Source: Henricia sp. BOLD:AAB3569 (Eukaryota > Echinodermata > Asteroidea > Spinulosida > Echinasteridae). Taken from it: a stretch of DNA of 64,000 nt. The translations under genes were made by a program, and so were the position numbers. The stretch is taken from contig JBBELK010000304.1 in the NCBI GenBank assembly GCA_037783545.1, positions 62,001-126,000 of the forward strand. The letters run 5' to 3'. This document shows positions 1 through 64,000 of this stretch, piece after piece; the first letter of the stretch is position 1; every line of letters starts with the position of its first letter. The notes below the pieces were generated by a model. The model was not told the DNA's origin. It did not search any database and worked only from the letters and a program-made list of their open reading frames with translations.

Positions 1-25
1 CGTCATTTCCCAGCGAAAATCTGTC

Positions 26-75
26 AATTTTGCATGACAAGTGCGGAATATATACAGTTTGGAGCATGCAAAATT
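26..75. repeat. 11-bp inverted repeat flanking a TATATA box
   Basis: AATTTTGCATG at 26-36 and CATGCAAAATT at 65-75 are perfect reverse complements around a 28-nt loop that contains ATATATA. The structure recurs in nearly every monomer of both arms. Scattered copies have one arm mutated, for example CAACATTTG at about 14806, 19789, 36364 and 37183. It could extrude as a hairpin or cruciform, or act as a promoter-like dyad; neither is shown. Confidence 0.7.
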
Positions 76-159
76 TGAAGTTGGTTGGAAAATTCCTTGA
101 TTTCCAAATTTGCCGGCATTTGGGACACACTTTGACCTAATTCCCGTCACAATCTGGGG

Positions 160-166
160 TGAGTCA
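160..166 (+). promoter_or_regulatory. AP-1/TRE-like TGAGTCA site, once per monomer
   Basis: TGAGTCA matches the canonical AP-1 (TRE) heptamer and recurs in nearly every monomer of both arrays, as TGACTCA in the right arm. Sporadic copies are mutated, for example CAGTCA at about 25971 and TGACCCA at 48898, 54409 and 59919. Binding is inferred from the motif only. Confidence 0.5.
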
Positions 167-193
167 ACGGCCGTACAAATGTACACCAGCGCG

Positions 194-203
194 GCGCATG
201 CGC
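194..203. promoter_or_regulatory. NRF1-like palindrome GCGCATGCGC, indel hotspot
   Basis: A perfect 10-bp palindrome. With its flanks it matches 11 of 12 positions of the NRF1 consensus YGCGCAYGCGCR. It is present in 279-bp monomers and destroyed in 273-bp monomers by a 6-bp deletion. Other length variants also map here: a 5-bp loss at about 26837, 28215, 31250, 31798 and 33171, and an extended GCGCATGCGCATGCGC at about 23517 and 25173. Occupancy by an NRF1 homologue is inference. Confidence 0.45.
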
Positions 204-411
204 AGGGTGTCCCAACAGCCACGGTTAGGGGAATAACCACGCAGCCGAGCTCCGTTTTCCCTAAACTCTGAAATTTCTCCGTCATTTCCCAGCGAAAATC
301 TGTCAATTTTGCATGACAAGTGCGGAATATATACAGTTTGGAGCATGCAAAATTTGAAGTTGGTTGGAAAATTCCTTGATTTCCAAAATTGCCGGCATTT
401 GGGACACACTT

Positions 412-3400
412 TTACCTAATTCCCGTCACAATCTGGGGTGAGTCAACGGCCGTACAAATGTACACCAGCGCGGCGCATGCGCAGGGTGTCCCAACAGCCA
501 CGGTTAGGGGAATAACCACGCAGCCGAGCTCCGTTTTCCCTAAACTCTGAAATTTCTCCGTCATTTCCCAGCGAAAATCTGTCAATTTTGCATGACAAGT
601 GCGGAATATATACAGTTTGGAGCATGCACAATTTGAAGTTGGTTGGAAAATTCCTTGATTTCCAAATTTGCCGGCATTTGGGACACACTTTGACCTAATT
701 CCCGTCACAATCTGGGGTGAGTCAACGGCCGTACAAATGTACACCAGCGCGGCGCATGCGCAGGGTGTCCCAACAGCCACGGTTAGGGGAATAACCACGC
801 AGCCGAGCTCCGTTTTCCCTAAACTCGGAAATTTCTCCGTCATTTCCCAGCGAAAATTTGTCAATTTTGCATGACAAGTGCGGAATATATACAGTTTGGA
901 GCATGCAAAATTTGAAGTTGGTTGGAAAATTCCTTGATTTCCAAATTTGCCGGCATTTGGGACACACTTTGACCTAATTCCCGTCACAATCTGGGCTGAG
1001 TCAACGGCCGTACAAATGTACACCAGCGCGGCGCATGCGCAGGGTGTCCCAACAGCCACGGTTAGGGGAATAACCACGCAGCCGAGCTCCGTTTTCCCTA
1101 AACTCTGAAATTTCTCCGTCATTTCCCAGCGAAAATCTGTCAATTTTGCATGACAAGTGCGGAATATATACAGTTTGGAGCATGCAAAATTTGAAGTTGG
1201 TTGGAAAATTCCTTGATTTCCAAATTTGCCGGCATTTGGGACACACTTGGACCTAATTCCCGTCACAATCTGGGGTGAGTCAACGGCCGTACAAATGTAC
1301 ACCAGCGCGGCGCATGCGCAGGGTGTCCCAACAGCCACGGTTAGGGGAATAACCACGCAGCCGAGCTCCGTTTTCCCTAAACTCGGAAATTTCTCCGTCA
1401 TTTCCCAGCGAAAATTTGTCAATTTTGCATGACAAGTGCGGAATATATACAGTTTGGAGCATGCAAAATTTGAAGTTGGTTGGAAAATTCCTTGATTTCC
1501 AAATTTGCCGGCATTTGGGACACACTTTAACCTAATTCCCGTCACAATCTGGGGTGAGTCAACGGCCGTACAAATGTACACCAGCGCGGAGCATGCACAG
1601 GGTGTCCCAACAGCCACGGTTAGGGGAATAACCACGCAGCCGAGCTCCGTTTTCCCTAAACTCTGAAATTTCTCCGTCATTTCCCAGCGAAAATCTGTCA
1701 ATTTTGCATGACAAGTGCGGAATATATACAGTTTGGAGCATGCAAAATTTGAAGTTGGTTGGAAAATTCCTTGATTTCCAAATTTGCCGGCATTTGGGAC
1801 ACACTTTTACCTAATTCCCGTCACAATCTGGGGTGAGTCAACGGCCGTACAAATGTACACCAGCGCGGCGCATGCGCAGGGTGTCCCAACAGCCACGGTT
1901 AGGGGAATAACCACGCAGCCGAGCTCCGTTTTCCCTAAACTCTGAAATTTCTCCGTCATTTCCCAGCGAAAATCTGTCAATTTTGCATGACAAGTGCGGA
2001 ATATATACAGTTTGGAGCATGCAAAATTTGAAGTTGGTTGGAAAATTCCTTGATTTCCAAATTTGCCGGCATTTGGGACACACTTTGACCTAATTCCCGT
2101 CACAATCTGGGGTGAGTCAACGGCCGTACAAATGTACACCAGCGCGGCGCATGCGCAGGGTGTCCCAACAGCCACGGTTAGGGGAATAACCACGCAGCCG
2201 AGCTCCGTTTTCCCTAAACTCGGAAATTTCTCTGTCATTTCCCAGCGAAAATTTGTCAATTTTGCATGACAAGTGCGGAATATATACAGTTTGGAGCATG
2301 CAAAATTTGAAGTTGGTTGGAAAATTCCTTGATTTCCAAATTTGCCGGCATTTGGGACACACTTTGACCTAATTCCCTTCACAATCTGGGGTGAGTCAAC
2401 GGCCGTACAAATGTACACCAGCGCGGCGCATGCGCAGGGTGTCCCAACAGCCACGGTTAGGGGAATAACCACGCAGCCGAGCTCCGTTTTCCCTAAACTC
2501 TGAAATTTCTCCGTCATTTCCCAGCGAAAATCTGTCAATTTTGCATGACAAGTGCGGAATATATACAGTTTGGAGCATGCAAAATTTGAAGTTGGTTGGA
2601 AAATTCCTTGATTTCCAAATTTGCCGGCATTTGGGACACACTTTGACCTAATTCCCGTCACAATCTGGGGTGAGTCAACGGCCGTACAAATGTACACCAT
2701 CGCGGCGCATGCGCAGGGTGTCCCAACAGCCACGGTTAGGGGAATAACCACGCAGCCGAGCTCCGTTTTCCCTAAACTCGGAAATTTCTCCGTCATTTCC
2801 CAGCGAAAATTTGTCAATTTTGCATGACAAGTGCGGAATATATACAGTTTGGAGCATGCAAAATTTGAAGTTGGTTGGAAAATTCCTTGATTTCCAAATT
2901 TGCCGGCATTTGGGACACACTTTGACCTAATTCCCTTCACAATCTGGGGTGAGTCAACGGCCGTACAAATGTACACCAGCGCGGCGCATGCGCAGGGTGT
3001 CCCAACAGCCACGGTTAGGGGAATAACCACGCAGCCGAGCTCCGTTTTCCCTAAACTCTGAAATTTCTCCGTCATTTCCCAGCGAAAATCTGTCAATTTT
3101 GCATGACAAGTGCGGAATATATACAGTTTGGAGCATGCAAAATTTGAAGTTGGTTGGAAAATTCCTTGATTTCCAAATTTGCCGGCATTTGGGACACACT
3201 TTTACCTAATTCCCGTCACAATCTGGGGTGAGTCAACGGCCGTACAAATGTACACCAGCGCGGCGCATGCGCAGGGTGTCCCAACAGCCACGGTTAGGGG
3301 AATAACCACGCAGCCGAGCTCCGTTTTCCCTAAACTCTGAAATTTTTCCGTCATTTCCCAGCGAAAATCTGTCAATTTTGCATGACAAGTGCGGAATATA

Positions 3401-5990
3401 TACAGTTTGGAGCATGCAAAATTTGAAGTTGGTTGGAAAATTCCTTGATTTCCAAATTTGCCGGCATATGGGACACACTTTGACCTAATTCCCGTCACAA
3501 TCTGGGGTGAGTCAACGTCCGTACAAATGTACACCAGCGCGGCGCATGCGCAAGGTGTCCCAACAGCCACGGTTAGGGGAATAACCACGCAGCCGAGCTC
3601 CGTTTTCCCTAAACTCGGAAATTTCTCCGTCATTTCCCAGCGAAAATTTGTCAATTTTGCATGACAAGTGCGAAATATATACAGTTTGGAGCATGCAAAA
3701 TTTGAAGTTGGTTGGAAAATTCCTTGATTTCCAAATTTTCCGGCATTTGGGACACACTTTGACCTAATTCCCGTCACAATCTGGGGTGAGTCAACGGCCG
3801 TACAAATGTACACCAGCGCGGCGCATGCGCAGGGTGTCCCAACAGCCACGGTTAGGGGAATAACCACGCAGCCGAGCTCCGTTTTCCCTAAACTCTGAAA
3901 TTTCTCCGTCATTTCCCAGCGAAAATCTGTCAATTTTGCATGACAAGTGCGGAATATATACAGTTTGGAGCATGCAAAATTTGAAGTTGGTTGGAAAATT
4001 CCTTGATTTCCAAAATTGCCGGCATTTGGGACACACTTTGACCTAATTCCCGTCACAATCTGGGGTGAGTCAACGGCCGTACAAATGTACACCAGCGCGG
4101 CGCATGCGCAGGGTGTCCCAACAGCCACGGTTAGGGGAATAACCACGCAGCCGAGCTCCGTTTTCCCTAAACTCGGAAATTTCTCCGTCATTTCCCAGCG
4201 AAAATTTGTCAATTTTGCATGACAAGTGCGGAATATATACAGTTTGGAGCATGCAAAATTTGAAGTTGGTTGGAAAATTCCTTGATTTCCAAATTTGCCG
4301 GCATTTGGGACACACTTTGACCTAATTCCCTTCACAATCTGGGGTGAGTCAACGGCCGTACAAATGTACACCAGCGCGGCGCATGCGCAGGGTGTCCCAA
4401 CAGCCACGGTTAGGGGAATAACCACGCAGCCGAGCTCCGTTTTCCCTAAACTCTGAAATTTCTCCGTCATTTCCCAGCGAAAATCTGTCAATTTTGCATG
4501 ACAAGTGCGGAATATATACAGTTTGGAGCATGCAAAATTTGAAGTTGGTTGGAAAATTCCTTGATTTCCAAATTTGCCGGCATTTGGGACACACTTTTAC
4601 CTAATTCCCGTCACAATCTGGGGTGAGTCAACGGCCGTACAAATGTACACCAGCGCGGCGCATGCGCAGGGTGTCCCAACAGCCACGGTTAGGGGAATAA
4701 CCACGCAGCCGAGCTCCGTTTTCCCTAAACTCTGAAATTTTTCCGTCATTTCCCAGCGAAAATCTGTCAATTTTGCATGACAAGTGCGGAATATATACAG
4801 TTTGGAGCATGCAAAATTTGAAGTTGGTTGGAAAATTCCTTGATTTCCAAATTTGCCGGCATATGGGACACACTTTGACCTAATTCCCGTCACAATCTGG
4901 GGTGAGTCAACGTCCGTACAAATGTACACCAGCGCGGCGCATGCGCAAGGTGTCCCAACAGCCACGGTTAGGGGAATAACCACGCAGCCGAGCTCCGTTT
5001 TCCCTAAACTCGGAAATTTCTCCGTCATTTCCCAGCGAAAATTTGTCAATTTTGCATGACAAGTGCGAAATATATACAGTTTGGAGCATGCAAAATTTGA
5101 AGTTGGTTGGAAAATTCCTTGATTTCCAAATTTTCCGGCATTTGGGACACACTTTGACCTAATTCCCGTCACAATCTGGGGTGAGTCAACGGCCGTACAA
5201 ATGTACACCAGCGCGGCGCATGCGCAGGGTGTCCCAACAGCCACGGTTAGGGGAATAACCACGCAGCCGAGCTCCGTTTTCCCTAAACTCTGAAATTTCT
5301 CCGTCATTTCCCAGCGAAAATCTGTCAATTTTGCATGACAAGTGCGGAATATATACAGTTTGGAGCATGCAAAATTTGAAGTTGGTTGGAAAATTCCTTG
5401 ATTTCCAAAATTGCCGGCATTTGGGACACACTTTGACCTAATTCCCGTCACAATCTGGGGTGAGTCAACGGCCGTACAAATGTACACCAGCGCGGCGCAT
5501 GCGCAGGGTGTCCCAACAGCCACGGTTAGGGGAATAACCACGCAGCCGAGCTCCGTTTTCCCTAAACTCGGAAATTTCTCCGTCATTTCCCAGCGAAAAT
5601 TTGTCAATTTTGCATGACAAGTGCGGAATATATACAGTTTGGAGCATGCAAAATTTGAAGTTGGTTGGAAAATTCCTTGATTTCCAAATTTGCCGGCATT
5701 TGGGACACACTTTGACCTAATTCCCGTCACAATCTGGGCTGAGTCAACGGCCGTACAAATGTACACCAGCGCGGCGCATGCGCAGGGTGTCCCAACAGCC
5801 ACGGTTAGGGGAATAACCACGCAGCCGAGCTCCGTTTTCCCTAAACTCTGAAATTTCTCCGTCATTTCCCAGCGAAAATCTGTCAATTTTGCATGACAAG
5901 TGCGGAATATACAGTTTGGAGCATGCAAAATTTGAAGTTGGTTGGGAAAATTCCTTGATTTCCAAATTTGCCGGCATTTGGGACACACTT
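412..5990 (+). repeat. Pentameric higher-order repeat, 1,395-bp unit
   Basis: A G-to-T change in 'cactttgacc' recurs at 413, 1808, 3203 and 4598, exactly 1,395 bp (5 x 279) apart. Within each unit monomers follow the pattern A A B A B, where A has 'aaactctgaa' and B has 'aaactcggaa', usually with 'atttgtcaa' in place of 'atctgtcaa'. Units starting at 3202 and 4597 share private variants ('gccggcatatggg', 'caacgtccgtac', 'aaattttccggc'), so they are a very recent tandem duplication. Confidence 0.88.
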
Positions 5991-8900
5991 TGACCTAATT
6001 CCCGTCACAATCTGGGGTGAGTCAACGGCCGTACAAATGTACACCAGCGCGGCGCAGGGTGTCCCAACAGCCACGGTTAGGGGAATAACCACGCAGCCGA
6101 GCTCCGTTTTCCCTAAACTCTGAAATTTCTCCGTCATTTCCCAGCGAAAATCTGTCAATTTTGCATGACAAGTGCGGAATATATACAGTTTGGAGCATGC
6201 AAAATTTGAAGTTGGTTGGAAAATTCCTTGATTTCCAAATTTGCCGGCATTTGGGACACACTTTGACCTAATTCCCGTCACAATCTGGGGTGAGTCAACG
6301 GCCGTACAAATGTACACCAGCGCGGCGCATGCGCAGGGTGTCCCAACAGCCACGGTTAGGGGAATAACCACGCAGCCGAGCTCCGTTTTCCCTAAACTCT
6401 GAAATTTCTCCGTCATTTCCCAGCGAAAATCTGTCAATTTTGCATGACAAGTGCGGAATATATACAGTTTGGAGCATGCAAAATTTGAAGTTGGTTGGAA
6501 AATTCCTTGATTTCCAAATTTGCCGGCATTTGGGACACACTTTTACCTAATTCCCGTCACAATCTGGGGTGAGTCAACGGCCGTACAAATGTACACCAGC
6601 GCGGCGCATGCGCAGGGTGTCCCAACAGCCACGGTAAGGGGAATAACCACGCAGCCGAGCTCCGTTTTCCCTAAACTCTGAAATTTCTCCGTCATTTCCC
6701 AGCGAAAATCTGTCAATTTTGCATGACAAGTGCGGAATATATACAGTTTGGAGCATGCAAAATTTGAAGTTGGTTGGAAAATTCCTTGATTTCCAAATTT
6801 GCCGGCATTTGGGACACACTTTGACCTAATTCCCGTCACAATCTGGGGTGAGTCAACGGCCGTACAAATGTACACCAGCGCGGCGCATGCGCAGGGTGTC
6901 CCAACAGCCACGGTTAGGGGAATAACCACGCAGCCGAGCTCCGTTTTCCCTAAACTCGGAAATTTCTCCGTCATTTCCCAGCGAAAATCTGTCAATTTTG
7001 CATGACAAGTGCGGAATATATACAGTTTGGAGCATGCAAAATTTGAAGTTGGTTGGAAAATTCCTTGATTTCCAAATTTGCCGGCATTTGGGACACACTT
7101 TGACCTAATTCCCGTCACAATCTGGGGTGAGTCAACGGCCGTACAAATGTACACCAGCGCGGCGCATGCGCAGGGTGTCCCAACAGCCACGGTTAGGGGA
7201 ATAACCACGCAGCCGAGCTCCGTTTTCCCTAAACTCTGAAATTTCTCCGTCATTTCCCAGCGAAAATCTGTCAATTTTGCATGACAAGTGCGGAATATAT
7301 ACAGTTTGGAGCATGCAAAATGTGAAGTTGGTTGGAAAATTCCTTGATTTCCAAATTTGCCGGCATTTGGGACACACTTTGACCTAATTCCCGTCACAAT
7401 CTGGGGTGAGTCAACGGCCGTAGAAATGTACACCAGCGCGGCGCAGGGTGTCCCAACAGCCACGGTTAGGGGAATAACCACGCAGCCGAGCTCCGTTTTT
7501 CCTAAACTCTGAAATTTCTCCGTCATTTCCCAGCGAAAATCTGTCAATTTTGCATGACAAGTGCGGAATATATACAGTTTGGAGCATGCAAAATTTGAAG
7601 TTGGTTGGAAAATTCCTTGATTTCCAAAATTGCCGGCATTTGGGACACACTTTGACCTAATTCCCGTCACAATCTGGGGTGAGTCAACGGCCGTACAAAT
7701 GTACACCAGCGCGGCGCATGCGCAGGGTGTCCCAACAGCCACGGTTAGGGGAATAACCACGCAGCCGAGCTCCGTTTTCCCTAAACTCGGAAATTTCTCC
7801 GTCATTTCCCAGCGAAAATTTGTCAATTTTGCATGACAAGTGCGGAATATATACAGTTTGGAGCATGCAAAATTTGAAGTTGGTTGGAAAATTCCTTGAT
7901 TTCCAAATTTGCCGGCATTTGGGACACACTTTGACCTAATTCCCGTCACAATCTGGGCTGAGTCAACGGCCGTACAAATGTACACCAGCGCGGCGCATGC
8001 GCAGGGTGTCCCAACAGCCACGGTTAGGGGAATAACCACGCAGCCGAGCTCCGTTTTCCCTAAACTCTGAAATTTCTCCGTCATTTCCCAGCGAAAATCT
8101 GTCAATTTTGCATGACAAGTGCGGAATATACAGTTTGGAGCATGCAAAATTTGAAGTTGGTTGGGAAAATTCCTTGATTTCCAAATTTGCCGGCATTTGG
8201 GACACACTTTGACCTAATTCCCGTCACAATCTGGGGTGAGTCAACGGCCGTACAAATGTACACCAGCGCGGCGCAGGGTGTCCCAACAGCCACGGTTAGG
8301 GGAATAACCACGCAGCCGAGCTCCGTTTTCCCTAAACTCTGAAATTTCTCCGTCATTTCCCAGCGAAAATCTGTCAATTTTGCATGACAAGTGCGGAATA
8401 TATACAGTTTGGAGCATGCAAAATTTGAAGTTGGTTGGAAAATTCCTTGATTTCCAAATTTGCCGGCATTTGGGACACACTTTGACCTAATTCCCGTCAC
8501 AATCTGGGGTGAGTCAACGGCCGTACAAATGTACACCAGCGCGGCGCATGCGCAGGGTGTCCCAACAGCCACGGTTAGGGGAATAACCACGCAGCCGAGC
8601 TCCGTTTTCCCTAAACTCTGAAATTTCTCCGTCATTTCCCAGCGAAAATCTGTCAATTTTGCATGACAAGTGCGGAATATATACAGTTTGGAGCATGCAA
8701 AATTTGAAGTTGGTTGGAAAATTCCTTGATTTCCAAATTTGCCGGCATTTGGGACACACTTTTACCTAATTCCCGTCACAATCTGGGGTGAGTCAACGGC
8801 CGTACAAATGTACACCAGCGCGGCGCATGCGCAGGGTGTCCCAACAGCCACGGTAAGGGGAATAACCACGCAGCCGAGCTCCGTTTTCCCTAAACTCTGA

Positions 8901-11900
8901 AATTTCTCCGTCATTTCCCAGCGAAAATCTGTCAATTTTGCATGACAAGTGCGGAATATATACAGTTTGGAGCATGCAAAATTTGAAGTTGGTTGGAAAA
9001 TTCCTTGATTTCCAAATTTGCCGGCATTTGGGACACACTTTGACCTAATTCCCGTCACAATCTGGGGTGAGTCAACGGCCGTACAAATGTACACCAGCGC
9101 GGCGCATGCGCAGGGTGTCCCAACAGCCACGGTTAGGGGAATAACCACGCAGCCGAGCTCCGTTTTCCCTAAACTCGGAAATTTCTCCGTCATTTCCCAG
9201 CGAAAATCTGTCAATTTTGCATGACAAGTGCGGAATATATACAGTTTGGAGCATGCAAAATTTGAAGTTGGTTGGAAAATTCCTTGATTTCCAAATTTGC
9301 CGGCATTTGGGACACACTTTGACCTAATTCCCGTCACAATCTGGGGTGAGTCAACGGCCGTACAAATGTACACCAGCGCGGCGCATGCGCAGGGTGTCCC
9401 AACAGCCACGGTTAGGGGAATAACCACGCAGCCGAGCTCCGTTTTCCCTAAACTCTGAAATTTCTCCGTCATTTCCCAGCGAAAATCTGTCAATTTTGCA
9501 TGACAAGTGCGGAATATATACAGTTTGGAGCATGCAAAATTTGAAGTTGGTTGGAAAATTCCTTGATTTCCAAATTTGCCGGCATTTGGGACACACTTTG
9601 ACCTAATTCCCGTCACAATTTGGGGTGAGTCAACGGCCGTAGAAATGTACACCAGCGCGGCGCAGGGTGTCCCAACAGCCACGGTTAGGGGAATAACCAC
9701 GCAGCCGAGCTCCGTTTTCCCTAAACTCTGAAATTTCTCCGTCATTTCCCAGCGAAAATCTGTCAATTTTGCATGACAAGTGCGGAATATATACAGTTTG
9801 GAGCATGCAAAATTTGAAGTTGGTTGGAAAATTCCTTGATTTCCAAATTTGCCGGCATTTGGGACACACTTTGACCTAATTCCCGTCACAATCTGGGGTG
9901 AGTCAACGGCCGTACAAATGTACACCAGCGCGGCGCATGCGCAGGGTGTCCCAACAGCCACGGTTAGGGGAATAACCACGCAGCCGAGCTCCGTTTTCCC
10001 TAAACTCGGAAATTTCTCCGTCATTTCCCAGCGAAAATCTGTCAATTTTGCATGACAAGTGCGGAATATATACAGTTTGGAGCATGCAAAATTTGAAGTT
10101 GGTTGGAAAATTCCTTGATTTCCAAATTTGCCGGCATTTGGGACACACTTTGACCTAATTCCCGTCACAATCTGGGGTGAGTCAACGGCCGTACAAATGT
10201 ACACCAGCGCGGCGCATGCGCAGGGTGTCCCAACAGCCACGGTTAGGGGAATAACCACGCAGCCGAGCTCCGTTTTCCCTAAACTCTGAAATTTCTCCGT
10301 CATTTCCCAGCGAAAATCTGTCAATTTTGCATGACAAGTGCGGAATATATACAGTTTGGAGCATGCAAAATTTGAAGTTGGTTGGAAAATTCCTTGATTT
10401 CCAAATTTGCCGGCATTTGGGACACACTTTGACCTAATTCCCGTCACAATTTGGGGTGAGTCAACGGCCGTAGAAATGTACACCAGCGCGGCGCAGGGTG
10501 TCCCAACAGCCACGGTTAGGGGAATAACCACGCAGCCGAGCTCCGTTTTCCCTAAACTCTGAAATTTCTCCGTCATTTCCCAGCGAAAATCTGTCAATTT
10601 TGCATGACAAGTGCGGAATATATACAGTTTGGAGCATGCAAAATTTGAAGTTGGTTGGAAAATTCCTTGATTTCCAAATTTGCCGGCATTTGGGACACAC
10701 TTTGACCTAATTCCCGTCACAATCTGGGGTGAGTCAACGGCCGTACAAATGTACACCAGCGCGGCGCATGCGCAGGGTGTCCCAACAGCCACGGTTAGGG
10801 GAATAACCACGCAGCCGAGCTCCGTTTTCCCTAAACTCGGAAATTTCTCCGTCATTTCCCAGCGAAAATTTGTCAATTTTGCATGACAAGTGCGAAATAT
10901 ATACAGTTTGGAGCATGCAAAATTTGAAGTTGGTTGGAAAATTCCTTGATTTCCAAATTTTCCGGCATTTGGGACACACTTTGACCTAATTCCCGTCACA
11001 ATCTGGGGTGAGTCAACGGCCGTACAAATGTACACCAGCGCGGCGCATGCGCAGGGTGTCCCAACAGCCACGGTTAGGGGAATAACCACGCAGCCGAGCT
11101 CCGTTTTCCCTAAACTCTGAAATTTCTCCGTCATTTCCCAGCGAAAATCTGTCAATTTTGCATGACAAGTGCGGAATATATACAGTTTGGAGCATGCAAA
11201 ATTTGAAGTTGGTTGGAAAATTCCTTGATTTCCAAAATTGCCGGCATTTGGGACACACTTTGACCTAATTCCCGTCACAATCTGGGGTGAGTCAACGGCC
11301 GTACAAATGTACACCAGCGCGGCGCATGCGCAGGGTGTCCCAACAGCCACGGTTAGGGGAATAACCACGCAGCCGAGCTCCGTTTTCCCTAAACTCGGAA
11401 ATTTCTCCGTCATTTCCCAGCGAAAATTTGTCAATTTTGCATGACAAGTGCGGAATATATACAGTTTGGAGCATGCAAAATTTGAAGTTGGTTGGAAAAT
11501 TCCTTGATTTCCAAATTTGCCGGCATTTGGGACACACTTTGACCTAATTCCCGTCACAATCTGGGCTGAGTCAACGGCCGTACAAATGTACACCAGCGCG
11601 GCGCATGCGCAGGGTGTCCCAACAGCCACGGTTAGGGGAATAACCACGCAGCCGAGCTCCGTTTTCCCTAAACTCTGAAATTTCTCCGTCATTTCCCAGC
11701 GAAAATCTGTCAATTTTGCATGACAAGTGCGGAATATACAGTTTGGAGCATGCAAAATTTGAAGTTGGTTGGGAAAATTCCTTGATTTCCAAATTTGCCG
11801 GCATTTGGGACACACTTTGACCTAATTCCCGTCACAATCTGGGGTGAGTCAACGGCCGTACAAATGTACACCAGCGCGGCGCAGGGTGTCCCAACAGCCA

Positions 11901-12369
11901 CGGTTAGGGGAATAACCACGCAGCCGAGCTCCGTTTTCCCTAAACTCTGAAATTTCTCCGTCATTTCCCAGCGAAAATCTGTCAATTTTGCATGACAAGT
12001 GCGGAATATATACAGTTTGGAGCATGCAAAATTTGAAGTTGGTTGGAAAATTCCTTGATTTCCAAATTTGCCGGCATTTGGGACACACTTTGACCTAATT
12101 CCCGTCACAATCTGGGGTGAGTCAACGGCCGTACAAATGTACACCAGCGCGGCGCATGCGCAGGGTGTCCCAACAGCCACGGTTAGGGGAATAACCACGC
12201 AGCCGAGCTCCGTTTTCCCTAAACTCTGAAATTTCTCCGTCATTTCCCAGCGAAAATCTGTCAATTTTGCATGACAAGTGCGGAATATATACAGTTTGGA
12301 GCATGCAAAATTTGAAGTTGGTTGGAAAATTCCTTGATTTCCAAATTTGCCGGCATTTGGGACACACTT
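4597..12369 (+). repeat. Expanded HOR blocks of 1,946, 2,219 and 3,608 bp
   Basis: The TTTTACC marker recurs at about 4598, 6544, 8763 and 12371. A monomer with a 2-bp loss in the TATATA region plus an extra G ('gttgggaaaatt') closes three blocks near 5905, 8124 and 11732. A private 'acggtaagggg' recurs near 6632, 8851 and 12459, at the same 2,219 and 3,608 bp spacings. The blocks are therefore successive duplications of one parent that differ by internal monomer gain, including the first 'gtagaaatg' 273-bp monomers. Confidence 0.8.
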
Positions 12370-15300
12370 TTACCTAATTCCCGTCACAATCTGGGGTGAG
12401 TCAACGGCCGTACAAATGTACACCAGCGCGGCGCATGCGCAGGGTGTCCCAACAGCCACGGTAAGGGGAATAACCACGCAGCCGAGCTCCGTTTTCCCTA
12501 AACTCTGAAATTTCTCCGTCATTTCCCAGCGAAAATCTGTCAATTTTGCATGACAAGTGCGGAATATATACAGTTTGGAGCATGCAAAATTTGAAGTTGG
12601 TTGGAAAATTCCTTGATTTCCAAATTTGCCGGCATTTGGGACACACTTTGACCTAATTCCCGTCACAATCTGGGGTGAGTCAACGGCCGTACAAATGTAC
12701 ACCAGCGCGGCGCATGCGCAGGGTGTCCCAACAGCCACGGTTAGGGGAATAACCACGCAGCCGGGCTCCGTTTTCCCTAAACTCGGAAATTTCTCCGTCA
12801 TTTCCCAGCGAAAATCTGTCAATTTTGCATGACAAGTGCGGAATATATACAGTTTGGAGCATGCAAAATTTGAAGTTGGTTGGAAAATTCCTTGATTTCC
12901 AAATTTGCCGGCATTTGGGACACACTTTGACCTAATTCCCGTCACAATCTGGGGTGAGTCAACGGCCGTACAAATGTACACCAGCGCGGCGCATGCGCAG
13001 GGTGTCCCAACAGCCACGGTTAGGGGAATAACCACGCAGCCGAGCTCCGTTTTCCCTAAACTCTGAAATTTCTCCGTCATTTCCCAGCGAAAATCTGTCA
13101 ATTTTGCATGACAAGTGCGGAATATATACAGTTTGGAGCATGCAAAATTTGAAGTTGGTTGGAAAATTCCTTGATTTCCAAATTTGCCGGCATTTGGGAC
13201 ACACTTTGACCTAATTCCCGTCACAATTTGGGGTGAGTCAACGGCCGTAGAAATGTACACCAGCGCGGCGCAGGGTGTCCCAACAGCCACGGTTAGGGGA
13301 ATAACCACGCAGCCGAGCTCCGTTTTCCCTAAACTCTGAAATTTCTCCGTCATTTCCCAGCGAAAATCTGTCAATTTTGCATGACAAGTGCGGAATATAT
13401 ACAGTTTGGAGCATGCAAAATTTGAAGTTGGTTGGAAAATTCCTTGATTTCCAAATTTGCCGGCATTTGGGACACACTTTGACCTAATTCCCGTCACAAT
13501 CTGGGGTGAGTCAACGGCCGTACAAATGTACACCAGCGCGGCGCATGCGCAGGGTGTCCCAACAGCCACGGTTAGGGGAATAACCACGCAGCCGAGCTCC
13601 GTTTTCCCTAAACTCGGAAATTTCTCCGTCATTTCCCAGCGAAAATTTGTCAATTTTGCATGACAAGTGCGGAATATATACAGTTTGGAGCATGCAAAAT
13701 TTGAAGTTGGTTGGAAAATTCCTTGATTTCCAAATTTGCCGGCATTTGGGACACACTTTGACCTAATTCCCGTCACAATCTGGGGTGAGTCAACGGCCGT
13801 ACAAATGTACACCAGCGCGGCGCATGCGCAGGGTGTCCCAACAGCCACGGTTAGGGGAATAACCACGCAGCCGAGCTCCGTTTTCCCTAAACTCTGAAAT
13901 TTATCCGTCATTTCCCAGCGAAAATCTGTCAATTTTGCATGACAAGTGCGGAATATATACAGTTTGGAGCATGCAAAATTTGAAGTTGGTTGGAAAATTC
14001 CTTGATTTCCAAATTTGCCGGCATTTGGGACACACTTTGACCTAATTCCCGTCACAATCTGGGGTGAGTCAACGGCCGTACAAATGTACACCAGCGCGGC
14101 GCAGGGTGTCCCAACAGCCACGGTTAGGGGAATAACCACGCAGCCGAGCTCCGTTTTCCCTAAACTCTGAAATTTCTCCGTCATTTCCCAGCGAAAATCT
14201 GTCAATTTTGCATGACAAGTGCGGAATATATACAGTTTGGAGCATGCAAAATTTGAAGTTGGTTGGAAAATTCCTTGATTTCCAAATTTGCCGGCATTTG
14301 GGACACACTTTGACCTAATTCCCGTCACAATCTGGGGTGAGTCAACGGCCGTACAAATGTACACCAGCGCGGCGCATGCGCAGGGTGTCCCAACAGCCAC
14401 GGTTAGGGGAATAACCACGCAGCCGAGCTCCGTTTTCCCTAAACTCTGAAATTTCTCCGTCATTTCCCAGCGAAAATCTGTCAATTTTGCATGACAAGTG
14501 CGGAATATATACAGTTTGGAGCATGCAAAATTTGAAGTTGGTTGGAAAATTCCTTGATTTCCAAATTTGCCGGCATTTGGGACACACTTTGACCTAATTC
14601 CCGTCACAATCTGGGGTGAGTCAACGGCCGTACAAATGTACACCAGCGCGGCGCATGCGCAGGGTGTCCCAACAGCCACGGTTAGGGGAATAACCACGCA
14701 GCCGAGCTCCGTTTTCCCTAAACTCGGAAATTTCTCCGTCATTTCCCAGCGAAAATTTGTCAATTTTGCATGACAAGTGCGGAATATATACAGTTTGGAG
14801 CATGCAACATTTGAAGTTGGTTGGAAAATTCCTTGATTTCCAAATTTGCCGGCATTTGGGACACACTTTGACCTAATTCCCGTCACAATCTGGGGTGAGT
14901 CAACGGCCGTACAAATGTACACAAGCGCGGCGCATGCGCAGGGTGTCCCAACAGCCACGGTTAGGGGAATAACCACGCAGCCGAGCTCCGTTTTCCCTAA
15001 ACTCGGAAATTTATCCGTCATTTCCCAGCGAAAATCTGTCAATTTTGCATGACAAGTGCGGAATATATACAGTTTGGAGCATGCAAAATTTGAAGTTGGT
15101 TGGAAAATTCCTTGATTTCCAAATTTGCCGGCATTTGGGACACACTTTGACCTAATTCCCGTCACAATCTGGGGTGAGTCAACGGCCGTACAAATGTACA
15201 CCAGCGCGGCGCAGGGTGTCCCAACAGCCACGGTTAGGGGAATAACCACGCAGCCGAGCTCCGTTTTCCCTAAACTCTGAAATTTCTCCGTCATTTCCCA

Positions 15301-15594
15301 GCGAAAATCTGTCAATTTTGCATGACAAGTGCGGAATATATACAGTTTGGAGCATGCAAAATTTGAAGTTGGTTGGAAAATTCCTTGATTTCCAAATTTG
15401 CCGGCATTTGGGACACACTTTGACCTAATTCCCGTCACAATCTGGGGTGAGTCAACGGCCGTACAAATGTACACCAGCGCGGCGCATGCGCAGGGTGTCC
15501 CAACAGCCACGGTTAGGGGAATAACCACGCAGCCGAGCTCCGTTTTCCCTAAACTCTGAAATTTCTCCGTCATTTCCCAGCGAAAATCTGTCAA
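12370..15594 (-). other. Longest repeat-derived open frame (1,074 codons), unlikely a gene
   Basis: The satellite has one stop-free frame in the antisense sense of the left array (sense of the right array). Since 279 and 273 are both multiples of three, the frame stays open across many monomers, giving a Cys-rich 93- or 91-residue repeat. The frame here starts after the TTTTACC variant, which creates a TAA, and similar frames occur throughout both arms. A second frame gives an 81- or 79-residue product per monomer starting MCPKCRQ. Stops, 1-bp losses and 5-bp losses break the frames at many places and I recognise no protein domain. I treat these as a by-product of the repeat. Confidence 0.75.
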
Positions 15595-15699
15595 TTTTGC
15601 ATGACAAGTGCGGAATATATACAGTTTGGAGCATGCAAAATTTGAAGTTGGTTGGAAAATTCCTTGATTTCCAAATTTGCCGGCATTTGGGACACACTT

Positions 15700-18600
15700 T
15701 TACCTAATTCCCGTCACAATCTGGGGTGAGTCAACGGCCGTACAAATGTACACCAGCGCGGCGCATGCGCAGGGTGTCCCAACAGCCACGGTTAGGGGAA
15801 TAACCACGCAGCCGAGCTCCGTTTTCCCTAAACTCTGAAATTTTTCCGTCATTTCCCAGCGAAAATCTGTCAATTTTGCATGACAAGTGCGGAATATATA
15901 CAGTTTGGAGCATGCAAAATTTGAAGTTGGTTGGAAAATTCCTTGATTTCCAAATTTGCCGGCATTTGGGACACACTTTGACCTAATTCCCGTCACAATC
16001 TGGGGTGAGTCAACGGCCGTACAAATGTACACCAGCGCGGCGCATGCGCAGGGTGTCCCAACAGCCACGGTTAGGGGAATAACCACGCAGCCGAGCTCCG
16101 TTTTCCCTACACTCGGAAATTTCTCCGTCATTTCCCAGCGAAAATCTGTCAATTTTGCATGACAAGTGCGGAATATATACAGTTTGGAGCATGCAAAATT
16201 TGAAGTTGGTTGGAAAATTCCTTGATTTCCAAATTTGCCGGCATTTGGGACACACTTTGACCTAATTCCCGTCACAATCTGGGGTGAGTCAACGGCCGTA
16301 CAAATGTACACCAGCGCGGCGCATGCGCAGGGTGTCCCAACAGCCACGGTTAGGGGAATAACCACGCAGCCCAGCTCCGTTTTCCCTAAACTCTGAAATT
16401 TCTCCGTCATTTCCCAGCGAAAATCTGTCAATTTTGCATGACAAGTGCGGAATATATACAGTTTGGAGCATGCAAAATTTGAAGTTGGTTGGAAAATTCC
16501 TTGATTTCCAAATTTGCCGGCATTTGGGACACACTTTGACCTAATTCCCGTCACAATCTGGGGTGAGTCAACGGCCGTACAAATGTACACCAGCGCGGCG
16601 CAGGGTGTCCCAACAGCCACGGTTAGGGGAATAACCACGCAGCCGAGCTCCGTTTTCCCTAAACTCTGAAATTTCTCTGTCATTTCCCAGCGAAAAACTG
16701 TCAATTTTGCATGACAAGTGCGGAATATATACAGTTTGGAGCATGCAAAATTTGAAGTTGGTTGGAAAATTCCTTGAGTTCCAAATTTGCCGGCATTTGG
16801 GACACACTTTTACCTAATTCCCGTCACAATCTGGGGTGAGTCAACGGCCGTACAAATGTACACCAGCGCGGCGCATGCGCAGGGTGTCCCAACAGCCACG
16901 GTTAGGGGAATAACCACGCAGCCGAGCTCCGTTTTCCCTAAACTCTGAAATTTCTCCGTCATTTCCCAGCGAAAATCTGTCAATTTTGCATGACAAGTGC
17001 GGAATATATACAGTTTGGAGCATGCAAAATTTGAAGTTGGTTGGAAAATTCCTTGATTTCCAAATTTGCCGGCATTTGGGACACACTTTGACCTAATTCC
17101 CGTCACAATCTGGGGTGAGTCAACGGCCGTACAAATGTACACCAGCGCGGCGCATGCGCAGGGTGTCCCAACAGCCACGGTTAGGGGAATAACCACGCAG
17201 CCGAGCTCCGTTTTCCCTAAACTCGGAAATTTCTCCGTCATTTCCCAGCGAAAATCCGTCAATTTTGCATGACAAGTGCGGAATATATACAGTTTGGAGC
17301 ATGCAAAATTTGAAGTTGGTTGGAAAATTCCTTGATTTCCAAATTTGCCGGCATTTGGGACACACTTTGACCTAATTCCCGTCACAATCTGGGGTGAGTC
17401 AACGGCCGTACAAATGTACACCAGCGCGGCGCATGCGCAGGGTGTCCCAACAGCCACGGTTAGGGGAATAACCACGCAGCCGAGCTCCGTTTTCCCTAAA
17501 CTCGGAAATTTCTCCGTCATTTCCCAGCGAAAATCTGTCAATTTTGCATGACAAGTGCGGAATATATACAGTTTGGAGCATGCAAAATTTGAAGTTGGTT
17601 GGAAAATTCCTTGATTTCCAATTTTCCGGCATTTGGGACACACTTTGACCTAATTCCCGTCACAATCTGGGGTGAGTCAACGGCCGTACAAATGTACACC
17701 AGCGCGGTGCAGGGTGTCCCAACAGCCACGGTTAGGGGAATAACCACGCAGCCGAGCTCCGTTTTCCCTAAACTCTGAAATTTCTCCGTCATTTCCCAGC
17801 GAAAATCTGTCAATTTTGCATGACAAGTGCGGAATATATACAGTTTGGAGCATGCAAAATTTGAAGTTGGTTGGAAAATTCCTTGATTTCCAAATTTGCC
17901 GGCATTTGGGACACACTTTGACCTAATTCCCGTCACAATCTGGGGTGAGTCAACGGCCGTACAAATGTACACCAGCGCGGCGCATGCGCAGGGTGTCCCA
18001 ACAGCCACGGTTAGGGGAATAACCACGCAGCCGAGCTCCGTTTTCCCTAAACTCGGAAATTTCTCCGTCATTTCCCAGCGAAAATCCGTCAATTTTGCAT
18101 GACAAGTGCGGAATATATACAGTTTGGAGCATGCAAAATTTGAAGTTGGTTGGAAAATTCCTTGATTTCCAAATTTGCCGGCATTTGGGACACACTTTGA
18201 CCTAATTCCCGTCACAATCTGGGGTGAGTCAACGGCCGTACAAATGTACACCAGCGCGGCGCATGCGCAGGGTGTCCCAACAGCCACGGTTAGGGGAATA
18301 ACCACGCAGCCGAGCTCCGTTTTCCCTAAACTCGGAAATTTCTCCGTCATTTCCCAGCGAAAATCTGTCAATTTTGCATGACAAGTGCGGAATATATACA
18401 GTTTGGAGCATGCAAAATTTGAAGTTGGTTGGAAAATTCCTTGATTTCCAATTTTCCGGCATTTGGGACACACTTTGACCTAATTCCCGTCACAATCTGG
18501 GGTGAGTCAACGGCCGTACAAATGTACACCAGCGCGGTGCAGGGTGTCCCAACAGCCACGGTTAGGGGAATAACCACGCAGCCGAGCTCCGTTTTCCCTA

Positions 18601-21600
18601 AACTCTGAAATTTCTCCGTCATTTCCCAGCGAAAATCTGTCAATTTTGCATGACAAGTGCGGAATATATACAGTTTGGAGCATGCAAAATTTGAAGTTGG
18701 TTGGAAAATTCCTTGATTTCCAAATTTGCCGGCATTTGGGACACACTTTGACCTAATTCCCGTCACAATCTGGGGTGAGTCAACGGCCGTACAAATGTAC
18801 ACCAGCGCGGCGCAGGGTGTCCCAACAGCCACGGTTAGGGGAATAACCACGCAGCCGAGCTCCGTTTTCCCTAAACTCTGAAATTTCTCCGTCATTTCCC
18901 AGCGAAAATCTGTCAATTTTGCATGACAAGTGCGGAATATATACAGTTTGGAGCATGCAAAATTTGAAGTTGGTTGGAAAATTCCTTGATTTCCAAATTT
19001 GCCGGCATTTGGGACACACTTTGACCTAATTCCCGTCACAATCTGGGGTGAGTCAACGGCCGTAGAAATGTACACCAGCGCGGCGCAGGGTGTCCCAACA
19101 GCCACGGTTAGGGGAATAACCACGCAGCCGAGCTCCGTTTTCCCTAAACTCTGAAATTTCTCCGTCATTTCCCAGCGAAAATCTGTCAATTTTGCATGAC
19201 AAGTGCGGAATGTATACAGTTTGGAGCATGCAAAATTTGAAGTTGGTTGGAAAATTCCTTGATTTCCAAATTTGCCGGCATTTGGGACACACTTTGACCT
19301 AATTCCCGTCACAATCTGGGGTGAGTCAACGGCCGTACAAATGTACACCAGCGCGGCGCATGCGCAGGGTGTCCCAACAGCCACGGTTAGGGGAATAACC
19401 ACGCAGCCGAGCTCCGTTTTCCCTAAACTCTGAAATTTCTCCGTCATTTCCCAGCGAAAATCTGTCAATTTTGCATGACAAGTGCGGAATATATACAGTT
19501 TGGAGCATGCAAAATTTGAAGTTGGTTGGAAAATTCCTTGATTTCCAAATTTGCCGGCATTTGGGACACACTTTGACCTAATTCCCGTCACAATCTGGGG
19601 TGAGTCAACGGCCGTACAAATGTACACCAGCGCGGCGCATGCGCAGGGTGTCCCAACAGCCACGGTTAGGGGAATAACCACGCAGCCGAGCTCCGTTTTC
19701 CCTAAACTCGGAAATTTCTCCGTCATTTCCCAGCGAAAATTTGTCAATTTTGCATGACAAGTGCGGAATATATACAGTTTGGAGCATGCAACATTTGAAG
19801 TTGGTTGGAAAATTCCTTGATTTCCAAATTTGCCGGCATTTGGGACACACTTTGACCTAATTCCCGTCACAATCTGGGGTGAGTCAACGGCCGTACAAAT
19901 GTACACAAGCGCGGCGCATGCGCAGGGTGTCCCAACAGCCACGGTTAGGGGAATAACCACGCAGCCGAGCTCCGTTTTCCCTAAACTCGGAAATTTATCC
20001 GTCATTTCCCAGCGAAAATCTGTCAATTTTGCATGACAAGTGCGGAATATATACAGTTTGGAGCATGCAAAATTTGAAGTTGGTTGGAAAATTCCTTGAT
20101 TTCCAAATTTGCCGGCATTTGGGACACACTTTGACCTAATTCCCGTCACAATCTGGGGTGAGTCAACGGCCGTACAAATGTACACCAGCGCGGCGCAGGG
20201 TGTCCCAACAGCCACGGTTAGGGGAATAACCACGCAGCCGAGCTCCGTTTTCCCTAAACTCTGAAATTTCTCCGTCATTTCCCAGCGAAAATCTGTCAAT
20301 TTTGCATGACAAGTGCGGAATATATACAGTTTGGAGCATGCAAAATTTGAAGTTGGTTGGAAAATTCCTTGATTTCCAAATTTGCCGGCATTTGGGACAC
20401 ACTTTGACCTAATTCCCGTCACAATCTGGGGTGAGTCAACGGCCGTACAAATGTACACCAGCGCGGCGCATGCGCAGGGTGTCCCAACAGCCACGGTTAG
20501 GGGAATAACCACGCAGCCGAGCTCCGTTTTCCCTAAACTCTGAAATTTCTCCGTCATTTCCCAGCGAAAATCTGTCAATTTTGCATGACAAGTGCGGAAT
20601 ATATACAGTTTGGAGCATGCAAAATTTGAAGTTGGTTGGAAAATTCCTTGATTTCCAAATTTGCCGGCATTTGGGACACACTTTTACCTAATTCCCGTCA
20701 CAATCTGGGGTGAGTCAACGGCCGTACAAATGTACACCAGCGCGGCGCATGCGCAGGGTGTCCCAACAGCCACGGTTAGGGGAATAACCACGCAGCCGAG
20801 CTCCGTTTTCCCTAAACTCTGAAATTTTTCCGTCATTTCCCAGCGAAAATCTGTCAATTTTGCATGACAAGTGCGGAATATATACAGTTTGGAGCATGCA
20901 AAATTTGAAGTTGGTTGGAAAATTCCTTGATTTCCAAATTTGCCGGCATTTGGGACACACTTTGACCTAATTCCCGTCACAATCTGGGGTGAGTCAACGG
21001 CCGTACAAATGTACACCAGCGCGGCGCATGCGCAGGGTGTCCCAACAGCCACGGTTAGGGGAATAACCACGCAGCCGAGCTCCGTTTTCCCTACACTCGG
21101 AAATTTCTCCGTCATTTCCCAGCGAAAATCTGTCAATTTTGCATGACAAGTGCGGAATATATACAGTTTGGAGCATGCAAAATTTGAAGTTGGTTGGAAA
21201 ATTCCTTGATTTCCAAATTTGCCGGCATTTGGGACACACTTTGACCTAATTCCCGTCACAATCTGGGGTGAGTCAACGGCCGTACAAATGTACACCAGCG
21301 CGGCGCATGCGCAGGGTGTCCCAACAGCCACGGTTAGGGGAATAACCACGCAGCCCAGCTCCGTTTTCCCTAAACTCTGAAATTTCTCCGTCATTTCCCA
21401 GCGAAAATCTGTCAATTTTGCATGACAAGTGCGGAATATATACAGTTTGGAGCATGCAAAATTTGAAGTTGGTTGGAAAATTCCTTGATTTCCAAATTTG
21501 CCGGCATTTGGGACACACTTTGACCTAATTCCCGTCACAATCTGGGGTGAGTCAACGGCCGTACAAATGTACACCAGCGCGGCGCAGGGTGTCCCAACAG

Positions 21601-22630
21601 CCACGGTTAGGGGAATAACCACGCAGCCGAGCTCCGTTTTCCCTAAACTCTGAAATTTCTCTGTCATTTCCCAGCTAAAAACTGTCAATTTTGCATGACA
21701 AGTGCGGAATATATACAGTTTGGAGCATGCAAAATTTGAAGTTGGTTGGAAAATTCCTTGAGTTCCAAATTTGCCGGCATTTGGGACACACTTTTACCTA
21801 ATTCCCGTCACAATCTGGGGTGAGTCAACGGCCGTACAAATGTACACCAGCGCGGCGCATGCGCAGGGTGTCCCAACAGCCACGGTTAGGGGAATAACCA
21901 CGCAGCCGAGCTCCGTTTTCCCTAAACTCTGAAATTTCTCCGTCATTTCCCAGCGAAAATCTGTCAATTTTGCATGACAAGTGCGGAATATATACAGTTT
22001 GGAGCATGCAAAATTTGAAGTTGGTTGGAAAATTCCTTGATTTCCAAATTTGCCGGCATTTGGGACACACTTTGACCTAATTCCCGTCACAATCTGGGGT
22101 GAGTCAACGGCCGTACAAATGTACACCAGCGCGGCGCATGCGCAGGGTGTCCCAACAGCCACGGTTAGGGGAATAACCACGCAGCCGAGCTCCGTTTTCC
22201 CTAAACTCGGAAATTTCTCCGTCATTTCCCAGCGAAAATCCGTCAATTTTGCATGACAAGTGCGGAATATATACAGTTTGGAGCATGCAAAATTTGAAGT
22301 TGGTTGGAAAATTCCTTGATTTCCAAATTTGCCGGCATTTGGGACACACTTTGACCTAATTCCCGTCACAATCTGGGGTGAGTCAACGGCCGTACAAATG
22401 TACACCAGCGCGGCGCATGCGCAGGGTGTCCCAACAGCCACGGTTAGGGGAATAACCACGCAGCCGAGCTCCGTTTTCCCTAAACTCGGAAATTTCTCCG
22501 TCATTTCCCAGCGAAAATCTGTCAATTTTGCATGACAAGTGCGGAATATATACAGTTTGGATCGGAGCATGCAAAATTTGAAGTTGGTTGGAAAATTCCT
22601 TGATTTCCAAATTTGCCGGCATTTGGGACA
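15700..22630 (+). repeat. Segmental duplication inside the array, 4,984-bp offset
   Basis: Private variants 'cctacactcgg' (about 16106 and 21090), 'agcccagctcc' (about 16368 and 21352) and 'aaaaactgtc' (about 16694 and 21678) all recur at an offset of 4,984 bp. The segment from 15700 to about 17640 is thus repeated from 20684 to about 22630. The second copy has gained 'agctaaaa' and a 5-bp insertion at about 22561 that the first lacks. Confidence 0.8.
16810..18473 (+). repeat. 830-bp trimeric tandem duplication
   Basis: Monomers with 'gaaaatccgtc' (about 17253 and 18083) and 'ttccaattttccgg' (about 17617 and 18447) recur at 830 bp, equal to three monomers with one base lost. Two such trimers lie side by side, and related copies recur near 22238, 23627 and 23991. 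The 1-bp loss moves the open frame at each junction. Confidence 0.75.
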
Positions 22631-25600
22631 CACTTTGACCTAATTCCCGTCACAATCTGGGGTGAGTCAACGGCCGTACAAATGTACACCAGCGCGGCGC
22701 AGGGTGTCCCAACAGCCACGGTTAGGGGAATAACCACGCAGCCGAGCTCCGTTTTCCCTAAACTCTGAAATTTCTCCGTCATTTCCCAGCGAAAATCTGT
22801 CAATTTTGCATGACAAGTGCGGAATATATACAGTTTGGAGCATGCAAAATTTGAAGTTGGTTGGAAAATTCCTTGATTTCCAAATTTGCCGGCATTTGGG
22901 ACACACTTTGACCTAATTCCCGTCACAATCTGGGGTGAGTCAACGGCCGTAGAAATGTACACCAGCGCGGCGCAGGGTGTCCCAACAGCCACGGTTAGGG
23001 GAATAACCACGCAGCCGAGCTCCGTTTTCCCTAAACTCTGAAATTTCTCCGTCATTTCCCAGCGAAAATCTGTCAATTTTGCATGACAAGTGCGGAATGT
23101 ATACAGTTTGGAGCATGCAAAATTTGAAGTTGGTTGGAAAATTCCTTGATTTCCAAATTTGCCGGCATTTGGGACACACTTTGACCTAATTCCCGTCACA
23201 ATCTGGGGTGAGTCAACGGCCGTACAAATGTACACCAGCGCGGCGCATGCGCAGGGTGTCCCAACAGCCACGGTTAGGGGAATAACCACGCAGCCGAGCT
23301 CCGTTTTCCCTAAACTCTGAAATTTCTCCGTCATTTCCCAGCGAAAATCTGTCAATTTTGCATGACAAGTGCGGAATATATACAGTTTGGAGCATGCAAA
23401 ATTTGAAGTTGGTTGGAAAATTCCTTGATTTCCAAATTTGCCGGCATTTGGGACACACTTTGACCTAATTCCCGTCACAATCTGGGGTGAGTCAACGGCC
23501 GTACAAATGTACACCAGCGCATGCGCATGCGCAGGGTGTCCCAACAGCCACGGTTAGGGTAATAACCACGCAGCCGAGCTCCGTTTTCCCTAAACTCGGA
23601 AATTTCTCCGTCATTTCCCAGCGAAAATCCGTCAATTTTGCATGACAAGTGCGGAATATATACAGTTTGGAGCATGCAAAATTTGAAGTTGGTTGGAAAA
23701 TTCCTTGATTTCCAAATTTGCCGGCATTTGGGACACACTTTGACTTAATTCCCGTCACAATCTGGGGTGAGTCAACGGCCGTACAAATGTACACCAGCGC
23801 GGCGCATGCGCAGGGTGTCCCAACAGCCACGGTTAGGGGAATAACCACGCAGCCGAGCTCCGTTTTCCCTAAACTCGGAAATTTCTCCGTCATTTCCCAG
23901 CGAAAATCTGTCAATTTTGCATGACAAGTGCGGAATATATACAGTTTGGAGCATGCAAAATTTGAAGTTGGTTGGAAAATTCCTTGATTTCCAATTTTCC
24001 GGCATTTGGGACACACTTTGACCTAATTCCCGTCACAATCTGGGGTGAGTCAACGGCCGTACAAATGTACACCAGCGCGGCGCAGGGTGTCCCAACAGCC
24101 ACGGTTAGGGGAATAACCACGCAGCCGAGCTCCGTTTTCCCTAAACTCTGAAATTTCTCCGTCATTTCCCAGCGAAAATCTGTCAATTTTGCATGACAAG
24201 TGCGGAATATATACAGTTTGGAGCATGCAAAATTTGAAGTTGGTTGGAAAATTCCTTGATTTCCAAATTTGCCGGCATTTGGGACACACTTTGACCTAAT
24301 TCCCGTCACAATCTGGGGTGAGTCAACGGCCGTACAAATGTACACCAGCGCGGCGCAGGGTGTCCCAACAGCCACGGTTAGGGGAATAACCACGCAGCCG
24401 AGCTCCGTTTTCCCTAAACTCTGAAATTTCTCCGTCATTTCCCAGCGAAAATCTGTCAATTTTGCATGACAAGTGCGGAATATATACAGTTTGGAGCATG
24501 CAAAATTTGAAGTTGGTTGGAAAATTCCTTGATTTCCAAATTTGCCGGCATTTGGGACACACTTTGACCTAATTCCCGTCACAATCTGGGGTGAGTCAAC
24601 GGCCGTAGAAATGTACACCAGCGCGGCGCAGGGTGTCCCAACAGCCACGGTTAGGGGAATAACCACGCAGCCGAGCTCCGTTTTCCCTAAACTCTGAAAT
24701 TTCTCCGTCATTTCCCAGCGAAAATCTGTCAATTTTGCATGACAAGTGCGGAATGTATACAGTTTGGAGCATGCAAAATTTGAAGTTGGTTGGAAAATTC
24801 CTTGATTTCCAAATTTGCCGGCATTTGGGACACACTTTGACCTAATTCCCGTCACAATCTGGGGTGAGTCAACGGCCGTACAAATGTACACCAGCGCGGC
24901 GCATGCGCAGGGTGTCCCAACAGCCACGGTTAGGGGAATAACCACGCAGCCGAGCTCCGTTTTCCCTAAACTCTGAAATTTCTCCGTCATTTCCCAGCGA
25001 AAATATGTCAATTTTGCATGACAAGTGCGGAATATATACAGTTTGGAGCATGCAAAATTTGAAGTTGGTTGGAAAATTCCTTGATTTCCAAATTTGCCGG
25101 CATTTGGGACACACTTTGACCTAATTCCCGTCACAATCTGGGGTGAGTCAACGGCCGTACAAATGTACACCAGCGCATGCGCATGCGCAGGGTGTCCCAA
25201 CAGCCACGGTTAGGGGAATAACCACGCAGCCGAGCTCCGTTTTCCCTAAACTCGGAAATTTCTCCGTCATTTCCGAGCGAAAATCTTTCAATTTTGCATG
25301 ACAAGTGCGGAATATATACAGTTTGGAGCATGCAAAAATTGAAGTTGGTTGGAAAATTCCTTGATTTCCAAATTTGCCGGCATTTGGGACACACTTTGAC
25401 CTAATTCCCGTCACAATCTGGGGTGAGTCAACGGCCGTAGAAATGTACACCAGCGCGGCGCAGGGTGTCCCAACAGCCACGGTTAGGGGAATAACCACGC
25501 AGCCGAGCTCCGTTTTCCCTAAACTCTGAAATTTCTCCGTCATTTCCCAGCGAAAATCTGTCAATTTTGCATGACAAGTGCGGAATATATACAGTTTGGA

Positions 25601-27915
25601 GCATGCAAAATTTGAAGTTGGTTGGAAAATTCCTTGATTTCCAAATTTGCCGGCATTTGGGACACACTTTGACCTAATTCCCGTCACAATCTGGGGTGAG
25701 TCAACGGCCGTACAAATGTACACCAGCGCGGCGCAGGGTGTCCCAACAGCCACGGTTAGGGGAATAACCACGCAGCCGAGCTCCGTTTTCCCTAAACTCT
25801 GAAATTTCTCCGTCCTTTCCCAGCGAAAATCTGTCAATTTTGCATGACAAGTGCGGAATATATACAGTTTGGAGCATGCAAAATTTGAAGTTGGTTGGAA
25901 AATTCCTTGATTTCCAAATTTGCCGGCATTTGGGACACACTTTGACCTAATTCCCGTCACAATCTGGGGTCAGTCAACGGCCGTACAAATGTACACCAGC
26001 GCGGCGCATGCGCAGGGTGTCCCAACAGCCACGGTTAGGGGAATAACCACGCAGCCGAGCTCCGTTTTCCCTAAACTCTGAAATTTCTCCGTCATTTCCC
26101 AGCGAAAATCTGTCAATTTTGCATGACAAGTGCGGAATATATACAGTTTGGAGCATGCAAAATTTGAAGTTGGTTGGAAAATTCCTTGATTTCCAAATTT
26201 GCCGGCATTTGGGACACACTTTTACCTAATTCCCGTCACAATCTGGGGTGAGTCAACGGCCGTACAAATGTACACCAGCGCGGCGCATGCGCAGGGTGTC
26301 CCAACAGCCACGGTTAGGGGAATAACCACGCAGCCGAGCTCCGTTTTCCCTAAACTCTGAAATTTCTCCGTCATTTCTCAGCGAAAATCTGTCAATTTTG
26401 CATGACAAGTGCGGAATATATACAGTTTGGAGCATGCAAAATTTGAAGTTGGTTGGAAAATTCCTTGATTTCCAAATTTGCCGGCATTTGGGACACACTT
26501 TGACCTAATTCCCGTCACAATCTGGGGTGAGTCAACGGCCGTACAAATGTACACCAGCGCGGCGCATGCGCAGGGTGTCCCAACAGCCACGGTTAGGGGA
26601 ATAACCACGCAGCCGAGCTCCGTTTTCCCTAAACTCTGAAATTTCTCCGTCATTTCCCAGCGAAAATCTGTCAATTTTGCATGACAAGTGCGGAATATAT
26701 ACAGTTTGGAGCATGCAAAATTTGAAGTTGGTTGGAAAATTCCTTGATTTCCAAATTTGCCGGCATTTGGGACACACTTTTACCTAATTCCCGTCACAAT
26801 CTGGGGTGAGTCAACGGCCGTACAAATGTACACCAGCGCATGCGCAGGGTGTCCCAACAGCCACGGTTAGGGGAATAACCACGCAGCCGAGCTCCGTTTT
26901 CACTAAACTCTGAAATTTCTCCGTCATTTCCCAGCGAAAATCTGTCAATTTTGCATGACAAGTGCGGAATATATACAGTTTGGAGCATGCAAAATGTGAA
27001 GTTGGTTGGAAAATTCCTTGATTTCCAAATTTGCCGGCATTTGGGACACACTTTGACCTAATTCCCGTCACAATCTGGGGTGAGTCAACGGCCGTACAAA
27101 TGTACACCAGCGCGGCGCATGCGCAGGGTGTCCCAACAGCCACGGTTAGGGGAATAACCACGCAGCCGAGCTCCGTTTTCCCTAAACTCGGAAATTTCTC
27201 CTTCATTTCCCAGCGAAAATCTGTCAATTTTGCATGACAAGTGCGGAATATATACAGTTTGGAGCATGCAAAATTTGAAGTTGGTTGGAAAATTCCTTGA
27301 TTTCCAAATTTGCCGGCATTTGGGATACACTTTGACCTAATTCCCGTCACAATCTGGGGTGAGTCAACGGCCGTACAAATGTACACCAGCGCGGCGCAGG
27401 GTGTCCCAACAGCCACGGTTAGGGGAATAACCACGCAGCCGAGCTCCGTTTTCCCTAAACTCTGAAATTTCTCCGTCATTTCCCAGCGAAAATCTGTCAA
27501 TTTTGCATGACAAGTGCGGAATATATACAGTTTGGAGCATGCAAAATTTGAAGTTGGTTGGAAAATTCCTTGATTTCCAAATTTGCCGGCATTTGGGACA
27601 CACTTTGACCTAATTCCCGTCACAATCTGGGGTGAGTCAACGGCCGTAGAAATGTACACCAGCGCGGCGCATGCGCAGGGTGTCCCAACAGCCACGGTTA
27701 GGGGAATAACCACGCAGCCGAGCTCCGTTTTCCCTAAACTCTGAAATTTCTCCGTCATTTCCCAGCGAAAATCTGTCAATTTTGCATGACAAGTGCGGAA
27801 TATATACAGTTTGGAGCATGCAAAATTTGAAGTTGGTTGGAAAATTCCTTGATTTCCAAATTTGCCGGCATTTGGGACACACTTTGACCTAATTCCCGTC
27901 ACAATCTGGGGTGAG

Positions 27916-30900
27916 TCAACGGCCGTAGAAATGTACACCAGCGCGGCGCAGGGTGTCCCAACAGCCACGGTTAGGGGAATAACCACGCAGCCGAGCTCCG
28001 TTTTCCCTAAACTCTGAAACTTCTCCGTAAATTTCCCAGCGAAAATCTGTCAATTTTGCATGACAAGTGCGGAATATATACAGTTTGGAGCATGCAAAAT
28101 TTGAAGTTGGTTGGAAAATTCCTTGATTTCCAAATTTGCCGGCATTTGGGACACACTTTGACCTAATTCCCGTCACAATCTGGGGTGAGTCAACGGCCGT
28201 AGAAATGTACACCAGCGCATGCGCAGGGTGTCCCAACAGCCACGGTTAGGGGAATAACCACGCAGCCGAGCTCCGTTTTCCCTAAACTCTGAAATTTCTC
28301 CGTCATTTCCCAGCGAAAATCTGTCAATTTTGCATGACAAGTGCGGAATATATACAGTTTGGAGCATGCAAAATGTGAAGTTGGTTGGAAAATTCCTTGA
28401 TTTCCAAATTTGTCGGCATTTGGGACACACTTTGACCTAATTCCCGTCACAATCTGGGGTGAGTCAACGGCCGTAGAAATGTACACCAGCGCGGCGCAGG
28501 GTGTCCCAACAGCCACGGTTAGGGGAATAACCACGCAGCCGAGCTCCGTTTTTCCTAAACTCTGAAATTTCTCCGTCATTTCCCAGCGAAAATCTGTCAA
28601 TTTTGCATGACAAGTGCGGAATATATACAGTTTGGAGCATGCAAAATTTGAAGTTGGTTGGAAAATTCCTTGATTTCCAAATTTGCCGGCATTTGGGACA
28701 CACTTTGACCTAATTCCCGTCACAATCTGGGGTGAGTCAACGGCCGTACAAATGTACACCAGCGCGTCGCATGCGCAGGGTGTCCCAACAGCCACGGTTA
28801 GGGGAATAACCACGCAGCCGAGCTCCGTTTTCCCTAAACTCTGAAATTTCTCCGTCATTTCCCAGCGAAAATCTGTCAATTTTGCATGACAAGTGCGGAA
28901 TATATACAGTTTGGAGCATGCAAAATTTGAAGTTGGTTGGAAAATTCCTTGATTTCCAAATTTGCCGGCATTTGGGACACACTTTGACCTAATTCCCGTC
29001 ACAATCTGGGGTGAGTCAACGGCCGTACAAATGTACACCAGCGCGGCGCAGGGTGTCCCAACAGCCACGGTTAGGGGAATAACCACGCAGCCGAGCTCCG
29101 TTTTCCCTAAACTCTGAAATTTCTCCGTCATTTCCCAGCGAAAATCTGTCAATTTTGCATGACAAGTGCGGAATATATACAGTTTGGAGCATGCAAAATT
29201 TGAAGTTGGTTGGAAAATTCCTTGATTTCCAAATTTGCCGGCACTTGGGACACACTTTGACCTAATTCCCGTCACAATCTGGGGTGAGTCAACGGCCGTA
29301 CAAATGTACACCAGCGCGGCGCATGCGCAGGGTGTCCCAACAGCCACGGTTAGGGGAATAACCACGCAGCCGAGCTCCGTTTTCCCTAAACTCTGAAATT
29401 TCTCCGTCATTTCCCAGCGAAAATCTGTCAATTTTGCATGACAAGTGCGGAATATATACAGTTTGGAGCATGCAAAATTTGAAGTTGGTTGGAAAATTCC
29501 TTGATTTCCAAATTTGCCGGCATTTGGGACACACTTTGACCTAATTCCCGTCACAATCTGGGGTGAGTCAACGGCCATACAAATGTACACCAGCGCGGCG
29601 CATGCGCAGGGTGTCCCAACAGCCACGGTTAGGGGAATAACCACGCAGCCGAGCTCCGTTTTCCCTAAACTCTGAAATTTCTCCGTCATTTCCCAGCGAA
29701 AATCTGTCAATTTTGCATGACAAGTGCGGAATATATACAGTTTGGAGCATGCAAAATTTGAAGTTGGTTGGAAAATTCCTTGATTTCCAAATTTGCCGGC
29801 ATTTGGGACACACTTTGACCTAATTCCCGTCACAATCTGGGGTGAGTCAACGGCCGTACAAATGTACACCAGCGCGGCTCATGCGCAGGGTGTCCCAACA
29901 GCCACGGTTAGGGGAATAACCACGCAGCCGAGCTCCGTTTTCCCTAAACTCGGAAATTTCTCCGTCATTTCCCAGCGAAAATCTGTCAATTTTGCATGAC
30001 AAGTGCGGAATATATACAGTTTGGAGCATGCAAAATTTGAAGTTGGTTGGAAAATTCCTTGATTTCCAAATTTGCCGGCATTTGGGACACACTTTTACCT
30101 AATTCCCGTCACAATCTGGGGTGAGTCAACGGCCGTACAAATGTACACCAGCGCGGCGCAGGGTGTCCCAACAGCCACGGTTAGGGGAATAACCACGCAG
30201 CCGAGCTCCGTTTTCCCTAAACTCTGAAATTTCTCCGTCATTTCCCAGCGAAAATCTGTCAATTTTGCATGACAAGTGCGGAATATATACAGTTTGGAGC
30301 ATGCAAAATTTGAAGTTGGTTGGAAAATTCCTTGATTTCCAAATTTGCCGGCATTTGGGACACACTTTGACCTAATTCCCGTCACAATCTGGGGTGAGTC
30401 AACGGCCGTAGAAATGTACACCAGCGCGGCGCAGGGTGTCCCAACAGCCACGGTTAGGGGAATAACCACGCAGCCGAGCTCCGTTTTCCCTAAACTCTGA
30501 AATTTCTCCGTCATTTCCCAGCGAAAATCTGTCAATTTTGCATGACAAGTGCGGAATATATACAGTTTGGAGCATGCAAAATTTGAAGTTGGTTGGAAAA
30601 TTCCTTGATTTCCAAATTTGCCGGCATTTGGGACACACTTTTACCTAATTCCCGTCACAATCTGGGGTGAGTCAACGGCCGTACAAATGTACACCAGCGC
30701 GGCGCATGCGCAGGGTGTCCCAACAGCCACGGTTAGGGGAATAACCACGCAGCCGAGCTCCGTTTTCCCTAAACTCTGAAATTTCTCCGTCATTTCCCAG
30801 CGAAAATCTGTCAATTTTGCATGACAAGTGCGGAATATATACAGTTTGGAGCATGCAAAATTTGAAGTTGGTTGGAAAATTCCTTGATTTCCAAATTTGC

Positions 30901-33419
30901 CGGCATTTGGGACACACTTTGACCTAATTCCCGTCACAATCTGGGGTGAGTCAACGGCCGTAGAAATGTACACCAGCGCGGCGCAGGGTGTCCCAACAGC
31001 CACGGTTAGGGGAATAACCACGCAGCCGAGCTCCGTTTTCCCTAAACTCTGAAACTTCTCCGTAAATTTCCCAGCGAAAATCTGTCAATTTTGCATGACA
31101 AGTGCGGAATATATACAGTTTGGAGCATGCAAAATTTGAAGTTGGTTGGAAAATTCCTTGATTTCCAAATTTGCCGGCATTTGGGACACACTTTGACCTA
31201 ATTCCCGTCACAATCTGGGGTGAGTCAACGGCCGTAGAAATGTACACCAGCGCATGCGCAGGGTGTCCCAACAGCCACGGTTAGGGGAATAACCACGCAG
31301 CCGAGCTCCGTTTTCCCTAAACTCTGAAATTTCTCCGTCATTTCCCAGCGAAAATCTGTCAATTTTGCATGACAAGTGCGGAATATATACAGTTTGGAGC
31401 ATGCAAAATGTGAAGTTGGTTGGAAAATTCCTTGATTTCCAAATTTGCCGGCATTTGGGACACACTTTGACCTAATTCCCGTCACAATCTGGGGTGAGTC
31501 AACGGCCGTAGAAATGTACACCAGCGCGGCGCAGGGTGTCCCAACAGCCACGGTTAGGGGAATAACCACGCAGCCGAGCTCCGTTTTCCCTAAACTCTGA
31601 AACTTCTCCGTAAATTTCCCAGCGAAAATCTGTCAATTTTGCATGACAAGTGCGGAATATATACAGTTTGGAGCATGCAAAATTTGAAGTTGGTTGGAAA
31701 ATTCCTTGATTTCCAAATTTGCCGGCATTTGGGACACACTTTGACCTAATTCCCGTCACAATCTGGGGTGAGTCAACGGCCGTAGAAATGTACACCAGCG
31801 CATGCGCAGGGTGTCCCAACAGCCACGGTTAGGGGAATAACCACGCAGCCGAGCTCCGTTTTCCCTAAACTCTGAAATTTCTCCGTCATTTCCCAGCGAA
31901 AATCTGTCAATTTTGCATGACAAGTGCGGAATATATACAGTTTGGAGCATGCAAAATGTGAAGTTGGTTGGAAAATTCCTTGATTTCCAAATTTGCCGGC
32001 ATTTGGGACACACTTTGACCTAATTCCCGTCACAATCTGGGGTGAGTCAACGGCCGTACAAATGTACACCAGCGCGGCGCATGCGCAGGGTGTCCCAACA
32101 GCCACGGTTAGGGGAATAACCACGCAGCCGAGCTCCGTTTTCCCTAAACTCTGAAATTTCTCCGTCATTTCCCAGCGAAAATCTGTCAATTTTGCATGAC
32201 AAGTGCGGAATATATACAGTTTGGAGCATGCAAAATTTGAAGTTGGTTGGAAAATTCCTTGATTTCCAAATTTGCCGGCATTTGGGACACACTTTGACCT
32301 AATTCCCGTCACAATCTGGGGTGAGTCAACGGCCGTACAAATGTACACCAGCGCGGCGCAGGGTGTCCCAACAGCCACGGTTAGGGGAATAACCACGCAG
32401 CCGAGCTCCGTTTTCCCTAAACTCTGAAATTTCTCCGTCATTTCCCAGCGAAAATCTGTCAATTTTGCATGACAAGTGCGGAATATATACAGTTTGGAGC
32501 ATGCAAAATTTGAAGTTGGTTGGAAAATTCCTTGATTTCCAAATTTGCCGGCATTTGGGACACACTTTGACCTAATTCCCGTCACAATCTGGGGTGAGTC
32601 AACGGCCGTAGAAATGTACACCAGCGCGGCGGAGGGTGTCCCAACAGCCACGGTTAGGGGAATAACCACGCAGCCGAGCTCCGTTTTCCCTAAACTCTGA
32701 AATTTCTCCGTCCTTTCCCAGCGAAAATCTGTCAATTTTGCATGACAAGTGCGGAATATATACAGTTTGGAGCATGCAAAATTTGAAGTTGGTTGGAAAA
32801 TTCCTTGATTTCCAAATTTGCCGGCATTTGGGACACACTTTTACCTAATTCCCGTCACAATCTGGGGTGAGTCAACGGCCGTAGAAATGTACACCAGCGC
32901 GGCGCAGGGTGTCCCAACAGCCACGGTTAGGGGAATAACCACGCAGCCGAGCTCCGTTTTCCCTAAACTCTGAAACTTCTCCGTAAATTTCCCAGCGAAA
33001 ATCTGTCAATTTTGCATGACAAGTGCGGAATATATACAGTTTGGAGCATGCAAAATTTGAAGTTGGTTGGAAAATTCCTTGATTTCCAAATTTGCCGGCA
33101 TTTGGGACACACTTTGACCTAATTCCCGTCACAATCTGGGGTGAGTCAACGGCCGTAGAAATGTACACCAGCGCATGCGCAGGGTGTCCCAACAGCCACG
33201 GTTAGGGGAATAACCACGCAGCCGAGCTCCGTTTTCCCTAAACTCTGAAATTTCTCCGTCATTTCCCAGCGAAAATCTGTCAATTTTGCATGACAAGTGC
33301 GGAATATATACAGTTTGGAGCATGCAAAATGTGAAGTTGGTTGGAAAATTCCTTGATTTCCAAATTTGCCGGCATTTGGGACACACTTTGACCTAATTCC
33401 CGTCACAATCTGGGGTGAG
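27916..33419 (+). repeat. 548-bp dimer family with 5-bp-deleted monomer
   Basis: Four copies at about 27916-28463, 30951-31498, 31499-32046 and 32872-33419. Each pairs a 273-bp-type monomer carrying 'acttctccgtaaatttcc' (one added base) with a 274-bp monomer that lost 5 bp from the GC-rich box ('accagcgcatgcgcagg') and has 'caaaatgtgaag'. Two copies are directly adjacent. Neither monomer length is a multiple of three. Confidence 0.8.
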
Positions 33420-35323
33420 TCAACGGCCGTAGAAATGTACACCAGCGCGGCGCAGGGTGTCCCAACAGCCACGGTTAGGGGAATAACCACGCAGCCGAGC
33501 TCCGTTTTCCCTAAACTCTGAAATTTCTCCGTCATTTCCCAGCGAAAATCTGTCAATTTTGCATGACAAGTGCGGAATATATACAGTTTGGAGCATGCAA
33601 AATTTGAAGTTGGTTGGAAAATTCCTTGATTTCCAAATTTGCCGGCATTTGGGACACACTTTGACCTAATTCCCGTCACAATCTGGGGTGAGTCAACGGC
33701 CGTACAAATGTACACCAGCGCGGCGCATGCGCAGGGTGTCCCAACAGCCACGGTTAGGGGAATAACCACGCAGCCGAGCTCCGTTTTCCCTAAACTCTGA
33801 AATTTCTCCGTCATTTCCCAGCGAAAATCTGTCAATTTTGCATGACAAGTGCGGAATATATACAGTTTGGAGCATGCAAAATTTGAAGTTGGTTGGAAAA
33901 TTCCTTGATTTCCAAATTTGCCGGCATTTGGGACACACTTTGACCTAATTCCCGTCACAATCTGGGGTGAGTCAACGGCCGTACAAATGTACACCAGCGC
34001 GGCGCAGGGTGTCCCAACAGCCACGGTTAGGGGAATAACCACGCAGCCGAGCTCCGTTTTCCCTAAACTCTGAAATTTCTCCGTCATTTCCCAGCGAAAA
34101 TCTGTCAATTTTGCATGACAAGTGCGGAATATATACAGTTTGGAGCATGCAAAATTTGAAGTTGGTTGGAAAATTCCTTGATTTCCAAATTTGCCGGCAT
34201 TTGGGACACACTTTGACCTAATTCCCGTCACAATCTGGGGTGAGTCAACGGCCGTAGAAATGTACACCAGCGCGGCGCAGGGTGTCCCAACAGCCACGGT
34301 TAGGGGAATAACCACGCAGCCGAGCTCCGTTTTCCCTAAACTCTGAAATTTCTCCGTCCTTTCCCAGCGAAAATCTGTCAATTTTGCATGACAAGTGCGG
34401 AATATATACAGTTTGGAGCATGCAAAATTTGAAGTTGGTTGGAAAATTCCTTGATTTCCAAATTTGCCGGCACTTGGGACACACTTTGACCTAATTCCCG
34501 TCACAATCTGGGGTGAGTCAACGGCCGTACAAATGTACACCAGCGCGGCGCATGCGCAGGGTGTCCCAACAGCCACGGTTAGGGGAATAACCACGCAGCC
34601 GAGCTCCGTTTTCCCTAAACTCTGAAATTTCTCCGTCATTTCCCAGCGAAAATCTGTCAATTTTGCATGACAAGTGCGGAATATATACAGTTTGGAGCAT
34701 GCAAAATTTGAAGTTGGTTGGAAAATTCCTTGATTTCCAAATTTGCCGGCATTTGGGACACACTTTGACCTAATTCCCGTCACAATCTGGGGTGAGTCAA
34801 CGGCCATACAAATGTACACCAGCGCGGCGCATGCGCAGGGTGTCCCAACAGCCACGGTTAGGGGAATAACCACGCAGCCGAGCTCCGTTTTCCCTAAACT
34901 CTGAAATTTCTCCGTCATTTCCCAGCGAAAATCTGTCAATTTTGCATGACAAGTGCGGAATATATACAGTTTGGAGCATGCAAAATTTGAAGTTGGTTGG
35001 AAAATTCCTTGATTTCCAAATTTGCCGGCATTTGGGACACACTTTGACCTAATTCCCGTCACAATCTGGGGTGAGTCAACGGCCGTACAAATGTACACCA
35101 GCGCGGCTCATGCGCAGGGTGTCCCAACAGCCACGGTTAGGGGAATAACCACGCAGCCGAGCTCCGTTTTCCCTAAACTCGGAAATTTCTCCGTCATTTC
35201 CCAGCGAAAATCTGTCAATTTTGCATGACAAGTGCGGAATATATACAGTTTGGAGCATGCAAAATTTGAAGTTGGTTGGAAAATTCCTTGATTTCCAAAT
35301 TTGCCGGCATTTGGGACACACTT
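28190..35323 (+). repeat. Segmental duplication inside the array, 5,229-bp offset
   Basis: Private variants 'ggcacttggg' (29240 and 34469), 'acggccatac' (29571 and 34800) and 'agcgcggctc' (29871 and 35100) each recur at exactly 5,229 bp. A block ending at about 30094 was copied to end at about 35323. The upstream part of the second copy differs in monomer composition, so internal rearrangement followed. Confidence 0.82.
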
Positions 35324-35912
35324 TTACCTAATTCCCGTCACAATCTGGGGTGAGTCAACGGCCGTACAAATGTACACCAGCGCGGCGCATGCGCAGGGTG
35401 TCCCAACAGCCACGGTTAGGGGAATAACCACGCAGCCGAGCTCCGTTTTCACTAAACTCTGAAATTTCTCCGTCATTTCCCAGCGAAAATCTGTCAATTT
35501 TGCATGACAAGTGCGGAATATATACAGTTTGGAGCATGCAAAATTTGAAGTTGGTTGGAAAATTCCTTGATTTCCAAATTTGCCGGCATTTGGGACACAC
35601 TTTGACCTAATTCCCGTCACAATCTGGGGTGAGTCAACGGCCGTACAAATGTACACCAGCGCGGCGCATGCGCAGGGTGTCCCAACAGCCACGGTTAGGG
35701 GAATAACCACGCAGCCGAGCTCCGTTTTCCCTAAACTCGGAAATTTCTCCGTCATTTCCTAGCGAAAATCTGTCAATTTTGCATGACAAGTGCGGAATAT
35801 ATACAGTTTGGAGCATGCAAAATTTGAAGTTGGTTGGAAAATTCCTTGATTTCCAAATTTGCCGGCATTTGGGACACACTTTGACCTAATTCCCGTCACA
35901 ATCTGGGGTGAG

Positions 35913-37550
35913 TCAACGGCCGTACAAATGTACACCAGCGCGGCGCAGGGTGTCCCAACAGCCACGGTTAGGGGAATAACCACGCAGCCGAGCTCCGTTT
36001 TCCCTAAACTCTGAAATTTCTCCGTCATTTCCCAGCGAAAATCTGTCAATTTTGCATGACAAGTGCGGAATATATACAGTTTGGAGCATGCAAAATTTGA
36101 AGTTGGTTGGAAAATTCCTTGATTTCCAAATTTGCCGGCATTTGGGACACACTTTGACCTAATTCCCGTCACAATCTGGGGTGAGTCAACGGCCGTAGAA
36201 ATGTACACCAGCGCGGCGCAGGGTGTCCCAACAGCCACGGTTAGGGGAATAACCACGCAGCCGAGCTCCGTTTTCCCTAAACTCTGAAATTTCTCCGTCA
36301 TTTCCCAGCGAAAATCTGTCAATTTTGCATGACAAGTGCGGAATATATACAGTTTGGAGCATGCAACATTTGAAGTTGGTTGGAAAATTCCTTGATTTCC
36401 AAATTTGCCGGCATTTGGGACACACTTTGACCTAATTCCCGTCACAATCTGGGGTGAGTCAACGGCCGTAGAAATGTACACCAGCGCGGCGCAGGGTGTC
36501 CCAACAGCCACGGTTAGGGGAATAACCACGCAGCCGAGCTCCGTTTTCCCTAAACTCTGAAACTTCTCCGTCATTTCCCAGCGAAAATCTGTCAATTTTG
36601 CATGACAAGTGCGGAATATATACAGTTTGGAGCATGCAAAATTTGAAGTTGGTTGGAAAATTCCTTGATTTCCAAATTTGCCGGCATTTGGGACACACTT
36701 TGACCTAATTCCCGTCACAATCTGGGGTGAGTCAACGGCCGTACAAATGTACACCAGCGCGGCGCAGGGTGTCCCAACAGCCACGGTTAGGGGAATAACC
36801 ACGCAGCCGAGCTCCGTTTTCCCTAAACTCTGAAATTTCTCCGTCATTTCCCAGCGAAAATCTGTCAATTTTGCATGACAAGTGCGGAATATATACAGTT
36901 TGGAGCATGCAAAATTTGAAGTTGGTTGGAAAATTCCTTGATTTCCAAATTTGCCGGCATTTGGGACACACTTTGACCTAATTCCCGTCACAATCTGGGG
37001 TGAGTCAACGGCCGTAGAAATGTACACCAGCGCGGCGCAGGGTGTCCCAACAGCCACGGTTAGGGGAATAACCACGCAGCCGAGCTCCGTTTTCCCTAAA
37101 CTCTGAAATTTCTCCGTCATTTCCCAGCGAAAATCTGTCAATTTTGCATGACAAGTGCGGAATATATACAGTTTGGAGCATGCAACATTTGAAGTTGGTT
37201 GGAAAATTCCTTGATTTCCAAATTTGCCGGCATTTGGGACACACTTTGACCTAATTCCCGTCACAATCTGGGGTGAGTCAACGGCCGTAGAAATGTACAC
37301 CAGCGCGGCGCAGGGTGTCCCAACAGCCACGGTTAGAGGAATAACCACGCAGCCGAGCTCCGTTTTCCCTAAACTCTGAAACTTCTCCGTCATTTCCCAG
37401 CGAAAATCTGTCAATTTTGCATGACAAGTGCGGAATATATACAGTTTGGAGCATGCAAAATTTGAAGTTGGTTGGAAAATTCCTTGATTTCCAAATTTGC
37501 CGGCATTTGGGACACACTTTGACCTAATTCCCGTCACAATCTGGGGTGAG
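35913..37550 (+). repeat. 819-bp trimer of 273-bp monomers, two tandem copies
   Basis: 'gcatgcaacatttg' recurs at about 36360 and 37179, and 'gaaacttctccgtc' at about 36559 and 37378, both 819 bp (3 x 273) apart. All six monomers lack the GCGCATGCGC palindrome. This is the part of the left array closest to the core with a clear HOR. Confidence 0.8.
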
Positions 37551-38436
37551 TCAACGGCCGTAGAAATGTACACCAGCGCGGCGCAGGGTGTCCCAACAGC
37601 CACGGTTAGGGGAATAACCACGCAGCCGAGCTCCGTTTTCCCTAAACTCTGAAATTTCTCCGTCATTTCCCAGCGAAAATCTGTCAATTTTGCATGACAA
37701 GTGCGGAATATATACAGTTTAGAGCATGCAAAATTTGAAGTTGGTTGGAAAATTCCTTGATTTCCAAATTTGCCGGCATTTGGGACACACTTTGACCTAA
37801 TTCCCGTCACAATCTGGGGTGAGTCAACGGCCGTACAAATGTACACCAGCGCGGCGCAGGGTGTCCCAACAGCCACGGTTAGGGGAATAACCACGCAGCC
37901 GAGCTCCGTTTTCCCTAAACTCTGAAATTTCTCCGTCATTTCCCAGCGAAAATCTGTCAATTTTGAATTGACAAGTGCGGAATATATACAGTTTGGAGCA
38001 TGCAAAATTTGAAGTTGGTTGGAAAATTCCTTGATTTCCAAATTTGCCGGCATTTGGGACACACTTTGACCTAATTCCCGTCACAATCTGGGGTGAGTCA
38101 ACGGCCGTAGAAATGTACACCAGCGCGGCGCATGCGCAGGGTGTCCCAACAGCCACGGTTAGGGAATAACCACGCAGCCGAGCTCCGTTTTCCCTAAACT
38201 CTGAAATTTCTCCGTCATTTCCCAGCGAAAATCTGTCAATTTTGCATGACAAGTGCGGAATATATACAGTTTGGAGCATGCAAAATTTGAAGTTGGTTGG
38301 AAAATTCCTTGATTTCCAAATTTGCCGGCATTTGGGACACACTTTGACCTAATTCCCGTCACAATCTGGGGTGAGTCAACGGCCGTACAAATGTACACCA
38401 GCGCGGCGCATGCGCAGGGTGTCCCAACAGCCACGG

Positions 38437-38770
38437 ATAGTAACCTATTTGCACAACCGCCTTTGTTTCCGTCCGACTCCGGCATCTATAGGGTTTAGAT
38501 ATGGGTTAGATGGATTTCGCCAAAACCTGCCCTCTTAGGCCGCCGAGAACCCCCAAACCTGCCCAAATACACCCCAATCCTTACCCAAACCTCAAACGAA
38601 AGCGGGAGACTGTATCAGATAGAAATGAAAGAAAAACTGGACTAGTTGTCTTGCTGCCTGTCTTTCATTTTATTTTCTTCTCTTTTCTTTTCTCAAGCTG
38701 TCGCTGCCTATAAAATTGATTAAAAAACAAAATGGGTAGTTTTGTTAGTAGGTGATGGCATTTTTAGACA
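38437..38770. other. 3' tail of the relict retroelement, no gene seen
   Basis: 334 bp between the left satellite junction and the stop after the recombinase reading. It holds a short AGATATGGGTTAGATGG stretch and a pyrimidine-rich run (about 38655-38700) but no recognisable coding sequence or tRNA. By position it should contain 3' untranslated or terminal-repeat sequence of the retrotransposon. I could not match it to a second copy at the other end of the core. Confidence 0.5.
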
Positions 38771-40110
38771 TCAGCTGCATGTAGATGGCGGGAAAGCTAC
38801 GCGGGCCCCGAGGCCCGAGTTCAGACGCCTATAGAATTGTCCGACGATATCTGCCATTGGACTTTGTTCAGCTGTGGAGACGGCGTCGCGTAATACCTGG
38901 ACCGTGCTCTGACGCCTCATAACTCTCTCAACCTGGGTATAGTGCTTGTACGTCTTCCGCGACGCCCATTGGCAGTGGTCCATCACCTGCTCGTCCGATG
39001 CATCCAGGAGCCGCAGTGTGGTTGCTACCCAGGCACGGCTGTTGTGCGCTCTCAAAAGCTGGTTTTCAGGATTGTCTGTTGCGGCAAAATACATCTTCAG
39101 CCGTGAATTCGGTCCGTTAACAGGCGAAGGGTTTGTTTACGAGGACTCTGCGATTGGCCGCCAAGGGGCGAAAGATCAACCAGACTTTGAACTGCGCCGA
39201 CTGGATCCATCTTTCCTTGGTCCTGCAACTTTGGAATCATTATCAATGATGAGTCACCCTCACTTACCGTCTTGCCAATAGTGTGGCTGAATAAAAAATC
39301 GCCTCCTTCGATCCTTGTTATTTTTCAGGTTCTGATTCCTCCTAGGTCACCAGCTCTGTCTCCGGCCCATTATAGGCAGAGGAAAAGGGCCAAGTCTCGT
39401 TGTACCACGTAGCGCTAGGGGAAAAGACCTTCGCCTTTGCCAAGTCTCCAGGATCGGTCAGTGATCTCTTTCACCGACCATCGTAACTTATCCGAAAACA
39501 ATGGAATTGCCTGCTTTGAAGTATTGTGAGACTCAGCCTGCTCCAGCTGCATTGCATTCATGTATCTACGAACTTGGTGAGAGATGCAAGGGTTTGCGAA
39601 CTTTTATCCCACTCGCCAGACTTCGGTCTTACCGAATGAGTTAAAGTATGCCCTTATCTGCCCAACATAAGAGTCCACGGTGCATGCCGCTAATATAAGC
39701 GGGCACCCACAAGAGCGGCAGCCGATTTCACGAAGGAGTGCGCAGCTTGTGCAACTTTTGCAAAATGGCGCAAGCCCTATAGCTTGCGTGTAATTTTCAC
39801 AGGAATGTTGCGCAGCCTACGCAATAAAATGTTGCGCAAGCGGACTTACGCAGTGCGTAAGGATTCGTGAAATCGGCTGCAGATCCCGTGCTTACCCAAA
39901 TTGTTTTACCCTAAGCCGTGAATCTGCGTGCGACCTTCTGAGTCACGATCGATCAAAAAGCATAGGATGTCAAGTGGTGTCACTGACTCCAGATCCTCCC
40001 CTTCAGTACAGCATCATTTGCTTTGATGCTCCCGCAGAAATCGGTCTAATGCTGCAAATAAGTCCGCTCTTTTGCACTCCATATCCCTGCGTATCCAACT
40101 CGTTTCCTAG
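38771..40110 (-). pseudogene. Tyrosine recombinase (YR) pseudogene of the retroelement
   Basis: Would catalyse integration of the circular cDNA. Reading down the minus strand: an N-terminal region with TPLDI and FLIDRDSEGRTQIH (about 39982-39920), then the MITE (39718-39880), then SCGCP and TVDSYVGQIRAYF of the core-binding domain (39714-39643). Next come GDRAGDL with the box I arginine (39363-39343) and HTIGKT (about 39260). In a different frame follow HNSR (H and R near 39046 and 39037), the W of HCQW (38968) and the nucleophile-position tyrosine of YKHYT (38941). So R, H-x-x-R, W and Y are all still visible. In-frame stops occur near 40015, 39915, 39630, 39405 and 39375, and a frameshift lies near 39100. 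The start is not preserved; the upstream limit is a guess from loss of similarity. Confidence 0.82.
39718..39880. mobile_element. 163-bp MITE-like element nested in the recombinase
   Basis: Perfect 17-bp terminal inverted repeats, GCAGCCGATTTCACGAA at 39718-39734 and its reverse complement at 39864-39880. The interior is rich in TGCGCAA-type motifs and holds a further near-perfect palindrome, CTTACGCA-g-TGCGTAAG (39845-39861). It has no coding capacity. It splits recombinase-like coding on the minus strand, which resumes in another frame beyond it, so it inserted into the already resident retroelement. I cannot define a clear target-site duplication, so the superfamily is unassigned. Confidence 0.75.
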
Positions 40111-40229
40111 TTTTGTCAGCCTGGTTTCCGCACTGATCATCTTCAAAAAGATACCAAAACGCTCTCGTGAAGAAGGGGAGGGCATGATTGAAGAAGACAT
40201 TTAGCAATGTATCGCAATTCCCGAGGGCA

Positions 40230-40839
40230 AGCCCGAAACGGATCTGAAAACAGCCGCAGCCTGCGCTGGAGCTTAGATATCCCATCATCGATAGGTGCAC
40301 AATGTCCGCAAGATCCTGCTCCACGATGTAATCGTTCGAGAAAAACTGCCAGCTAGCATTCATGACAGACCTCTTTCAATAATGAGTTGACTACGGCGAC
40401 TGAGCGATTGATGTCCACCATCTTGGTTTGGCACCTTGAGGAAAGAACAAATATGCATATTGGGAATTTTTTCCCTGATCAGTTGGGCAACAGCGCGAAA
40501 AACCCCTACCACGTCAAGTACACCCTGCGAAGGGTCGGTCAATCGGCTGAAATCATTTATGCCTCCGCGCAGAACTGCCACCTCCGGCTGAAAAGCCCTG
40601 CAAGATACCACCAGATGTCTACATAACGGGGCCATTTTTGTGCCTCCGTTGGCTAACATTTGCACGCTCAATGCCTTGGGCCAGCCGAATCCTTTGAACC
40701 CTCTGAACATTGAGTCGAACACAAGGAGAACATGGTGACGCTTAGCGTAAGCGATATCCATTCGGGGGGTGACAATACGTGGGAAGTAGCACTGGAAGGC
40801 CCAGAGCTCAAACCCCAGCCCTTGAAAAATTCGGGACAT
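40230..40839 (-). pseudogene. SGNH (GDSL-like) hydrolase domain pseudogene
   Basis: An esterase-like domain that some Ngaro and CR1 retroelements carry; its role in their life cycle is not settled. Visible SGNH blocks: block I as FDSM with the nucleophile-position serine at about 40713 (the usual G is F); block II glycines in NGG near 40645; block III GGIND with the Asn at about 40557; block V as DIVH with Asp at about 40306 and His at about 40297. Blocks I-III lie in one frame, which ends in a stop at 40360. Block V is in another frame whose ATG overlaps that stop (ATGA), so the domain is split by a frameshift. The true start is unknown; 40839 is the first Met of the open stretch and is probably too far upstream. 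It lies between RT/RH and YR. Confidence 0.75.
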
Positions 40840-41029
40840 ATCCCGTAGAAGACGGGTATTCTAAAAAACCCTGCTTGACCTGCCTCTGACAGGCGAAAGG
40901 AAGAACTTGAGTGGAGACCCGTTCCTGCGCGCCGGGACATTTGACGAAAGTGCCATCAAATCAAAGGTGAAAACCTGTGGGACTACCAGATGGGACCTAG
41001 GTCAACTTGAGCAAAACATTTGCCTCCAA

Positions 41030-42140
41030 GGAGAGGGCAAAACAAAAAATATTTATAGCCAGATGCGTCTGCCGACATTGCAATGCGATAGCAAGGTGGC
41101 GGCCTTGACTTCAAGGGATCAGCTGCGAGAAGCTATCGACAAACCTCCAAAATAGAATCTCCTCCCGCACTTGTGGTGACAGAGGCGTAGGCACGAGATC
41201 ATATCAAGTGTAGATATGAAGGAGGAGCATTCCCTCAGAAACAAACAAACACCAGAGCAAAACTTTGGCCTTTGCCCACAAAACGTTGCATCTGTTTTTA
41301 GAGCATTTTATCCTCCCGCAAAATTGTCTCTCGTACCTCAGCGAATGATGCCTTTTTATTCTCAGGAATCGGAAATGATAGGGTTTGGAGCAGATGCCGA
41401 ACCCGAGATGCACCATGCTGTTCGATGGCTGCCGATGACTTTTTTTTAAGTTGCTGAACAAGCCGAGCTTTAACTGTATGTAGCGTACGACGTAAACGGC
41501 CCTTAGAACTCTGATGTAGGAACCGTCCCCATGCATGTCCTGTTCACACCGCAATAAAACAAACACGAGTGAAGTGTCTTAAACCTTCGTATACTTTGGC
41601 CCTCCATCGCTGGGATGGCACTCGCCAATGAAACGGTCGTCTATCCAGATTTCTGTATGTATACCTCTGTTCTTAAGCCATGCAGGAAGACAAAAGCCAA
41701 TGGATGAGTAAACTTATGCACTGTTTTTTTTTTTTGTTTTTTTTTAACCAAACCCACTCGAAGCCGGAAAATGTTCTGGACTCCTTGGTCAAGAAGATTT
41801 GCTTGTATCCCTGGCTGTTGTCGGTACTTGAGAAAATATCGCCTTTGGTTATGGGTCTGACAATATTGCCTAAAGGTACCACACTGAAGGGTGTGTCCTT
41901 GCGCCAAAGATTAGGTCCCTTCATTGATATAGAAGCAGACGCGGCTTCTTGGGTTCAACTGTCAAGGCAGTCACACATTTCGGCGGCTGTACTTCCTTGA
42001 CCCTACCCACAACGTATATATAGACCCCTCTATCCACCGCCTGGTGATTGTGTCTATGAAAAAGGCGACATAATCTTGACAAATGAGCGCATTTAAAATA
42101 CCTTTCGGTGGGCAATTATAAACGGCAATTCCTGCCTCTG
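41030..42140 (-). pseudogene. Reverse transcriptase-RNase H pseudogene of the retroelement
   Basis: Motifs on the minus strand, scattered over all three frames: DYVAFFIDTI and GRVKEVQPPK then LTVEPKKPRL (about 42080-41930); LWRKDTPFS and TDNSQGY, with the first catalytic Asp near 41820; GFEW near 41755; WIDDR, the catalytic double Asp (41641-41636) with Trp where Tyr is usual; LKK and HLGF of the thumb-side motif (about 41446-41399); FWRFVDSF (about 41150); and DASGYKY, an RNase H-type Asp motif (about 41069). The spacing and motif style fit DIRS/Ngaro RTs. At least three frameshifts and several stops are present, and a poly-A run (41724-41745 as T on the plus strand) lies in the palm region. 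Confidence 0.82.
41724..41745 (+). repeat. Poly-T tract interrupted by one G
   Basis: Twelve T, one G and nine T. On the minus strand it is an A-tract inside the RT palm reading, coinciding with loss of frame just downstream of the GFEW motif. Slippage here probably contributed to inactivation. Confidence 0.85.
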
Positions 42141-42149
42141 TATCTGCCA

Positions 42150-42655
42150 TGAAACGACTGGAAAAAATAATACAGACTAATTCCATGATGAAGCCAACCA
42201 TGAACTTCGTCCCTATTGGGTGACTCTGCTAAGATATCGTCCCAAAGCACCAGGATCATTGCTTAATGTGCCGGCTACAAAATAGTTGGATCTCTGAATC
42301 CGAGCGCCTATAAATCTACCTGTAGTCTACCAGAGAGAACTTCAGGCGAGGTGGGTGTAAAAGGGACTGGCAAGCCACTTGGTTTGCCATTGAAAACTAC
42401 CCACTGGGAGGTGCCTCGTTTCCGCTTCGCTGCGTGCGTAGCGATGGGATCAAAAGATTGATCAAAATCTCTCTCACACAGATGACTCTCCAGCATTTTC
42501 AAATACCACTGGTACTCAAATGTTTTTCTTTACATCTTCGGCAAACAAAGGCTCGAACTCGTCCACGTATTCTCTAAACACAGACATCACGTAGACAACC
42601 TTGCGATCATAGCTCGTCTCCATGCCCGCTTGAGCAGCTGCAGGCGTCTTGGCTT
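42150..42655 (-). pseudogene. gag-like or RT-upstream coding fragment, cut by the satellite
   Basis: Minus-strand coding-like sequence reads from at least 42649 (KTPAAAQAGMETSYDRK) through VYVMSVFREYVDEFEPLF, shifts frame near 42530, and continues with YLKMLESHLCERDFD, HAAKRK and LSGRL before meeting the RT. The composition is protein-like, and its place just upstream of RT fits the end of a gag-type ORF or an RT N-terminal extension. I recognise no zinc knuckle. It is open to the satellite junction, so upstream sequence has been lost. Identity is inferred from position. Confidence 0.5.
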
Positions 42656-42656
42656 G

Positions 42657-44384
42657 TGGACACCCTGCGCATGCGCCGCGCTGGTGTACATTTGTACGGC
42701 CGTTGACTCACCCCAGATTGTGACGGGAATTAGGTCAAAGTGTGTCCCAAATGCCGGCAAATTTGGAAATCAAGGAATTTTCCAACCAACTTCAAATTTT
42801 GCATGCTCCAAACTGTATATATTCCGCACTTGTCATGCAAAATTGACAGATTTTCGCTGGGAAATGACGGAGAAATTTCAGAGTTTAGGGAAAACGGAGC
42901 TCGGCTACGTGGTTATTCCCCTAACCGTGGCTGTTGGGACACCCTGCGCTGCGCTGGTGTACATTTGTACGGCCGTTGACTCACCCCAGATTGTGACGGG
43001 AATTAGGTCAAAGTGTGTCCCAAATGCCGGCAAATTTGGAAATCAAGGAATTTTCCAACCAACTTCAAATTTTGCATGCTCCAAACTGTATATATTCCGC
43101 ACTTGTCATGCAAAATTGACAGATTTTTGCTGGGAAATGACGGAGAAATTTCAGAGTTTAGGGAAAACGGAGCTCGGCTGCGTGGTTATTCCCCTAACCG
43201 TGGCTGTTGGGACACCCTGCGCCGCGCTGGTGTATATTTGTACGGCCGTTGACTCACCCCAGATTGTGACGAGAATTAGGTCAAAGTGTGTCCCAAATGC
43301 CGGCAAATTTGGAAATCAAGGAATTTTCCAACCAACTTCAAATTTTGCATGCTCCAAACTGTATATATTCCGCACTTGTCATGCAAAATTGACAGATTTT
43401 CGCTGGGAAATGACGGAGAAATTTCAGAGTTTAGGGAAAACGGAGCTCGGCTGCGTGGTTATTCCCCTAACCGTGGCTGTTGGGACACCCTGCGCATGCG
43501 CCGCGCTGGTGTACATTTGTACGGCCGTTGACTCACCCCAGATTGTGACGGGAATTAGGTCAAAGTGTGTCCCAAATGCCGGCAAATTTGGAAATCAAGG
43601 AATTTTCCAACCAACTTCAAATTTCGCATGCTCCAAACTGTATATATTCCGCACTTGTCATGCAAAATTGACAGATTTTCGCTGGGAAATGACGGAGAAA
43701 TTTCAGAGTTTAGGGAAAACGGAGCTCGGCTGCGTGGTTATTCCCCTAACCGTGGCTGTTGGGACACCCTGCGCTGCGCTGGTGTACATTTGTACGGCCG
43801 TTGACTCACCCCAGATTGTGACGGGAATTAGGTCAAAGTGTGTCCCAAATGCCGGCAAATTTGGAAATCAAGGAATTTTCCAACCAACTTCAAATTGTGC
43901 ATTTTCCAAACTGTATATATTCCGCACTTGTCATGCAAAATTGACAGATTTTCGCTGGGAAATGACGGAGAAATTTCAGAGTTTAGGGAAAACGGAGCTC
44001 GGCTGCGTGGTTATTCCCCTAACCGTGGCTGTTGGGACACCCTGCGCCGCGCTGGTGTACATTTGTACGGCCGTTGACTCACCCCAGATTGTGACGGGAA
44101 TTAGGTCAAAGTGTGTCCCAAATGCCGGCAAATTTGGAAATCAAGGAATTTTCCAACCAACTTCAAATTTTGCATGCTCTAAACTGTATATATTCCGCAC
44201 TTGTCATGCAAAATTGACAGATTTTCGCTGGGAAATGACGGAGAAATTTCAGAGTTAAGGGAAAACGGAGCTCGGCTGCGTGGTTATTCCCCTAACCGTG
44301 GCTGTTGGGACACCCTGCGCATGCGCCGCGCTGGTGTACATTTGTACGGCCGTTGACTCACCCCAGATTGTGACGGGAATTAGG
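42657..44384 (-). repeat. Right satellite array, core-proximal part
   Basis: The same satellite as the left array but reverse-complemented. It begins at 'gacaccctgcgc' directly after the relict retroelement. About six monomers, mostly the 273-bp class (spacings of 273, 273, 279 and 273 bp between equivalent points at 42740, 43013, 43286, 43565 and 43838). It is interrupted at 44385 by the TIR element. No gene seen. Confidence 0.96.
44377..44384 (+). repeat. Target-site duplication GAATTAGG, left copy
   Basis: The last satellite bases before the TIR element. The satellite resumes with the same 8 bp at 45664. Removing the element and one copy would restore an ordinary monomer. Confidence 0.9.
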
Positions 44385-45663
44385 CACAGAGCTATATATA
44401 GGAACTAGAGTGAGCACTTATCACGTGACCCCGTGCCCTCAAGGGTGCGTGGACGCCATTTTGTTAGTGGGCAAAAAGTACGTGCTAATGTATTGACGAC
44501 ATGCGTATTTTCAGCTTTAATTTTATTTTAAGATTATGCTTTCAGCGATAGGGGTGCAGAAAGATGTGGTTGCTAACTACAATCATCCTGACTGTCGGAT
44601 CATTGTCCCATGTTTATATTTTACTTTAAAAGATTGAAACTTTAGTTAGGCCAAACACTTTTCTTTCCCCATGGGCCAAACAACATTCAAAATCGTCGCC
44701 CGGGTACTGTACAAGATTTGGGGAGTTGATCATAATTTTTTTTAATGGCTTATCTAGCATTAGAATGTGCAGATTTGATGGAAAAACTCGAAATTTGGAG
44801 TGGGAAAGTTTAAGATTTTGTGAGGAAACACTGGATTTTTTTTTCAGCCTGCCTCATCTATTTTGCACACAAGGTCTGAAGCCACGATCAACTTCCTAGT
44901 TCTTTCCTGCTACGTCCCCCACTGCTTTTTGCGTGTGTAGGTAGAGCATTCGGGTCTACTAGTACCTCAGCCATTAACTTGGGGGAAAGTAACACCCGTT
45001 TCATACAGGCGCACGATCGTTCCGATTAAAATTTTGTTTCAGACAGGCGTCGGTATGCGAGCCGCGCGCACACTTAAGATCGACGTCTGAAACCAAGTCG
45101 CTGTTCAGTCGTTCGATCTTTCGACTTCTGGCGAACCAAGTCGCTCCAAATTGTTTCATACGTCGAACTTAATTCAAATTTCTGGGATAATTTAGTTCAG
45201 CGCGACTGTAAGGTGCAGGATTTCCCGGTGAAACCGACTGCCTAAGGGAAAAACTACCGTTCTACCGTTCACCATGCATTAATTAAGTACATAGCATAAC
45301 CTAGCATTTTCAAGAGAAAAACTGTATTTTTTTCATTTCTAAAATCACGTTTCTAACAAAATTCGCACTTTTTGTGACATTATTATGTCATAATTAGTGG
45401 CAGAGGTGTACGTTACTTATACCTGCCTAGGTACAATAGAAAAAGCTCACTCATGACTGGCGTTAAACAGCCAATAAATCATTTAAAAGCCCATTTATAG
45501 CTGCCGCGCCGTTGACTGCAGTGGATACATCCGGGTATTTATCAATCATTTTGACCACTAACAAAATGGCGGACGCGGTCCCAGGGCGGCACGCCCGGGT
45601 ACCGCGCACAGGCACGGGGTCACGTGATAAGTGCGCACTCTAGTTCTTATATATAGCTCCATG
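44385..45663. mobile_element. Non-autonomous TIR DNA transposon, 1,279 bp, 8-bp TSD
   Basis: Terminal inverted repeats of about 53 bp (44385-44437 and 45611-45663) match at 49 positions; they begin CA and contain GAGCTATATATA and CACGTGACCCCGTGCC. A second matching block, GCCATTTTGTTAGTGG, lies at 44455-44470 and inverted at 45555-45570. GAATTAGG flanks both sides (44377-44384 and 45664-45671) and equals the satellite sequence at that point, so it is a clean target-site duplication. An 8-bp TSD with CA termini fits hAT or P-type elements; reading the TSD as 9 bp would point to a MULE. There is no transposase ORF. The interior (44480-45540) is AT-rich with short inverted motifs. Confidence 0.9.
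44998..45236. repeat. GTTTCA-type inverted motif cluster inside the TIR element
   Basis: GTTTCATACAGG (44998), GTTTCAGACAGGCGTCGG (45036), the inverted CGACGTCTGAAAC (45081-45093), GTTTCATACGTCGAAC (45153) and the inverted GGTGAAAC (45228) recur within 240 bp, together with a direct repeat AACCAAGTCGCT (45091 and 45134). This could be a nested short palindromic element or the internal sub-repeats of the TIR element. I cannot assign it. Confidence 0.4.
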
Positions 45664-45671
45664 GAATTAGG
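45664..45671 (+). repeat. Target-site duplication GAATTAGG, right copy
   Basis: Directly follows the right TIR and runs into normal satellite 'tcaaagtgtgtccc'. A preceding G would make the direct repeat 9 bp. Confidence 0.9.
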
Positions 45672-47529
45672 TCAAAGTGTGTCCCAAATGCCGGCAAATT
45701 TGGAAATCAAGGAATTTTCCAACCAACTTCAAATTTTGCATGCTCCAAACTGTATATATTCCGCACTTGTCATGCAAAATTGACAGATTTTCGCTGGGAA
45801 ATGACGGAGAAATTTCAGAGTTTAGGGAAAACGGAGCTCGGCTGCGTGGTTATTCCCCTAACCGTGGCTGTTGGGACACCCTGCGCATGCGCCGCGCTGG
45901 TGTACATTTGTACGGCCGTTGACTCACCCCAGATTGTGACGGGAATTAGGTCAAAGTGTGTCCCAAATGCCGGCAAATTTGAAATCAAGGAATTTTCCAA
46001 CCAACTTCAAATTTTGCATGCTCCAAACTGTATATATTCCGCACTTGTCATGCAAAATTGACAGATTTTCGCTGGGAAATGACGGAGAAATTTCAGAGTT
46101 TAGGGAAAACGGAGCTCGGCTGCGTGGTTATTCCCCTAACCGTGGCTGTTGGGACACCCTGCGCCGCGCTGGTGTACATTTGTACGGCCGTTGACTCACC
46201 CCAGATTGTGACGAGAATTAGGTCAAAGTGTGTCCCAAATGCCGGCAAATTTGGAAATCAAGGAATTTTCCAACCAACTTCAAATTTTGCATGCTCCAAA
46301 CTGTATATATTCCGCACTTGTCATGCAAAATTGACAGATTTTCGCTGGGAAATGACGGAGAAATTTCAGAGTTTAGGGAAAACGGAGCTCGGCTGCGTGG
46401 TTATTCCCCTAACCGTGGCTGTTGGGACACCCTGCGCATGCGCCGCGCTGGTGTACATTTGTACGGCCGTTGACTCACCCCAGATTGTGACGGGAATTAG
46501 GTCAAAGTGTGTCCCAAATGCCGGCAAATTTGGAAATCAAGGAATTTTCCAACCAACTTCAAATTTTGCATGCTCCAAACTGTATATATTCCGCACTTGT
46601 CATGCTAAATTGACGGTTTTCGCTGGGAAATGACGGAGAAATTTCAGAGTTTAGGGAAAACGGAGCTCGGCTGCGTGGTTATTCCCCTAACCGTGGCTGT
46701 TGGGACACCCTGCGCTGCGCTGGTGTACATTTGTACGGCCGTTGACTCACCCCAGATTGTGACGGGAATTAGGTCAAAGTGTGTCCCAAATGCCGGCAAA
46801 TTTGGAAATCAAGGAATTTTCCAACAACTTCAAATTGTGCATGCTCCAAACTGTATATATTCCGCACTTGTCATGCAAAATTGACAGATTTTCGCTGGGA
46901 AATGACGGAGAAATTTCAGAGTTTAGGGAAAACGGAGCTCGGCTACGTGGTTATTCCCCTAACCGTGGCTGTTGGGACACCCTGCGCTGCGCTGGTGTAC
47001 ATTTGTACGGCCGTTGACTCACCCCAGATTGTGACGAGAATTAGGTCAAAGTGTGTCCCAAATGCCGGCAAATTTGGAAATCAAGGAATTTTCCAACCAA
47101 CTTCAAATTTTGCATGCTCCAAACTGTATATATTCCGCACTTGTCATGCAAAATTGACAGATTTTCGCTGGGAAATGACGGAGAAATTTCAGAGTTTAGG
47201 GAAAACGGAGCTCGGCTGCGTGGTTATTCCCCTAACCGTGGCTGTTGGGACACCCTGCGCCGCGCTGGTGTACATTTTTACGGCCGTTGACTCACCCTAG
47301 ATTGTGACGGGAATTAGGTCAAAGTGTGTCCCAAATGACGGCAAATTTGGAAATCAAGGAATTTTCCAACCAACTTCAAATTTTGCATGCTCCAAACTGT
47401 ATATATTCCGCACTTGTCATGCAAAATTGACAGATTTTCGCTGGGAAATGACGGAGAAATTTCAGAGTTTAGGGAAAACGGAGCTCGGCTGCGTGGTTAT
47501 TCCCCTAACCGTGGCTGTTGGGACACCCT

Positions 47530-47640
47530 GCGCCGCGCTGGTGTACATTTGTACGGCCGTTGACTCACCCCAGATTGTGACGGGAATTTTCCAACCAACT
47601 TCAAATTTTGCATGCTCCAAACTGTATATATTCCGCACTT
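47530..47640 (-). repeat. Shortened monomer, 48-bp deletion between GGAATT repeats
   Basis: At about 47581-47595 'gacgggaatt' joins directly to 'ttccaacc'. The 48 bp normally between two GGAATT hexamers, from the TCAAAGTG box to the AATCAAG box, are missing. One GGAATT remains, as expected for deletion between short direct repeats. The loss is a multiple of three, so the open frame continues. Confidence 0.85.
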
Positions 47641-48363
47641 GTCATGCAAAATTGACAGATTTTCGCTGGGAAATGACGGAGAAATTTCAGAGTTTAGGGA
47701 AAACGGAGCTCGGCTGCGTGGTTATTCCCCTAACCGTGGCTGTTGGGACACCCTGCGCATGCGCCGCGCTGGTGTACATTTGTACGGCCGTTGACTCACC
47801 CCAGATTGTGACGGGAATTAGGTCAAAGTGTGTCCCAAATGCCGACAAATTTGGAAATCAAGGAATTTTCCAACCAACTTCAAATTTTGCATGCTCCAAA
47901 CTGTATATATTCCGCACTTGTCATGCAAAATTGACAGATTTTCGCTGGGAAATGACGGAGAAATTTCAGAGTTTAGGGAAAACGGAGCTCGGCTGCGTGG
48001 TTATTCCCCTAACCGTGGCTGTTGGGACACCCTGCGCATGCGCCGCGCTGGTGTACATTTGTACGGCCGTTGACTCACCCCAGATTTTGACGGGAATTAG
48101 GTCAAAGTGTGTCCCAAATGCCGGCAAATTTGGAAATCAAGGAATTTTCCAACCAACTTCAAATTTTGCATGCTCCAAACTGTATATATTCCGCACTTGT
48201 CATGCAAAATTGACAGATTTTCGCTGGGAAATGACTGAGAAATTTCAGAGTTTAGGGAAAACGGAGCTCGGCTGCGTGGTTATTCCCCTAACCGTGGCTG
48301 TTGGGACACCCTGCGCCGCGCTGGTGTACATTTGTACGGCCGTTGACTCACCCCAGATTGTGA

Positions 48364-51300
48364 CGAGAAAAAAAGGTCAAAGTGTGTCCCAAATGCCGGC
48401 AAATTTGGAAATCAAGGAATTTTCCAACCAACTTCAAATTTTGCATGCTCCAAACTGTATATATTCCGCACTTGTCATGCAAAATTGACAGATTTTCGCT
48501 GGGAAATGACGGAGAAATTTCAGAGTTTAGGGAAAACGGAGCTCGGCTGCGTGGTTATTCCCCTAACCGTGGCTGTTGGGACACCCTGCGCCGCGCTGGT
48601 GTACATTTGTACGGCCGTTGACTCAACCCAGATTGTGACGGGAATTAGGTCAAAGTGTGTCCCAAATGCCGGCAAATTTGGAAATCAAGGAATTTTCCAA
48701 CCAACTTCAAATTTTGCATGCTCCAAACTGTATATATTCCGCACTTGTCATGCAAAATTGACAGATTTTCGCTGGGAAATGACGGAGAAATTTCAGAGTT
48801 TAGGGAAAACGGAGCTCGGCTGCGTGGTTATTCCCCTAACCGTGGCTGTTGGGACACCCTGCGCATGCGCCGCGCTGGTGTACATTTGTACGGCCGTTGA
48901 CCCACCCCAGATTGTGACGGGAATTAGGTCAAAGTGTGTCCCAAATGCCGGCAAATTTGGAAATCAAGGAAATTTTCAACCAACTTCAAATTTTGCATGC
49001 TCCAAACTGTATATATTCCGCACTTGTCATGCAAAATTGACAGATTTTCGCTGGGAAATGACGGAGAAATTTCAGAGTTTAGGGAAAACGGAGCTCGGCT
49101 GCGTGGTTATTCCCCTAACCGTGGCTGTTGGGACACCCTGCGCATGCGCCGCGCTGGTGTACATTTGTACGGCCGTTGACTCACCCCAGATTGTGACGGG
49201 AATTAGGTCAAAGTGTGTCCCAAATGCCGGCAAATTTGGAAATCAAGGAATTTTCCAACCAACTTAAAATTTTGCATGCTCCAAACTGTATATATTCCGC
49301 ACTTGTCATGCAAAATTGACAGATTTTCGCTGGGAAATGACGGAGAAATTTCAGAGTTTAGAGAAAACGGAGCTCGGCTGCGTGGTTATTCCCCTAACCG
49401 TGGCTGTTGGGACACCCTGCGCCGCGCTGGTGTACATTTGTACGGCCGTTGACTCACCCGAGATTGTGACGGGAATTAGGTCAAAGTGTGTCCCAAATGC
49501 CGGCAAATTTGGAAATCAAGGAATTTTCCAACCAACTTCAAATTTTGCATGCTCCAAACTGTATATATTCCGCACTTGTCATGCAAAATTGACAGATTTT
49601 CGCTGGGAAATGACGGAGAAATTTCAGAGTTTAGGGAAAACGGAGCTCGGCTGCGTTGTTATTCCCCTAACCGTGGCTGTTGGGACACCCTGCGCCGCGC
49701 TGGTGTACATTTGTACGGCCGTTGACTCACCCCAGATTGTGACGGGAATTAGGTCAAAGTGTGTCCCAAATGCCGGCAAATTTGGAAATCAAGGAATTTT
49801 CCAACCAACTTCAAATTTTGCATGCTCCAAACTGTATATATTCCGCACTTGTCATGCAAAATTGACAGATTTTCGCTGGGAAATGACGGAGAAATTTCAG
49901 AGTTTAGGGAAAACGGAGCTCGGCTGCGTTGTTATTCCCCTAAACGTGGCTGTTGGGACACCCTGCGCCGCGCTGGTGTACATTTGTACGGCCGTTGACT
50001 CACCCCAGATTGTGACGGGAATTAGGTCAAAGTGTGTCCCAAATGCCGGCAAATTTGGAAATCAAGGAATTTTCCAACCAACTTCAAATTTTGCATGCTC
50101 CAAACTGTATATATTCCGCACTTGTCATGCAAAATTGACAGATTTTCGCTGGGAAATGACGGAGAAATTTCAGAGTTTAGGGAAAACGGAGCTCGGCTGC
50201 GTGGTTATTCCCCTAACCGTGGCTGTTGGGACACCCTGCGCATGCGCCGCGCTGGTGTACATTTGTACGGCCGTTGACTCACCCCAGATTGTGACGGGAA
50301 TTAGGTCAAAGTGTGTCCCAAATGCCGACAAATTTGGAAATCAAGGAATTTTCCAACCAACTTCAAATTTTGCATGCTCCAAACTGTATATATTCCGCAC
50401 TTGTCATGCAAAATTGACAGATTTTCGCTGGGAAATGACGGAGAAATTTCAGAGTTTAGGGAAAACGGAGCTCGGCTGCGTGGTTATTCCCCTAACCGTG
50501 GCTGTTGGGACACCCTGCGCATGCGCCGCGCTGGTGTACATTTGTACGGCCGTTGACTCACCCCAGATTGTGACGGGAATTAGGTCAAAGTGTGTCCCAA
50601 ATGCCGGCAAATTTGGAAATCAAGGAATTTTCCAACCAACTTCAAATTTTGCATGCTCCAAACTGTATATATTCCGCACTTGTCATGCAAAATTGACAGA
50701 TTTTCGCTGGGAAATGACTGAGAAATTTCAGAGTTTAGGGAAAACGGAGCTCGGCTGCGTGGTTATTCCCCTAACCGTGGCTGTTGGGACACCCTGCGCC
50801 GCGCTGGTGTACATTTGTACGGCCGTTGACTCACCCCAGATTGTGACGAGAAAAAAGGTCAAAGTGTGTCCCAAATGCCGGCAAATTTGGAAATCAAGGA
50901 ATTTTCCAACCAACTTCAAATTTTGCATGCTCCAAACTGTATATATTCCGCACTTGTCATGCAAAATTGACAGATTTTCGCTGGGAAATGACGGAGAAAT
51001 TTCAGAGTTTAGGGAAAACGGAGCTCGGCTGCGTGGTTATTCCCCTAACCGTGGCTGTTGGGACACCCTGCGCCGCGCTGGTGTACATTTGTACGGCCGT
51101 TGACTCAACCCAGATTGTGACGGGAATTAGGTCAAAGTGTGTCCCAAATGCCGGCAAATTTGGAAATCAAGGAATTTTCCAACCAACTTCAAATTTTGCA
51201 TGCTCCAAACTGTATATATTCCGCACTTGTCATGCAAAATTGACAGATTTTCGCTGGGAAATGACGGAGAAATTTCAGAGTTTAGGGAAAACGGAGCTCG

Positions 51301-54300
51301 GCTGCGTGGTTATTCCCCTAACCGTGGCTGTTGGGACACCCTGCGCATGCGCCGCGCTGGTGTACATTTGTACGGCCGTTGACTCACCCCAGATTGTGAC
51401 GGGAATTAGGTCAAAGTGTGTCCCAAATGCCGGCAAATTTGGAAATCAAGGAAATTTTCAACCAACTTCAAATTTTGCATGCTCCAAACTGTATATATTC
51501 CGCACTTGTCATGCAAAATTGACAGATTTTCGCTGGGAAATGACGGAGAAATTTCAGAGTTTAGGGAAAACGGAGCTCGGCTGCGTGGTTATTCCCCTAA
51601 CCGTGGCTGTTGGGACACCCTGCGCCGCGCTGGTGTACATTTGTACGGCCGTTGACTCACCCCAGATTGTGACGAGAAAAAAGGTCAAAGTGTGTCCCAA
51701 ATGCCGGCAAATTTGGAAATCAAGGAATTTTCCAACCAACTTCAAATTTTGCATGCTCCAAACTGTATATATTCCGCACTTGTCATGCAAAATTGACAGA
51801 TTTTCGCTGGGAAATGACGGAGAAATTTCAGAGTTTAGGGAAAACGGAGCTCGGCTGCGTGGTTATTCCCCTAACCGTGGCTGTTGGGACACCCTGCGCC
51901 GCGCTGGTGTACATTTGTACGGCCGTTGACTCAACCCAGATTGTGACGGGAATTAGGTCAAAGTGTGTCCCAAATGCCGGCAAATTTGGAAATCAAGGAA
52001 TTTTCCAACCAACTTCAAATTTTGCATGCTCCAAACTGTATATATTCCGCACTTGTCATGCAAAATTGACAGATTTTCGCTGGGAAATGACGGAGAAATT
52101 TCAGAGTTTAGGGAAAACGGAGCTCGGCTGCGTGGTTATTCCCCTAACCGTGGCTGTTGGGACACCCTGCGCATGCGCCGCGCTGGTGTACATTTGTACG
52201 GCCGTTGACTCACCCCAGATTGTGACGGGAATTAGGTCAAAGTGTGTCCCAAATGCCGGCAAATTTGGAAATCAAGGAAATTTTCAACCAACTTCAAATT
52301 TTGCATGCTCCAAACTGTATATATTCCGCACTTGTCATGCAAAATTGACAGATTTTCGCTGGGAAATGACGGAGAAATTTCAGAGTTTAGGGAAAACGGA
52401 GCTCGGCTGCGTGGTTATTCCCCTAACCGTGGCTGTTGGGACACCCTGCGCATGCGCCGCGCTGGTGTACATTTGTACGGCCGTTGACTCACCCCAGATT
52501 GTGACGGGAATTAGGTCAAAGTGTGTCCCAAATGCCGGCAAATTTGGAAATCAAGGAATTTTCCAACCAACTTAAAATTTTGCATGCTCCAAACTGTATA
52601 TATTCCGCACTTGTCATGCAAAATTGACAGATTTTCGCTGGGAAATGACGGAGAAATTTCAGAGTTTAGAGAAAACGGAGCTCGGCTGCGTGGTTATTCC
52701 CCTAACCGTGGCTGTTGGGACACCCTGCGCTGCGCTGGTGTACATTTGTACGGCCGTTGACTCACCCGAGATTGTGACGGGAATTAGGTCAAAGTGTGTC
52801 CCAAATGCCGGCAAATTTGGAAATCAAGGAATTTTCCAACCAACTTCAAATTTTGCATGCTCCAAACTGTATATATTCCGCACTTGTCATGCAAAATTGA
52901 CAGATTTTCGCTGGGAAATGACGGAGAAATTTCAGAGTTTAGGGAAAACGGAATTCGGCTGCGTTGTTATTCCCCTAACCGTGGCTGTTGGGACACCCTG
53001 CGCCGCGCTGGTGTACATTTGTACGGCCGTTGACTCACCCCAGATTGTGACGGGAATTAGGTCAAAGTGTGTCCCAAATGCCGGCAAATTTGGAAATCAA
53101 GGAATTTTCCAACCAACTTCAAATTTTGCATGCTCCAAACTGTATATATTCCGCACTTGTCATGCAACATTGACAGATTTTCGTTGGGAAATGACGGAGA
53201 AATTTCAGAGTTTAGGGAAAACGGAGCTCGGCTGCATGGTTATTCCCCTAACCGTGGCTGTTGGGACACCCTGCGCATGCGCCGCGCTGGTGTACATTTG
53301 TACGGCCGTTGACTCACCCCAGATTGTGACGGGAATTAGGTCAAAGTGTGTCCCAAATGCCGACAAATTTGGAAATCAAGGAATTTTCCAACCAACTTCA
53401 AATTTTGCATGCTCCAAACTGTATATATTCCGCACTTGTCATGCAAAATTGACAGATTTTCGCTGGGAAATGACGGAGAAATTTCAGAGTTTAGAGAAAA
53501 CGGAGCTCGGCTGCGTGGTTATTCCCCTAACCGTGGCTGTTGGGACACCCTGCGCCGCGCTGGTGTACATTTGTACGGCCGTTGACTCACCCCAGATTGT
53601 GACGGGAATTAGGTCAAAGTGTGTCCCAAATGCCGGCAAATTTGGAAATCAAGGAATTTTCCAACCAACTTCAAATTTTGCATGCTCCAAACTGTATATA
53701 TTCCGCACTTGTCATGCAAAATTGACAGATTTTCGCTGGGAAATGACGGAGAAATTTCAGAGTTTAGAGAAAACGGAGCTCGGCTGCGTGGTTATTCCCC
53801 TAACCGTGGCTGTTGGGACACCCTGCGCCGCGCTGGTGTACATTTGTACGGCCGTTGACTCACCCCAGATTGTGACGGGAATTAGGTCAAAGTGTGTCCC
53901 AAATGCCGGCAAATTTGGAAATCAAGGAATTTTCCAACCAACTTCAAATTTTGCATGCTCCAAACTGTATATATTCCGCACTTGTCATGCAAAATTGACA
54001 GATTTTCGCTGGGAAATGACTGAGAAATTTCAGAGTTTAGGGAAAACGGAGCTCGGCTGCGTGGTTATTCCCCTAACCGTGGCTGTTGGGACACCCTGCG
54101 CCGCGCTGGTGTACATTTGTACGGCCGTTGACTCACCCCAGATTGTGACGAGAAAAAAGGTCAAAGTGTGTCCCAAATGCCGGCAAATTTGGAAATCAAG
54201 GAATTTTCCAACCAACTTCAAATTTTGCATGCTCCAAACTGTATATATTCCGCACTTGTCATGCAAAATTGACAGATTTTCGCTGGGAAATGACGGAGAA

Positions 54301-57300
54301 ATTTCAGAGTTTAGGGAAAACGGAGCTCGGCTGCGTGGTTATTCCCCTAACCGTGGCTGTTGGGACACCCTGCGCATGCGCCGCGCTGGTGTACATTTGT
54401 ACGGCCGTTGACCCACCCCAGATTGTGACGGGAATTAGGTCAAAGTGTGTCCCAAATGCCGGCAAATTTGGAAATCAAGGAAATTTTCAACCAACTTCAA
54501 ATTTTGCATGCTCCAAACTGTATATATTCCGCACTTGTCATGCAAAATTGACAGATTTTCGCTGGGAAATGACGGAGAAATTTCAGAGTTTAGGGAAAAC
54601 GGAGCTCGGCTGCGTGGTTATTCCCCTAACCGTGGCTGTTGGGACACCCTGCGCATGCGCCGCGCTGGTGTACATTTGTACGGCCGTTGACTCACCCCAG
54701 ATTGTGACGGGAATTAGGTCAAAGTGTGTCCCAAATGCCGGCAAATTTGGAAATCAAGGAATTTTCCAACCAACTTAAAATTTTGCATGCTCCAAACTGT
54801 ATATATTCCGCACTTGTCATGCAAAATTGACAGATTTTCGCTGGGAAATGACGGAGAAATTTCAGAGTTTAGAGAAAACGGAGCTCGGCTGCGTGGTTAT
54901 TCCCCTAACCGTGGCTGTTGGGACACCCTGCGCCGCGCTGGTGTACATTTGTACGGCCGTTGACTCACCCGAGATTGTGACGGGAATTAGGTCAAAGTGT
55001 GTCCCAAATGCCGGCAAATTTGGAAATCAAGGAATTTTCCAACCAACTTCAAATTTTGCATGCTCCAAACTGTATATATTCCGCACTTGTCATGCAAAAT
55101 TGACAGATTTTCGCTGGGAAATGACGGAGAAATTTCAGAGTTTAGGGAAAACGGAGCTCGGCTGCGTTGTTATTCCCCTAACCGTGGCTGTTGGGACACC
55201 CTGCACCGCGCTGGTGTACATTTGTACGGCCGTTGACTCACCCCAGATTGTGACGGGAATTAGGTCAAAGTGTGTCCCAAATGCCGGCAAATTTGGAAAT
55301 CAAGGAATTTTCCAACCAACTTCAAATTTTGCATGCTCCAAACTGTATATATTCCGCACTTGTCATGCAAAATTGACAGATTTTCGCTGGGAAATGACGG
55401 AGAAATTTCAGAGTTTAGGGAAAACGGAGCTCGGCTGCGTTGTTATTCCCCTAAACGTGGCTGTTGGGACACCCTGCGCCGCGCTGGTGTACATTTGTAC
55501 GGCCGTTGACTCACCCCAGATTGTGACGGGAATTAGGTCAAAGTGTGTCCCAAATGCCGGCAAATTTGGAAATCAAGGAATTTTCCAACCAACTTCAAAT
55601 TTTGCATGCTCCAAACTGTATATATTCCGCACTTGTCATGCAAAATTGACAGATTTTCGCTGGGAAATGACGGAGAAATTTCAGAGTTTAGGGAAAACGG
55701 AGCTCGGCTGCGTGGTTATTCCCCTAACCGTGGCTGTTGGGACACCCTGCGCATGCGCCGCGCTGGTGTACATTTGTACGGCCGTTGACTCACCCCAGAT
55801 TGTGACGGGAATTAGGTCAAAGTGTGTCCCAAATGCCGACAAATTTGGAAATCAAGGAATTTTCCAACCAACTTCAAATTTTGCATGCTCCAAACTGTAT
55901 ATATTCCGCACTTGTCATGCAAAATTGACAGATTTTCGCTGGGAAATGACGGAGAAATTTCAGAGTTTAGGGAAAACGGAGCTCGGCTGCGTGGTTATTC
56001 CCCTAACCGTGGCTGTTGGGACACCCTGCGCATGCGCCGCGCTGGTGTACATTTGTACGGCCGTTGACTCACCCCAGATTGTGACGGGAATTAGGTCAAA
56101 GTGTGTCCCAAATGCCGGCAAATTTGGAAATCAAGGAATTTTCCAACCAACTTCAAATTTTGCATGCTCCAAACTGTATATATTCCGCACTTGTCATGCA
56201 AAATTGACAGATTTTCGCTGGGAAATGACTGAGAAATTTCAGAGTTTAGGGAAAACGGAGCTCGGCTGCGTGGTTATTCCCCTAACCGTGGCTGTTGGGA
56301 CACCCTGCGCCGCGCTGGTGTACATTTGTACGGCCGTTGACTCACCCCAGATTGTGACGAGAAAAAAGGTCAAAGTGTGTCCCAAATGCCGGCAAATTTG
56401 GAAATCAAGGAATTTTCCAACCAACTTCAAATTTTGCATGCTCCAAACTGTATATATTCCGCACTTGTCATGCAAAATTGACAGATTTTCGCTGGGAAAT
56501 GACGGAGAAATTTCAGAGTTTAGGGAAAACGGAGCTCGGCTGCGTGGTTATTCCCCTAACCGTGGCTGTTGGGACACCCTGCGCCGCGCTGGTGTACATT
56601 TGTACGGCCGTTGACTCAACCCAGATTGTGACGGGAATTAGGTCAAAGTGTGTCCCAAATGCCGGCAAATTTGGAAATCAAGGAATTTTCCAACCAACTT
56701 CAAATTTTGCATGCTCCAAACTGTATATATTCCGCACTTGTCATGCAAAATTGACAGATTTTCGCTGGGAAATGACGGAGAAATTTCAGAGTTTAGGGAA
56801 AACGGAGCTCGGCTGCGTGGTTATTCCCCTAACCGTGGCTGTTGGGACACCCTGCACATGCGCCGCGCTGGTGTACATTTGTACGGCCGTTGACTCACCC
56901 CAGATTGTGACGGGAATTAGGTCAAAGTGTGTCCCAAATGCCGGCAAATTTGGAAATCAAGGAAATTTTCAACCAACTTCAAATTTTGCATGCTCCAAAC
57001 TGTATATATTCCGCACTTGTCATGCAAAATTGACAGATTTTGGCTGGGAAATGACGGAGAAATTTCAGAGTTTAGGGAAAACGGAGCTCGGCTGCGTGGT
57101 TATTCCCCTAACCGTGGCTGTTGGGACACCCTGCGCATGCGCCGCGCTGGTGTACATTTGTACGGCCGTTGACTCACCCCAGATTGTGACGGGAATTAGG
57201 TCAAAGTGTGTCCCAAATGCCTGCAAATTTGGAAATCAAGGAATTTTCCAACCAACTTAAAATTTTGCATGCTCCAAACTGTATATATTCCGCACTTGTC

Positions 57301-60300
57301 ATGCAAAATTGACAGATTTTCGCTGGGAAATGACGGAGAAATTTCAGAGTTTAGAGAAAACGGAGCTCGGCTGCGTGGTTATTCCCCTAACCGTGGCTGT
57401 TGGGACACCCTGCGCCGCGCTGGTGTACATTTGTACGGCCGTTGACTCACCCGAGATTGTGACGGGAATTAGGTCAAAGTGTGTCCCAAATGCCGGCAAA
57501 TTTGGAAATCAAGGAATTTTCCAACCAACTTCAAATTTTGCATGCTCCAAACTGTATATATTCCGCACTTGTCATGCAAAATTGACAGATTTTCGCTGGG
57601 AAATGACGGAGAAATTTCAGAGTTTAGGGAAAACGGAGCTCGGCTGCGTTGTTATTCCCCTAACCGTGGCTGTTGGGACACCCTGCGCCGCGCTGGTGTA
57701 CATTTGTACGGCCGTTGACTCACCCCAGATTGTGACGGGAATTAGGTCAAAGTGTGTCCCAAATGCCGGCAAATTTGGAAATCAAGGAATTTTCCAACCA
57801 ACTTCAAATTTTGCATGCTCCAAACTGTATATATTCCGCACTTGTCATGCAACATTGACAGATTTTCGTTGGGAAATGACGGAGAAATTTCAGAGTTTAG
57901 GGAAAACGGAGCTCGGCTGCATGGTTATTCCCCTAACCGTGGCTGTTGGGACACCCTGCGCATGCGCCGCGCTGGTGTACATTTGTACGGCCGTTGACTC
58001 ACCCCAGATTGTGACGGGAATTAGGTCAAAGTGTGTCCCAAATGCCGACAAATTTGGAAATCAAGGAATTTTCCAACCAACTTCAAATTTTGCATGCTCC
58101 AAACTGTATATATTCCGCACTTGTCATGCAAAATTGACAGATTTTCGCTGGGAAATGACGGAGAAATTTCAGAGTTTAGAGAAAACGGAGCTCGGCTGCG
58201 TGGTTATTCCCCTAACCGTGGCTGTTGGGACACCCTGCGCTGCGCTGGTGTACATTTGTACGGCCGTTGACTCACCCGAGATTGTGACGGGAATTAGGTC
58301 AAAGTGTGTCCCAAATGCCGGCAAATTTGGAAATCAAGGAATTTTCCAACCAACTTCAAATTTTGCATGCTCCAAACTGTATATATTCCGCACTTGTCAT
58401 GCAAAATTGACAGATTTTCGCTGGGAAATGACGGAGAAATTTCAGAGTTTAGGGAAAACGGAATTCGGCTGCGTTGTTATTCCCCTAACCGTGGCTGTTG
58501 GGACACCCTGCGCCGCGCTGGTGTACATTTGTACGGCCGTTGACTCACCCCAGATTGTGACGGGAATTAGGTCAAAGTGTGTCCCAAATGCCGGCAAATT
58601 TGGAAATCAAGGAATTTTCCAACCAACTTCAAATTTTGCATGCTCCAAACTGTATATATTCCGCACTTGTCATGCAACATTGACAGATTTTCGTTGGGAA
58701 ATGACGGAGAAATTTCAGAGTTTAGGGAAAACGGAGCTCGGCTGCATGGTTATTCCCCTAACCGTGGCTGTTGGGACACCCTGCGCATGCGCCGCGCTGG
58801 TGTACATTTGTACGGCCGTTGACTCACCCCAGATTGTGACGGGAATTAGGTCAAAGTGTGTCCCAAATGCCGACAAATTTGGAAATCAAGGAATTTTCCA
58901 ACCAACTTCAAATTTTGCATGCTCCAAACTGTATATATTCCGCACTTGTCATGCAAAATTGACAGATTTTCGCTGGGAAATGACGGAGAAATTTCAGAGT
59001 TTAGAGAAAACGGAGCTCGGCTGCGTGGTTATTCCCCTAACCGTGGCTGTTGGGACACCCTGCGCCGCGCTGGTGTACATTTGTACGGCCGTTGACTCAC
59101 CCCAGATTGTGACGGGAATTAGGTCAAAGTGTGTCCCAAATGCCGGCAAATTTGGAAATCAAGGAATTTTCCAACCAACTTCAAATTTTGCATGCTCCAA
59201 ACTGTATATATTCCGCACTTGTCATGCAAAATTGACAGATTTTCGCTGGGAAATGACGGAGAAATTTCAGAGTTTAGAGAAAACGGAGCTCGGCTGCGTG
59301 GTTATTCCCCTAACCGTGGCTGTTGGGACACCCTGCGCCGCGCTGGTGTACATTTGTACGGCCGTTGACTCACCCCAGATTGTGACGGGAATTAGGTCAA
59401 AGTGTGTCCCAAATGCCGGCAAATTTGGAAATCAAGGAATTTTCCAACCAACTTCAAATTTTGCATGCTCCAAACTGTATATATTCCGCACTTGTCATGC
59501 AAAATTGACAGATTTTCGCTGGGAAATGACTGAGAAATTTCAGAGTTTAGGGAAAACGGAGCTCGGCTGCGTGGTTATTCCCCTAACCGTGGCTGTTGGG
59601 ACACCCTGCGCCGCGCTGGTGTACATTTGTACGGCCGTTGACTCACCCCAGATTGTGACGAGAAAAAAGGTCAAAGTGTGTCCCAAATGCCGGCAAATTT
59701 GGAAATCAAGGAATTTTCCAACCAACTTCAAATTTTGCATGCTCCAAACTGTATATATTCCGCACTTGTCATGCAAAATTGACAGATTTTCGCTGGGAAA
59801 TGACGGAGAAATTTCAGAGTTTAGGGAAAACGGAGCTCGGCTGCGTGGTTATTCCCCTAACCGTGGCTGTTGGGACACCCTGCGCATGCGCCGCGCTGGT
59901 GTACATTTGTACGGCCGTTGACCCACCCCAGATTGTGACGGGAATTAGGTCAAAGTGTGTCCCAAATGCCGGCAAATTTGGAAATCAAGGAAATTTTCAA
60001 CCAACTTCAAATTTTGCATGCTCCAAACTGTATATATTCCGCACTTGTCATGCAAAATTGACAGATTTTCGCTGGGAAATGACGGAGAAATTTCAGAGTT
60101 TAGGGAAAACGGAGCTCGGCTGCGTGGTTATTCCCCTAACCGTGGCTGTTGGGACACCCTGCGCATGCGCCGCGCTGGTGTACATTTGTACGGCCGTTGA
60201 CTCACCCCAGATTGTGACGGGAATTAGGTCAAAGTGTGTCCCAAATGCCGGCAAATTTGGAAATCAAGGAATTTTCCAACCAACTTCAAATTTTGCATGC

Positions 60301-62450
60301 TCCAAACTGTATATATTCCGCACTTGTCATGCAAAATTGACAGATTTTCGCTGGGAAATGACGGAGAAATTTCAGAGTTTAGGGAAAACGGAGCTCGGCT
60401 GCGTTGTTATTCCCCTAACCGTGGCTGTTGGGACACCCTGCACCGCGCTGGTGTACATTTGTACGGCCGTTGACTCACCCCAGATTGTGACGGGAATTAG
60501 GTCAAAGTGTGTCCCAAATGCCGGCAAATTTGGAAATCAAGGAATTTTCCAACCAACTTCAAATTTTGCATGCTCCAAACTGTATATATTCCGCACTTGT
60601 CATGCAAAATTGACAGATTTTCGCTGGGAAATGACGGAGAAATTTCAGAGTTTAGGGAAAACGGAGCTCGGCTGCGTTGTTATTCCCCTAAACGTGGCTG
60701 TTGGGACACCCTGCGCCGCGCTGGTGTACATTTGTACGGCCGTTGACTCACCCCAGATTGTGACGGGAATTAGGTCAAAGTGTGTCCCAAATGCCGGCAA
60801 ATTTGGAAATCAAGGAATTTTCCAACCAACTTCAAATTTTGCATGCTCCAAACTGTATATATTCCGCACTTGTCATGCAAAATTGACAGATTTTCGCTGG
60901 GAAATGACGGAGAAATTTCAGAGTTTAGGGAAAACGGAGCTCGGCTGCGTGGTTATTCCCCTAACCGTGGCTGTTGGGACACCCTGCGCATGCGCCGCGC
61001 TGGTGTACATTTGTACGGCCGTTGACTCACCCCAGATTGTGACGGGAATTAGGTCAAAGTGTGTCCCAAATGCCGACAAATTTGGAAATCAAGGAATTTT
61101 CCAACCAACTTCAAATTTTGCATGCTCCAAACTGTATATATTCCGCACTTGTCATGCAAAATTGACAGATTTTCGCTGGGAAATGACGGAGAAATTTCAG
61201 AGTTTAGGGAAAACGGAGCTCGGCTGCGTGGTTATTCCCCTAACCGTGGCTGTTGGGACACCCTGCGCATGCGCCGCGCTGGTGTACATTTGTACGGCCG
61301 TTGACTCACCCCAGATTGTGACGGGAATTAGGTCAAAGTGTGTCCCAAATGCCGGCAAATTTGGAAATCAAGGAATTTTCCAACCAACTTCAAATTTTGC
61401 ATGCTCCAAACTGTATATATTCCGCACTTGTCATGCAAAATTGACAGATTTTCGCTGGGAAATGACTGAGAAATTTCAGAGTTTAGGGAAAACGGAGCTC
61501 GGCTGCGTGGTTATTCCCCTAACCGTGGCTGTTGGGACACCCTGCGCCGCGCTGGTGTACATTTGTACGGCCGTTGACTCACCCCAGATTGTGACGAGAA
61601 AAAAGGTCAAAGTGTGTCCCAAATGCCGGCAAATTTGGAAATCAAGGAATTTTCCAACCAACTTCAAATTTTGCATGCTCCAAACTGTATATATTCCGCA
61701 CTTGTCATGCAAAATTGACAGATTTTCGCTGGGAAATGACGGAGAAATTTCAGAGTTTAGGGAAAACGGAGCTCGGCTGCGTGGTTATTCCCCTAACCGT
61801 GGCTGTTGGGACACCCTGCGCATGCGCCGCGCTGGTGTACATTTGTACGGCCGTTGACTCACCCCAGATTGTGACGGGAATTAGGTCAAAGTGTGTCCCA
61901 AATGCCGACAAATTTGGAAATCAAGGAATTTTCCAACCAACTTCAAATTTTGCATGCTCCAAACTGTATATATTCCGCACTTGTCATGCAAAATTGACAG
62001 ATTTTCGCTGGGAAATGACGGAGAAATTTCAGAGTTTAGGGAAAACGGAGCTCGGCTGCGTGGTTATTCCCCTAACCGTGGCTGTTGGGACACCCTGCGC
62101 ATGCGCCGCGCTGGTGTACATTTGTACGGCCGTTGACTCACCCCAGATTGTGACGGGAATTAGGTCAAAGTGTGTCCCAAATGCCGGCAAATTTGGAAAT
62201 CAAGGAATTTTCCAACCAACTTCAAATTTTGCATGCTCCAAACTGTATATATTCCGCACTTGTCATGCAAAATTGACAGATTTTCGCTGGGAAATGACTG
62301 AGAAATTTCAGAGTTTAGGGAAAACGGAGCTCGGCTGCGTGGTTATTCCCCTAACCGTGGCTGTTGGGACACCCTGCGCCGCGCTGGTGTACATTTGTAC
62401 GGCCGTTGACTCACCCCAGATTGTGACGAGAAAAAAGGTCAAAGTGTGTC
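48364..62450 (-). repeat. Right-arm HOR tagged by an A-run monomer
   Basis: Monomers with 'acgagaaaaaagg' occur near 48364, 50847, 51673, 54149, 56358, 59658, 61596 and 62428. The first has one extra A. Spacings of 826, 832, 1,938, 2,209, 2,476, 2,483 and 3,300 bp show a core of about three monomers repeatedly extended. The tag removes frame and length regularity at the very box used as the TIR-element target. Confidence 0.78.
52624..59370 (-). repeat. Repeated block with GGAATTCGG and ACATTGAC variants
   Basis: 'aaacggaattcggctgcg' occurs at about 52947 and 58457, followed in both by a monomer with 'catgcaacattgac', 'ttttcgttggg' and 'ggctgcatgg' (about 53163 and 58673), an offset of 5,510 bp. 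A related copy with GGAGCTCGG in place of GGAATTCGG lies in between (about 57640-57920). This shows nested block amplification in the right arm. Confidence 0.75.
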
Positions 62451-64000
62451 CCAAATGCCGGCAAATTTGGAAATCAAGGAATTTTCCAACCAACTTCAAA
62501 TTTTGCATGCTCCAAACTGTATATATTCCGCACTTGTCATGCAAAATTGACAGATTTTCGCTGGGAAATGACGGAGAAATTTCAGAGTTTAGGGAAAACG
62601 GAGCTCGGCTGCGTGGTTATTCCCCTAACCGTGGCTGTTGGGACACCCTGCGCCGCGCTGGTGTACATTTGTACGGCCGTTGACTCAACCCAGATTGTGA
62701 CGGGAATTAGGTCAAAGTGTGTCCCAAATGCCGGCAAATTTGGAAATCAAGGAATTTTCCAACCAACTTCAAATTTTGCATGCTCCAAACTGTATATATT
62801 CCGCACTTGTCATGCAAAATTGACAGATTTTCGCTGGGAAATGACGGAGAAATTTCAGAGTTTAGGGAAAACGGAGCTCGGCTGCGTGGTTATTCCCCTA
62901 ACCGTGGCTGTTGGGACACCCTGCACATGCGCCGCGCTGGTGTACATTTGTACGGCCGTTGACTCACCCCAGATTGTGACGGGAATTAGGTCAAAGTGTG
63001 TCCCAAATGCCGGCAAATTTGGAAATCAAGGAAATTTTCAACCAACTTCAAATTTTGCATGCTCCAAACTGTATATATTCCGCACTTGTCATGCAAAATT
63101 GACAGATTTTGGCTGGGAAATGACGGAGAAATTTCAGAGTTTAGGGAAAACGGAGCTCGGCTGCGTGGTTATTCCCCTAACCGTGGCTGTTGGGACACCC
63201 TGCGCATGCGCCGCGCTGGTGTACATTTGTACGGCCGTTGACTCACCCCAGATTGTGACGGGAATTAGGTCAAAGTGTGTCCCAAATGCCTGCAAATTTG
63301 GAAATCAAGGAATTTTCCAACCAACTTAAAATTTTGCATGCTCCAAACTGTATATATTCCGCACTTGTCATGCAAAATTGACAGATTTTCGCTGGGAAAT
63401 GACGGAGAAATTTCAGAGTTTAGAGAAAACGGAGCTCGGCTGCGTGGTTATTCCCCTAACCGTGGCTGTTGGGACACCCTGCGCCGCGCTGGTGTACATT
63501 TGTACGGCCGTTGACTCACCCGAGATTGTGACGGGAATTAGGTCAAAGTGTGTCCCAAATGCCGGCAAATTTGGAAATCAAGGAATTTTCCAACCAACTT
63601 CAAATTTTGCATGCTCCAAACTGTATATATTCCGCACTTGTCATGCAAAATTGACAGATTTTCGCTGGGAAATGACGGAGAAATTTCAGAGTTTAGGGAA
63701 AACGGAGCTCGGCTGCGTTGTTATTCCCCTAACCGTGGCTGTTGGGACACCCTGCGCCGCGCTGGTGTACATTTGTACGGCCGTTGACTCACCCCAGATT
63801 GTGACGGGAATTAGGTCAAAGTGTGTCCCAAATGCCGGCAAATTTGGAAATCAAGGAATTTTCCAACCAACTTCAAATTTTGCATGCTCCAAACTGTATA
63901 TATTCCGCACTTGTCATGCAACATTGACAGATTTTCGTTGGGAAATGACGGAGAAATTTCAGAGTTTAGGGAAAACGGAGCTCGGCTGCATGGTTATTCC
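56360..64000 (-). repeat. Segmental duplication inside the array, 6,069-bp offset
   Basis: Private variants 'ccctgcacatgcgcc', 'attttggctggg' and 'aatgcctgcaaat' (57221 and 63290) recur exactly 6,069 bp apart. The interval from about 56360 is therefore copied from about 62430 to beyond about 63750. Further on the two copies still agree in 'gcaacattgac' and 'gctgcatggtt'. Confidence 0.83.

Follow-up and report, generated by a model that had tools for sequence, protein, structure and literature searches.

Opposed arrays of one satellite around a decayed transposon-like core in a Henricia contig: a candidate satellite macro-dyad

Arrays in which subunits of one satellite face each other have been described from several lineages. 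Macro-dyad symmetric satellite arrays occur in Tribolium madens, T. freemani and T. castaneum, where they reach up to 75 kb in the case of TmSat1, and according to the cited part of the T. madens paper none had yet been documented outside this genus (PMC13081366). In the same account, the opposed satellite subunits of these macro-dyads face each other across conserved inversion sites, of which one is degenerate, and the three Tribolium genomes are called A+T-rich (PMC13081366). For maize CEN10, inversions were inferred, in the cited part of that study, to have reshaped the centromere (PMC4806543). The present analysis concerns a window of 64,000 nucleotides (the whole stretch of DNA that was analysed, positions 62,001 to 126,000 of contig JBBELK010000304.1 from Henricia sp. 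BOLD:AAB3569), in which an earlier note, made from the sequence alone, had seen inverted satellite arms of unusual size. Since opposed satellite subarrays are known in Tribolium, in primate alpha-satellite and in maize CentC, the word unusual was only partly right.

The layout that the earlier note had proposed, with opposed satellite arms of at least 38.4 kb and at least 21.3 kb around a 4.2-kb core, was borne out by Tandem Repeats Finder (TRF) and local alignment (Table 1), the length of the right arm counting an insert of 1.28 kb. TRF returned a single array at 1-38440, with 138.8 copies and 97% matches, and the reverse complement of the unit at 42672-44384 and 45663-64000. By local alignment, the left arm ends at 38436 under strict and at 38440 under permissive settings, and the right arm starts at 42658 (strict) or 42650 (permissive), leaving a core of about 4.2 kb. 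In monomer phase, the two arm ends nearly coincide (224-228 versus 212-221, i.e., 7-16 bp apart by local alignment), and by our own arithmetic two random phases would lie at most 12 bp apart in about 9% of cases. Most monomers are 273 or 279 bp long, the two lengths differing by a 6-bp indel. The length variants of the left arm are graded, as its first 21 units all have the long form and short ones predominate near the core. The right arm does not consist of satellite alone, being interrupted by a 1.28-kb element that the earlier note did not mention, and at 47358-47819 it holds a shortened monomer with a spacing of 225 bp, in which about 50 bp are missing. The window is free of N, has a GC content of about 47% and yielded no tRNA, and a scan of 38000-46500 against Rfam gave no match. 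Opposed subarrays of a single satellite, and a length in the range from a few kb to tens of kb, both of them defining traits of macro-dyads, are thus present, and the switch of orientation is what an inversion-type junction, one of the readings offered in the earlier note, would look like.

Table 1. Features of the 64,000-nucleotide window, with positions counted from its first letter.
Feature	Position	Strand	Description and basis
Left satellite arm	1-38440	+	273/279-bp monomers, running toward the core, extends past the window; TRF, 138 monomers aligned, local alignment
Non-satellite core at the orientation switch	38441-42657		decayed, transposon-like; short open pieces, the longest of 166 codons
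121-codon open piece	38774-39136	-	tyrosine-recombinase-like HxxR...W...Y motif; translation, motif by eye
Small MITE-like insert	39718-39880		lies within the core, with perfectly inverted ends of 17 bp
166-codon open piece	40363-40860	-	weak GDSL/SGNH hydrolase match; Pfam PF13472
93-codon piece	41676-41954	-	reverse-transcriptase-like by eye only; translation
Right satellite arm	42658-64000	-	same monomer, opposed, split by the 1.28-kb element, extends past the window; TRF, 68 monomers aligned, local alignment
Left copy of the 9-bp target-site duplication GGAATTAGG	44376-44384		adjoins the 1.28-kb element
Probable non-autonomous DNA transposon	44385-45662		49-bp terminal inverted repeats, 96% complementary; flanking duplication
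Right copy of the 9-bp target-site duplication GGAATTAGG	45663-45671		adjoins the 1.28-kb element

For the comparison of the arms, 138 monomers were cut from the left and 68 from the right arm, with three abnormal right-arm intervals (225, 550 and 1566 bp) left out. By mean identity the arms are hardly distinguishable (mean pairwise monomer identity 0.978 within the left arm, 0.9749 within the right arm and 0.9742 between the arms), and six indel columns are the sole difference between the two consensus sequences. When monomers are paired across the core, the exact mirror offset takes rank 70 among 177 offsets and the best offset within 4 of it, a tolerance that allows for the left-out intervals, takes rank 18, and for the 20 mirror pairs closest to the core the mean is 0.9766, versus 0.9762 for the whole 20 x 20 block. 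Exact matches extend to 2463 bp within the left arm and 2397 bp within the right arm, versus 407 bp between the arms, and of those that measure 200 bp or more, a length of 450 bp is attained by 96 of 2679 in the left arm and 36 of 474 in the right arm, versus none of the 2217 inter-arm matches. Runs of monomers that are at least 99% alike comprise up to 13 monomers in the left arm, 10 in the right arm and 3 between the arms, and identical monomer pairs are distributed likewise (280/9453 left, 74/2278 right, 13/9384 inter-arm). With the indel zone excluded, 177 of the 206 monomers have their best match in their own arm and 5 in the other arm, with ties for 24. As exact matches are long and block-wise within the arms and do not exceed 407 bp between them, each arm was amplified in blocks of its own.

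The same partition is seen in the variants that the monomers carry, which outside the indel differ from the consensus by only about 1-3 bases each (bin means). The indel zone was excluded from the following counts across the core, between whole arms and within arms, unless its inclusion is stated. None of 18 variants that have at least three copies in one of the two 30-monomer blocks flanking the core is common to both blocks; with blocks of 34 monomers the sharing across the core is 0/19, versus 9/9 for the last two left-arm blocks and 14/14 for the two halves of the right arm. For whole arms, 1 of the 44 variants with at least three copies in one arm is common to both. Across 88 splits placed wholly inside one arm, the lowest sharing is 3/14 and the median fraction 0.67, and across 64 within-arm splits with a gap of 15 monomers, which equals the core in length, the lowest is again 3/14 and the median fraction 0.41, these splits overlapping one another and hence not being independent. 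Sharing drops with distance inside an arm too, as the two 69-monomer halves of the left arm have 8 of 23 variants in common. At a frequency of 5%, and with the indel zone included, nine variants are shared (six of them being the indel itself), five are private to the left and 14 to the right arm. Because almost no variant and no exact stretch longer than 407 bp is common to both arms, there is no sign of conversion or pairing between them.

The core holds no detectable remnant of the satellite, since its best local scores of 24 and 21 compare with a mean of 22.7 and a maximum of 29 for 40 shuffled cores. A Pfam scan that covered 16 of the 30 core open pieces with 60 codons or more gave a single row, in which the 166-codon piece matches PF13472 (GDSL_2) with an E of 0.0024 and 18.9 bits, under the cut-off of 32.9; the same SGNH-like piece has no row in PHROGs or NCBIfam. 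In the 121-codon piece, 23 residues separate R from W and 9 separate W from Y in the HxxR...W...Y motif, which is likened here to tyrosine recombinases (YR) on the spacing that we take to be expected of them; the piece has no match in Pfam or PDB, and the few rows that it drew, one in PHROGs at E 0.11 and two in NCBIfam at E 0.011 and 0.054, are unrelated and sub-threshold. The 93-codon reverse-transcriptase-like piece is without a match in Pfam, PHROGs or PDB and has one unrelated sub-threshold row in NCBIfam. Searches for relatives found none of the YR-like piece among 9 candidates and none of the SGNH-like piece among 27; in viral contigs, the SGNH-like piece matched five loci, over 21 residues only, and the reverse-transcriptase-like piece had no relative. 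Among repeats, the core contains three direct ones of 17-20 nt, each present in two copies, and three inverted pairs, including that of the MITE-like insert. Neither split direct repeats nor inverted terminal repeats of an element were found in the core, the ends of which may be lost; its interior showed no long inverted symmetry, and no direct duplication was seen by eye to flank it.

To judge from these pieces, the core is perhaps the remnant of a decayed YR-type retrotransposon of the Ngaro/DIRS-like kind, as the combination of tyrosine recombinase and SGNH hydrolase in Ngaro-like YR retrotransposons would match its two most telling pieces. In amphibians, Ngaro elements carry both YR and SGNH, with the SGNH frame placed after the YR frame, in the cited part of their description (PMC9210276); here, in contrast, the SGNH-like piece precedes the YR-like one, split direct repeats were not found and a reverse-transcriptase-like piece is recognised by eye only. 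The dead retrotransposon of the earlier note is therefore sustained as to decay, the weak GDSL/SGNH match and the YR-like motif seen by eye, but finds no reverse-transcriptase profile or structure match.

The 1.28-kb element in the right arm combines long terminal inverted repeats with a 9-bp target duplication, as do Mutator-like elements (MULEs), which generate target duplications of 9 bp. A Pfam scan of 3 of the 10 listed open pieces of the element gave one unrelated sub-threshold row, and by its terminal structure the element is probably a non-autonomous DNA transposon.

Both main unit lengths are divisible by three, and the consensus monomer can be read without a stop in a single frame, on the opposite strand relative to the left-arm orientation; the longest open pieces in the satellite comprise 1109 aa in the left and 886 aa in the right arm. 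A coding satellite was considered and rejected, as substitutions in the stop-free frame are without a sign of selection: 27 distinct substitutions are synonymous, 59 non-synonymous and 7 create stops, versus 23.8, 63.6 and 5.6 expected, with P(syn) at 0.25. A 542-aa piece of this frame drew rows from 9 Pfam families, two of them above the whole-protein cut-offs (Med14 RM, E 5.7e-07; 7TM_GPCR_Srw, E 4e-05), with no single stretch passing by itself, and we would read these rows as weak matches summed over repeats. No relative of the frame was found among 7993 scored candidates or in viral contigs, in which a satellite 21-mer likewise had 0 exact matches. A satellite 17-mer occurs in 8 bacterial contigs, versus about 30 estimated by chance in 257 Gb, and is hence uninformative; the stretch 38000-38500 has no plasmid match.

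The two arms share a consensus and are opposed in orientation, each shows local segmental amplification, and hardly any variant occurs on both sides of the core. With somewhat better than even confidence, we regard the locus as a satellite macro-dyad, namely two opposed arrays of the same family that meet at a single switch holding an old transposon-like remnant. The switch could have arisen by inversion, for example of an array tail plus the core, by capture of two opposed arrays, or by insertion at an existing inverted junction. Thereafter, unequal exchange and local block duplication, of which blocks of up to 13 monomers are seen, would have homogenised each arm alone, because exchange between direct repeats across the orientation switch would invert or break the chromosome. 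Since such exchange could not cross the switch without a chromosome rearrangement, the core would be neither lost nor multiplied by turnover, and the sparing of this single-copy core would explain why an old, broken element lies between young arms with monomers about 97.5-98% alike. A wider and more tentative proposal, which we consider possible but doubtful, is that orientation switches act as natural recombination barriers that insulate the flanking arrays and protect an old single-copy element, and that macro-dyads occur outside Tribolium.

Several observations count against the macro-dyad. Sharing within an arm declines with distance (8/23 between the halves of the left arm), the inter-arm mean identity of 0.9742 is barely under the 0.9749 within the right arm, and 13 monomer pairs are identical between the arms; the near-equal end phases, unexpected of a random inversion yet reached in about 9% of cases by chance, weigh weakly in the same direction. 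Moreover, the same data fit an assembly join of two unrelated arrays. That array pieces of different loci, haplotypes or strands were joined via the core agrees with the 0/18 variants common across it, and both arms exit the window as near-identical repeats, the kind of sequence that is hardest to assemble; however, the core abuts both arms in a window without any N and a mis-join must, by argument, sit at the core edge or within the core, and we consider such an artefact unlikely. A true palindrome, in which a single array was duplicated in inverted form, by fold-back or in the manner of an isochromosome, and the core serves as spacer, could account for the single consensus of both arms and for arm ends within 7-16 bp of equal monomer phase. 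This isochromosome or palindrome reading, which the earlier note had put forward, predicted mirror-paired monomers and variants shared across the core, neither of which was found, and "palindrome-like" is apt for the orientation of the monomers but not for any mirror correspondence between the arms. A palindrome with mirrored arms finds no support, since mirror pairs are ordinary both at the mirror offset (rank 70/177, or 18 within 4) and near the core (0.9766 versus 0.9762), the longest inter-arm exact match is 407 bp and 0/18 cross-core variants are in common; together with a core free of detected long inverted symmetry, this makes a true palindrome very improbable, although an old symmetry may have been erased by turnover.

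Tyrosine-recombinase elements integrate without target duplication, and the YR-like motif would place the core in this class, so that an element of the kind might have transposed precisely into a pre-existing inverted satellite junction. The absence of a core-flanking direct duplication, as seen by eye, suits this insertion, and the near-equal end phases slightly favour it; yet targeting would be needed to land on the sole switch point in 60 kb, no sequence recognisable as an element end turned up, and the core is decayed while the arms are uniform, and hence this origin is held to be rather improbable. It is highly doubtful, from the sequence features at hand, that the arms would form a functional centromere core, i.e., inverted arms in a centromere where symmetry is relevant to CENP-A chromatin. 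Local amplification is typical of centromeric arrays, which the amplification inside the arms resembles. Opposed satellite arrays also lie in putative (peri)centromeric regions of Tribolium, in the cited part of that work (PMC13081366). However, matches to the CENP-B box are at chance level (one site with 3 mismatches versus 0.69 expected, and no match to the core pattern of the box), the single-stranded DNA fold of one monomer-length stretch is only modestly better than shuffles (z -1.70, with 12/200 shuffles as good), and almost no variants are common to both arms, hence there is no sign of arm pairing.

The arm-specific variants make it testable which exchange processes homogenise satellites and whether these stop at an orientation switch, and, being private to one arm, they also bear on the hairpin pairing of long inverted satellites. 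As macro-dyads are documented only in Tribolium in the cited account, an example from outside that genus, if borne out by reads, would extend the range of this arrangement (PMC13081366). The likeness to the Tribolium macro-dyads consists in two opposed subarrays of one satellite that span tens of kb, whereas a 4.2-kb non-satellite core lies between the arms here and the subunits are directly opposed in the Tribolium arrays as described (PMC13081366). An inversion site within the satellite subunits themselves is absent from the window, and the locus is therefore at most a variant of the Tribolium kind, from which its GC content of about 47% also sets it apart, the Tribolium genomes being A+T-rich by the paper's description (PMC13081366). 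Primate alpha-satellite likewise has orientation switches inside arrays, which were validated there with ultra-long reads, but it is a different satellite, its inverted blocks are larger, as in the 3.2 Mb of one orangutan chromosome 20 centromere, and the cited part of that study describes no transposon core (PMC11062924). Maize CEN10, as far as the cited part of its description extends, similarly has opposed tandem arrays, of CentC, in a retrotransposon-rich centromere, and differs from the present locus in its plant CentC and CR elements and in having two adjoining arrays that meet at a junction (PMC4806543).
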